From Heliocybe sulcata (taxonomy: Eukaryota; Basidiomycota; Agaricomycetes; Gloeophyllales; Gloeophyllaceae), in contig ML213508.1 in assembly GCA_004369045.1 (NCBI GenBank), positions 110,330-174,329 on the forward strand: a DNA stretch of 64,000 nucleotides, read 5' to 3'. Shown here one piece after another: positions 1 to 64,000 of the stretch. The position numbers were made by a program, and so were the translations under genes. The notes under the pieces were generated by a model. The model was not told where the DNA came from. It ran no database searches and worked only from the letters and a program-made list of their open reading frames with translations. Every line of letters begins with the position of its first letter. The stretch's first letter is position 1.

Positions 1-3000
1 TTAACCATTGCCCGCGAGAGTGCTGCAAAGGCGACCGCATTGACTCGTCTTGGAGCAGAAGGGTGTTGCTGATGGAACTTGGCAACTTCCTTCGGTGCAT
101 GGTCCAAGAACTCCGCCGGCTCCCAGGTGTTCTCCTCAGGCCCATACCCCTTCCATTTGACGAGGTATTGAAGCTTGCGATAGTGGAAACAGCTATCGAC
201 AACCTTCTCCACCTCGTGCTCGACCTGGTTGTCCACCACCACAGGATCAGGTGGGGGTGGGCGAAGGCGGCCAGAGATCGGGTCGGGTAGAGCCTGGTCG
301 AGCTTGACCACCGGGAACACAGGATGAAGCCGCTTCATAGAGGGCGGCAGCTTCAACCGGTACGCGTTGCGTCCAACTTCCTTCTCCACGACATAGGGTC
401 CCCACCACTTATGTCCGAGCTTCCGCGAGGGGCGAGTTGTCCGGATGTCAGACGAGTCGAGCCAGACCTTGTCTCCAGGGCAATAAGTAGGCGCAGGAGT
501 ACGGCGTTGGTTGTAGTACCGCGTATACTCCTCCTTTGCCTTCTCAATCGCAGCCCTGGCCTCAGTCAAGCCAGCATCCATACGTGCCTTAAAGTCGTTG
601 ACTGACTCCAAGGATGATGGTTGCTGGTGAGGCTCAAAACCCATGCGCGGATGTCGCCCAGTATCGACCATGAAGGGCGTCTGCTGGGTGGAAACGTGGA
701 GGTGGTTGTTGTATGCAAACTCACCCATAGGCAGCAGCTGGTCCCAGTCGTCCTGACGCTCACTCACGAAGAGCCGGAGGAAGCCCTCTAACTCCTGGTT
801 CACCCGCTCCGTCTGACCATCACTCTGAGGGTGGTAAGCAGTGGAGTTGCTAATCTTGATCCCCAAGAGGCGATACAGCTCACGCGTGAAGTCCGCGACG
901 AACTGCGGACCACGGTCAGACAGGACATCGGAGGGGAGTCCATGGTGCTTCCAAACCTCGCGCAAGAACAGGCGCGCAGATCCTTCAGCATTGAGAGTCG
1001 TGTGGGTCGGGATGAAGTGGGCGCGCTTGGAGAGGAGGTCGACGACCACCATCACCGCATCGTAGCCATGTGCTTCAGGCAGCTCGACAATGAAGTCAAC
1101 GCTAACCTTACTCCAGCGCTCCAGTGGGGTCTCCGTAGGAACCAACTCGCCGACAGGTGGGCGGCGTCGCACCTTGGTGTGCAGGCAGAGGTCGCAATGT
1201 CTCGTATATTCCCCAATAAAACGAGACATCTGCGGCCACCAGTAGTTCCGAGACACCAGCTCCAGTGTCTTGAAACGTCCTGGGTGCCCAGCAATCACCG
1301 AGTCGTGGTGTTGCTCGACGATCTGGCGGCACAGGTCGTGCGTCGGAGGGACATAGATCCGGCCACGGAAATAGAGAAGCCCCTGCCTCTCATCCCACTC
1401 GCGACTATGCACTGAACGTTCGCCAGACTTACGCAGCTCAAGGACAGCCTTTGCAATAGGTTCCTCCAGCTTGTCATGCCTGACTGCAAACCGGATGTCG
1501 CGGAGGACCTCAGACTCGGCACCCACTGCGGTGAGACCAGAGAGGGCGGCAATTACAAAGGACTCTGGCTTCAGAACAACGACATTGTCATTGTCAGCAG
1601 CCCCATCGCCATGATCTGGATGCCGAGAGAGTGCATCAGGCTTACCCATGGAAGTGCCTGGCCGGTGGTGGAGGGAGTAGTCGAACCTGGCAAGGAAGAG
1701 CGCCCATCGTGCTTGACGACGGTTGACTTTCTGAGCGCTCTTGAAGTACTCCAGGTTCTTGTGGTCCGTCCAGATCTCGACAGGGTGCTTGGCGCCTTCA
1801 AGGAAATGTCGCCACTCCTCAAGGACGCGCACGATTGCCAGCAGCTCCTTGTCGTAGATCTCGTAGTTCCGCTCCACAGCACTAAGGCTCTTGGAATAAA
1901 AGGCCACGGGATGCCACTTGCCATCTTCCTCTGACTCCTGCTCGAGCACGCCACCAGTCGCGAAGTCCGAGCTGTCGGCCAAGACACAGAAAGGACGATT
2001 GTCGTCGGGAAGGGCGAGAACAGGAGCAGAAGTGATCAGCTTCTTCAAGAGATCGAAGGAAGCCTGCTCCGTCTCTCCCCAGGAGAACTTCACAGCAGCA
2101 CGTGTAAGGTCGAAGAGAGGGCGTGCGTGCTTTGAGAAGTCCTTGACAAACCGCCGATAGAAGTTGATGAACCCCAGGAATGAGGACACCTCCTTCTTGT
2201 CCTTGGGCGTCGGCCAATCCGTCACTCCCGCAACCTTGACCGGATCCATCTTCACACAGTTGTGAGAGATGATCACGCCCAGGTACTCAACCTCCGTCTT
2301 CTCAAACTCACACTTGTCCGCACGCAGGTAGAGCTTGTTCTGACGCAACCGATCCAGCATGATACGAGTGATCCGACGATGCTCTTCAACATCCTTGGTG
2401 AAGATGAGGATGTCGTCGAGATAGATGCAGACCGACCCTTCCATAATGAGGTCGTGGAAGATGTCGTTCATCATCGTCTGGAATGTTGCCGGGCTGTTGG
2501 TCAGACCAAAGTACATGACAAGGGGTTCAAAGAGACCGCAGTTGGTACGGAAAGCCGCCTTCCACTCATCGCCGTCCTTGATCCGGACATTGTTGAAGCC
2601 CCAGCGAACGTCGAGCTTGGTGAAGTACTTTGCACCTCGCAGGCGGTTGATGAGGTCGCCGATGAGAGGGAGAGGGTACCGGTTCTTCACCGTCATGGCA
2701 TTCAGCTTGCGGTAGTCCTGGACGAAGCGAAGGCCACCATCCTTCTTCTTAACGAAGAAGACGGGGGAGGCGATGGGAGACTTGGAAGGTCGGATACGTC
2801 CCGTCGCAAGGTTCTCTTCCAGGAATTCGTCGAGCGCAACTTGTTCGACCAGAGAGAGCGGGTAGACCTTGGACTTGAACAGCTCCGCGTCCGGGGTGAG
2901 CTCGATCGCGTGGTCCCAGCACTTGCGACCCGGCAGGGTGTCGAAGGACTCCTTCTCGAAGACATCCCTAAACTCGAAGAATCGCTCAGGGAGGCCGTCC

Positions 3001-5251
3001 GAGGGATCGCGGACAGTGTTCTTCGCATGGGCTTCCGCAAGGCGCTGCGAGACAGTCGAGGTCGCCTGGATGAACTCCTCCTCGGGTGCAAGGGTGGTGA
3101 CGAAGATGCGATCACCTTCCTCCAAGACCTCCTCGTCTACACCATGCTCAGTGGGCAGAGGGTCGAACTCGGGTTCCTCGTCCTCCTCATCCTCGACATG
3201 GACCTCGGGGGTTGGTCCTGACTGCAGAGCCAGCTTATGCTTCTGATCAAGGCGACGAGCGGCGAGGCGGAACTTCCTCTCCTGCTGTACCTCCAGCCTA
3301 CATGCCTGGCAATGAGCGGGGCAGCGTGTCATGGCAACCTTGCCAGTCGGCCAGTCCACATCCAGGTTGTGCTCACGGAGCCAGCCATGCCCGAGAATGA
3401 TGTTGTGTTTCCTGAGCCTGGTCACCGCAAGGTTGATATGCTCCGTATGGTCGCGATAGCGGAGGACCGTGTCAACGATCTCCTCGATCGAACCAGCCTC
3501 GTTCGGGGTACCGTCCACATTGAACACGGGTATCGGCCGGAGTAGCTTGCGGGTGGGCAGACCCTGTTCGCGAACGTAGGCCAGACTGATGTACCCAGCG
3601 CTAGTCGCACCACTGTTGATCAGAGCGTCGGTTGAAACAACCTTCGCTGTCTGCGTAGACTCTAGCTCCACCTTGATGCTGGTAGAACGTGGTCCGGGGA
3701 TGGCAGAGATGGTGTACTTGCGCGGAAGCTTACGCTCCCAACGTGGTAGGAGGTGGTACGGGACAAGCTTCTGCTGAGGGACTAGGGGTGGAGGTGCGAG
3801 TGTGGATGCGACTACCTCCGAGATGGGTTCTACCGGAGGGGGCTCGGGGGAATCGGAGACCTCTTCGACAGGGAGCGAGGCAAAGCGATTGGTGGACGGA
3901 AGCGCCAGTGGAGAGGTTGTGACGACTGCAGGTGATGGCAGTGGTTCCGCAACCACAGTAGGCTCCGGACAGGTCTGGTCCGCGATTGTTGAGCTGAAAA
4001 CCTCGCTCTCACGAAGGCTTCGAGCGTAATGCTTCGCCGCTGAGATCCACCCTTCGAGGTCTGAGTCAGAAGGGCGGCCTAAAGATGTGGCTAGCGGGGT
4101 CTCAATCTCCGGGTTGAGGCCGCGACGGAAGTTCAGGACATTCAGGGACATCAGCCCTGGATCCGAGGAGTGCAGCTGAGCGAGGCGGAGCAAACGACGG
4201 AAGGAGTCGATGTACTCCTCGATCGGAGATGGACCCTGGTAGTATTCAGTGCCAACCAAGGTTAAGGCCGCGTCTGCACGTTCGTAAGGCAGGAAGAACT
4301 CGCGGGTGAACTCGGCCTCGAAACCAGCCCAGTCTTCGAAGTAGGGGCTGCCAGTCTCGCGTTCCACCTCATAGAGGTTTGTCACAAAGTCCGCAGCTCG
4401 CCCAGACTTGAAGAAGCCAAGCGCCCATCGGATCCTCGTCTGGTCATCGGGGAAATGACTGGGGTTGGTGCAGATGAGATTCCAGAAGTGCCAAGCATGT
4501 TCCCGCTTCCCATCAAAGTCAGGGGGATTAGGGAAGCGTGGAAGTGCGAACGGGGAAGGGTTTCCAGGACCGGAGGGAGGAGACCACGGAGTGCCAGAGC
4601 AGCTAACCCGCTCTGGGATCCATTGTCCCTCAACGTCAAAAGCGGTTGGAGGGGTAGGTGTGGGGGGTGTAATGGGTGTGTGGGAAAGGTCACCAGGGTG
4701 CGGGGAGACTGGATCACTAACAGAAAAGTAGGGGGTATTCGCACCAGAAGCCAGACCAGAGATCAACAACAACACCTGATCCAACTTCTCTCTCACACCA
4801 ACTTCCTCGATGGCAGCGGCAGAGCTGCGAGCCTCTAACTGTTCAAGCCTAGCTAGGATACTGGAGGTGGTCACAGCGTCCATATTTGGCCCAGGGAACG
4901 AGTAGAGAGGCCGTATGCTTCTGCACAAAGGAGGGGGCTATATGATCCAACTGGAAGGGCCACTGGGTCTTGACTACCTGTAGCGAAGGAACGCTGACAG
5001 CCAGATGCCAGTAGCAGCCTCTAAGTGTGGAATAAAGCCCAGTCCTTCAAAGAGAAACCTGTTCCTGCTGTAAGGGCTACCTTAACAACCAGTGAGCTGG
5101 CAAGGCTGCACATTGTTGAAGGGAGTTCCAAAGCAAATATATACACTCATGAGCACTAGATACATCCACTACTAATATCTAAGGGCTCACCTGCACGTTG
5201 TTGAAGGGAGTTCCAAAGAGGAACAGGTTAAGGAACCCTTCAACAAGTGCA
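1..5251 (-). mobile_element. Ty3/gypsy chromovirus LTR retrotransposon, left-truncated by the window
   Basis: Read on the minus strand, this is a gag-pol element whose 5' end is at the right. The parts in element order are the 5' LTR (about 4890-5251), gag from about 4883, an aspartic-protease region near 3250-3700, reverse transcriptase near 1900-2900, RNase H near 1500-1850, integrase near 300-1400 and a C-terminal chromodomain near 60-240. The chromodomain places it in the chromovirus clade, whose chromodomain is known to guide integration. The coding region looks whole where I read it, which suggests a young insertion. The 3' LTR lies outside the window, so LTR divergence cannot be used to date it. 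Confidence 0.9.
4890..5251 (-). repeat. 5' LTR of the chromovirus (approximate bounds)
   Basis: In element orientation the sequence begins TGTTGAAGGG at 5251 and has a TATA-like site near 4940 just before gag. The right bound is chosen from the TG start. The left bound is uncertain because the gag ATG lies only a few bases further in. The LTR contains a 28-bp internal direct repeat (5106-5133 and 5191-5218). Without the partner LTR the exact ends and the target duplication cannot be confirmed. Confidence 0.55.
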
Positions 5252-5404
5252 AAACAGAAAGTGGCCGCACCGCGTGACACGTGACGTCACGTCACGGTGG
5301 CTGAAAGCGAAGGTGGCTGAAGGGGAGCCCTTACACCCTGAGCTAGCGAAGGTTGACGAGAGGATTTTGCAGCGCGCTGCTAGGTATGACGACACTCAAT
5401 TTCA

Positions 5405-6418
5405 ATGCATGTCCGACGACGTCTGACGTACCACAGGAGCGATGTGACTGGTTTGGGCCATCTCAAGCTCCCGACCGAGCTTCTTCGCATGATCTTCTCC
5501 GAGATAGACAGCCTTGAAGATGCAGCGTGCTTATGCATCGCCAACAGCGCACTGTGGATCATCGGATGGCCTCGAATCCAACAGCTTTTCAAAAGTCATC
5601 CCGCACTGTGGACTGGCCAACGTATGCTATGCATGGGCGAGTATGCAGAAGATCTGCCACACGGTTTACTGGAACCCAAGGAGATGGAGGAAGCTGTGGA
5701 GTTCTTGGCACGTCCACCTGGTGAAGAGGACCCCGAAGTACCCAACTTCTATCATTTCATGCACTCGTGGTGCGCCGACTGGAGACTCCCAAGCCGCGAC
5801 TATGACTTTTACATCAGTCTGGCACGGTTGGAACGGCGGGTATTCATGCTTCTGGCCTACCCTGGCCAACTAGAGTCCATCTACTATCACCATCCTCATG
5901 CCTATGTTCACGAAACGCGATTGGTACTGCTCAATACGTCCAAGAAGGAGTATGTATGGGCCTCTGCGGTCTCGGACGCTGTTGGCGATGCGATTAATCT
6001 CGGAGACGTATTGTTCTCCCAGATCTGTTGGTCCACGGACAGGACAACGTCCTTGCACTATAGGGGAGATATACACCGAGGGGTTTGGGCTGGCGATTGC
6101 TTTGCAATCAAGACCGCTGAGGAGTCTGAGGTTGGGGGAAACACGTCGACGAGGACAGACATCTCGGAAAGGGTCGTGAAAGAAGTCGTAGCCGTCTGGC
6201 GCTCTGAATACGGACCAAAGTGGCCTACTACCATTTCTGAAGTTGCTGAATCCGATCCAGAGGAGTATTCCTCGGGAGAGGAGAGTGATTCGGACGACGA
6301 GGGATCTTACTCAGAGGGGGAAGAGAGTGAGGGGGATGAACTGCAAGATGATGAATTCGACTCTGGTGGGGAAGAATCGGCTGAGAAGAATCAAGAGGCC
6401 TATGTCGAGGACAAGTGA
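5405..6418 (+). CDS. F-box-like protein with acidic C-terminal tail
   Basis: Single-exon gene of 337 residues. An F-box-like segment near residues 19-50 (LKLPTELLRMIFSEIDSL followed by a cysteine/alanine-rich helix) resembles the substrate-receptor proteins of SCF ubiquitin ligases that are very numerous in Agaricomycetes. The middle has no domain I can name. The last 75 residues are almost entirely Asp, Glu, Ser and Gly, typical of a disordered tail. The ATG at 5405 is the first in a frame that stays open to the TGA at 6418. It starts about 150 bp beyond the retrotransposon LTR, so the element may influence its promoter. The F-box call rests on the N-terminal pattern only. Confidence 0.65.
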   Translation: MHVRRRLTYHRSDVTGLGHLKLPTELLRMIFSEIDSLEDAACLCIANSALWIIGWPRIQQLFKSHPALWTGQRMLCMGEYAEDLPHGLLEPKEMEEAVEFLARPPGEEDPEVPNFYHFMHSWCADWRLPSRDYDFYISLARLERRVFMLLAYPGQLESIYYHHPHAYVHETRLVLLNTSKKEYVWASAVSDAVGDAINLGDVLFSQICWSTDRTTSLHYRGDIHRGVWAGDCFAIKTAEESEVGGNTSTRTDISERVVKEVVAVWRSEYGPKWPTTISEVAESDPEEYSSGEESDSDDEGSYSEGEESEGDELQDDEFDSGGEESAEKNQEAYVEDK

Positions 6419-7510
6419 AACAATCAGGTGTATGCGATAGAGATTATGACGTTCAGCACGCTAATTATAGCCCTTTGACTAAATCTGCGTTTTCCCTGAT
6501 TTTAACTTACATTTCTCAGTATTCAGGAAAGCTTTCAACGCGCGGTCTGATCCAAGAGCAGGTCCCTCTTAATGCGTGTGCGGGATGTTCATTCTCTTTG
6601 ATACTCGACCATGAACGTTGTACCGTCAATGAGGATGGTATATACCCCTGGCAAATCAATTTTACGCAGCTATATTTTCTCTTTTTAAACTGCTCAGGAA
6701 GGGGAGCTCATGCAACGCCACGCTGATGGTTCCAAACGTCCTCGAGCAAGTACCTTCCATCTTTAAAGTTTATACCTCGACGTCATCTCGGGGAGAGTAA
6801 GATTCTCAGTGTGCGCGCTAGAGCCACAATACTCGGACGGGAAAGCAAATTCTGTCACAGTAACGCGCTTGTTCGCGTGCCAGTCACGTGGACAAGATCT
6901 AACGTGCTGTCATGTCGGAATCGCGACCCTTTTGCGCGCTCACCACATATTTTAGGTATTTCGAATCTCATAGACACCATTATGCACGGCCTGCTGCGAC
7001 AGACACACTTTTTGTGTTATGGGTTAATACTGACGGCTGCGAGTTTGAGCGCTGAGGGCTACTTCACTTAACTCCCGTCCTATCTGTTATGGTACAAGTC
7101 ATCCAACGCGATACATTAGCTGAAGAATTCGGCGCGATCAAGAGCGTCGAGGACTGTGGCGCGGAGAGAGCCAAGTGGACCTACATTTCAAAATGTGCTA
7201 GAGAAAGTCTTGGCTTTTTCGTACGGTCAACAAATATTGGCCTTCCCCTACGGCAGCCCGTTTTTGATTTAATTGAAACCGTGAATACAGACAGGAGTCA
7301 TTAAGAGTAATATGCCCAAGCCGCGTTCGAGTCACTGCAAGTCGCGACGCGCCCTGGCGCGAAATCTCCAAGCACGTGTTTTTAATTAGCGCCCGGACGC
7401 CAATCCTTTCGGCTCGTACCTGGAACACTCGACGCCCTGATACGCCATCAAAACAACGCTGCGCCAAGATGCCAAGACGAAAGACATAATTCAGGAGACT
7501 TTCGCGCCCA
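6419..7510. other. Intergenic, no gene seen
   Basis: About 1.1 kb between the F-box gene and the lyase promoter. It is more AT-rich than the genes. I see no conserved ORF or repeat. A minus-strand ORF across 7198-7749 overlaps the lyase promoter and exon 1 and looks spurious. Confidence 0.5.
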
Positions 7511-7518
7511 TATATAAA
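7511..7518 (+). promoter_or_regulatory. TATA box of the lyase gene
   Basis: TATATAAA lies 85 bp upstream of the ATG at 7603, inside a local pyrimidine-rich stretch. The position is typical for a TATA box given a 5' UTR of about 50 nt. Confidence 0.6.
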
Positions 7519-7602
7519 GCGCTCGATATCAATGTTCAAGGCAGGACGATTTTCTTTTCTTCCGGATACCCAGCAGTCCCGTACTGACCACAGTCTTTGT
7601 AA

Positions 7603-9345
7603 ATGTCTCCTAACATATTCGTCTTCTTTTCTCTTCTGGCGATCTTGTTTGTTCGACCTGTGTTGTCTATCACCAGTTATGCCAATGACTTTATAGACCC
7701 TGCCTACATCATCGCAAAATCCTTCAATACGACGACTGATAAGGCCCAAGGAACCGTCATCGACTGGGCGAACAATCTGAACCTCGACGGACCCTGGAGT
7801 GCGCTTTCACCGGTGCTGCCTTTCCTCGTGTTTTCGTAACCCACCTGCTTTGACCATAGGCGTCGTGAACAAGACGGCCACTCCGCCTTCAGGAGACAAA
7901 CACGATTACATGAGCTGGGCACCATAGTCAGTCCACCTTCGACTTCGTTATAATTGTATTGAACAGTATCTAACGTCCCCAGCTCATGGCCAGATTGCTC
8001 GTCAGTTGGAAATACCACTGCGCTGAGCGACGAAGAAGTGTGGACGACCTGCCCATACGTTACCAGGGACGGCGAGTTCAACCCTGATGTGGGCTTGGTC
8101 ACCGACTCCAATGCCTTCCAAGCCATGTCAGATGCCGTCCTATACAGTGCTCTGGCATGGGTACTCGGCAACCAGACGGCCTATGCCACCACAGCTGCCA
8201 TGCAAATCAGGACCTGGTTCCTCGACACCGCCACTGCCATGAACCCGAATCTCGATTACGGGCAAATGAAGCGCGGTCCCACAGGCCAGACAGGCGCGCA
8301 CACTGGTGTCCTGTACGTTCTCTATTATATCATCCTAGTGGTGTACGATTAATTATCGCAATGCTTTATAGTGATCTGAAGTGTATGACCAAAGTCGCAA
8401 ACGCTATCCTTATTCTCCGCGACAGCGGTAGTACAGAATGGACAAGCGAACTCGATAGCCAAATGGTCGAGTGGACGAAGAAGTATATTTCGTGGCTCCA
8501 GACCGCTTCTATAGCCCAAGAAGAAGGCTCTGCTGATAAGTGCGCTCCCTATGCCTTTTATAATGTATGACCCCAGATCAACAACCACATTCCAGTAATC
8601 ACGGCACCTTCTATTACAACCAGCTCGCATCCCTCCAGATATTGGCTAACGACAAAAACGGTGCGTATCAGACTATTAAGACGTATTTCGAGAAGCAGTA
8701 CCTCTCGCAGATCGACGCCCAGGGCGATCAGGTCAGTATTCCTTCTTCTCTCATGTCTGATACGTCCCTCATGCCATCTTACAGCCCCTCGAGAGCGCTC
8801 GTACCAGGCCATTCCATTACCGAGCGTACAACCTCGCCGCCATGATAGTAAGCCCCACAATCCATCCCATCCCGTCCGCCCACCCTCACCCCATCCAGAC
8901 CAACGCCCGGCTAGGAACCTACATCGGCTTCAATGCCTGGACCCTCCCCACCTCCGCCGGCAGCACCATCCAAACCGCCGCCGACCACGCCATGTCCCTC
9001 TCCGCCGCCTCCGAGCAAGAATCCGAGCTCTACCCCGTCGTGGCAGCCGTCGGCGCCGTCTACGGCGACCCCGACAACAAGTACGCCGGCTACCTGAAGC
9101 AGCGCGAGTACAACTACGCCATCCAGCCGTACTTTCTGTGGAACCAGCCGCTGTCTGACTCGGGCTACACGAGGACGACTGGGGGCAAGGCGTCGGCGTC
9201 GGCGACGACTACTACTCACAAGTCGGGCGCGACGCATAAGAGTTCGGCATCTGACACGAGCGGGGATGTGGCGCTCACGCATGGACGCACTGTCTTCCAG
9301 GCTGGGATTGTTGCTATCCTCGCAGTCTCCGCGTTTGTGTTATGA
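7603..9345 (+). CDS. Secreted alginate-lyase-domain polysaccharide lyase (PL5/PL38-like), possibly GPI-anchored
   Basis: Seven exons: 7603-7798, 7860-7926, 7983-8312, 8372-8539, 8596-8731, 8785-8847 and 8899-9345, giving 468 residues with GT-AG junctions in phase. Residues 1-22 form a hydrophobic signal peptide. The body matches the alginate-lyase fold family: GDKHDYMSWAPY, then WTTCPYVTRDGEFNPD, then NNHGTFYYNQLA, whose His and Tyr are the expected catalytic pair, then a late FHYRAYNLAAM segment. The last 70 residues are Ser/Thr/Lys-rich and end in a hydrophobic segment, which suggests a GPI signal or mucin-like linker. Family members eliminate uronic-acid-containing glycans; fungal members may act on glucuronan or cell-wall polymers, and the substrate here is inferred. 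It would act outside the cell or at the wall. Confidence 0.85.
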
Positions 9346-9764
9346 ATGTGCTGTCATTTCTTTTCGCGGGGTTCAATGTGCATCTGACCATGGTGAATCT
9401 AATGATGAGACTTCATAGTCTCACCTGCTTTATCCCTCCACGCAATGCTATATGTACTAAGAATTGATCCTAACGGGGGATACGTCGGACGCCACACAGT
9501 TATCATACTCTCGCCATCTCGCTGACGGTTGGCAAATTATATGTATGTGCGTGTTGGTACAATGAATACGTGGATAATATACAAGGCACTGCACCCAGAA
9601 AAAATCAACGAAGGAGAATATGTGCAGGTCCATGTGCATAGTTACACCGCTCCCAACACCAGAAAGCACTATCCTTACAACAAGAAATACACGTACAACA
9701 TCTATGGCACGACAATATACAGGGAGAAGGGAGATACCCGATGAAAATCGATAGATAAACGCAG
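9346..9764. other. Convergent intergenic region, no gene seen
   Basis: About 420 bp between the convergent lyase and Atg1 genes. It is AT-rich and consistent with two 3' UTRs. Short ORFs here show no family resemblance. Confidence 0.5.
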
Positions 9765-12700
9765 CTAGGTCCTAGGAGGACTCGGGTTCGCGGATGTCTC
9801 CCATGGAGGGGGTATCCGAGGAACGTCATCCAGGTTCTGATCGGCACGAGCATCTTTAAGGCGATCACGATCGTTCATCCCCATCCTGTCCTGACAGCGA
9901 TGTAAACGTAGCTTAGTCCTAGTGATCCCTGCATACAGGCCGAAACGCGTCAGTAATGCTGCAAAGGGTCGAGAGCGTATGAAGCTCACAAGTCGCGACA
10001 GTCGATTTATCCTCCTCGACGAAGGGGTTGCCGGTTTGAAGCAGATCGTCCTGCAGCGTATACAGCAGCCATATCGACTCTTCATACAGCTGCTTGCATT
10101 CGTCTGGACCGGACGCTTGATCCAGGAGTTCCTTCCTGGCAGCCGTGCGGCTCTACGGAGCACATCAATTATCGAGAGCGTACTACAATGCTGCCATCAC
10201 TCACAAGCATCAAAGCTCGGTCGTAAACGAGATGATCAAGCCACATTCGGGGACCATCATACTGTGCAGGGAGCCACGTCTTCACCAACGTTGCGCGATC
10301 ATTGGATCTGATAAACCCGTCCTTGAACCAGCTAAGAGCTATATTATGCTCGTCAGCTCTATAGCCACGCGTAGAAACGAACAAGGCAACCGTACCATCC
10401 AAGAACCCCTCGCTGACCGCGAACTCTCCATCCGGATCGCGCATCTTCATATGTTCCTGGTAATTCCGAAGCTGATCGATCCCCTTCTGCGCAAACGACA
10501 TGACCAGCATGTACACAGCAATACAGGTGATGGCATTGTTCTCGGCCTCGAGATCAGCATTGCGTCGCTTCGCGGCATGCTTGTCAGCCTCGCCTTCCCG
10601 TCTCACGAATTTGCTCGGATCTGGCAAGGGCTCTGAAAACACATCATAATCAGCAACCCAGTACGCCTGGCTAATCGACCGAGTCGCTCACTCTGAGGGA
10701 CAGCCTTGACATACTCGTAGAGCTCGTCAGCCCACCTGGTAAGGACATCCGTCTTCTGCGCTAAATTGTCTAGCTCAGTCAATATGTTCTTCTCCAAGGG
10801 ATCAGGTCCTGTCTCGTCGTCGGGAGTCCTAGGAAGAAGAATCTGCTGCCGCCTCGGAGACGACGTCGATGGCGAGTAGTCCTGATACCCGTGCGACTTC
10901 GGAGACCCATTGCCAGCGCCAAAGAGCTTCTTCGACGCGACACTCAGCGCGCGACTGAGAGCGTTGGTCGCTGCGCGGGAAGCAGCGCTGGTGGGCGACG
11001 CAGACAAGGGAGGGCTATGGTAGTTCGGAGGAGGCGGGAAGGTAATGTCGGATGTGGGCGGAGCGGCATTGTCCACGGGATACGGTACGTTTGCGCCCAC
11101 ATCTGTAAGTGGCGAAAGCGGTGCCCTGCTCTCTCGAGCAAGCAGAGGCTTTCGACGCAGACCCGTGATTTCTGGGATACAGTCAGAAAGCGTAAGCGTA
11201 GAGCGCTATAGAGCACGCACCATCAACAGCGCGATTGAATTCGACTGCTCGCGTATCGTCAACAAGGACATATTCCTGCCGCAGCAGGCCATCCTCTTCT
11301 GTCTCTCCGGGGATTACAGAGCGCTCGGTGGATAAAGGTCTCAATGGCTGTGGTCGTCGCTGAGGAGAGCTGGTTGAAACGGTAGTAGATGTCCGTATGG
11401 CAGGTGGTCGCATTGTAGGCTCAGCTTGCGAAGACGTTGGACTAAAATCATAATCATTCAGGACATTTGCGAGCGTCTGGACCCGATAAGCATTACCTCT
11501 GTCCGTCACCAGTCGCTCTCCTCTTGAAATCAAACTTGCTGGGAGGAAAGACAACCTTGGGATCCAACACATCAGGCGGGATCGGTCGGGAAGGGTCTAC
11601 TGGAGCTTGCTCCGGTTCCTCACTCGGCCACGGCTCGTTGGACGACGCCTGCTTGATACCAGAGGACGATGACGCCGTCTTTCCCGGTCGCGGGAACTTG
11701 GACTTCGCTAACGCCGTACTGCCAAAGAACTCTTCGAAGCTACACCGCTCGATAGGCTCACGCTTGAGGAGCCGCCGAATAAGCTCCTTCACGTCTGGTG
11801 GCACAGGCTTCTGGCCCTCTGCTCCTTGCCAATTCGGATCCTCGTCGGGGAACTTGATGCCCTTCGAACGCTCGATCTTGTTCAGCAGCTCAATGTGGTT
11901 CTGTGCCTTAAAGGGCGGTTTCCCTGCGGCCATCTCGTAGAGGACAGCGCCAACGGACCATAAGTCGACTTTGGCGTCGTAGTGTTTGTAGCTCAAGATC
12001 TCAGGTGCCATATATAGACTACGAGAGTTAGAATGGCATTAATTGAGCGAAGGGTTAGCTTACGGTGAGCCGCAGAGGGTCTCAGCCATCATGGCATTGG
12101 GCAGTGAGCGTGCGAAGCCGAAGTCGGCGACCTTAAGGATGGGTACGCCTAACGGATGTCCTCGTGCCGACTCTTCCGGGGTAGGAGGGTTTAGGAGAAG
12201 GTTCTGCGAGCGGTCAGCCAAATGGTCAATGAAGCGGCAACATCGCTCGACAAACCTGAGGCTTGATATCGCGATGGATGAGGTTCCGCTGTCGAAGAAA
12301 TCTAAGCGCACGAGCTACGCTTGGTCGCATCACACTTGAGATATGCCGGTGCGATGCGCGACGTACCTAGCTGCCGCAAGAAACTCCGCACTACTATCTC
12401 GTCCAGTCCGCCCGTTCGAGGATGGGGATAATACTGCGGTGGCATGCCTGGACCAGGGATGTACTCCAATCCTTCGACTCGCCCTCTCTTCTTGATGTAG
12501 TTCGTGAGGTCCCCTCCAGCGCAGTACTCCATGATAAGATAGATATTGTGTTGCGCATTCTATGGCCAAATGAGGACGGAAGAAGGAGGAAGATGCGTTA
12601 CTTACGATGATGTTGATGAGTTTGGTGATGTGACGATGCGAAAGAGACTTCAGAATATCAATCTCGCTCTGGAGGTTATCCAGCAGCTTTCGATTGAGAC

Positions 12701-12924
12701 CACTGCGCTTGATAGTCTTGATGGCGACCTCTTTATGTGTTTCCTACTTTATAATGGGAGATAGCAGGTCACTCCAGGACGTATCTACTCACCGAGTGAT
12801 AGCCCTTGTACACGATCGCGAAGCTTCCCTTTCCGAGATTACTGACAATCACATACGGCTTGACCTCCTCGTCCTCCACTCTCCCAAGCTTATCTAGCCC
12901 TCCAGCAGTGATAGCTGCAGGCAT
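9765..12924 (-). CDS. ATG1: Autophagy-initiating serine/threonine kinase Atg1 (ULK1 ortholog)
   Basis: Twelve exons on the minus strand: 12924-12793, 12728-12606, 12559-12367, 12314-12256, 12203-12064, 12018-11497, 11441-11221, 11171-10692, 10632-10396, 10338-10205, 10152-9990 and 9928-9765, giving about 855 residues. The kinase domain is N-terminal: glycine loop [11 protein letters not shown] at residues 31-41, Lys48 in VAIK, HRD at 163-165, DFG at 196-198 and MAPEIL shortly after. A Ser/Pro-rich linker includes [21 protein letters not shown], a fungal Atg1 signature. The C-terminal tandem MIT-like region (residues ~560-800) ends in [18 protein letters not shown], also typical of the family; in other fungi it binds Atg13. 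Atg1 starts autophagosome formation on nitrogen or TOR signals. All catalytic residues are present. Confidence 0.95.
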
Positions 12925-13370
12925 ATCGCGCGTGCTTCGACTTCCAGACGGTAGAGGGAGTATAAGTCCCGCCCGAAACAGTCCGCTTAGGATGAATAGG
13001 GTCGCGACTGATTCTTCGAGAAGACGACAGCACCGCTTGTCCGGCAGTTTACTGAATCAGCGTAGGCGGTGCATGCAGTTCGAGAGCAAAGAATGCTACT
13101 AAGGGCGCCAGAACGTCGTGCAGCCTCAGTGCTACTGGTACGGCAGCAGCGGAACAAGCCTAGGGCGCCTAAGTGCCCCAGCTGACCAAGCTCTCCGATT
13201 ACGGCAATGGTTACCGAAAGCAGCGACCGCACTCTTCGCGGCTTTCCTCTCTCATTGCTCATGGATTGCTCACTGTAGAGAGCCATCTGGATAGAGTGCA
13301 AGCATCGTTAACTGGCCAAGAGAACTGTCTTAGCGAGGAGATATGCAAACGTTCGGACAGTATACTATAC
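12925..13370. other. Divergent upstream region of ATG1, nothing else seen
   Basis: About 450 bp that should hold the ATG1 promoter (minus) and the upstream edge of a relic FunK1 promoter (plus). I recognise no TATA box for ATG1. Confidence 0.4.
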
Positions 13371-13566
13371 ATAACAAGCCACCCGCATTTCCTGTGTAAT
13401 ACGTGACAGCAGAACGCGAGTCGCGACTCACACCTTTGCCACAACCCCACCAGCCATCGTTTCCATGCGAGCCAACCACATCGATAATAGACACTTGGAT
13501 ACAGTGATATCTTGACGGATCCAAGCCTTTAGCTCGACTTCTCTCCTCGTCCTCAAGTCTATTGAC
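13371..13566 (+). promoter_or_regulatory. FunK1-type promoter, relic copy H
   Basis: This stretch aligns by eye with the promoters of the intact FunK1 genes: ACGTGACA, then a perfect 12-bp palindrome GAGTCGCGACTC at 13418-13429, then TTTGCCACAACC, and ends at an ATG followed by Met-Lys-Ser-Pro-Ser, as in the intact genes. The TATA-like TTTTATATCGGA block of the others is eroded here. Confidence 0.6.
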
Positions 13567-13984
13567 ATGAAGTCCCCGTCTCCTGCTCCCTGTTACCCCA
13601 TCTCCAAGAGCTCTTCTCGCGTCTTTGTCCTGGGCGAAAGGTTATATACCATCTGCTGCATCCCGTGGGATATTGGGTCCTACGACTCCCATTCTGGTGG
13701 GCAATGCTCTCGACGTCCCTCCCGCCGAGTCGCCTGCAGCACCACCTGGCAATGCACCGGCGCATCACAAAGGGGCAGAGCCAGCCTGGGGGATGCCGTT
13801 GTTCATCTATTACGTGTCAATGCCTAAGGGACTGCGACCAGGCGCCTTACGCTTTGCTTCCCAGTACAGGAGAATGAGAATGCCATCGCCGATGCATCCC
13901 CATAACGGACAAGACCTGTTCTACGATGAAATAAATTCAAACGCTGAATCGTGCATGTACATCAAACAGATGCAGATGGAGTGA
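13567..13984 (+). pseudogene. FunK1 relic H
   Basis: Begins MKSPSPAP at 13567 like intact copies B (MKSPSLAP) and C (MKSPSLSP). A Pro/Ala-rich stretch near 13700-13800 (LDVPPAESPAAPPGNAP) matches the disordered N-terminus of the family. A short end piece with FYDE and MYIKQMQ near 13918-13978 corresponds to the FYDDER...MYFRQMQ segment that follows the nuclease-like motif in copy B. The kinase domain is absent and these pieces are not in one frame. It is a dead, heavily deleted copy divergent from ATG1. Confidence 0.55.
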
Positions 13985-14104
13985 AACCAGTTCCAGTCTA
14001 CGCTACCCGTCCCTAATAGCAGGCTTAACAAGGCGGAGACACGACATGGAAACCCTCCATCGCTGAACACAGGGCATTGCTCAGGAGGTATAAACAAACC
14101 TATA

Positions 14105-15645
14105 TTACATAGGCCGCCTGGGACAGTGTTTGCTATCAGAAGATTCTCCCGCCTTCACCTCCTCATTCTGCCCATCATCCGCCTCGTCTCCAGCTTTCCG
14201 CTTCAGCGCGGCCTGGCGCACCGTACATGAGCTGTCCACCTTTTTCATAAGACGTAAGACGGCGGAATGTTCCTTGCGATCATGCTCTAGCTCCTCCTCG
14301 GGAGGCACATCCAATAACGAGAACGTCACCGCCTTGTCATTTTCTCGCCAGCCGGGCTTCTCCAGCTCCTCGTCGAGAGAATTGATCGCAGCCTCATGCG
14401 TCATACGCTGATCTGCACTCTCGGCCTTGGAGCTCTCGCGTACGACTTCACCAAATGATTTAAGACACGCAGACAAGCGCGGATTAAAGGCCACCGTCAG
14501 TCGCGTGCGTATATGAGTGATAAAAGCCATTTTCCCGAACCCTTCCTCGCCCTCCAGTGCCTTTACACAGTACTGAGGGTCTTCGCTAGTGACAGTATGG
14601 CGGAGGGTAGTGTAAACGAGGGACCAGTAGAAAGATTCGAGGTCATGGTATGCTCTGTGTTCCCTTGAATAGCGTGGCCGTTGGCGCTCAATCGCAATGA
14701 AGTAGAAGGTTCCCTGGTTGCAGACAAGGTAAAGGATGTGAAGACAAGGTTCAACGGCGCACATACCGCCATTTCTCGAATATTCGACGTAGGACGCTTC
14801 TGCTGGAGAAACACAGCATGTTCAAGGTCAATCGAGAACCCTTTCGCCCCGCCCTCAGCAGCAGGATTTACACTGATCATGATGTTATTTACACTGACGT
14901 CCCGATGGAGGGTCTGGCGTTTTTCATAGAGGTGCTGATGACCTGTATCACAGCTCGTGAGCACATAAGAGGAGCAGCATCGATCCTTGACTTCCCTTTC
15001 ATGGCATCCCTGGTCGCTTCCACTAGCTCTCGCATTGACCGGAACTCGGGCAGAGGAACGCTAACGGACTCGATGACGGAACACATTGTTTTCTCCCTTC
15101 TATGCTTGCTGCGCCCTTCCTTGACCTTTGCTAAAAGCTTATGAGACTCGTCTTTCTTCTGGGCATGAAAGATTGACTGAAGAGCGTGGTGGTCTGTATC
15201 AGGGGAGCACAGCTCAAGGAAGTCTTCCATCTTGAGTGGTCCTGCTGTGTTTGGAATAGCCTCTTCCCCCGCGCTCCTAAGATGCGATGAGACCTGTCTC
15301 GACGTCTGAGACTACGATAGGAAAGAGTGTAATTTTCAGGTGGATGCTGCACCGTGTTTGTATTTGCGAGTTGTGGCCAAGATCCGGTTTGGGCGTTGTC
15401 GGCAATTCCGCGACATCCGACGCGGCGGGAGGCGTGTTAGGGGCAAGAGGCGGATCGTCCTGGGATGACGCCGCCGATGCCGCCGCGTCGGTCACCAATG
15501 AAGGGAAAGACGTCGTTAGGGAGTGCAGCAGATTATGAGCAGACGGTAGTTCATCCAGAGCGAGTAGTTGTGGAAGGATGGAGCACGAGAAGTCATGGTT
15601 AGCGTTCAGCAACGGGCAATGGAATGGACGCGTACACAAAACCAT
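14105..15645 (-). pseudogene. FunK1 copy A: kinase gene with its central region missing
   Basis: Minus strand. The last two exons are clear: 14942-14767 with TLHRDVSVNNIMIS and GFSIDLEHA (HRD kept, the usual DMD of the cluster replaced by DLE), and 14713-14105 with GTFYFIAIER and YHDLESFYWSLVYTTLRH, the FunK1 C-lobe. Upstream (15230 to ~15000) a segment MEDFLELCSP...SMRELVEATRDAMKG joins what in other copies are the start and the end of the 370-residue central exon, so the nuclease-like region and the kinase N-lobe are gone. A Pro/Ser-rich piece up to 15645 resembles the family N-terminus. The splice donor after DAMKG is not recognisable, so I favour a pseudogene; a short expressed derivative is possible. 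It lacks the shared cluster promoter. Confidence 0.65.
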
Positions 15646-16162
15646 GATGATGAATCAGACGCGCTTATACAGGAGAGCGTGCTGCTGCCTGTTATTGCTG
15701 TGCTTTTGTCTGGCATGCTGCCGTGGGTTGCGGGTAGCTACGTGGTGTGGCGCGTACGCGGTTGAGATCGAAACACCGAACGTGAGAATTCTGTTTCGCG
15801 CATCAGATCAGCGGTAGTTCTGTCACTATCACGCATCCGCCACATCTTGTCGGCTTTTCACGCTCAAGTGGCAAGACATGTACGGCTGCTAACGGTTCCG
15901 CTTCTGATTATTACTCTGCTCGTATGAGGGAATCGTGCGGGAGGGTCACTAAGCTCTCACATACCACAGGATGTATTGCACCAAGTGAAAATTTAGTCTC
16001 GCATTAACGTAGAAATAAACACCCAGGTACGTACTGATAAAGCGTGAGGACCACTCAAATGACTGACTGTCGTCCAAAGAACGAAACCCGGTTCCATATG
16101 CTGAGAGACAGTGCCCGAGTATACTCTGTTCATGTGTTCTCATATGTTGTACTTGTTTATGG
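15646..16162. other. Intergenic between FunK1 copies A and B
   Basis: About 520 bp between divergent FunK1 loci. The A side shows none of the conserved promoter blocks found upstream of B. No gene seen. Confidence 0.4.
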
Positions 16163-16476
16163 ATCAGACGCACTCCAGGGGCATTCTGCAAGACGCTGCA
16201 TAAGCCAATGCAAGGCATTGCAAGCGCGCATTCTCAGACGTTTATTCGAGCTCCGACACCGAGCATAACACGTGACACCAGACCGCGAGTCTCGACTCCC
16301 ACGCTGCTTCACATTTGCCACAACCACACCGCCATCGGCCTCGTGCAAAACAGCCGTATCAATAAGGGACACGTGGGTACAATGACTGTTTTATATCGGA
16401 GATTGAACCCGGATCGTGCCACCGACATAAGTATCGTGGGTCGACCTACTTTCCCCTTGTCTTCAGTTCCACTAAC
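16163..16476 (+). promoter_or_regulatory. Conserved FunK1 promoter, copy B
   Basis: Shared blocks in order: CACGTG at 16269-16274, an imperfect palindrome around GAGTCTCGACTCCCACGC, TTTGCCACAACCACACCGCC, the TATA-like TTTTATATCGGA at 16389-16400, then CGTGCCACCGACATAAGTA and CGTGGGTCGA. The ATG follows about 77 bp after the TATA-like block. The same order occurs upstream of copies C, D, F and G. Confidence 0.7.
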
Positions 16477-19142
16477 ATGAAGTCCCCTTCTCTTGCTCCT
16501 TCTGAAATCGCTGCCTCTGTGCCTCCGGATACGCCTCCACTGTCCCCTGTTCTTCTGAACGATGATGTGGTCTCCAACGCGTCCCATGGTCCGTCACACC
16601 CTACGACACCCGACCCCGTGGTTACTGCTCCCGATGCCACTTCCGCCAATCCTCCTACAACACCGCCTGACAAATCGCCCCCGGCACACGAATGGAATAC
16701 ACCCTACTCAAATCTTAATGAACGTCCGTCGGTTGCCTGGCAACACGCGTCGCAGTCTGGCGAGACCGGCACGCGGCGGCGCGAGGTCGGCCATGAAACC
16801 ACCCGCAAAACACTGGCAACAGTCGCAATAGACGACTTCTTTACGCTATGCTTTCCATTGCAGCAGGACGAGGGTGTCATATCCGATGCATACGAGAACG
16901 CTCCCGCCCAGGCAAAGCAAGATGTCTCGACGTTGTTGGATGCGGTTCCAACGGGAGAGGGTGTGGAGAAAGAGATGTATAAGCCTCTTGTACGTTATGG
17001 TCGTCTCAATTTATGCGCGAAAATGACTGATACACTATATCCAGATGAAAGCTATCGCTACTATTTTCGAAACCCTGTGGCCTGCGCAATGCGCCCTGCA
17101 CCTCAAAGACACGAGCTCCGACCGGGGCGGCAGCCCTGACCTCACCTTCTTCGCCAACAACACAAACAACAAGACGGACAAGTGGGAGCAGGGCTTGGCA
17201 TTTATTGAAGTAAAGCCGCAAGATAGACAAGACCCGTTCTACGACGACGAGCGAAGCCCGCGGGAGGAATTGCATATGTACTTCAGGCAGATGCAGGTGT
17301 GGAATCAGATCCAGGACTATGCCACTCGAGCGTACGGCGCCCGCTCTCGCTGTTTCATGGTTGCTATCGGCATATTCGGCCAATATGCCCGCTTCTTTCG
17401 CTGGGACCGGTCCCTCGTCACGGTATCCCGCGGCTTCAACTACAAGGAGGAGCCGGAGCTCCTGTGGCAGTTCATTGCAGCCCTTGGTGCGCCTGGTTAC
17501 GACGGCAGTGGGTTGGACCCGACCGTCGCTGACTACGTCGAGGTGCAGCGACTGGCAGTCCCTGGGTTAGAGGAGAAGTATGCAAAGGCCAGGGCGAAAC
17601 GCCTCCTCAGCTTAGAGGCGTCGGAGCTCTCGGACGCTGAGTTGCGCAAGCAGAGTAGCGTTATCACAGTCCCGTCTTCCTCAGACGGTAAAGAGGAGAA
17701 GTATATATCCGTCGGGCCACCGCTCTTTGTGTCCGGCACGATCCTAGGACGAGGGACGCGCGCCTGGCTTGCGGTCCCTGTCCCAGGAACAGTCGAGAAC
17801 CCCGCGAGGAGCAATGAGGACCACTTTGTGATCATCAAAGACTCGTGGCGAGATGAGTCTCGTGCGCCCGAAGGCGACGTCTACAGAGCCATCTATGGCA
17901 ATGCCGATAGTGTGTTCGGTATAGCCAGGATTCGCAGCTCTGTGGATCTGTACAACGCAGAGGGTAATCCTGTTGAGCGCGACTTTATGCACACCACGAT
18001 CGCCGCATGGGTCTTGAGGTACTTCAACCGCAGGTTCTGTCGTCGCGTCCATCATAGATGCGTCTTAGATTCAGTCGGCATCAATCTCGGTCGATTCGAG
18101 ACTACTCGCGAGCTCATGGAAGCAATTCGCGATGCTGTCATAGGTTAGCTCCATCGGATCTGTGTAGCGCGACAATACTGATGTTGCCGGCAGGTCATAG
18201 AAGCATGTCCGAGAAGGATATACTTCATCGTGATATCAGCGCTTATAACGTCATGATAAGTGCCTATCCGAGCTGCGAGGGCAACGCAAGAGGATTCTTG
18301 ATTGACATGGACTATGCCACTGTACTCGGGAAGGCAGGGAGCGAAGACGAGCTCCGGGAGATTACAGTGAGACATAGTCATACTTATGATGCCGTCCACT
18401 GATATCCTCTGTCCAGGGCACTACTGCATTCTTATCCATTGCACGCGACCCCGACCGTCCAGATACAGGGCCACACAGGATCTGGCATGACCTGGAATCG
18501 TTCTTCTGGGTCGCTCTCTACATCGTCGTGCGCCATGCTAATATGGGCGGCACGGTGACAGTCGAGAAAGTGATTTCTTTATTCGACAAGGGCCAGACAG
18601 AATTTCGGAGGGGCTTCATTGCCACCACTATTCAGCGTATCCGCGTGAATGGCCATCCAGCCCTTGGCAAATGCCTCCAAAGGCTCGCAGAACTCGTGGC
18701 CTCCCATTACTCTGCTGAAGAGCTCCCACCACAATTGAGGGAGGAGGCATGCGAACGTTTGCCGGACGTGTATCGTTTGCTGAGGGACCATCAGCCCTTC
18801 ATCGATACTATAGATGCAGCGCTCGGTTCTCACGAATGGCCAGAACCTGACTTTGAGGCCAAGCCTTTCACGATCGCGCATGCGGAGACAAGGAAACGTA
18901 TGGAAGACGCGATCAAGTTGATGGAGGAGAGTGTCAGGAGCACCAGGGACGGTCAAACCAAGCGCAAGCGGGAAGTCGAACTTGACGCCGAGTCTGACGG
19001 AACAGCCGCGACGAAGCGCGTTCGCCAAGAGGATGAAGGAACACAGGTCAAAGAGAAGGAGCCTAGGAGCGTGTTCGCATGTGTTCCAAAGGATGTTATA
19101 AAGCGTAGGGCTGCGAGTAAGGAACGTCCTCCTGCGGCTTGA
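16477..19142 (+). CDS. FunK1 protein kinase with PD-(D/E)XK-like N-terminal half, copy B
   Basis: Four exons, 16477-16989, 17045-18143, 18194-18366 and 18417-19142, giving 836 residues. Residues 1-115 are Ser/Pro-rich. A central domain carries SPDLTFF (Asp203), FIEVK (Glu226, Lys228) and QIQDY (Gln259, Tyr263), the spacing of a PD-(D/E)XK nuclease fold with a QxxxY helix, followed by the conserved RWD segment. The kinase domain has a glycine loop LGRGTR near 405-410, VIIK (Lys436), HRD at 549-551 and DMD at 575-577 in place of DFG, then a HDLESFFWVALYIVVRH C-lobe typical of FunK1. The tail carries a bipartite nuclear signal (KRKREVE then TKRVRQE). FunK1 kinases are fungal-specific and expanded in mushroom-forming fungi; substrates are unknown. 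Intact and probably functional. Confidence 0.9.
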
Positions 19143-19278
19143 GATGGCACCCCTCGATGCCCTACTGCGTGTCTTTATCCACGCGAATGTATAGTCTGGG
19201 TTTTTATATATAGAATATAACGTGTTTGTCATTCCTTAGCGAGAGGAGCCTAAGCTCTCTCACCGTCGACAATGATCA

Positions 19279-19509
19279 CTAACAGCTACCAGACTCGATG
19301 TAGGCGCATAAGACACTAGGAGCAGTGAGCAACTGTCCCGTCAAAACGCGTAGGAGGAGCGCCAGCTCCCCGTAAACGCGTTGCATGCTCCCATAAACTG
19401 CGCCGCACAGATCACTCCACGAGGAGGACTCAAGGCACATCTCTCTGCGGGTTAGTAGGCACCTGAGCGCAGCGGCGAGCCTACCAAAGAGCACAAGGTT
19501 TTTACGCAC
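19279..19509 (-). pseudogene. Relic of amino-acid permease exon 7
   Basis: Minus-strand sequence around 19330-19470 resembles part of the large exon 7 of the two permease genes nearby: ATCTGTGCGGCGCAGTTTAT is close to GATTTGTGCGGCGCAGTTTAT of the copy at 30270, and a GCGTTTACGG...TTATGCGC run follows in the same order. No other exon is recognisable. It sits between the 3' ends of FunK1 copy B and permease 1. Confidence 0.6.
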
Positions 19510-19903
19510 ATTGCGAATATTTCATCGCAGCTTTCATATTACTGCCGTCCAGTCTCGAGCTCTCCATCCCATGTAAGTATCTGCAAGATAGAATACATCT
19601 ATCACCACATATGGAATGTTGACAGTGCGCATAACCCTGCAAGAACGGTGAGAGTCGAATTCAACCTAGGCAAACGCAACATCAGTACAGCTCGTGTCGC
19701 GCTCCGATAGACGTAGTTTCAGTATGAATGTGAAATATCTACTTTTGGACAGCACAGCAAGCTATCTCCAGCCATCACAGAACGAAGAAACAGTCGTGGC
19801 CTGCTATATCCATCGTAAGCATAAGCGCCACAAGCTTCAAAGACTAGAGAGAATATCTTGCCCAACCTGTTCCGGCCGTCAACGCGTCACATCCCCACTA
19901 CTC

Positions 19904-21966
19904 CTACATCGCTGTCTCAGGCTTACCCCCGTCTCCCTCCTCCTCCTCTACCGTCCTTACAGGTCCTCTGAACGTTCTCCTGCCGGAGGTGATCCACGTC
20001 AGTCCGACGAGCAGTATCACCGCTGCAATAGCAAGCACAGCATAGTTCATGTTGAGCGATGTTACAGGGTAAGCTGTAGGCAAAATGAAAAGGGCGCAGG
20101 TAAAGACCGTAAACTGCATCCAGTGCCACATCAGTTTGAGTGTGTTCAATCTGTATATCCAAGGTGCAGAAGGGACTCACGAGAGCGCTGGCAACATTGA
20201 TGGGCCAGGAGTACCGACCTAGGGAAAACGGCCCTCTTTCGGGTAGCCTATTACAATGCTCAGACAAACTAGCTGCACCATAGCAAATTACCGCACGCAC
20301 GAGTCCGGCCAGAGACATCGAATCAGAATAGGCTGCAAGTAACTGAGCATGGTGGCTACAGTCGCAGATGACAAGATAGCGCTGAACTACAAGTCCCACA
20401 ATGAGTACCGTTCATAATAAGCAGGCGGACCACGCACAGCAACCACAGACCCAATATAGGCACACGAGATGATACAACCGACAAAGACCGACACCCATAT
20501 GCCGACGTACGGCGCCTGATTCCGATTAAGCGCCATGAACCATCCCCGCGCGGGCATGGCATTATCCCTCGCAAGCGCATAAAACAACCGAGAGCTCGCA
20601 GTAAACGCCATCACAATGGCCGTAAACTGCGCCACACAGATGACCACCAGGCACATAATCGTGAGCCTCCTACCCACCGCGTCGTAATAAAGCTGTGCTA
20701 TGGGGATGGCGTAGGACGTGGTCTGGATGGATGAGATGCTCTGGACGGAGAAAAGCAAAGCGAGCATGTACACCAGACCGATGAACCAGGAGCCGACAAT
20801 AGAAAAGACAACGGCGAGCGGGGCGAGGAGCTCGGCGCGCTTGGCTTCTTCGGCGACTTGGGCAGCAGTTTCACAGCCTGCGAGGGTGTAAACAGCTTGT
20901 AGGAAGCCGAGTAGAACGACAAAGCCGCGGTTGGACCAGCCTGTGAAGCTGCGACAAGTTATTAGGAGAGATCGATTGAGAGATAGGGGGCTGTGTACTT
21001 CTGGTAGTCCGTGAAAACGAATGCTGCAGAGTTCTATACGCACAGTCAAGAACGTGAAGACAGCAGAATGAAGAGACGCACCTTAACGGGAGCTTTCACG
21101 AGCAGTGTGATAACGAGCACGAACGTCCCGCCAAGTGTCCACCACACATTAAAGGCGCTCATCCTGCCAATGGCCTTTGTACCGACGGTATTTATTATGC
21201 CTGAAAGAATATTTGCACCCCAGGCAATGGCGACAATCTCAACTCGAGTGAGAGTACGGCCATGACCGACTTCTGCGAGAGATGCAAGGAAGAGTGCGAC
21301 ACTTGGGGCAGGCTGGTTATCTCGTTCGCGGAGCATTGGAGAGGCAGATATACCTCAGGTTTCCAGACGTTCCGACAAAGACCATAGCTATTGCATAAAC
21401 CCAGCCAGTGCAATCTGTAGAAAGATGATCGCAGTAAAATCGGTACATTTATTTTAGGATGTTTGCTGCTTACATCCTAGAACAGGAATATCCGGTTTCA
21501 TCTTACAAACCCAAAAGTATAACCCTCCCATAGTCGGACTGTCTTACGCAGTTAATACGAGTGACAAAGGGCGAGTTATGAAGAACACTCACTATGCGCT
21601 GCATATTTCAGCGAGGCACAGGGCGATAAGAAGCATGAAAATACTGCATATCTACTTGGACTGTTAGCGATCTACCACCAGCGAACATGTCCCGTCACTC
21701 ACATTCCATCCCCAGAACAGTCCCAGCGGTCCTCCAGAGAACAGCCCCGTCTGGAACGCGCTGCTCATACCTGTCAATATCCCAATGGCGCAGAACGATA
21801 TCCCCAGAACGCCGAAGAGCGACATCTCTCGCCTGAACTCGGCCTTGTACCCGAGTTCATGCAGGCGCTTGTCCGAGTCTGCAAGTCGCACATCGGTGAC
21901 TACTATAGAGTCCATTGCGCTCTTCTGTACGCTCTTGATGTTGCCCTGCTCGTACTTCTCAGCCAT
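19904..21966 (-). CDS. APC-superfamily amino-acid permease (GABA/choline permease-like), copy 1
   Basis: Ten exons on the minus strand: 21966-21703, 21651-21593, 21538-21474, 21414-21354, 21301-21082, 21033-20999, 20948-20438, 20386-20301, 20247-20181 and 20113-19904, giving 525 residues. The hydrophilic N-terminus ends in LHELGYKAEFRREMSLFGVLGISFCAIGILTG, the first membrane helix region of fungal GABA/choline-type permeases. GGPLGLFWGWN, NWSNRGF-type loops, CETAAQVAEEA and ARDNAMPARGW are family landmarks, and about 12 hydrophobic segments are visible. The protein would be a plasma-membrane or vacuolar H+/amino-acid or polyamine carrier; substrate not determinable. Exon sizes match copy 2 except exon 1, which is one codon longer. 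Confidence 0.88.
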
Positions 21967-24900
21967 GGTGTCGTAGAACAGCCAGGGGATGGCAGCTATC
22001 GTCCAACGGGAAGACGCCAAAAACTTGCTTTTGTACAGGAGACTTCAGGATAACGTTTGCACGGGAGAACATCCTGTCTTTCGGAGGCATTGATGGCAAT
22101 ACTGTACTGGGCACGGCCGGGTGTGCCACATCAACCACCTTAACCGCATCTGCTCTGACTGCGATAAGGCAGGCAATATTTCCTCGTACCCTCACGAACG
22201 TAGGGCCAGCGGTCTGGTGGACGCGCGCTGACGTGAGCAATTGCGAGAACTGCTGGAAGATCCTAAATCAGCTCACTTTGCCACCGCTCCGTTATATAGG
22301 AAGCTAACAGCAATGTTGACAGACACCCGTGACTGCGTCATGCGTTGACCCATCACGCAACGACTGCTAGCACTAAGTCCAAGCTACGCCGATCCGCCGG
22401 TTTTGCACCGCTCTTGTGGCACTTCCTGTGCAAAGCGCGTGGCCCTATCCCACTGCTTGAGACGAAGGTCGACGTTGGCGTCGTGCGCGCCCGGGCTCCA
22501 TTTCCGGGGGTTGGCTTTGATATCGGAATATCCCGGCTGTAATCATGTCCTGATAGGCCCATTGGACTCCGTCCCGGCAGAACCGGACCTATGACCGGTC
22601 TCCTCACCTTCACTGTGGCCGCGTGGATCACCCTGCTCTAGTATGGGTTCATTCGCGCGCATACTTTATGTCCAAGTAGTTGACAGATGGTAAGTAGGCT
22701 ATACGTTGTTTTCATTCACTGCTGAGTGAATCAGCTGCTTAGGATACTCGAATCTTGGCGTGTTCAACGTATCGCAGGTTTTGCAATGTTCCTCTATGCT
22801 GACACATGTACAGTTCTAGAAAACTATCATAAAGCACCATCCTTTATAGTGTGAATTCTGTCCACCCAGTAGTCTCGGGACTATTACCCTCTCCGACTAT
22901 CCAAACTGACGAAACATAGCTTGGAAATCTCAGACGACCTCTGACTAGGATTACCAATGGACTGCATCGCTCACCTGCCGACTCGCATCTTCTCCACTTG
23001 ATTCAATCAGCATCCTGGGTCCGCACCAGGGTTTTCCCTGGATGTTGCCACTGGTCCCTGCGGCTGTAACTGCTCAGCTTATCGCAGATTTCAGTGATCA
23101 CGACATTTGTGCTCTGGCGGTCGCCGGCAATGTATAATTTACTGGTGATCAGTGCGTAGTGCCCATATCTGCAGGACCAATAACTAACCGAAGCACTTGT
23201 TCAGCGTCGTATGCTACCGTGACTCTGTCATTATTATCATACTCTCTCATTATTATAACAGATAACCCCTCACGAACAACGCTATCGCTGCAGTTATGAT
23301 GCCTTCTTGCGCGCTTGTAACAGTGCGTGCACATGCTTTCCCTATATTTGTATCATGAATAGGCCGGCGCTCATCCCTCTTGGTAAATACTCCATGCCTA
23401 TTCGCTCTATCACATCTGAAAAATAACCAAGTCATATACGCTCGGAATTGTCGCAATTCGAATATCCCAGCACCATAACATACATTCCATCATCTCACCG
23501 CAGCGAAGCCATGCGGAACCGAACCTCTTTTCCGGTACACGAGCGCCTACAAGCCCATGAGAAGCGGGGCCAAATCAGAACCCAGGAACCGCTCGCATAT
23601 ACGCATCAACTTTTGTTCCTTCCGACCTTCTGGCGTTAAAATCCGCCATCAACCGAGGCGCCCGCGTTTGAGGTAGGACCCACAATACAGGTGTCAAATA
23701 TTCTCCTTATCGGAAGCCTTTACTCAACCAGTTGTCAGTCCACTCTCTCGCTCCCTGAACGGTCTGCCAAAATAATATCCGTTGAAAACCCGAAGGAGCT
23801 CTCGTATACGTATGCCGTAGTCCGCACCCATCCTAACAAAACGCCCACGAGCGCCTATACCGTCGATCTACCCATCAGACGCTCAAACACGCGTCAACCC
23901 CAGCACGCCTCGAAAGAGGTTGCAGTGAGCTGCGAAGAATAGTTGCACCCTGCGCTTACTCTCCATCGAGAAGTATGCAGTATGGCGGCGGAAGTGCAAG
24001 CTAATTCCCATCTGCGACAGCAGCGCAGCACCCTCGTCCATCAAGCACGCACCAGCCACTCGAGAAGCACAGTTGCCGACCTTGCATACCCCGTCGTCTC
24101 CAGGAGCAAAAGGACAAGCTCTTCTTCGTAATACTAGGCAGGTAGAGTCCAACAGACGCTGACTGGTGGAGGACTTCATGGCATGGGCGCCTAGGAATCA
24201 GAAGAAACGTGCTCTCGCCTACGCCCACCGAATTGCGTCGCTCCCAATCGGACGCCCTAGGCGATTTTCTCGGTAAATCTAGGGTGCGGGCAGCGTATGA
24301 CTGTGGCCGGCCTGGTCAAGATCGGAGAAAAACATGCACTCGCCTCACTCTCAGCGGCGGACGCTGTGGGTCCCAGCTGTACGCATAAATTTTCTGATTT
24401 GGCCTCGCGTACGCTGCTGGTAAGAGATCACCAGGAAATCAGATACTTACACGCTCGTATCGATGGGCGGAGCCGAGACTCGGTAGAGGACTAAGCGCCC
24501 GCGTCGCTGCCGTCGACAGCCGACGTTGTGGGCCCCAGGTGTACCTTGATCGGGGAGGAGTGGTTGCAATTCGGACTCAAGGCTACGGAGATGTGCTAGG
24601 CGAGACTGATGTTGCGCCTAGTGCTGCCTGCAGGGAGAAAATTGAGCAATAGCGACGGGAAATACGTGGTTCGGATCACCCGGCCTGTGCTGTACTAGAC
24701 GCCACTCACGAAGCTTGCTAGCCCGCCTAACCATCTGGGACTTGACCTACGGCATGCGCGTACGTTGTGGGTCCTAGCTTGGACTGGCGGATCGATTTTA
24801 GCGAGCGGGTTGAACTAGTGCGACATCACCAAGTGCTCGTGTTGTTGAGACGCCTAGGGTGGCGTGTTGTCCCGAGTTCCGCGATGTCAGGCGGGCTGAT

Positions 24901-26100
24901 AGAGTAAGAGTGAAGTGAGAGCAAGCTGGGCAGATCGATCGGCCGGTCTGGGAGGGACACAGGGCTTTCGATGGCGTTTCATGCAAATGGTGGCATGGAA
25001 CAAGGGCGGCCTGGAGTAGCACGGTAGGTCTATCACGCGGAAATGACGCCGTGATGTCGACTTGGAAGACATACGCAATGCCCGTCGTGTATGTTTCAGC
25101 CATGCAATTTTCGCCGGGTGTCTACTGACCAAGTAAAATTTTGCAAGCACCTGAGCTTATCATCGCCGCTCCGAAGGCAGTGGTGCACCAGCGCCAGCGG
25201 TTGCTCGCTGCAGAACAAGGACAAGGAGCTGAGTCGTATCTACTGGAGTCGCAGGTGAGAACGTGCCGACTCAGCTGGATCACATGCGAATCCAAGTAAC
25301 CAAGTGCGGGTCTCTGGGCTGCAGGACTATTTGCGGGTCCGATAAGGTTAATCGGACAGGTCCCCGAGCGCCAAAGGCCACGCACTGTTGAAGTGGACGG
25401 GACCAGATCATAGTTTGATAATCGCGTACCGAGAAGACTCCGGTCTTGAAGCTACGGGAATAGACACATGAGAAAGGCGTTGCAAGGGCTGGGGGCGTTG
25501 TGAATATCCTGCTTGTTGGGTCAGCGGGATGCTGGAAATGTTAATTCACGGCGTGTTTTCATGACGACATACCTGCACAGTATGGAATTAATACCAGTCG
25601 CGCAATCAATGCTATCCATCGTTCCATTGCACGGCGGGATTAATGCTCATAGATGGATGAAAGACAGTCACCGGCGCCTCAGACAAAGTCGCGATGGCGA
25701 CTCTGGTAGTGGTCGCGGAAGCACCCAAATGCTGATGGAAGGCAAGAACCGTCATAGGTATTAAGGACATGCTAAGATCGGAATACAACGCTTGAAAGGA
25801 GTCGCCCAATCGAGTATAACGTCGTGCCAACGTCTCCCCAGCCTCGGGATCTCAATCTAATCACGAAGTCGCCCGAGAAACACTAGTCTGGGCCGCGTCT
25901 ACGCTTCTGGGGCATCGGAAAAGGCAGGTGTTGTGGCAAGGAAGCAGGCGCAGGCGGGTGTCCTCAACAATCTCCTTTTCGGGATTCTAACGACGCTCCC
26001 GAAAAGGAAAGAGGGAGGTGATAGCAAAGGCGCCATGTGGCTGAACCTGTACCGCCAACACCTTCGCGCTCGTCCCTAGTGTCTTGTTCTGAAAATGGCG
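21967..26100. other. Gene-poor region between permease 1 and the Clp1-like gene
   Basis: Over 4 kb without a supported gene. Many short ORFs overlap on both strands with no family pattern. A degenerate motif of about 22 bp (ACGTTGTGGGTCC followed by AG and GT) recurs near 24361, 24522 and 24762. The part beside 21967 must hold the permease promoter. The rest may be decayed repeats. Confidence 0.4.
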
Positions 26101-26103
26101 GCG

Positions 26104-26325
26104 AGCCTTGTATATATACTGCCCGCCTTGTCCTGCCTGACTACCCAACAACCCGACGCCGCCTGTTATCGACTAACAGACGCCCTTCCTCGAGTCATCC
26201 ATCGACCTTCACAGCGTCTGCTGCTCGCATAGAAATCCGGATCCGCAAAAGCTATACACTCTATTAGTCCATCTAATCATCCACAACAAACCTATAATCA
26301 CCTCTACTTGGTTATAATCACTACA
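26104..26325 (+). promoter_or_regulatory. TATA region and 5' leader of the Clp1-like gene
   Basis: TATATATA at about 26110 sits roughly 215 bp before the ATG at 26326, with a pyrimidine-rich leader after it. Consistent with a TATA-driven promoter and a leader of about 180 nt. Confidence 0.45.
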
Positions 26326-27229
26326 ATGTTCCAAGTCGCATCGCGCCCACAAGCCCACCCCTTCCCCTCCATGGGCTCTCTCGCAGACGAGCTCCCCGTC
26401 TACTCCTCCCCATCCGCTCTCGTCCACCTCCCCCGCACCCTCCAAAAACCCTCCTACAAGGAGGTCAACAAAGACGTGCTCGCGAGCATCGAGCCAGGAC
26501 TCAGAGACGTGCCCGTAGAGTACGTGAAGCGCGGTATCGCCCAGCAGGCACAAGAGTGAGTCGCATTCCCTCCTTAACATCTACGAAGCTAACATCACCC
26601 CCCAATCCAGGATGCTCGCGGCCATCTCCGCCGTCGGCGCCTCCGTGCCCAAATCCGTTCCCCGCGCCAGCATCCCCTCCGCCGTCCCCGCGACCATCTC
26701 CCCCTCCGCAGCCCACGTCTGCCCCACGCACATCCTCGCCATCGCCTCCTCCTCCCAAGCCGGCGCGAGCCCCTCCATCGCCCTCATCCCGACGCACCAG
26801 ATCGTCCTGGCCGCCCACTGCGCGAACATCCCCTCCTTCCCCAAACCCTCCCCCGCCTCCGACTCGGGCCGCGTCACCATCCCCATCGTGCCCCTCACCG
26901 TGCCCTCCGCGTCGACCTTCCCGCTCCTCCACGCCTACCTCTACACCAAGCGCCTCGACGCACTACTCACCAACCTCCTCCCCATCCCGCTCCAGCTCCT
27001 CCCGAGCGCGACACCCACCCCCGACGAGCTCAAGCGCGCGTCGCACCACCTCGCGTCCACCGCCATGTTCTCCGCGGACCATTTGACGCGCTACGTCTCG
27101 CTCGTGCACTCGCTGTGGAAGAACATCGTCGCGCTCGGCGTGTTCGAGAAGGAGCTCTGGCAGGCGCTCGACCTCGCTTGGGAAGTTGTTGTCGGTGCTG
27201 TGCACATTGCCAATGGCGCGAGACAGTGA
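26326..27229 (+). CDS. clp1-like: Clp1-like (clampless-1) developmental protein
   Basis: Two exons, 26326-26555 and 26611-27229, joined by a GT-AG intron in phase, giving 282 residues. Landmarks of the basidiomycete Clp1 family are YVKRGIAQQAQE, PTHILAIAS, LIPTHQIVLAAHCANIPSFP, VPIVPLTVPS and the FPLLHAYLYTKR segment. In Coprinopsis cinerea, Clp1 is needed for clamp-connection formation downstream of the A mating-type homeodomain complex, and Ustilago Clp1 controls proliferation after mating. Clp1 has no known enzymatic motif. The coding region is very C-rich, especially at third positions, unlike the FunK1 genes around it. The alternative in-frame start 18 bp upstream is not ATG, so I take 26326. 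Whether this is the orthologous clp1 or a paralog cannot be told here. Confidence 0.8.
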
Positions 27230-28934
27230 ACGTACCTGACTAACATGACTGAGGCCCGGGCATCGCTGGTCGGCCTACGTCTCGCCACGCCATCTTGTTG
27301 AACCGCTCGCCACGCCATCTTGATTACCCTCTAGACCCCTTCCCCTTCTTCTTCGACCTCAAAACGCTGGAACTGGAAAACTCTCTCCGCCTCCGCCTAC
27401 TTGTACATCTGTTTATTCACCGACCGAGCTCCCCGGACTGTACTACCTTATCATCAAATTGTTGTACGCTTCCTAGTCTGTACGCCTTGTACTGTTTTCT
27501 CGTCTCTCCGCCTTTCTACATTCACAACAAAGTCCTATACCCTCCACTCGCCTCATCGCATCTGTAGCAATGTACCTTTTTCTTCGTGGCTATCATTGGA
27601 CCTGTACTTTAGTACGCGTCGTCGGTGTTTAATGGAGGTTGAAGTACAAATTCACAATTAAATGTTCGCTATTTGGATTAGAAAACGAGTGATCACTCAG
27701 CTGGCAAGCCTCGACTAGATATGTGGCCTTCAACGTTCAACGTTCAACAAAGGATAGCAGAGCTGACGCCCCCTCACGACCGCACAAAGCCGACACCAGT
27801 TTCAGTATTTGGGCGCTAGCACCAGTCGCAGACTGAAAGTGTTAAACGCCACGGACCGACGTCGTCCCCATTCCGAACACTTCCATATCCGCGACGCCAG
27901 TCGAACAGACGCGAACATGGGCAGCACGCACCTCATTCTCTGGGCCGTGTTAGCCTACTAGTCCGTGGATACAAACGGGATTTGTAGGCACCTATGGAGT
28001 ATGGAACAATACGGTCCATTATTGCTATGCATAGCAAGATCCTCTTGCCAAGTACGCGGGTAACCGAGGGACGTACGTGATTGACAGGCATCCATGGTAC
28101 GCAATGCCGCCATCATAACATGCTCTCCCCATAAAGAGATGTTCCTCGTATGAGTATTAAACGCATGAAGGGTGTTTGTCTGGAGGATGCCCGGCTCCTA
28201 CGACGATCGATAAGGGAGAGGGAACACACCTCCGCCGGGTTGAGCAGTATCCATACGGTTGGCAGGAATAACGGCGACGGCAGAGTCGTTTGAAGGAAGG
28301 TGCGAGATACATCCAACATCTTCCTGCAGACGACGCTCCCATTGTCGTATGGAGGCGGGCTGCGGGCTGCGGGGCATCGACCACTCGAGAGAGGAGGGGG
28401 GAGAACGGGAGACAAGGGGTATCATGCTGCAGTTCGCGGGACTTTATAGAAGTAGAGCGAAGACGTCAGTGAGGATTTTTTGACATGACTTGGTCTACAA
28501 AGGAAGCACGCACGATGTTGCGGCTCGGACATTTCCATCTTTCAGAGAACAATTAATAATTTCGCGTCTATTGGCAGCCCCGGTCCCGAGGAACTTAGCA
28601 TCCCCGTTAAAGGCCGGGAGAGAGAACAGGAGAACGCGACAAAACTGCAGCCGTTCCCCCGTGAAGGCGAGCAACGCCGCCGACGCGAACTCTGGACACG
28701 AACAACGCAGACCTGCTCGTCGCGGTCAGAGCAGACGAGGTTAAGGTTGTTTGTTGACCCGGGTCCAGTACCGCGCATCAACTTCTCCGGGAGACATGGA
28801 TGATGGCGTTAGCCGATTTTAGATTCTCTCTAACGTTATTATCATGAGGTCTCCCATACCAAGGCCATCCTTTGACCTCTTCAAGTTGGACTACAGCTGT
28901 CACCTCGAGCTCTCGCTGGCTGGTCTACGACAAC
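27230..28934. other. Intergenic between Clp1-like and permease 2
   Basis: About 1.7 kb. The first 430 bp are pyrimidine-rich and likely 3' UTR of the Clp1-like gene. The last 80 bp resemble the leader of permease 1 (AGCTGTC...CTGGCTGGTCTACGACA). Nothing else identified. Confidence 0.45.
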
Positions 28935-31022
28935 ATGGCTGAGAAGTACGTGCAGGCCGACATCGAGAGCGTGCAGAAGAGCGCAATGTCCCCCGTACCC
29001 GCCGAGGCGCCAGTTGCAGAGTCGGACAAGCGCCTGCATGAACTCGGGTACAAGACAGAGTTTCGGCGAGAGATGTCGCTGTTTGGCGTTCTGGGGATAT
29101 CGTTCTGCGCCATTGGAATATTGACAGGCATGAGCAGCGCGTTCCAGACGGGGCTGTTCTCGGGAGGACCGCTGGGACTGTTCTGGGGATGGAATGTGAG
29201 TCGCGAGACACTATGCCTGCTTGTAAGGAGCTAATGGTCGAAGTAGATATGCAGTCTATTCATGCTGCTTATCGCCCTGTGTCTCGCTGAGATTTGCAGT
29301 GCATAGTGCGTCGTCTTGACTGCTCATCCCTTGTCGTTGGGGTTAACTACCAAACGTAGTCCTACCATGGGAGGACTATACTTCTGGGTTTGCAAGATGA
29401 AACCAGATATTCCTGCTCTAGGATGTAAGTAATGAACGATATAACAACAGTGCCATTCGATCTCATTATAATCGTCCTTCTGCAGACTGCACTGGCTGGG
29501 TTTACTCGATAGCCATGGTCTTTACCGGAACATCTGGCAACCTGAGGTACATCCGCCTCTCCAAAAAATCCGTAAACCAGATACTCATCCCACTGCAAGT
29601 GTCGCGCTCTTCCTCGCCTCTCTCGCCGAAGTCGGTCAAGGGCGCACTCTCACGCGAGTCGAAATTGCCGCCATTGCCTGGGGCGTGAATATTCTTTCAG
29701 GTATCATAAACACTGTCGGCACAAAAGCCATTGGCAGGATGAGTACGTTCAATGTCTGGTGGACACTTGGCGGTACGTTCGTCCTCGTTATCACACTGCT
29801 CGTGAAAGCTCCCGTCAAGGTGCGTCTCGTCCTCCTCGTGCGTCGATACATTCGGAACTCCGCGTATATATAGAACTCTGCAGCATTCGTCTTCACGGAC
29901 TACGAAAAGTGCGTCTCCAGACACTTCTCCCTGCTCGTCATTTCGTCTTATAGGATGCAGCTTCACAGGCTGGTCCAACCGCGGCTTTGTCGTCCTCCTC
30001 GGTTTCTTACAAGCCGTCTACACCCTCGAAGGCTGCGAAACCGCCGCCCAAGTCGCCGAAGAAGCCAACCGCGCAGAGCTGCTCGCCCCGCTCGCCGTCG
30101 TCTTCTCCATCCTCGGCTCCTGGCTCATCGGCCTCGCGTACATGCTCGCCCTCCTCTTCTCCGTCCAAAGCATCTCCTCTGTCCAGGCCACGTCCTATGC
30201 TATCCCGATAGCCCAGCTGTATTATGACGCAGTGGGTAGGAAGCTCACGATCATGTGTTTGGTGGTGATTTGTGCGGCGCAGTTTATGGCGGCGGTGACG
30301 GCGTTTACGGCGAGCTCGCGGTTGTTTTATGCGCTTGCGAGGGACAATGCGATGCCTGCGCGAGGGTGGTTCATGGCGCTGAATCGGAACCAGGCACCGT
30401 ATGTCGGCGTGTGGGTGTCGGTCCTCGTCGGCTGCATCATCTCGTGTGCCTACATCGGGTCTGTCGTTGCTGTGAGTCACGATTTTGTCGACCTCAGAAT
30501 GATCATGCTTCGTACTGATGATGTCCTATGATTGATAGTTTAGCGCCATCTTGTCATCTGCGGCTGTCGCAGTCATGCTCAGCTACCTGCAGCCCATATT
30601 GATCCGCTGCCTCTGGCCGGACTCGTATGTTCATATATGGTACTCTCAAAAGCTCAATGTACGATTTCAGCATATTGTAGGTTACCCGAACGTGGACCCT
30701 TCTCCCTGGGTCGATACTCGTGGCCCATCAACATCGCTAGTGCTTTGGTCGGTATCTCCTCGCCCTGACGCCCTAGACTATAATCACTGAGCGCTGCTGC
30801 CGTTTCTCATAGTTCTCCATCTTTATCTGCGTTCTCTTCATTCTTCCAACCGCGTACCCAGTGACGTCACTCAACATGAACTATGCGGTGCTGGCTATCG
30901 GAGCAGTGATACTCCTCGTCGGGTTCACATGGATCACATTCGGGAGGAGGAAGTTCAAAGGGCCTGTGAGAACGGTAGAGGAGGAGGAAGAAGACGTGGA
31001 TAAGGCCACTACAGCGCTGTAG
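28935..31022 (+). CDS. APC-superfamily amino-acid permease (GABA/choline permease-like), copy 2
   Basis: Ten exons: 28935-29195, 29247-29305, 29360-29424, 29486-29546, 29600-29819, 29874-29908, 29961-30471, 30539-30624, 30681-30747 and 30813-31022, giving 524 residues with all junctions in phase. Every exon from 2 to 10 has exactly the length of its counterpart in copy 1. The protein is nearly identical in its membrane core (LHELGYK, GLFSGGPLGLFWGWN, GWFMALNRNQAPYVG, LPTAYPVTSLNMNYAVLAI). It differs mostly in the N-terminal 30 residues and the acidic C-terminal tail (EEEEEDVDKATTAL). The role is inferred as for copy 1: transport of an amino acid or related amine. The two copies are in opposite orientation with the Clp1-like gene between them. 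Confidence 0.88.
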
Positions 31023-31419
31023 AGGTGTGAGACCTGAGGTGGTCGCAGCAGGCTGGACATTATACTGTCTGCTTGTCTGTGAGGGTGGCACTCATTCTTA
31101 CGATGGACATGGCAGGTTGAGTGTGCTTCGAGGATTGCTTCCTGACCTGCACCTCATTCGGTTAGGGCTGAGAGGTACTAATCTGAAACTGAGCCTCTTC
31201 TCACGTTACTGAAACAATGACGTCGGAACGTCAAAGGAGCTTGCAGGTTTGCAAACTTGCGCGCACTGTTGTCAATCCTGTACGTGGTGATAAATGTATC
31301 CTATATTTATGGATGCATATACGGGATGCAGGCTGTACCTTACAGAGATAGCTGTAGCTGATGAGCTATTCGCAATGTGCGTGAAAACTCACCTCGTCGT
31401 CCAGGTGATAGCGGGCCGT

Positions 31420-31560
31420 GCCTCGAGTCTTCCGCGCGTATTGATCTGTGCGGCGCAGTTCTGGGAGCAGGCATGGCCTTGGCGTTCGCGCGGCCTTTAT
31501 GCATTTTGCCGCGATAACTGCTCCTCGCTGCTTAGTGTGCCATATGCGGAGGCTCGTCGG
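31420..31560 (+). pseudogene. Second relic of permease exon 7
   Basis: ATTGATCTGTGCGGCGCAGTTC and the following GCGCGGCCTTTATGCATTTTGCC-like run align by eye with part of permease exon 7 (protein LICAAQF then YAFCRDN against VICAAQF then YALARDN). It lies between the 3' end of permease 2 and the promoter of FunK1 copy C, the mirror of the relic beside copy B. Confidence 0.55.
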
Positions 31561-31604
31561 AGAGGTGGACCCACTCATACTTACTTGCGGTATACACATT
31601 CTCC

Positions 31605-31882
31605 ATAGGGATACTGTGTAAGACGCTGCATAACTTTCCACGGACGTTTATTCAGACTCCGACATCGAGCATAACACGTGACACCAGACCGTGAATCGCG
31701 ACTCCCACGCTTCCTGGCCTTTGCCACAACCACACCGCCGTCAGCCTCGTGCAAACCAACCGCTGTGATAAGATACACGTGGAGACAATGACTATTTTAT
31801 ATCGGAGCTCGAACCTGTGTCGTGCCACCGACTTAAGTACCGTGGGTCGAGCTGCTTTCTCCTTGTCTTCACTTCCACTGAC
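31605..31882 (+). promoter_or_regulatory. Conserved FunK1 promoter, copy C
   Basis: It has the same block order as copy B: ACACGTGACACCAGACCG, GCGACTCCCACGCTTC, TTTGCCACAACCACACCGCC, a second ACACGTGG, TTTTATATCGGAG and CGTGCCACCGACTTAAGTAC. It is the closest match to the copy B promoter. Confidence 0.7.
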
Positions 31883-34508
31883 ATGAAGTCCCCGTCTCTT
31901 TCTCCTTCTGAAATCGCGACATCTCCGCCGCCGGAAACGCCCCGTGAACCTTCTGTCCTGTCTGACTATGACGGCACATTGACGTCACTCGACGTGCCCT
32001 CACGCACATCGACGCCCGCCTCCGCCTCTTCTGCTCCCGACTGGCCTGCTGTGGATCGTCCGGCCACGCCTGTGGGCAACAAAACTGAACCGCGCGACTG
32101 GATCACGCCGCACGCAAAACCGTCTGATCGTCCATCCATTTCACGCCAACATGGGTCACAGGCGAGCAACACGGAGACCTTGCGCAAAGAAGTTGGTGAA
32201 GAGATGACAAGACAGTTAGTGGCTACGGTTGCGGTATCTGATTTTTTTGGATACGCTTTCCCCAAGCAACGTCACGATGCTGCTGTATCCAACGCGTATC
32301 AGAACGCGTCTGACCAGGCGAAAGCGAAGGTTGCGACCCTATTGAACCGGGTCCCTACAGGAGAGGGCAGGGAGAAGCATATGTATGAACCACTGGTACG
32401 TGATCTACATTTCTGATGTGTAGTCATTTTTGATCTGTATATTGTATAGATTAACGCCATCAACGCCATCTGTGATGTTCTATGGCCTACTGAGACGCCC
32501 ATCGTTGTCCAAGATTCTCATAGTTCTCACAAAGGCAGCCCAGATCTCTCATTCTTCTCCAAGAACGACTCAAATATAACGGACAAGTGGCACTGCGGCC
32601 TGGGCTTCGTGGAGGTCAAAGCTGTCGACAAAGAGGACCCATTTCACGCCGACGAGCGGGACCCTACAAAACCTTTATCCATGAAGCTGAGTCAGCTCAA
32701 CACATGGAACCAAATCCAAGACTACGCGACTCGAGCATTTCGAAGTCGTGCGCGCTGTTCGCTGGTTGCTATTGGCGTATTCGGGAACTATGCTCGGTTG
32801 TTCCGCTGGGACCACTCTCTTGCGATGGTGTCCAGAGGATTCGAGTACAAGAAGAACTCCGAGCTGCTCTGGCAGTTTATTGCTTACTTTGGCGCACCCG
32901 GCTACCACGGTGCTGGCTTGGACCCGACTGTCGGTGATTATGTCGAGCTCGGGCGGTTGGCAGTCCCTGGCCTGGAACAGAAGTATGTGCGGGCAAGGGA
33001 CAAGAATCTGCTGAGTCCAACTGTCTCCGTAATGGGCGACGACGATCTGCGGAAGCAAAGTAGCGTCATCACCATGCCGTCCTCCTCCACCGATGACGAA
33101 GAGAAGTACATAACCATTGGTCCCCCCCTCTTCTCGTCCAACGCTGTGCTAGGACGAGGTACGCGTACTTGGCTCGCCGTTCCTGTGCCCGGTACTGTTG
33201 ATCATCCGGAGAGAAGCAACGACGACCACTTTGTGATTATCAAGGACTCGTGGAGAGATGTATCCCGCGCATGCGAAGGCGACATCTACAAGGAGATTTA
33301 CGGCGACGCAGGTCATGCCTACGGCATAGCGAGGATACGCTCTGATACCGACCTCTACGATCCCGATCGCGACGATAGTGACGGATCAAATGACGTGCAC
33401 CATACAATCGCCGAGTGGGTGTCTGAGTTTCTAGGGCGCAGGTTTCGTCGCCGCATTCATCACCGAACGATTATGGACTCGGTCGGCATCGATCTCGGTC
33501 GCTTCAAGAGTACTCGAGATTTACTGGAAGGAATTCGCGATGCAGTCAAAGGTCTGGGATTTAGCTATGTCTGCAGTAATAGTCCTGATTGCGTGTTCGT
33601 GCACAGGCCACAGACATATGTCTGACAAGGGCATACTTCACAGAGATATCAGCGCCTACAACGTGATGTTAAGCGCCTACCCCGAGAAGGAGAACGGCGC
33701 AAAGGGGTTCTTAATTGACATGGACTACGCCACCGTGCTGGGTAGTAAGGGCAGCGACGACGATTTGCTTGAGATTACGGTATGCAGACCCTCATCACTT
33801 TCAGAACCATGGCTGACCTCCGTCGTCTAGGGAACGACGGCGTTCCTGTCCATAGCACGCATCGAAGACGACGAAGAGGTTGAGCCTCACAGGAAGTGGA
33901 ATGATCTCGAATCATTCTTTTGGGTCACGGCCTACATCGTCGTTCGTCATGCGCAGACGACGTACACGGTTGAGAAGATTGTAGACCTTTTTGATCGTGG
34001 CGACGCTGCGAGACGGAAAGAGTTTATCATAACCAAAGTCCATCGTATCAAGTTCCCTCCCCACCCTCCGCTGATGCGATGCCTTCGAAACCTCGCTTAC
34101 CTCGTCGCGTCCCACTACAGGGGAGAATTCTACCACCCGGACCATTTGGACACCCTCGCTAAGGATCCTAACATGTTCCTGTTGAACGATCACCAGGCGT
34201 TCCTCGACGTTATAGACAAGGAGCTGAAAGCTGATGACTGGCCGGATCCCGACATTGAGGCCGCGCCCTTCGTCATGGCCGAACCAGATAGTCGCAAGGC
34301 GCTGATGAGCATGATGCAGGAGAGTGTCGAGAGCACGAGGAGGAGCCAGAGTCAGAGCAAGCGAAAGCGAGACGCTGAAACCGAGGCTTCAGAGGATGCC
34401 GAAGAAGAGAATGCGACGAAGCGCGCTCGCCAGGAGGCATCAAAGACGAATGATTTCTCCACCCTTCCAGCAGACTTTGCTGGCGGGCATTACATGCGCA
34501 ACGCTTGA
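31883..34508 (+). CDS. FunK1 protein kinase with PD-(D/E)XK-like N-terminal half, copy C
   Basis: Four exons, 31883-32395, 32450-33551, 33607-33779 and 33831-34508, giving 821 residues. Exons 1 and 3 have the same lengths as in copy B. It keeps SPDLSFF, GFVEVK and QIQDY in the nuclease-like region, the LFRWDHS segment, LGRGTRTWLA and VIIK in the kinase N-lobe, ILHRDISAYNVM, GFLIDMDYA, and the DLESFFWVTAYIVVRH C-lobe. The tail has KRKRDAE then TKRARQE as a bipartite nuclear signal. The N-terminal 110 residues are Ser/Thr/Pro-rich and diverged from B. All motifs are intact. Its 3' end faces copy D. Confidence 0.9.
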
Positions 34509-34515
34509 GACACTG

Positions 34516-34562
34516 CTCTCTGAGTGTCAGTGAGCATTTGGGCAACGAGAGCACTCAGAGAG
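34516..34562. repeat. 11-bp inverted repeat after copy C
   Basis: CTCTCTGAGTG at 34516-34526 is the exact reverse complement of CACTCAGAGAG at 34552-34562, with a 25-nt loop, just after the stop codon of copy C. It may fold in the 3' UTR. Function unknown. Confidence 0.5.
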
Positions 34563-34819
34563 ACAACTTGAAGTCTATGACTCACGTTGCGGATAACCTT
34601 GCTGCAGCACTGATATTCCAGTCAGATAGTCTGTATTAGTCTCCGTCCGATGCACCGATGCATACAAATATAGAGTGCACTTATCACCACACACAACTCA
34701 GAATCAGGCGCCAGACCGTTCGGACCACTGCATCTCTACCACCACCGTGAGAATCACAAATTGTTACCACTGCTCGAATGTCATGATGCATGTCTCGTAC
34801 TTACTTGCAATTGTGAGAT

Positions 34820-34940
34820 GCACGTCCTTTATTCAGGCTGGGATTGACGCTAGCTTCCTGGCGTTTGCCACAACCACGCAGCCCTCGTCCTCGTGCAAAC
34901 CTCGTGCAGACCGGCGGCATTAATCAGATACACATCCTAT
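34820..34940 (+). promoter_or_regulatory. Orphan FunK1 promoter relic
   Basis: TTTGCCACAACCACGCAGCC, CCTCGTGCAAACC and AGATACACATC occur in the order of the FunK1 promoters (compare TTTGCCACAACCACACCGCC, CCTCGTGCAAACC and AGATACACGTG of copy C). No FunK1 coding region follows on the plus strand. It lies between the convergent 3' ends of copies C and D, so a further copy probably once stood here. Confidence 0.55.
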
Positions 34941-35184
34941 CTAGAAAGCGTACACCACGGGACATAAGACCCGGTAGAATGACTCCAGGCCGTTCCGAGG
35001 TTGGTGTGGTTCTCCAGTTTGACGTCCACACCGGTGTACGTCTACAAACGGCTGCATAGAGCGGAATGAGACGACTACCTTGGGACGTATATAGCATTCG
35101 AACGAGAAGCAGTCTTTTCAAGCTGACCGGTGAATCTTTGCGTTCGTGGATTCGCACTTTAAACGCTCCTAGATTCACCCTGCC

Positions 35185-37714
35185 CTAATGGGTGTCACCC
35201 TCCTGGCGAGCGCGCTTCGTCGCGCATGCCTCCTCAGCCTCGGTCTCTTGGTCGGCTTTCTGCTTGCGCTTTTTTGGTCTCTCCCTGATGCTATCCGCAG
35301 TCGCCTGTAACAACTGGATCACCTCTTTCATTCTCTTCACCGTCTCCGAGTGCGCCACCATGACTGGCTTGGCCTCAAAATCAGGCTCTGGCCATTCGCC
35401 AGAACCGAGCGCTGCATTTATTGTATCGATGAAGGGTTGATGGTTCCTCAGCAAATCGAACCTGTGCGGGAATAGCTTTCGCAATTGTTCCTTCTCCTCA
35501 GGTTCATCATCGTCCAGGAGGTAATGAGAATTCACGAGCTTGGCGAGCCTTCGAAGGCATTCACCCAGCGGCGTGTGTCCAGTCACGCGGACAAGATTGG
35601 CACTGTAGGAAAGGAAGCCGCTCCGGTAAGATATATCACCCTTGTTGAATATAGAGATCATGTCCTCGACTGTCACCGTGCCGTCCATATTAGCATGGCG
35701 CACGACGATGTAGAGAGCCACCCAGAAGAACGATTCAAGGTCGTGCCAGGTCCTGTGTAGCCCTCTGTCTGGACATCTGGGGTCGCGTTCGATGGATAAG
35801 AATGCGGTGGTGCCCTTGAGAAAGAATATTAGTAGCGTGTTCCTAGGTAGGAGTGGCCCTTTACTGTAATTTCGCGGAGCTCGTCATCGCTCCCTTCACT
35901 CCCGAGTACAGTTGCACAGTCCATGTCAATCAAGAATCCCTTCGCGTTGCCCTCACTAGTCGGATAAGCACTTATCATCACGTTAGACGCGCTGATATCT
36001 CGATGGAGTATATTCCTTTGGGCCATGTTCCTGTGCCCTGCAGACGATATCAGTGCTTCTCTGTGAATGCGACATAAGTGGGCTGACCTTCGACTGCGTC
36101 ACGAATTCCTTCCATGAGCTGGCGAGTGGTCCCGAAACGGCTAAGTGTGACACCAACTGAGTCCAGAATACACCTATGATGAACGCGATGACAGAATTGA
36201 CGCCCGAAGTACTGAGCGACCCATGTAGCGATCGTGGTGTGGACAATGTCATGGCCGTCAGAATCATCCTCGGGGTCGTACAGATCGACCGAGCTGCGCA
36301 TCCTTGCTATACCGAACGCGCAATCGGCATCGCCGTAGATGGCTCGGTAGACGTCGCCTTCCGGCGCGCGGGATTCCTCTCTCCACGAATCTTTGAGAAT
36401 CACAAAGTGGTCCTCGTTGCTCCTCTCCGGGTTGTCGACAGTGCCTGGGACGGGGACCGCGAGCCAAGCGCGCGTTCCTCGTCCTAGGACCGCTCCGGAC
36501 GCAAACAGTGGTGGTCCGATGGATATATACTTCTCTTCTTTGACACCAGAGGAGGATGGGACGGTGATGACGCTACTCTGCTTGCGCAAGTCAGCATCCG
36601 AAAGTTCTGAGACCTCCAGACTGAGTAAGCGTTTCGTCCTAGCCTTTGCATACTTCTCCTCTAATCCCGGGACTGCCAGTCGCTGCACCTCGACATAGTC
36701 TGCCACAGTTGGGTCCAAGCCGCTGCCATCATAACCAGGCGTACCCAAGCCCGCGATGAACTGCCACAGGAGCTCTGGTTCCTCCTTGTACTTGAAGCCG
36801 CGGGATACCGTGACGAGAGAGCGATCCCAGCGAAAGAACCGAGCATAGTTACCGAATATACCGATGGCAACCATGAAGCAGCGAGCACGAGCACCGTACG
36901 CTCGTGTGGCATAGTCCTGGATCTGGTTCCACACCTCCATTTCCCTGAGGTGCATACGCAGTTCCTCTTTCGGGTTTCGCTCGTCGTCATAGAACGGGTC
37001 TTGTCTGTCTTGGGACTTTGCTTCAATGAATGCCAAGCCCAACTCCCACTTGTCCGACTTGTTGTCCTCATTGTTGGCGAAGAACGTCAGGTCAGGGCTG
37101 CCTCCCTGGTCTGAACTCGTGTTTTTGAGGTGCAGGATAGACTGCCCAGGCCACAGCGTATCGCAAATAGTGGTGAAAGCGTCGATCTGGGCATAGCATA
37201 TTAGCAGGCAGCGCTCATGATTTGAAGGCTCGTAGCGTACAAGAGGCTTGTACATGTCTTTCTCCACACCCTCTCCCGTTGGTATCCCATTCAACAATGT
37301 AGAAACGTATTGCTTTGCCATCGCAGGGGCTCTCTCATATGCCTCGGATATGATATCCTCATTCTCCTGTGATGGGAACGAAAGCGTAAGGAAGTCGCCT
37401 ATTGCCACTGTTGCAAGTGTTTTGCGGATGGTTTCGTTGCCAACCTCGAGCCGCCTGGTTGCAGTCTCTCCGGATTGAGACGCATGCTGGGAGGTACTGA
37501 GTGGGCGTTCTTGAAGTTCTGGGTGAGGTGTTAGATATCCTTGAGGCGGTGGCGGGGTGCTCAGCGGCGTCGTCAGCGGATCGGCGGGAGCAGTGCCAAC
37601 GGGAATCGCTGTCTTAGAGCGCGATGGACCATCCAACTCGGCAGCGACCACATTATCGTCCAGCAAGGCAGCAGATACCGCAGCAGTTTCGGACGCAGCA
37701 AGAGACGACTTCAT
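35185..37714 (-). CDS. FunK1 protein kinase with PD-(D/E)XK-like N-terminal half, copy D
   Basis: Four exons on the minus strand, 37714-37241, 37186-36088, 36037-35865 and 35814-35185, giving 791 residues. Exon 2 (1099 nt) and exon 3 (173 nt) equal those of copy B, and the protein is closest to B. It has SPDLTFF, QIQDY and RFFRWDRS, but the ExK motif reads IEAK. Kinase motifs LGRGTRAWLA, VILK, ILHRDISASNVM and GFLIDMDCA are present, with a C-lobe like B's. The tail has KKRKQK then TKRARQE. Intron 1 is 54 nt with no stop, so retention would add 18 residues in frame. The start ATG at 37714 follows the family promoter; upstream in-frame ATGs fall inside that promoter. Confidence 0.88.
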
Positions 37715-37960
37715 GTTAGTTGGAGTGAAGACAACAGGGAAGCAGGTCAGCCCCACGGTGCTTAAGTGGGTGGCACAGATCAATTCGAGTTCCGATATAA
37801 CACAGCCTTTGTCGTCACGTGCACGCTATCGATGTGGTTGATTTACACGAGGACGATAATGCGTGCTGTTGTGGCAGAGGTCAAAGAGCGTGGGAGTCGT
37901 GACTTGCGCTCATGTCACGCGATCGAACTTTGGCTGGAATTAACATCTAACTTTGTTGTT
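37715..37960 (-). promoter_or_regulatory. Conserved FunK1 promoter, copy D
   Basis: Read on the minus strand: ACGACTCCCACGCTC, CTGCCACAACAGCACGC, CACGTGACGACA, the TATA-like TTATATCGGA and GTGCCACCCACTTAAGCACC occur in the family order before the ATG at 37714. Confidence 0.65.
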
Positions 37961-38127
37961 TCTATGGTGCAGTATTCCCCGACAGGAGGCTACACTAGCA
38001 CTTCTTGAAGATGGGCATGCCACTTATATGCTGCATCCGAGTGTCCAAACGGCAAATGGCTCTTGCGTGAAGACAGATAGCATAAATAATGAGGCAGAGG
38101 GAAGTGTCAGGTAAACGCTATCCGTAT

Positions 38128-38997
38128 TCAAGCATCATCCTCGTCTGCGTAAACGTCGTCGAAATCGTCCGGATCTTCTTCCAGAGCGTCATGAAGGGCT
38201 GCTGTACCATCCTGGCGAGCACGCTTCACTGTACTCCCCTCTTCGCCTTCCACTTCTTGCTTTCGCTTGCCCTCGCTTCCCTTCGAGGTGCCGATGCTCC
38301 TCTGCAGCACTCTGATGGCCTCGTCCAGTGAATTCATGCTCGGAGCAGTTCCGATAATGAACTGACGCGCTTTGATATCTGGATCTGGCCAATCGTCTGC
38401 GTCCAGATGCTCTTGTACGGTCTTGAGAAACGCTTGGTGATCGTTGAGAAGATACCATTTATCTGGCTGGGACTGAAGCACCAGTGCGATTAAATCTGGG
38501 TCGAGTGTCGCTAACTTGTAGTGGGACTCGACAAGTGTCGCAAGGTTTTTCAGGCATTGAACCAAGCGGGGATGATCCTTGACCGTCGTGATACCCAGAC
38601 TTGTCTCCACAAATCTTCTCCTTTCCCCAATGTACCCACTATGAAATATGTCGACTATTCGCGTAATCGGCATGGTGCCATCAGTGTCGGTATGACGCAC
38701 GACGATATAGACTATAACCCAGAAGAATGACTCGAGGTCATTCCAGACGGCATGGGGTGCAACGATGACCTGCGGACTTTCCTTCACCCGTTCCATGGAC
38801 AGGAATGCGGTAGTTCCCTGTACGAGGTACTTAGTTGGGATATGGGAAGGTCTACCAGAGCCACTCACTGTAATTTCTCGCAACTCGTCAACGCAGGCCA
38901 CAACGCCAATAATGGCAGCATAATCCATGTCCATGGGAAAGATTTTGACTGTACGCTCAGCACTGATAATGACGTCCTTCGCGTTAATATCCCTCTA
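38128..38997 (-). pseudogene. FunK1 fragment E (C-terminal third only)
   Basis: Minus strand. It begins abruptly at 38997 inside the catalytic motif with RDINAKDVIISAE, continues through FPMDMDYA, then the last exon (GTTAFLSMERV, WNDLESFFWVIVYIVVRHTDT, the helical C-lobe, KRKQEVE then VKRARQD) to the stop at 38128. Everything upstream (N-terminus, nuclease-like region, kinase N-lobe) is missing. Directly beyond 39000 lies the leader of the FHA gene, so the break point abuts that gene. The sequence that remains is well conserved, so the truncation looks recent. Confidence 0.75.
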
Positions 38998-39180
38998 GCG
39001 GTAGGCCTACGGTGGCGCAAGGAGGAAGGAGCAGGGCCGCGACGCGTTACAAGCATGGGCGCCCGAGTCACAGCCTCACTACACGTGCCTTTCAACCGCG
39101 TCCGTGGGACTTCGCCGCGACTCTCCTCCTGCAGACGTCGCCACATTCGCGCCCTCTCACAGCTGCAAGCGCTGTACACG

Positions 39181-42100
39181 ATGGACGCCAGCGATGTTGG
39201 TCGCTACGGGACTCTCAAATTCATGAAGCGCACCGACGTCAACGCTGTCGCTGCGGTCTTTCCTATCGACGAGGAAGAGGTCACTTTCGGACGGGATCCA
39301 AGATGTGACGTGAGACTATACTACGGTTCTGTGAGTGCAGTACATTGTAAGATCGTATTTCAGGACCGCAAGGTATGTCGTATTGGAAAGATCGTTGCCA
39401 TTGTCTGAAGATTCTTCCTAGGCGTTCCTCGTGGTACTCGGCACAAATGGACTCCTTATCGACGATTCGCCTGTATATCCTTCATCCAATCCCTCGTCAC
39501 CGACGACCATTCCTCTTTCCACCAACTCCAAAATCGAAATTCATGGTAAAGTCTTTGTCTTCCAATACCCGCCGAAGGAACTTCGCCCAATCCTGCTCGC
39601 CACCCCTGCGCGCAAGGGCAGAGTCCGGATGAGCATGATCCAAAGCGCCCAAGTCTTCACCCCGCGACCGAGCAATGATCCGGGCGAGAACCTGCGCGTT
39701 CTGCAGAGTCCCATCAAGGGTAGCGATGTCGTGCTCGTGGACGGCGATCACCCACGCGTAACGCAGGAGGAGAAGGATCTCATCATCTTCGAGGAAGTAC
39801 CGCAGATCCCGTCCCAGCAGTCGGTACTCAAAACACCATCGCCTACCAAGCCTGCCATGTTCCCTCCTCGCCCGCCAGTATACCAGACCCCTCGGCCGTC
39901 GCGTCCGGCTCGGCCATCGTTGCATCGTGCGGTACTCATACGTTCTGCGCAGCGGAGTGCGCTGAAGGCCGAGATAGAACAGAATGAGGAAGAGCTGGAG
40001 GTGGAGGAGGCAGTGTCTAGGATTCTTGAGGGTGACGAGGAAGAGGAGGCTATGGAACAGGATGACGAGGATGCGATGGACGAGGACGAAGAGCCGCCGT
40101 CATTGCGCTCTAGAGCTCGTCTATCGGGATGGCAGAGGCCTTTCGAGGCTGTCCGTGGACTGCTGAGATCATTGAGTAGGAGCCCGGAGCGGCAGTTACA
40201 ACTCGAAGCAGAGGACGAGCAAGAACAAGACGAAGAAGACGACGTTATGGCGGTCAGCAGTGACTCTATATTACCCATTCTAATATCTCACATGCTGTCT
40301 ACTCAGGAGCCGCAGGAGCAAGGACATCAAGACGATCACGATGAGGAGGACGAAGCAGCTGAAGAATACCAGCCCATCTATCCCGACCTCCCTATCACTA
40401 GTATTCCGACTCCTGCAACGTATGACGACTCCAACCCCGAACCCCAACCTGCCTCGGTTGCTCGCGTCCAATTCACAACTCCCGAGCCTGCTCAACGTCC
40501 ACAGTTCCGGACGCCGCAAGCCCAGCGTCCACCGCCAGGTGCGAAGATATTCACGCCGCCTCGTACGACCCTCCGTCCAAGCCTTGGTGCGCGAACGCTT
40601 GACGGCCCGAGAAGGGTAAAGATCGAATCGCCGTGGAAGGTGAAGGATATCGAGGTGGATGTGTCCAAGAACGGAGTGGGGCAGTCCGGTAGTCCCAGAA
40701 AACGGGAGAAGATCGACGAGGAGGAACGAAAGGCGAGTTTCTCTTGTGCTTTCCTGGCGTGCACGGGTATACTAACACTATTATTTTGCTTTCCAGGCGA
40801 TCTTGGAACGCCGTCGCTCCGCACTGACTATGCCTGATATGTTCTTCGGCGAGCAAATACCCGGCGTACGCAGAGCAGGCAGTGTGTCACCTCTGAAGCC
40901 TGCAACTGAGCAGATGGAGGTTGTCAAGACGGACGAGGAGAAGGTTGCGGAGGAGGAAGAAGACTCTCGGACGCTGCTCGAGAAGGTGAGGGAAGCAAAT
41001 AAAGAGCTCAGCAGGCGCCGGAGTCAGCGGTTCGAGGAATTCGCGGCGACGCCGAGTCCTGAGAAGAGGAATCGAGGCCGGTTCAGCTTGATTGCGCCGG
41101 GTGCTGTGCCGATGCTGGATCTGGGCGAGCTAGCGAAGGACAAGGACGAGGATGTGGAAATGTCCGACGCGCATCAGCAAGCTGGGTCGTCGCAGAAGCT
41201 GCCGAGCACGCCTCGTATGGATGATCTCAGGCACATGTTTGGGCATAAGCCTGAGGCTGCGCTGCAGACTCCAGCTGTCCGGGGCGTCCGCGATCTCTTT
41301 GTGCATAATGATGCGAAGCAAGGTCCGTCTACGCCGCGGATGGATGGTGTGAAGAGTATGTTCTTGGTAGAGAAGGAGATGCCGTCTGCGGTGCTTGATG
41401 GCGTAGGGGAGATGTTGGCGACGCCGGAGACGTGGAGGGTCGAGTCTGCCCCTCCACATCATGAGCTATCGGAAGAACGGTCAGAACCAGAGGAACTGCA
41501 GGAGGAGGTGCCTGTACCGACCAAGACGGCGAGAATGAGGAAGACGCCAGTGGCTAAGCGTGCGACTCAGATTCCCAAGACAACTGCCCCGAGCCGGAGG
41601 AAAAACGCGAAGACGCCTGCTTCTGGGGCTTCGCAGCTCGCCGATGATGAGGCTACGCCGCAGACTGGAGACTCGAACAAGAGGACGGCGGATAGCGATG
41701 AAGAGTTGGCGGACGTGAGCAAGACGGCGGCTCCTGCGAAGAAGCCGAGGGTCATGCGTGGTCGTCGAGTGAAGGACGTCGAGGTAGGTGTTGATCTCTT
41801 GCAAGAAGTGCGCGTGCTGACTCAATTTCTAGGCATCCGCCGGCGCGGTAGCCTCACAGGAGAAGTCGAGTGCAGCAGGATTGGAAGCGGTTCCCGAAGA
41901 TGCACCTCTGGAAACTACGAAGGCTCCCACGTCTAGGAGCAAGACGCCGACAGCCAGGACTCGGGGAAACGCCTCCGAGCCTGAAGAACCCGCCGCTACT
42001 GCTCGTAAGACGGGTCGTCGGGGTCGGTCGGCAGGTCCGGAATCGGCAACCGACTCCGAGGGACCGGCGAAGCCCAAGGCACCCGCCCGTTCTCGGGGAA

Positions 42101-42522
42101 CGAAGGCGAAGCCGATAAGTGTCGAGGAGGACGAGCTTGATTTCATCGACCGGCCCACGTCACCTGTGGAAGCCACCAAGACTACTAAGCGTCGCGGTGC
42201 TAAGGTGAAGGACGAGGAGACGGAGGATGAGGGTAGGAAGACTGCAAAATCTACTACCACCGCAACTAGGGCCAGGAGGACCCCTGCTCGGGGACGCGCT
42301 AAGGAATCGCCAGCCGTTGTTCTGGATGAACCGGGAGAGGCGGAGGGAAGTGGGGACAAGGAGAATACCACCCCGGAAGGGAGCGGCGCGTCTGCTGAAG
42401 AGGCGCCTGCGCCTGCTAAGCGTGGTCGACCTACAAAGGCTAAGGTGAAGTCGGAAGAACCTCCGTCGGAGATTCCGAAGCCCGTGAGGGCAACGAGGGC
42501 AAGAGCTGCGAAGAGAACATAG
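39181..42522 (+). CDS. FHA-domain nuclear protein with Ki-67-like layout
   Basis: Four exons, 39181-39372, 39422-40732, 40797-41783 and 41833-42522, giving 1059 residues. Residues ~14-115 form an FHA domain (FGRDPRCDVRL, SAVHCKI, NGLLIDD), a phosphothreonine reader. The rest is low-complexity: acidic runs, many TP/SP sites, an RVQF motif at 412-415 of the PP1-binding RVxF type, four spaced copies of a TP..DGV..MF-like element around residues 630-720, and a basic Lys/Arg/Pro/Ala tail with AT-hook-like GRGR and KRGRP patches. This order (FHA, RVxF, LF-TP repeats, basic tail) resembles vertebrate Ki-67, a chromosome-surface protein. Intron 2 has a GC donor. Homology to Ki-67 beyond the FHA domain is inference. 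Confidence 0.8.
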
Positions 42523-43039
42523 TCATGGCACTCACTGTGCTGCGATTGGGGATATCTAGTCAATTCATGTTGATTGAAGCGTTGTATAATTATCGTATCG
42601 TACTGGTACCCACATTTATTACATATTTTCTGGCCTACATAGCGATGTTTACCCTGAATATCAATGTAGACGGCGACCCTGGCAGCAGAACTGTTTCAGC
42701 CTGTTCAGGGAAGGACAATATTGTTGTGAGGACCGAATTCGGCAAATCCCGGGCGCGGAGGGAAGACCAGCTCGTCGTCCAAACCGATTGTATCCGGCCT
42801 CCTGACGACCAGGTACTCGGCTGGACGCCAATTCAGCGCTTGTTAGTTTACTCGTGGCATGGGTTCATATACTTTCAGGATGGCTCGGAAACATGGCGTT
42901 CTGCTGCTAGGACAGCTCAGGTGAGTAGGCCGAGTTCGGGTATCTGTTCATGAATTAACTCCGTAAAGGCTTCTTTCTGTAGGAGCAGAAGAGGGGGCCC
43001 TCGCAGCGGACACCTCATCTTCGCATCGTGTACTCGACT
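42523..43039. other. Intergenic between the FHA and F-box/LRR genes
   Basis: About 520 bp. A plus-strand ORF to 42953 begins almost at the FHA stop codon and has no family pattern. It is probably 3' UTR and promoter sequence. Confidence 0.45.
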
Positions 43040-44720
43040 ATGCACCCGTGTATCGCTCTCCCTGAACTTCAGGCCCACATTTTCCGGTACTTGGCCAGCG
43101 ACTCCAGAGGCCAAGGTCGGTCCACACTCGCAGCCTGCGCCAGGATATCCAAATTATTCACGGACAGTGCGCTGGACATTCTATGGTTTGAGCTTCCTTC
43201 CCTCGAACCTTTCGTCCGGTCCATGCCGGATGACTTATGGAAGAAGGATCATTGTGGTCGTGTGGTATGATGCTACTCTTTGCGATAGATTTGCTTGTGA
43301 TACTCACACCTTCGTCAATCGCCCGCAACAGAGTTTCCTCAGGTCTCTATCCCATGATGACATGGGGCGTTGTCTGACCTATGGCCGTCGAGTCCGTTCG
43401 CTGCGCGTCGAGCGTCAAGACGATCCGATTGACGACGCCGTGTACCAGGAGCTCTTCGAGTATTTCCCAGACACCCTTCTCTTCCCTAACCTCCTATCCC
43501 TTTTTTGGACCGACCGCGACCCGGTGTATCTTCCACTGTTCATCTCACCCTGCTTAAGGACCGCTCGTATCTCCTTCGGAGTATACAACACCACATACAG
43601 TGCGTTGTTCTCCGTCGAGCGTCTGATGCGGGTAAGTCCTCATCTAGAGGCTGTTGCGTTCCCTGGTCCCTCAGCACGACGTATTGCTGCGGCTCCCGAA
43701 TTCCTGCCCATCATTACCTCATTGCGGGACGTGAGGGAGTTCACGTGCTTTGTCAACTCCCTGTCCAGCCAATGTTTACGCGGTCTGGCATCCTGGCCCA
43801 AGTTGCGCAAGCTCACACTCGTAGGCGATGCAGAGTCTAAGAGTTCTTCGACCTGGCCTGACTTCCCCTGCGATGACCCCCCGGACGAAATCCTCGACGC
43901 CCCATTCGAGTCACTCACTCACCTGGACCTCACTATGAACGGCACCGTCCCTCCCGCAGTCTTCTCTCAATATCCGTTATTCAGCAATCTCAAGTCCCTG
44001 ACCATCAACTTGCCTGATGATAGCGAGGCTTCTCTTGTCGAAGCTTGGCTACGCGACATCAGTCAGTACTGTTCACCTCAACGGATGACGGCGGTCTCCG
44101 TCAATCCTGCATATCGGTGGCAACAACACCTAAGCCAAGTCGAGCCTCAGTACACCCTGGATTGTTCAGCTCTCATGCCTTTAACTTCGTTTACGCAGTT
44201 CCGGATGCTGAACATCACCCTCAAATGCACGATCATATTAGATGATGCGCTGCTTATAGAGCTCGCGGGGTGCTGGCCTAAGCTCCAGCGGCTGAACATC
44301 GGGATACAGAGCGGCTCGACTGAAGAGCCACGCGTTACTGCGAAGGGCCTCGTCGCTCTCCTCAAACTATGTCCGGATCTTGCGTACCTCGGCCTCGTTT
44401 TTGATGCTCGGACACTTCTCCATGGTCCCTATGGAAGACCAGGCGCAGGTGTTTGCAACGAGAAGATTACCGTCTTCGACGTTGGCAATTCACCTATCAG
44501 GGACCCACTCGCTGTCGCCGAGTTCATGTCTGATATCATCCCGTGCTTGCGGGAGATCAAGACTGTGTACAGAATCCCGCTTGTGTGGTCATCGGCTGCG
44601 CAGATTCAGAAGAAGTTGTGGAAGGAGGCAGAGACGTTGGTTCCGTTACTGGCGAAGGTCCGCGGGCAGGAGAGGAGCTTCAGAGTTTCACATAACAGTA
44701 ACAGCTGCAGTCAACGGTGA
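43040..44720 (+). CDS. F-box/LRR-type protein
   Basis: Two exons, 43040-43264 and 43332-44720, separated by a 67-nt intron, giving 537 residues. The start HPCIALPELQAHIFRYLAS, then RSTLAACARISKLFTDSALDILWFELPSLEPF, is the F-box plus following helix typical of Agaricomycete F-box proteins. The remainder holds irregular leucine-rich repeats (for example LRKLTLVGD, LTHLDLTMNG, LKSLTINLPD, LQRLNIGIQ, LAYLGLVFD). Such proteins bind Skp1 and recruit targets to SCF ubiquitin ligases; the target is unknown. It is a typical member of a very large fungal family. Confidence 0.8.
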
Positions 44721-47330
44721 CGGGAGCTGTGGTACATCCTGTACGCTACGGATAGTTACGCAGGCTTGGCGCTTATTGGGACGGTCTAGCTTCATTTATA
44801 GTACTTTCTATGACAAGATTTGATACCCTAGTCTACCGTACATTTGTATACTAATGGTACGCTCTAATTCCTGTGTCATGATATAGCGACTCCAGCCACC
44901 GCGACCATTTCCGTCAGTACGCGGTTGTGAAATCTGTTGGCCCTGTCGAAGGCTGTCAGTTACTCGGTGCACACGAGTGACACGAAACCACAGCCTGCAT
45001 ATTTACCAAGTCTGTCACTTGTCAGGAACCGTCTCATCTCGAGCCCTACTTTGTTGCGTTCATCTCAATCGGAATTGCGAAACTAAATGGTGTCACACGG
45101 GATAGCCCCCCGGTCACAGACCATGCCTTCCTGTCCCTGCGAGATAGGTACCCCGTCGCTCCCACCCGAATCTCCTCCCCTGCTTCACGGGTTGCTCTAA
45201 TCTCTTGGAAATAGTTTCCTGGCATGTGTAGCATAATAGGAAAAATATTTTTGGGCTGGTAGTGTTACGGCACATCTGCCGTGGTAACATAGGGCATAAT
45301 GGTTGCAACCTCTATAAGGAATCGACGCCACCGCGGCTACTGACACCCGAGGTCTGCTCTTTGACTGCGTTATTCTGCGATGAGCGCTGAGCACTAATAG
45401 CTCATCGCTCTCTCTGACTATGCCCACATGCTTATGCTTTCTTTTGTTCGTTAGCTAACTGTGCTTCTCAGCTCGGCTATTCTCTGGCTCAAGCACCCGG
45501 AAGTCTATACTTGGACGTCGACTGGACGGTGACCTTTCTGGGCGTTCATGCTGCCACCGAGGCATGTCTCGTGCGCTCTTTCGAACCGGAAGTACGCCAA
45601 CCTCAAGCTAGCGGTGCAGCAGTACCGCAATGTGCGCCTCACATTCAGTCAGTATCGGAAGGTGGGCCCAACTTGACATGGCCATCTGTGGAGGCGGTGG
45701 AGGATAATAAGATCAAGTACTTCCTGTGGGTGCACCTTGGGGGCGCGATGAAGCACTTTGAGAGTATCGTGGTGGCGACGAGTATCTACTATGGAGGCAA
45801 TGTTGAGTCTAAGGCAGCTATCCTCTCATTGCCGACGCTGATTGCTCATGTCACTATCACAAGTCTCTTTGCACGTCGAGCTTCTTTTTCCTGTTTATTG
45901 TCCCAAGGGCACCGCCCCATGCTGGACATTACATGACATGTGTGATACTACTAGGCTTCTTCCGACACGTCGAGCTTTTCCACTGCATCATCGCTCTTCT
46001 ACCGATATATGAATGCTTGCCATCCAAACCACCACAGGATAGTTCAAACCAGATTAATGGATGCTACAGGTAGTACATTAGATGCTACGGGTAGTACACA
46101 TGATGTAAATTGCAGTATAATATTGGGCTGACGAGAGGCGGCGAAGGCACGAGAGGGTGTGCCTCGAGAGGAAACACAATCGATCGCGACAGCAGGGCGG
46201 TTGAGCACGCGCATGTAGTATGCGGGGCCAGCAAGACTTGTACGAGGGTCTTGCGGCAGGTGTGAGCAGCGTGTGCGTGTCGATGCAAGCTTCACGGCCA
46301 CCGAAGGAACATGTTTCCGTTCGGGAGGACGGTGTCGGCAGATCGAGCACCTGGGCAGTCCAGCAGATGGGTGTGGATGATTGTAGTCCGCATCGTGCGT
46401 CGAGAACAGGCACTCGCGCACACTGTCGAAACGGTCCGGCAGGTGCGAGAAGTAGGTTCATGGAGGGCCACTCCCCTCAGCCCGGAGTGTTGTCGCCGTC
46501 AAAGAGGTCGAAGGGCGGTTGCAATAGCGCAAAAGTAGCACCACGTACTCTTGATATAACCTTCAGTCTGATCCAACTGCACCCATTACTCGCATCCCGT
46601 GCCTCAATAGAGATGCGGCCTTCGGCAGCGCGTGATGCAGTACGCGAGGTGGGTCGAGCCTGCAAGCCCACATACACAGCCGTCCAGAGATGCGGTCTTC
46701 ATACAAATGTCATCGCGGTTTTGGAAGAAGGTAACGGTCTTCGGCCACCTGACCGGAGGAGAATCGAGGACTTCATTATGCAGGATGAAGAGACAACCAA
46801 GATGGAAGATACATGGCATACCCTGTAGTGGAAATGGAGACGGCCGCGGTCGCGGCCGGAGGTTTGCGCGCTCGCGCAGGAGCTGGCGAGACCACGCGAG
46901 AAAAGGCACCCCCCACAGGCATTGTCCAGCACATAGCGTAAGAACGAGCGGGTCATTAGCCAAGCGAGTATTTTTCCTAGATCCAGCAGAGCCGTAGGAG
47001 TCAGAATCAGCTGGAATTAAGGAAATCGACCCAGCAGAGGAGGAGATTTGGGTGCGGGTGACAGGATGTCCATCTTGAGGGAGCAGGAAGTTGAACAGCG
47101 CGCGACGGAATCCCCATCAGAGGCCGACGGGAAGCACATGTGCACGTGGCCGGAAAATCAAACCTCGGTGACCCGAATGGCCGGTAGTGGCAACCAGAAG
47201 CAAGTCTGAAAGCATCCGGATACGGAACTGGCGGCAGCCGAATTTGGCTATGGCGACGACTGGGGGACTGGGTGCCTGTGACCGGATTGCCTGATAGGTG
47301 ACCAGTTTATCATTTCACGCGACATTATTA
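44721..47330. other. Gene-poor 2.6 kb before FunK1 copy F
   Basis: No gene supported. A 141-codon plus ORF at 45511-45936 and a 202-codon plus ORF at 46220-46828 (with competing minus-strand ORFs) lack recognisable domains. The first shows stretches such as YFLWVHLGGAMKHFES that look protein-like and may be a decayed gene. Confidence 0.4.
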
Positions 47331-47587
47331 TGTCATGCGTCGGAATTGAATATTGAAGCGCCGACCAAAGGAGCAGCACGTGACGCAAGAACGCGCGCAG
47401 CGAGTCCCACGCTCCTGGATCCGTGCCACAAGCACACGCGCCATTAAATCCTCGTGGGCACCAAACACACTGACAAGAAAACGTGTTGACAATGACTGTT
47501 TTATATCGGAGCTTTAATCCGAGTCGTGCCACCGACATAAGTACCGTGGGTCAACCTGCTTTCCTTCCTGTCTTGTCTCCCACTAAC
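47331..47587 (+). promoter_or_regulatory. Conserved FunK1 promoter, copy F
   Basis: AGCACGTGACGCAAG, GAGTCCCACGCTCC, GTGCCACAAGCACACGCGCC, GACTGTTTTATATCGGAGC and CGTGCCACCGACATAAGTAC occur in family order before the ATG at 47588. Confidence 0.7.
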
Positions 47588-50208
47588 ATGAAGTCGCCTT
47601 CGCTACCCCCAACTGAAATTGCTCCCTCGCCTCCTCCTGAAACGCCGGCAACATCCTCTGCTTCACTGTACGACGATGGAACCTCCGTCGCATCCCATGG
47701 GCTGTCGCGCCCCGTAACTCCCATCTGCCCCGATGCTGGAACCGGCGATCCTCCCGCCACACCGGCCAACAATACAACCGTACAACACGATTGGAATACT
47801 CCTCATTCTCAACTTCACGACCGCCCGTCCATCGCTCGCCAACACGCGTCGCAGAAGGGCCATCCTGAAACCTTGCGAATAGAGGCCGGTTCAGAACTCG
47901 CTCAAAAGCTAGTAGGAACGGTACCCATTAACGAGTTTCTTACCCTTGCCTTTCCGCAACAACGTCACGATGGTATCTTGTCCCGTGCATATGAGGATGC
48001 TTCGGCCCAGGCGAAGGAGGATGTTTTGGCGCTCTTGAAGGAGGTTCCCACAGGTGATGGCGTGGAGAAACTTATGTACGAGTCACTAGTACGTTGGCCA
48101 TCCCGGAGAACATAGTACTTCTTACTGACACGACCTCTACTTGAGATAAAAGCCATGACCGCCATATGCGAAGCCCTTTGGCCTGGACAGTCCAGCCTTT
48201 ACGTCAAGGACAGCAGTTCTGAATCTTCAGAGGACGGAGGCAGCCCCGACTTGACCTTCTATTCCGACAATCAGGATAATCGCACGGACGCTTGGGAATG
48301 CGGTCTAGGCTTCGTAGAAGTCAAGCCCACGGACGCGCAGGACCCATTGTACGTTGACGAGCAAGATTGCTCCAAGCCTTTGCGTATACATCTTAAACAA
48401 ATCGACGTGTGGAATCAGATCCAGGACTACGCTACGCGTGCCTACCACAGGCGCTCTCGCTGTTTCCAAGTTGCAATCGGAATCTTCGGCAACTACGCTC
48501 GGTTTTTTCGTTGGGACCACTCACTCGGAATGGTATCGAGAGCCTTCGATTACAAGAAGGAGCCCGAGTTCCTTTGGCAGTTTATTGCCGCCTTCGGATC
48601 CCCCGCCCATCATGGTCATGGGCTCGACCCGACTGTGGGAGACTATGTGGAAGTCAAGCGCCTGGCTGTACCAGATCTAAAGGAAAAGTACGTGAACGCC
48701 AGGAAGAACCGTTTACTTAGCTCGAAGGTCTCCGGACTTTCCGACGCAGACCTTCTGAGGCAGAGTAGCGTTATTACAATCCCATCCCGCTCTCGCGACA
48801 TACAAGAGAAGTATATAACGATCGGACCTCCACTCTTCGCATCTAAGGCCATCCTTGGACGTGGTACGCGTGCTTGGCTGGCTGTTCCCGTCCCAGGCAC
48901 TGTCGACAATCCAGAGAGAAGCAATGAGGACCATTTTGTAATTATCAAGGACTCCTGGAGAGAACTATCTCGAGCTAAGGAAGGCGATATATACAAGGCC
49001 ATCTACGGAGATGCGGACAAGGTGTTCGGCGTGGCAAGGATCCGATGTGATCTCGACCTCTATGACCCTGCTGTCAGCTCTGATGGGGAAAATACCATGC
49101 ACCGCACCATTGCCGAATGGATTTCTCAACAGTACGGCCGGCACTTCTCTCGTCGTATACACCATCGAAGCGTCCTGGACTCTGTTGGCATTGACCTTAG
49201 TCGCTTCGAGAGTACTCGGGAGCTGATGGAGGCTATTCGTGATGGAGTCAAAGGTGAGTTATTGCTACGCATGGTTTAACACGCACATTGACCACATTAT
49301 TCAGGTCATAGGAATATGTCGAACAACAAAGTCCTCCATAGGGACATCAGTGCGAAGAACGTGATGATTAGCGCGTACCCGGAAAAGGAGAGTATGGCCA
49401 AAGGTTTCCTAATTGACATGGATTACGCCACTGTGACCGGGGATGGGGAGTGCGAGGATGACTTGAGAGAAATCACGGTGAGATCAGTAGCTGCCTCTCT
49501 CAGAACCGTAAGGCTGAAGCTACTGCCCAGGGGACCACCGCCTTCTTGTCCATGGCACGTGTTCAAGGCACGATGAATAGCCAGATGGCCCCGCACGCCA
49601 TTTGGAATGACCTCGAGTCGTTCTTCTGGGTCACTGTCTATATTGTCGTGCGCCACACCGACACTGAGAAGACCATGCCCGCGGGCAGGATCGTCCAGAT
49701 CTTTGACTCAGGAGATGTCGACAAACGGATGCGATATGTGCGACGGGATATTGCCGCTACCAAAGTGAAAGGTCATATACCTCTCGCTCGATGCCTCCAG
49801 GCCCTTGCAAAACTCGTTGCTTCCCACTACGCCTTGGAAGACCTCGATCCGGATGTCCGGGCTGATGTCGCAGAGCGGCACGCTGGAAAATACTTCCTCT
49901 TGAAGGAACATCAAGTATTCATCGACACCGTACAGAAGGAGCTTGATTCGGAAGACTGGCCCCGGCCCGCCAATGACTTCAAGGCCCGCTCATTCGCTAT
50001 GGGGTTAGCTCCGGCTAGAACCGCGCGAGAGGAGACTATAAAGACGTTGAAGGAGAGCATTGAATCTACCAGGGAAAGTAAGCGAAAGCGAGAAGCTGAA
50101 GCTGAAGAAGAGGAGACAGCGCCGAAACGCGCTCGCCAAGAGACGGAGGCGTCCCAAGGCGCTGAAGTGCTGCCCCACGCAGGGAGCATTTTCGATATAT
50201 TGATTTAA
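47588..50208 (+). CDS. FunK1 protein kinase with PD-(D/E)XK-like N-terminal half, copy F
   Basis: Four exons, 47588-48088, 48146-49253, 49305-49477 and 49531-50208, giving 819 residues. The last two exons have the same lengths as in copy C. It carries SPDLTFY, GFVEVK, QIQDY and RFFRWDHS in the N-terminal half, then LGRGTRAWLA, VIIK, VLHRDISAKNVMIS, GFLIDMDYA and DLESFFWVTVYIVVRHTDT. The bipartite nuclear signal is KRKREAE then PKRARQE. It stands in tandem with copy G, 440 bp apart, and the two share the HTDT form of the C-lobe motif with fragment E. All motifs are intact. Confidence 0.9.
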
Positions 50209-50429
50209 GTATACCTCTGTACGACTCTGGTACTAACTCTTCAGTGTGACCGCTCTGCCTAACTTACTCACTTAATACGGATGTACACTATTTACCCCCG
50301 GCTAGGCCGTTGCGGATGAATTGCAGACATATTTATTATTCATGTCCGGCTCATGTGTAGCCTCTTCTCATCCACCGATCTAGCTTGGCATGTGTTGTCT
50401 CTCCCGTTTCCTGGAGCCCGTGCCGTAAT

Positions 50430-50650
50430 TGAAGCGCCGATTAGAAAGGGGAGCACGTGATGCAAGGACGCACGCAGTGCTACGCAGTGAGGAACACGCT
50501 CCTCGGTTTGTGCCACAAGGGCACGGGGAACTACACTGATAAAGATACGTATTGATAATGACGGTTTTATATCGGACCTTCAATCCGAGTCATGCCACCG
50601 ACTTATGTTCCGTGGGTCAAGCTACTTGCCTTCTCGTCCTCACCGCTAAT
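50430..50650 (+). promoter_or_regulatory. Conserved FunK1 promoter, copy G
   Basis: AGCACGTGATGCAAG, TTTGTGCCACAAGGGCACG, GACGGTTTTATATCGGACC, CATGCCACCGACTTATGTTC and CGTGGGTCAAG occur in family order. It is the most diverged of the promoters in front of open genes, but the TATA-like block is exact. Confidence 0.65.
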
Positions 50651-53187
50651 ATGAAGTGCTCTTCGCTGTCTCCTACTGAAATCGTCTTCTCGCCTCAATT
50701 TCAAACGTCGGCCCCGTTTTCTTCCTTATTGAACGACAGTGGCAACTCCACTGCCTCCGATGAACCGTTGCTCCATAAAATTTCCACTTTCCTCGGCGCG
50801 GCTCTCGACGTCGCTCCCGGTGACCCTCGCTCGACGCCTCCTACTGATGAAAGCGCAGAACATGTATGGAAAGCACCACACTTGAAAGTACGGGACAGCC
50901 CATCCATCACTCGCCAGTACGCATTGCAGGCCGACAATATTGACAATATGCGAACCCAAGCTCGCAACGAGATCAGTGAGGTAGTGGGAACAGTCGCCGT
51001 CCTTGATTTTCTCTCCCCAACGTTTTCTGGACAACGCCACAATGGCCTTCTATCTCGTGCGTATGAGAACGCCCATGCAAACGCGAAGAGGAATGTTTCG
51101 GCACTGTTGGATAAGGTTCCAACTGGAGCAGGCGTCGAAAAAGATATGTATAAAGCAATAGTACGTGGATGGATGCGTGTCTATATCACACTACTCATTA
51201 ACATTGACCGCTATCCAAGATGGAAGCCATAACGACTATACATAAAGCCTTGCGGTCTGGACAGTCCACAATCGTCCTCGAGGACACCAGCTCTGACTTA
51301 ACACTCTACCCTGACAACAATATGAAGGACAAATGGGAGTACGGATTAGGTTTTGTGGAGGTCAAGCCCGCAGACAAACAGAACCCGTTGCATGCTGACG
51401 AGCAAGACTGCTCGAAGCCACTGCGCGTGTATCTCAGCCAAATGCAGGTGTGGAATCAGATCCAGGATTATGCTACTCGAGCATATCGTGGTCGTTCTCG
51501 GTGTTTCTCTGTTGCCATCGGTATCTTCGGCAAGTATGCTCGGTTCTTTCGCTGGGACCAGTCCCTTGCTATGGTGGCCAGAGCTTTCGACTACAAGAAG
51601 GAGCCGGAGTTTCTCTGGAAATTCGTGGTGGCATTCGGGTCTCCCGACCACTGCGGTAACGGCTTGGATCCGACTGTAGGTGATCATCTCGAGGTCGAAC
51701 GACTGGCAGTTGCTGGCTTGGAGGAGAAGTACGCCAAGGCTAGGGCGAAGCGCCTGCTCAGCTTAGAAGTGTCAGCGCTTGCGGATGATGATTTGCGCAA
51801 GCAGAGCAGCGTAATCACAATCCCATCACCGCGTAACAGTGAACAGGCGAAGTATATGTCTATCGGGCCGCCACTCTTTGTGTCTCGCGCTGTCTGGGGC
51901 GAGGGATGCGACCACTTCGTTATTATCAAGGAGTCGGGGCGCGACGAGACGCGCGCACCAGAAGGCCTCATCTACAAAGCCATTCATGGTGACACCGACC
52001 ATGTGTTCGGTGTAGCGAGAATACGGAGTGATGTGGACTTATATGACTCTGCGTTCTCTTCTGATGGGCGAAACGCGGTACACCGTACGATTGGGAAATG
52101 GGCCTTCAGGTACTTCGGGCGGAAGTTCTGTAGCCGTACTCATCACCGATGCGTTCTGGACTCGGTCGGTATCGACCTGACTAGCGAGTTGATGGAAGCT
52201 ATTCGTGACGGGGTCATGGGTGAGTGCTGAAGCGAACGTCTATACAACAACGCTAACCTATTCTACAGGGCACAGGAATATGACGAGTAGGAGCGCCCTC
52301 CATAGGGATATCAGCGCGAGCAATGTGGTGATCAGTGCTTACTCCGAAATGGAGGACGCAGCCAAAGGCTTCTTGATTGACATGGACTATGCTGCCGTGA
52401 CAGGCCAAGGTGCTTGCGACGATGAGTTGCGAGACATTACAGTGAGCTCCTCGGCGTGCATTTCCGCTGAAGATGCGAGACTGAGTTAATGGTATAGGGA
52501 ACAACAGCTTTTCTATCAATGGCACGCGCCAAAAGTATCCTCAAGAAACAAATCGCGCCTCACGCGACTTGGAACGATCTTGAGTCACTTTTCTGGGTCA
52601 CGCTCTACATTGTCGTTCGCCACACGGATACCGGGGGCACAATGCCCGTGGAGCGAATAGTCGAGATCTTCGACCGGGGGCTCATTGGTCAGAGAAAGCA
52701 ATATGTGCAAGAGGGCATTGCCGATATCGAGGTGCGGGCCCACGCCCCGCTCGTCAGATGCCTCCAAAACCTGGCGCAACTCGTCGCATCACACTACCTC
52801 TGGGATCATCTTAAACCTGCGCAAAAGGCTTGGTTTGATGAACATTTCCCAGGGGAGCACTCCCTCCTGAAGGAGCACCAAACGTTTCTGGACGCTATTG
52901 AGAAAGAGCTGAAGGAGGTGGACTGGCCAGAGCCGGATTTCGAGGCACAAGTGGTCTCTTTTCCTGCTGCTCCCCGGGATGTGCAGGATGAGGCGATAAA
53001 TTCCCTGCCACGGAGTGAACACAGTACCAGAGACAGCCAGTCTCAAAGTAAGCGGAAGACGGAAGATGAGCAGCAGACCGGAACTAAGCGTGTTCGCCGC
53101 GAAGGAGAGGCTCAGCAGGAGCCCCAAGGACGAGACGTGTCCTACGACCCTTTCGCCGACGATGAAGATCTTAGGAATGCATCCTAA
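50651..53187 (+). CDS. FunK1-like predicted pseudokinase, copy G
   Basis: Four exons, 50651-51160, 51220-52219, 52269-52441 and 52498-53187, giving 790 residues, open throughout. The nuclease-like region keeps SSDLTLY, GFVEVK and QIQDY (the Pro before the Asp is changed). In the kinase N-lobe the segment that in other copies runs from LGRGTR to ERSNE is absent: the sequence passes from SRAVWGEG straight to CDHFVIIK, so the glycine-rich loop and first strands are missing while Lys, HRD (LHRDISASNVV) and DMD remain. A few residues before ELMEAIRDG are also gone. Frame and splice sites are kept despite both losses. The tail has KRKTEDE then TKRVRRE. It may be a pseudokinase or a gene early in decay. 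Confidence 0.8.
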
Positions 53188-53361
53188 GGATGGTATGGCT
53201 TGGGCAGACTTTGCTGGATTGACGTTATTCCCGTATTTTGTATCACCTCTTGTTCTTCACTTGCGCTATATGCCGTACATGTACTCACGTATGCTAGATA
53301 ACATAAGTATCTCGTCAATGCCATTTATTGGAACCAAATCACTCCACTATAATCTTACACA

Positions 53362-54880
53362 CTAGTTGTAGTGTTTAACAACCACCCCATTAATAACCTC
53401 AACGTCCACCCCACTCCCATCCTTCTTTAGCTCGCTCTTCCCATACGCACTCGTCCTCGCCCTCCGCCACGCCTCCATCGTCGAAGCGCCGACCCGCCTC
53501 CCCTCCCTCTCCTGCATAGGGCTGAGAACCACCTCATCGTCCGGCATCGCGAAGTAAAACACCCCGAGGCGGGTGTACCCGCGCTGGGAGGGAGGCGGCT
53601 GTACGACGCGGTGCACCGTCGCTTTGTAGACGCCCCCGGAGAGGAACTCCAGTGCGTCGGCTGCGTTGATGACCTGTGTATTATATAGCAAAGGACTGGG
53701 GGGAAGGGGAGGGGGACGTACGAGGGCGTTGTCGACGTGTTTGACCCAGCGCCATGTCCCGTCTGGAGAGAGGATCTGCAGCGCTGCGACGGGCTGGCTG
53801 TAGAGGATCGTGATGCTTCCGAAATCTGTAGGCAGAAGCAATTTAGGAGGGTGTAGTATACGAGGAGGAGGATGAGGCTGCTTACCGGTATGGCCTTTTA
53901 GCCAGACGTTGTTCGTCTTCTGTTCCTCCTCTTCGGAGCGCGGGTAGCTTGGCATATCAGTCACACTTGTTTCTTGATGTGGTGTACGACGTACTACTTC
54001 ATGAATCTCACTGGAAGAGTTGGTTTCGTTGGCGCGCGCAGTGGCATGGCACGTACCGTACGTCTCGCCTTTCGCGTCAAACTTGTGTATGTCGACAAAT
54101 GCGTCTTCAGGCATATCAAGACCGACTGCGAGCAACCTGAACATTTCAATCACACAGTGCGCCGCTGACCAGGGGCGACTGCACACCTGAGAATAGGATG
54201 CAACACATTAAAATGGCAGTGCTTCGCGAACGCTTCTATCTCGGGGAGGAACGGACGCAGCGCTTGGGGGTGCTGCTTCTTCGTGATATCGCGATTAACT
54301 GGGACAGGGTGAGTCATGCCTTCCCCAGAACAGTCTCGCGGGCGTACTGTTGTAGTGCTCCAGCTGATCGTGTACGCCGTTGTCGATATGCTGCTCGCAG
54401 AGTAGATTGAGTGAAATCCTCGAAGATTAATCTGTGAAGTAAACAGACCCAGTAGCTGCGCATCTTGTATCCTTGATACGAGCCTGTCGCTTTGATATCA
54501 CCGGCATACGCCTGCTTTTCCTCGGTGCTGACGTGCTCGAAGGGGATGTTCGCGATGTCGAACATGCGTTTGGTCTTTAGAGTCGATCATCATCATCGGA
54601 ATCTCGAAAGGGTGAGGAACCCAACCTGCGAAGGCGTATACCCGTGATTGACGGCGTATAGAAAGCCGTACGTCCTCATTGCGTCCCGCGCCACAGCTGC
54701 GAGCTCTGCAGTCACAGGCTTGCTCAAGTCAATTACTGGGAGATCCGCGTAGTCCACTGTATGGGACAGTGAGCTTCCTAGCGTACATGGAGTATGCAGT
54801 GGAATTGTAGACGTACGGTGTTCTGTTGGTGGAGGGGCTGGTATATACGGTTCTACGGGGGGCAGAGTACGGGTAGGCAT
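53362..54880 (-). CDS. 2-oxoglutarate/Fe(II)-dependent dioxygenase (isopenicillin-N-synthase-like)
   Basis: Ten exons on the minus strand: 54880-54817, 54756-54626, 54574-54449, 54390-54348, 54298-54187, 54136-54057, 54010-53995 (16 nt), 53947-53886, 53825-53722 and 53673-53362, giving 349 residues. The N-terminal half-domain (LPVIDLSKP, YGFLYAVNHG) and the jelly-roll core are recognisable. Iron ligands are GHTDFG (His and Asp) and ATVHRVVQPP (distal His), and RLGVFYF supplies the Arg that usually binds 2-oxoglutarate. Family members hydroxylate or desaturate small molecules, often in secondary metabolism. The substrate is unknown and no biosynthetic cluster is visible around it. Confidence 0.88.
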
Positions 54881-56073
54881 GGTCGGGTATCTAGAGCCGC
54901 GATAGTCTGGTCGTCTTCAGATACGTGAGCAGAAGATGGAAGAGGTAGACCTGTGATATATGGGTAGTGTATTTATGGATGGGGTATCACGTCATCCTGC
55001 TTCGAATGGTGCAGGAGCTGGTCCTGTGCCACTGCGAGTTAAAGTTTCCATGTCTGTGTCGCTGGAACTCTATTATCAGAAGCGCGGCCTGGAGAGCTAG
55101 AGGATGGCGCTCGTGACAGTGGTAGGTAGTTGCTGGTCCCAGAGCGCGCTGAGGACGAGTCGTAGTATCTCGATGCACTTCATAACGCAGGGCAAATGAG
55201 ACAGGGCGCACCAGCACCGGGTACCCTACCGAAAGATGGAATCTCCAGAACCGTCGTATCAAGAAATCGCCAGACATTGATGTAAACCACACAGTCGAGA
55301 GAAGATGCATCTTGAACCTGGTTCATGTAAAACGCAGTGCCCGGAGCTCATCACGCACAGATGCCTGAGCTGTTTAAAGGCTCATGCATAGCGAGATTCG
55401 TAAGACCCAGTCAGAATCCGAGTTCAGAGTGGGAGAAAGACTGAGTAGAACATACTCTGTGTAGCGATATACATGCACGTGGCGATGCTCTCCGACGGGC
55501 CTGCAGAGACGTGGCGAAACGTGCAGAACGTGCAGAATGCACAAACGAGCTGTGGTGGCGATGAAGAATGAGTCGTGCTGTATTATACTCATATTAAACC
55601 TTACAAATCAACGAGCATAGTGAGCTTGATTTCAGTCGTTTAGAGTATACCAGTCGAACGACAATTGCAGTCAGCACTACTCCTGATGTACCACGTTCGG
55701 GGTCCTGGTCCCGGAGCTATCATCGCCGCCGTCTCCAAGACGTGCGAGGAAGTAAAGTATCCATATACGGCATGTAGGACCCTGGAGATTTATAATTACC
55801 ACGCAATTCATGGAATTTTGTGCAGATTTACCATCCCTATACATGCCACGCCTGCAACCAACTAGTGGCATGAGGCATGAGAATTGATGCGTTCACTTTC
55901 TGAAAGTAAGAATAGTGAAAGAGGATAATCGTACAAAAACTAGAATATGCGCGGCTTAATTTCCTTAGTTCTATCTCTCCAACAAGAAAAAATTCATAGC
56001 GCCTCTTTCTGCTCATACTAGCTTGAGAAAGCAGCTCATACATTACACGACGACATCCACGTGGCTCCAAAGA
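54881..56073. other. Intergenic, possible left flank of a CACTA element
   Basis: About 1.2 kb without a supported gene. CACTACTCC at 55675 could be the left terminus of the DNA transposon whose genes follow, but CACTA is a short motif and the partner end is outside the window. Confidence 0.3.
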
Positions 56074-56181
56074 GGACTCACTCTGCAGTGTCTGCACCAA
56101 TTCTGGACTCATTCTGCAGTGTCTGCACGGGCTCTGGACTCATTCTGCAGTGTTCTGCACGGCTCTGGACTCATTCTGAAG
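56074..56181. repeat. 31-bp tandem repeat, about 3.5 units
   Basis: Units at 56074-56104, 56105-56135, 56136-56166 and a partial 56167-56181, each starting GGACTCA(C/T)TCTGCAGTG. Units differ by a few bases. Subterminal repeats are usual in CACTA elements, so this may belong to the transposon end. Confidence 0.75.
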
Positions 56182-56729
56182 CATTACCAAATTTTGAGCC
56201 GCTGGCACACATTCTGCAAAGTGCAAATGCAGCGGCAGGTTCAAGTCGATCAGACCTCGATCACATCCGCGGTCAACACTGTGTTCCAGACTCACCTATT
56301 TGCCACCCGAGCAGCCCATATATGGTCGGCTATTCGGGGAAGGCCGAGCAGGTCAGGCTTTACTACAAAGTCTGAGCTACTCGGGGGACGACCACGCGAG
56401 CTATTTGGGGGACAAGCACGCGAGCTGATCAGATTGTAACCATTTCTGACCTGATAAGATGGTCAATCATCTAGCCGTTCTGATTAGATAAGATAGTCGA
56501 TCATTAACCTCTTCAGAACAAATGACATACTCGGATGCATCCACTGTCAAGCAATTGAGAATCCCTCTTGCACGCATACGTAGGCTTCAACCCGAAACGG
56601 ATAAATCCATGCAAAAAGAAATACAGCCCGGGATCTAGACGCGTCCTTATAATCCCACATCACGCAAAAGACCCACTCATTCCTTTTCTCCCCTCCTCCC
56701 CCTCACCGCCTCCACGCACCCCACTCCCA
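56182..56729. other. Leader region of the 850-residue gene
   Basis: About 550 bp between the tandem repeat and the ATG at 56730. It holds shorter imperfect repeats: CGGGGGACGACCACGCGAGC against TGGGGGACAAGCACGCGAGC near 56380-56426, and GATAAGATGGTC against GATAAGATAGTC near 56454-56498. No ORF of note. Confidence 0.45.
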
Positions 56730-59684
56730 ATGGGGGGCCGACTTCCCTGCCCACCAGGGCAGGACCCTGATGTCTGGCCAACATTTGACGAAGGTCTTCA
56801 ACGATCCATCCTTCAGCATTATGACAAAAAGCGGCAGTCAGCTGTTGGACAGGAATCACGAGACCGCCTCCGGGGCGGCAATGCGTCCTCGTCCGATCCA
56901 GCGCTGGCATCACTAGATAATAACCGGTAAGCACATGGATAGGGCAAAGCAGAGTACTTGCTTATTTCCAAGATTGAAATCAGCGCGATTCAACCACACA
57001 ATGCGCGACGCGTCGATAAACACGTTGATAAACGCGTTGATACACGCATGGACCACAGTACGCGCTATACGCATCCCTTGCCAATGCAGGCAGCTCAGTA
57101 AGATCTCCGTTCAGTATCTCCGACATCACAAAGCTGACACACCTCCAAAGGCCGTTTGCATCGTATCGCCAAACCACAGAACGTCGACAGCGGGAGGCAG
57201 AGGACCGTGAACGCCAGAACCAACAGCGGGAGGCAGAGGGCCCTGAATGCTGGAACCAGCAGCATCACAACTGTGAGAGGCAGCAACGTGTAGGACGCGA
57301 TAAGTATAAGCACCTGCAAATAGAACGTGAGCGACAGAAGGAGCGAGAAGATGCAGCATACCTGGCCCACCAGCATGCTGGGGACGGGCGCTCTCGAAGC
57401 GGCTCAGTGGGGGCTGATCCTCGGCACCGTAACCATGAACGCCGGGACCAGGAGAACCGCCGTCCAGGATATCAGTGAGTATGATTCACCTCTCTGGCAA
57501 TAGAGTATCTATCCTTACCTGTAAAACCATCAGCCCGCCCTCTAACTACAAAAGCGCTGTCATTGGACAGTTGCGCAAGAGGGGACAACATGAAGAATCT
57601 GATGAAAGCTCTTCTCATCACGAAGAGATTGCAACGAAACGACAGCGCAATGCTTACCAGCGGCGCGCTTCCCATCCTCATCAGCGTTCCTCTTCACCAT
57701 TCCGCTCTTCATCTTCTCCTCCACCGAAATCTCTTTCCCATCACCGTAGTTCCCGACCCAAGCAAGGCCGTCACAAAGCTGAAACAACTCGCCAGCTTCG
57801 GCGTACAGCAGACAGGGTCCGCCGTGGGTTCCCCTCCAACAACTCGGATGATGACTTTCAGCTCGGCCGTCGATGGAATGTTCTTCTTCGGAGTCCGGAG
57901 AGGCTGACTCCTGCGCAGCGAGTTGCAAGGGCAATTATATGGGTAAGCGAATACGAGTACACGTACCTCACTTGCTAACAAACATCCATATATAGGAGAG
58001 GGCACGCCGGCTATTCCAGCGTCTTTGTGGGGTACCTGCAGGACAGTCCTGGCCTCAAACGATGGAGCCCCGCTATGAAGAGGACACGGGCGAGCAGTAT
58101 TATACACCCGTCTTCGATGAAGGAGTCACTCACCCTGTTAACCAAGAGATATTTGACGCCGTTGCTGATATTCTCTACAGCGAGCTTATGGTAATTTATT
58201 GCTCGATCATCGAATGATGTACATTGTTTGACAGGCATTAATTCCAGGATCCTGATACGCCACGAGAACATGAGCTGGATCATGAAGACGTGTATTTTAA
58301 TCGACTCACCATTATAGGTTTGCTGAAGAAGTCCTTTGATGGCTGGAAGCGAGATGCCCTAAAGGATCGAGACCTGGCCAAGAAGCAACGGTGGCAGAAG
58401 AATATCAGCAATTCAAAGCGGTTGGAGCGTAGACGTGGGGTACGTGTCTTCATCCTGCGAAGAAATGATGCTCAGTGTAAGCTGTGTAGGAATGTCGACG
58501 ACTTCTCAAGGTTACCTCCATATACAAGCAACGCCACGGCCGGGATCCTACGCCATTTGTAGAAATAGACTGGGTGTCTGAGATGGCATCTGAGCCCGAG
58601 GACGGAGAGGACTTCGACGAATGGAAAGAAAGGATGGGCCGCCTAGCAGGAATGCCACGAGATGGTCCTGGAATGACGCAAGAGCGGTGGGACAGTCTCA
58701 CTTTCTGGGAAGAGGTGAGGCCAGCGTGGCGCTCGAATTTTGTAAGTCAAAAGTTATCCTGCGATGTATCAGACATGACATGACGTACTGCAGCATACAA
58801 GCATTCTTGAAGAGCTCCGAACAGACTGGTGGGAGCAGGCTACCCCACAGGATCGCCGGCGTTTTACAGCCATACGAGTTACCGATACTGGGCGTGTATC
58901 AAACACCCCGCCCGCGACAGCGCCATGGAATTGTTCGATCTCGAAGGCGTGGTGGGATGAGCATGCTCATGACTTTCGAGACCACCTTCACGAGTGGGGT
59001 ACCTGGGGTAATCCTGACGGCTGGGATGATATACCAGACGACAATGATGGAGAAGATATCACAGACGAAGATGGGCTTGCTCAACCTGATCCCTTGGGAG
59101 AATCATCTCCAGTCCACGCCGACCTGTCTGACCGTGCATCGCCTGCCCCCATTAGTCCGGGACATGTGCATGATGGTTCTCCCATCTATGACCATTGTGT
59201 GCCCGAGTCTCGCGCTGCTTCATATACTTCTGGACCACCCGAGAATGAGCCACCTCCACCTGAAACGCGTTCACGTGAGCAACACTTCTTGCGAAGGACT
59301 CCGGAACACCCACCTCGAGGTTCGCAGGAACGATCGCCTGCAATAATGGCGACCCATCGGGAGCATCCCGTACGATCATCACAGTTCCTGTCTCGGCGCC
59401 GTATCAGCAGCTCTGGTTCTGAAGCATCGCACCACTCACGGCATCTATCACCACACCTAGCTGGTGAATGGTCTCAGGTAGAGCCCGAGGATGACTCAGA
59501 TCGCCAGCTCGAGGACTTGCGACATGACCGCGAGCCTCCACGTAATCCTGTGGTTGGAACTGTCTCCCGACCACGCACTTCACCTGTTGTACGGATAGGT
59601 TCACCAACATCTAGTTCGCCAGCTTCATCCGAAGATCCTAGTGACGATGATGAGCTAGAATATGAAGATATCTGGCACAGATAA
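56730..59684 (+). CDS. Uncharacterised protein, probable accessory gene of the CACTA element
   Basis: I can thread eight exons with GT-AG junctions in phase: 56730-56926, 56984-57097, 57151-57474, 57555-57942, 57996-58190, 58248-58439, 58490-58741 and 58794-59684, giving 850 residues. I do not recognise a domain. The N-terminus is short and globular (PDVWPTFDEGLQRSILQHY). The next 100 residues are Glu/Arg/Gln-rich coiled-coil (ERRQREAEDRERQNQQREAE). A Ser/His/Arg-rich stretch follows, then a conserved-looking core (FDGWKRDALKDRDLAKKQRW, TPFVEIDWVSEMASEPEDGE, DSLTFWEEVRPAWRS, LRTDWWEQATPQDRRRF), then a 280-residue acidic and Pro/Ser-rich tail. It is convergent with the transposase, 500 bp apart, as a second gene in a transposon would be. 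Exons 2-4 are the least certain. Confidence 0.55.
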
Positions 59685-60187
59685 ATCGAGCTCACAGTAC
59701 GTGTGCCAACTTCTGCGTTGACTCCGCTTCGGTCTTGATCATGTTGTCTGCCAACCTTACCTCATCTTAATGGTGCTGTTACGGATCTTCGTATCTCCTC
59801 AGGCTTCCCTACTTAGTGCTCAATGCTGGTCTCTACGTCAAGAAACTCTTGCGCTCACCTCCTGGCATCATATACCCATCACTGCATCACTCTGCCGCAA
59901 ACTGATTGAACTGGAGCTGAATCCGTCACTGTTGCCTGCCGCCTACTTCCCATTGCAATCATTAGACTCGGCCGTATACTGGTCTTGCTGCTCTGCCTAG
60001 TCAATCTTCAAGTTTCAAGTGGCTGCTTGGTGCCGGCCAGGCTCACGGCGCCCAAGCTCATAACTTGCCTCAGTGGTTAACCTGATAATTTGATCGTCCC
60101 GCTAGCTGTTTGTCGTGCTCAGATCGTGTCACTTGCACTGTGATAGTATAAATAATATGGTTAGAAAAATAGTGGCAACAACAGAGA
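59685..60187. other. Convergent intergenic region inside the transposon
   Basis: About 500 bp between the stops of the two convergent genes. It holds no gene; a 76-codon ORF at 59770 has no pattern. Likely two 3' UTRs. Confidence 0.45.
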
Positions 60188-63100
60188 TCAGTTAATCCAT
60201 TCGTCATCTGCCTCGTCGAAGAAGGCGGTGGGATGCTGCATGTTATGACTCAGGTTCCATTCAGATCAATGAGAACAAAAAATACGTACCCGATCCAAAG
60301 TAATTGTTACCCACAATGCCGGTTCTACCCAGTCACAGCGTCCTCGAGCAAGCTGGCATTGTATGGACGGGAATGGTATGAATCGTGGTGGAGCATCGGG
60401 ATCACCACTGTCGTGGTATTCATCCAAAGCCCAACAACGCAGCTCAAGTTCTGGGCTAGACGATTGTCAGTGTCGTATCTAAAGACATGTACGACCACTC
60501 ACTAATGACGCCATGGATCTCCTTCGACTGGGACAAGGTCGAGCTCCTTCATCCAACGCATCTCAGCCCACAGGATGGTATTGTCAGCACCCTTCTGCGG
60601 ATGATGAAAGATGGCAACCAGTTCGCCTCCTAGGACTTGTCCTTCTAAAGATACCTTTACGATTGAGGAGCCACAGTTTTTCCGCAGGTTGCGGGAGGTT
60701 GGTATAATGCGACGACCATCCAAGATTGCATATTCGTAGAAGACAGCATCGGTAGAGATGGGATGCGCACCACGTGGACGATCACGCGATGTATGATAAT
60801 ATACACGACGCTCACCGTTCGTGTTATAGAAGTCGTGGAGGTGCCGTATAGCTGCACTCGATAAAGGGGTTCGACTCCGTGATGTTGGAGGGCCGATGTC
60901 GATATGAAGTAAGGAGCCCGCTAGTATAAATGTCAGGTGAACTTCCACATCAGGAGAAGAGTACCGTGCGTACCATCGTCTAGTGCTTCGCATCGAGGAA
61001 ATCTGTCAGAACCTGAGGCAGCAGCCTGCACGGTTCCTCGCTCTTCTCCAGGTCGATCGAGTAGTCGCTGAGCAACCTTGAGCTCTGCTGGATGGACAGC
61101 GCACTTCCCAGCAGCGATTATCTGAGAATAATGTTAATATAATTGTTACCCAGCTCTGGGAAATGACTTACCACTGATTGCGCTCGCTTATCACGCCCGA
61201 ACTGGCGCATGAGGGTGATCTCCATCTGCCCGCGCTTTTGACTATTTGTATTGTAATTCTTCAAGATCTTGTTCAAGCGCTCAATAAGAAACAGCCAGAA
61301 GCCATACACCGGGCCATAATCCCTGATTTGATCAGGCTGATGAACGACCCAGTGGTGATTTGGCTTCATGGCTTCTTCGCCATAGATCTGCGAAAGATCT
61401 AGAATCAGCAGGAAATTGTGTAATATTGGATAACTAATACCTCGCGATACTGCAGAAGATAATCCTGCAGCAGTTCAAGTGCTCGGACAATCGTGCGCTC
61501 GTCAATTGAGCGGCCGAGAAGAAGCTTGAGGGCCGTAGCAAAGCCCAGGAACATACCAGGCTCCTCAGGATCAAGTCGTTGACTTGGTCGAGTCGGCGAT
61601 TCTGGTTTCGGATCGTCTCGCCCCTTGCCTTTTGTTTTTGACAGGGATGATTCTGAGCGCTTCTTGCGCTGGGCTTCACGAGATTCCCAGTCCTCCAGCT
61701 CACGCTTGTACTCTTCTAGTTCCGCCGTGTATTTCTCCATATCCTTGACATTCTGGTGGTGGGATGTCTCGAGAAATAGATCCCATATAGTAGGAATCTG
61801 ACAGCAAGATCAGAATGTAGCACGGATATCAATGAACTTGTACCTAATGGAACGCACAATTATTGGAAAGGGAACCGTTGTAGCGAACTTGTATTCATCT
61901 GCGGTAAGCGAACCACCAGCCGGTTCGCCCACCTTCAAAGGGAGGTTCCCAGCCCAAAGTGGAGATTCGAACTTGAAAAGAATTAGTCTTGTATACATCG
62001 CTAGGAGCCAGTAAGCGTACCGTGCCAAGAAAGCGATGAATTATGCCGAGCTCGCGTTCGGACTTCGGGGTTGGTGCTCGTAGTGACTTGGTCTGGATCC
62101 AACGCACGTACCACTGATTCTTCGCCAGTCCAAGGAGCATATTATGCATGGGATCAATCAGTGTATATCGAACGAGATCAAAATACTTCAGTCGTGCAAA
62201 CTCGGTCCATCTGCTACCAAACTCCTGGAAGAAAGCGTTCTTGTCTTCCTCAGTCTGAAGGTTCTTGTATTCCCAACAGCGCGCTTTATGTTCATCGCCA
62301 TTGCGAGGCTGGTACTCTGAGTGGCAATGAGAAGACCCTGAGAAGAATATATGACAGTCAGACGCACCATTTCGGAGAGACTCCTCAGAGAATAGCTCGT
62401 CATGTGGCACATGGCATTTAGTACACGGTGCCTCCTTGTGTCGGTGGTCAGCAAACCCACACAGCTTGCACATCGCGGGATGGTCCGCGACGATGGCAAG
62501 CAGAAAGACTCGGACGAGCCGCCCTGTATTAGATGATAGTGAGTGAAAGACCATCTATGAAGTGTTGCGTACCTTCTGGATACTTGGCGGTACTAACACG
62601 GACTCCGATTTCATACAGAATTTCGAGATCATCGACGATAAACTTAAGATAGCTTTGAATTTCCTCAGCATCTTGCTCTTTCGGCCCGGGTAGCACGACA
62701 GGGACCAGAAGATTCCGGATTTGATAACTGAAATGAGAGCTTATTGTCAAGCGGCATCATGGGGTCACGGAATACTTACCGGAGCTCCGGAGGTAGGTTT
62801 GAGACGCAGAAGCTCATAACTCCTGACGAATGGTTTGGTGACTGCGCTGACTTGTTCTTATTAAACCTGAAAAGTGAATAGTAGTCGAGCGTATACTATT
62901 TGGCATCACGTAACTTACCAGTCAGCATGAAAAGTAACGCCGACATGCAGCTCACTCTCCTCGTCGCATGAATCACGTGAAAAGAAGATCCTTCCCTGTG
63001 TATCCTTGACCGACTGTGGGACCGCACCATCCATCATGTTCGTATACTTCCCATGCTCGTGAGAGTGATCGATCCAGCGCTCGCAGAACGTCTCGAACTC

Positions 63101-64000
63101 CTCGTCCTGGAGCGCATCAGCAAGTAGATCAGACAGCTTGGCGATGGGTACACCTCTTGCTGGCGTGGGACGAGAAGGTCGACGACGTGACAGTCTTGCA
63201 AAGATATCCGAGTATTTCTGTACAAACAGAGAGCTATGGCAGCCAGGACACTTGGCATCAGGGGGGAGGTCGGTAGGGAATAGGCAATGGCAATCCGGAC
63301 ACGCTGGCTGGACACTGAAGCGGTCCTCAAGACTGAGGTCGCGAATGACCTTCTGGAAGGTTACTGGCATCGAGGAACGCTCGTCGAGGACACCAAGGCC
63401 GACAAAAATAACCCGCATCACAAAGAGTATGGTCGCACAGGCTCGGAAGGTGACACGATGGACTGTTTGCAGGTGTATGACGAGGAGAAGCACAGCACGA
63501 ACGAACCAAGCTTGGTCAGCGTTCATATACGCATCTCTTGCTGGTCGCATAGGAGTAAGTGCCTTAATATCCCCACTCGAGAGTGTTTCAGGGCGCATCT
63601 GATCCTCATCAGAGATGGGCTCGGCCTCTTCAGCACTGGCATCATTGGCATCTTGAACTGCCGGGGTGTGATCCTCTTCGGAATTGTCGTCGGAATCATC
63701 ATCGAGACCAAGAGCTTTTTGGCCCTCGGCACTGCGAAGTTCCTGTAGCTCCAGTAGCGACATTACTTCTTTGATGACGCGCTTGACGGGCTTTCGAGCA
63801 GAGCGGCGGGGGGCTGGCAACGGAGGCTGTTCAGGAGCGATTGGCTGAAGATCGTGTGAAACGTGGGAGGCGCAAGGTGCAGATTCTGGAATGGTAGGCG
63901 ACGGATGAGGACTAGGAGAGAGCGAATGCAAGAGTTGGGGGTGGGTATTCAGCGGGGCCGTTCGTTGGCTGGGAGCAGGTGAGGAACGCCCCGAGAAGTT
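60188..64000 (-). CDS. CACTA-superfamily Tnp2-type transposase, 5' part beyond the window
   Basis: Twelve exons read on the minus strand: (64000)-62919, 62866-62780, 62727-62573, 62523-62368, 62316-62021, 61971-61858, 61797-61441, 61387-61172, 61121-60974, 60920-60503, 60455-60290 and 60235-60188, giving 1080 residues from the window edge with the frame still open upstream. A zinc-ribbon-like CPDC...CPGC pair and a second CKLC...CTKCHVPH pair precede the core. Tnp2 landmarks are VTFHADWF, LVPVVLPGPKE, DLVRYTLIDPMHNMLLGL, MKPNHHWVVHQPDQIRDYGPVYGFW and ERLNKILK. The exons join without a break, so the gene could be active. Tnp2 proteins excise and insert CACTA elements; this is a cut-and-paste DNA transposon gene. 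Confidence 0.85.

What the first reader, a model, noticed from the sequence alone, without database searches (positions are those of the whole stretch)
16477..53187. FunK1 paralogs look like PD-(D/E)XK nuclease-like/kinase fusions
In copies B, C, D, F and G the half before the kinase domain has (P/S)DL-(T/S), then 20-25 residues later an (I/V)E(V/A)K, then about 30 residues on QIQDY, followed by hydrophobic strands and RWD. An acidic residue, ExK and QxxxY in that order is the signature of PD-(D/E)XK nuclease folds. Pairing such a fold with a kinase is known in principle from Crinkler-type proteins, where restriction-endonuclease-like and kinase domains are combined. Here it would be a host-encoded nuclear family with two enzymatic modules. 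Copy D has EAK and copy G lacks the Pro, so activity may vary.
Basis: partly seen in the sequence, partly recalled or inferred. Interest (0 to 1): 0.8.

Follow-up and report, generated by a model that had tools for sequence, protein, structure and literature searches.

The report
FunK1 kinases with nuclease-like front domain
A cluster of duplicated fungus-specific kinase genes carries, in front of the kinase, a conserved domain whose key residues are laid out like those of DNA-cutting enzymes, but whether it has that fold or cuts anything could not be shown here.

Summary
Five complete FunK1 genes (B, C, D, F, G; four exons each) encode D203, E226, K228, Q259 and Y263 (copy B numbering), invariant in 5 of 5, plus an invariant Glu (E164) where PD-(D/E)XK enzymes carry motif I. 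The domain lies upstream of a separate kinase and looks as constrained as the kinase. The layout appears to belong to Pfam's whole FunK1 model (PF17667): a FunK1-like string typed from recall, scoring 500 bits against it, places ExK at profile positions 31-33. The fold is not shown. Two AlphaFold jobs were unusable (pLDDT 42 and 40), three fold searches found nothing significant, and the only sequence link to a known PD-(D/E)XK family is VRR_NUC, below cut-off, in 2 of 5 copies (best E 0.0025 and 0.16, after trimming); 1 of 10 shuffles hit an unrelated family at 0.0064, and a phage VRR-Nuc model gave nothing above shuffles. Best reading: FunK1 proteins are REase-like/kinase fusions, analogous to REase-kinase Crinklers; about 55% likely for the fold, lower for catalysis. 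Copy G looks half-decayed; fragments A and E lack the domain.

The parts
16477..19142 (+). FunK1 copy B, exons 16477-16989, 17045-18143, 18194-18366, 18417-19142 (836 aa)
   Evidence: gene model; PF17667 181.3 bits, cut-off 24.1
17045..17521 (+). copy B residues 172-330, PD-(D/E)XK-like segment (D203 17138-17140, E226 17207-17209, K228 17213-17215, Q259 17306-17308, Y263 17318-17320)
16966..16968 (+). copy B E164, candidate motif I Glu, near the end of exon 1
   Evidence: invariant in 5 of 5
17732..18551 (+). copy B kinase domain, residues about 401-640 (GRGTR loop, VIIK, HRDISxxN, LIDMD), spread over exons 2-4; limits are mine
31883..34508 (+). FunK1 copy C, exons 31883-32395, 32450-33551, 33607-33779, 33831-34508 (821 aa)
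   Evidence: exon 2 PF17667 71.2 bits
32450..32926 (+). copy C PD-(D/E)XK-like segment (SPDL, EVK, QIQDY)
35185..37714 (-). FunK1 copy D, exons 37714-37241, 37186-36088, 36037-35865, 35814-35185 (791 aa)
   Evidence: exon 2 PF17667 67.9 bits
36710..37186 (-). copy D PD-(D/E)XK-like segment (SPDL, EAK, QIQDY)
47588..50208 (+). FunK1 copy F, exons 47588-48088, 48146-49253, 49305-49477, 49531-50208 (819 aa)
   Evidence: exon 2 PF17667 70.4 bits
48146..48631 (+). copy F PD-(D/E)XK-like segment (SPDL, EVK, QIQDY)
50651..53187 (+). FunK1 copy G, exons 50651-51160, 51220-52219, 52269-52441, 52498-53187 (790 aa); lacks GGSP and the kinase glycine-loop stretch, probably decaying
   Evidence: exon 2 PF17667 22.4 bits, below the 24.1 cut-off
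51220..51672 (+). copy G PD-(D/E)XK-like segment (SDL, EVK, QIQDY)
38128..38994 (-). copy E, kinase C-lobe fragment without the front domain
   Evidence: PF17667 29.2 bits at profile 311-387; tblastn
14105..15077 (-). copy A, diverged kinase fragment without the front domain
   Evidence: PF17667 23.8 bits for 14105-14821, below cut-off; tblastn

Best explanation
FunK1 proteins are two-domain proteins: a PD-(D/E)XK (restriction-endonuclease-like) domain of about 170 residues in front of an atypical protein kinase, with a low-complexity N-terminus and a basic, probably nuclear-targeting C-terminus. The front domain would bind a metal through D203, E226 and K228 (with E164 and Q259 assisting) and bind, perhaps cleave, nucleic acid in the nucleus; the kinase in the same chain would switch or target it, as proposed for REase-kinase Crinklers. 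Shown: residues, gene structure, constraint on both domains, a separate kinase. Shown only through a recalled string: family-wide presence. Inferred: fold, metal binding, nuclear location, nucleic acid as substrate, regulation by the kinase.
For: D, ExK, QxxxY and a preceding Glu in canonical order, invariant in 5 of 5 copies. The Asp sits in (K/G)GSPDL(T/S)F in 4 of 5 copies and the ExK in a hydrophobic stretch, GL(A/G)F(I/V)E(V/A)K, in 5 of 5. A rough Chou-Fasman profile gives helix at about 163-172, strands at 205-207 (just after D203) and 222-226 (ending at E226), and three strands from about 275; the first AlphaFold model, of low confidence, shows helix, strand, an ExK strand, a helix with QxxxY and three strands, but no strand at the Asp. 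The only Pfam hit for the trimmed copy B domain is VRR_NUC, a PD-(D/E)XK family (E 0.0025), over B residues 175-230, which contain D203, E226 and K228; copy D hits it at 0.16. A FunK1-like string typed from recall (500 bits to PF17667) puts ExK at profile 31-33 and, by inference from where the extended string starts to align, an Asp at about 3; masking E or K costs 2.7 and 2.5 bits, masking the Asp costs 1.7 and moves the start. MAFFT aligns the copies' E and K with that string's ELK. In B-D, the one pair with dS below 1, dN/dS is 0.16 in the domain, 0.19 in the kinase, 0.35 in the N-tail, 0.66 in the C-terminus. Glycine loop and VIIK lie downstream in B, C, D and F, so the front part is not the kinase N-lobe.
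Against: No confident fold: pLDDT 41.8 and 39.8, and the second model has neither a strand at ExK nor the strands after QxxxY. No fold match at E <= 0.001 in three searches. No PD-(D/E)XK protein among the hits at E <= 10 of two PDB sequence searches. VRR_NUC never reaches its cut-off (18.3 of 23.8 bits); for copy B its E-value depends on how I cut the query (0.03 whole protein, 0.024 exon 2, 0.0079 first 200 residues of exon 2, 0.0025 trimmed domain), and it is absent for C, F, G and a consensus. 3 of 10 shuffles of the B domain also hit some Pfam family at E <= 10, best 0.0064. A VRR-Nuc model from 47 phage sequences scores the copies no better than 6-39% of 2000 shuffles, and other stretches of B, C, D and F score as high; the best hhalign alignment covered only FIEVK. 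In PF17667 the ExK residues cost less when masked than kinase catalytic residues (4.4-5.9 bits) or some other residues of the domain (GFD 4.4, FDR 4.6, a strand Val 3.9), and the motif IV position only 0.9, so many members may lack a full active site. In the MAFFT alignment the string's Asp falls two columns from D203, and its motif IV residue is Asp, not Gln.
Confidence: 0.5

Rival explanations
1. The domain has the REase-like fold but is not a nuclease in most FunK1 proteins: it is a nucleic-acid or protein-binding regulatory module of the kinase, kept for binding.
For: Motif IV and the Asp are only weakly favoured in PF17667 (0.9 and 1.7 bits when masked) while non-catalytic positions (GFD, FDR) cost 4.4-4.6 (string typed from recall). 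Copy D has EAK and copy G lost GGSP without losing the reading frame.
Against: D, E and K are retained in 5 of 5 copies although the domain is only 58-82% identical between them.
Confidence: 0.3
2. Chance motif: the front domain is an unrelated alpha/beta domain specific to FunK1, and the D, ExK, QxxxY order is fortuitous.
For: The loose motif order occurs in 6.7-13.2% of whole-protein shuffles and the strict one in 1.1-2.2%; no significant fold or profile match.
Against: Rough strand prediction around the residues, the extra invariant Glu, the weak VRR_NUC hits, the E/K positions recovered in a distant FunK1-like string.
Confidence: 0.3
3. The front segment is an elaboration of the kinase N-lobe rather than an independent domain.
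For: Pfam treats the stretch from the QxxxY region through the kinase as one model, and FunK1 has been described as resembling mainly the C-lobe of typical kinases (PMC3203195, passages).
Against: Glycine loop (GRGTR), VIIK lysine, HRDISxxN and LIDMD all lie downstream of residue 400 in B, C, D and F, so the kinase has its own N-lobe.
Confidence: 0.07

Closest known systems
FunK1 fungal-specific kinases (Pfam PF17667 Pkinase_fungal)
   Same: B matches PF17667 at 181 bits over residues 255-632; lineage-specific expansion and unknown function as reported for FunK1 (PMC3203195, passages; PMC3591445, passages; PMC6001611, passages).
   Different: In the passages seen, no paper describes a nuclease-like domain; the window copies carry a longer stretch between ExK and QxxxY than the recalled FunK1-like string.
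REase-kinase Crinkler (CRN) proteins
   Same: REase-superfamily domain coupled to a protein kinase, said to be about one-sixth of CR C-termini, with the kinase thought to regulate the REase (PMC5289972, passages, citing Zhang et al. 2016, which is not held).
   Different: Crinkler N-terminal domain PF20147 (accession from PMC9815663, passages) not found in copy B at E <= 1; CRN are effectors, these are ordinary multi-exon genes with no secretion signal visible by eye (no signal-peptide program was run).
VRR-Nuc (PF08774)
   Same: Order of Asp and ExK; the GSPDL and FIEVK strings resemble phage VRR-Nuc strands.
   Different: Below cut-off; 23 residues from D to E in copy B against 14-15 in the phage VRR-Nuc sequences looked at; no better than shuffles with a phage-derived model.
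NERD nuclease / S/T/Y kinase fusions of bacterial DndF proteins
   Same: PD-(D/E)XK-type domain and protein kinase in one chain, in a conflict setting (PMC10853773, passages).
   Different: Prokaryotic, fused to a P-loop core; no homology was tested.

Membership tests
FunK1 / PF17667 | match to PF17667 above 24.1 bits | tested here: met
   B full length 181.3 bits; exon 2 alone above cut-off in B, C, D, F and below in G (22.4)
FunK1 / PF17667 | kinase catalytic residues HRD, N, DxD | tested here: met
   HRDISxxN and LIDMD in 5 of 5 complete copies
PD-(D/E)XK superfamily | motif II Asp and motif III (D/E)xK in order | tested here: met
   D203, E226, K228 invariant in 5 of 5
[quoted passage not shown]
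   Chou-Fasman compatible for helix 1 and the strands, mixed for helix 2; AlphaFold models of pLDDT 42 and 40 disagree
PD-(D/E)XK superfamily | significant profile match to a member family | tested here: not met
   VRR_NUC 18.3 bits in B and 12.5 in D against cut-off 23.8, none in C, F, G; phage VRR model no better than shuffles
PD-(D/E)XK superfamily | REase-like fold with residues clustered | tested here: inconclusive
   no coordinates of the models were available to measure distances
PD-(D/E)XK superfamily | metal-dependent nuclease activity | not testable with these tools
   bench work
Crinkler (CRN) | N-terminal Crinkler/Ubl domain PF20147 | tested here: not met
   no such hit for full-length B at E <= 1; the other four copies were not scanned full length

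The most novel reading that the evidence does not exclude
The whole FunK1 family, the large fungus-specific kinase family of unknown function, consists of nuclear REase-kinase fusions: self-encoded, kinase-controlled nucleases related in plan to REase-kinase Crinklers, expanded by duplication as parts of an intracellular conflict or genome-defence system rather than as developmental signalling kinases.
Probability: 0.25. Interest if true: 0.8.

Novelty: new variant of a known kind. Interest (0 to 1): 0.5.

Why it matters
FunK1 kinases are expanded in the mushroom Coprinopsis cinerea and several other fungi, and the papers seen report no established function (PMC3203195, PMC3591445, PMC6001611; passages). 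If their front half is a nuclease-type domain, the guess that they are developmental signalling kinases would give way to a testable one: DNA- or RNA-directed enzymes under kinase control. I found no mention of this in print, within these limits: no held paper has FunK1 together with Crinkler or with AlphaFold; the two with FunK1 and nuclease were seen only as listings and are genome surveys by title; of 17 papers since 2017 with FunK1 or PF17667, 16 were listed. Zhang et al. 2016, the most likely place for it, is not held.

Tried and rejected
Relatives: scans of viral contigs with A1 and A3 and of genome contigs with A1 and A3 found none; the collections hold no fungal genomes as far as their descriptions say, and the window's genome is not held. 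A kinase-motif scan of viral contigs gave 4 stretches; 3 of these 4 records matched PF17667 at E <= 1, one over cut-off, as did 11 of 14 control prokaryote genomes (2 over cut-off), so this model's kinase part is unspecific. The reading frames at two of the three matches looked, by eye, like ordinary protein kinases; the third was not read. So no deep alignment could be made, which is probably why AlphaFold failed. NCBIfam gave 0 hits for 5 segments, PADLOC 0 for 3, PHROGs only E >= 0.039. TSNR_N hit copy F at E 0.1-0.2, read as noise. The idea that these domains are VRR-Nuc proper was rejected.
Full report
What is there. The window is fungal DNA, probably of a mushroom-forming basidiomycete (inference; no organism was identified). 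Between 16477 and 53187 lie five complete FunK1 genes and a fragment (E); another fragment (A) lies outside, at 14105-15077. Each complete gene has four exons and introns of 49-59 nt with GT..AG ends; the first intron of every copy starts GTACGY. B matches Pfam PF17667 at 181 bits; exon 2 alone is above cut-off in B, C, D and F and just below it in G.

In B the residues are D203, E226, K228, Q259 and Y263, all invariant in 5 of 5 copies, and the local features (copy D EAK, copy G without the Pro) are as described. I add E164 in xEKxMY, invariant in 5 of 5, at the position of motif I of PD-(D/E)XK enzymes (motif layout from PMC1913061, passages). Shuffles show that the motif order alone is not rare: 6.7-13.2% loose, 1.1-2.2% strict, 2000 shuffles per protein. 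The copies are 58-82% identical in residues 172-330 and 65 of these 159 positions are invariant, so invariance of a handful of residues adds only a little.

It is a separate domain. The kinase has its own glycine loop (GRGTR; missing in G), VIIK, HRDISxxN and LIDMD downstream of residue 400. NG86 dN/dS is 0.06-0.16 in residues 172-330 (7 of 10 pairs with a defined dS) and 0.10-0.19 in the kinase (5 of 10), against 0.15-0.41 in the N-tail (9 of 10) and 0.21-0.66 in the C-terminus (6 of 10); region limits are mine, and dS is above 1 or undefined in every domain pair but B-D, so most of these values are rough. B-D alone gives 0.16, 0.19, 0.35 and 0.66. Both halves look constrained. Every complete copy carries two basic clusters near its C-terminus, for example KRKR and KRAR, compatible with nuclear import but untested.

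Family-wide, not local. PF17667 matches B from residue 255 on, profile position 43. In it GELK falls on positions 30-33 and an Asp, by inference, on about 3. Masking single residues cost: Asp 1.7 bits (with a shifted start), G 1.6, E 2.7, L 2.4, K 2.5, motif IV Asp 0.9, Y 2.3, W 2.1; other residues of the domain from about 0 to 4.6 (Val 3.9, GFD 4.4, FDR 4.6); four kinase residues 4.4-5.9. So the ExK strand is part of the family model and moderately conserved; it is not the most conserved element. In a MAFFT alignment the copies' E226 and K228 pair with the string's ELK, but its Asp falls two columns from D203. This rests on a recalled string and should be repeated on real sequences.

Is it a PD-(D/E)XK fold? 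For: VRR_NUC is the only Pfam hit of the trimmed B domain (E 0.0025, 18.3 bits, cut-off 23.8) and hits D in an overlapping stretch (E 0.16), but none of C, F, G or the consensus. The E-value for B was 0.03, 0.024 and 0.0079 with longer queries. Control: 3 of 10 shuffles of the B domain hit some family at E <= 10, best 0.0064, none VRR_NUC. A VRR-Nuc profile from phages (47 distinct sequences of 80 loci, seed from phage Sfi21) matched the copies no better than 119 to 789 of 2000 shuffles, and other stretches of B, C, D and F scored as high; its sub-threshold alignments did pair KGSPDLSFF of C and FIEVK of B with the catalytic strands, but those of D and G did not. PDB sequence searches found no PD-(D/E)XK protein among hits at E <= 10. 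AlphaFold with the five window copies gave pLDDT 41.8 and 39.8 and fold searches found nothing at E <= 0.001. A crude Chou-Fasman profile puts strands just after the Asp and up to the Glu of ExK, after a first helix, and three strands from about 275, but reads the QxxxY stretch as mixed. On balance I hold the fold somewhat more likely than not (about 0.55), mostly on the anatomy; activity is less likely still.

Mechanism. If the fold is right, the closest working model is the REase-kinase Crinkler, where the REase is thought to act on nucleic acid and the kinase to regulate it (PMC5289972, passages), and bacterial NERD-kinase fusions (PMC10853773, passages). Membership in Crinklers is not claimed: copy B has no PF20147 hit at E <= 1. 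For FunK1 itself the passages seen report expansions in pathogens and mushrooms and no established function.

Copies. B and D share a 76% identical stretch in opposite orientation (16271-19036 against 37919-35195), and next to it an amino-acid permease gene is duplicated in the same way (19800-22053 against 31116-28839, 77%), so an inverted block duplication probably made part of the cluster. G has lost GGSP and the glycine-loop stretch and is probably decaying; A and E keep only kinase sequence.

Noticed in passing
16271-22053 and 28839-37919: Inverted duplication of a FunK1 gene plus a neighbouring amino-acid permease gene (76-77% identity), with FunK1 copy C lying inside one arm.
   Followed up: partly
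about 16237-16476, 31643-31882, 37919-37715 (minus), 47352-47587, 50428-50650: The stretch upstream of the start codons is conserved between copies (B against C 84% over 299 bp that include about 60 coding bases), with CACGTG in 4 of 5 copies and, in B, C, F and G, an upstream ATG (MTVLYR or MTILYR) that is in frame with the main start in F and G, opens a short separate frame in B and C, and is absent in D.
   Followed up: partly
50651-53187: Copy G has lost the kinase glycine loop and part of the Asp motif but keeps an open reading frame, so it may be a pseudokinase in transition.
   Followed up: partly
38731-42522: Long open frames on the plus strand, the first with an FHA domain match (E 7.4e-6), lie directly beside FunK1 fragment E on the other strand.
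   Followed up: no
11493-12038 (minus): Part of a canonical protein kinase (Pkinase E 1.2e-19), resembling ATG1 (recalled).
   Followed up: no
53362-54207 (minus): A 2OG-Fe(II) oxygenase gene (E 2e-9) next to copy G.
   Followed up: no
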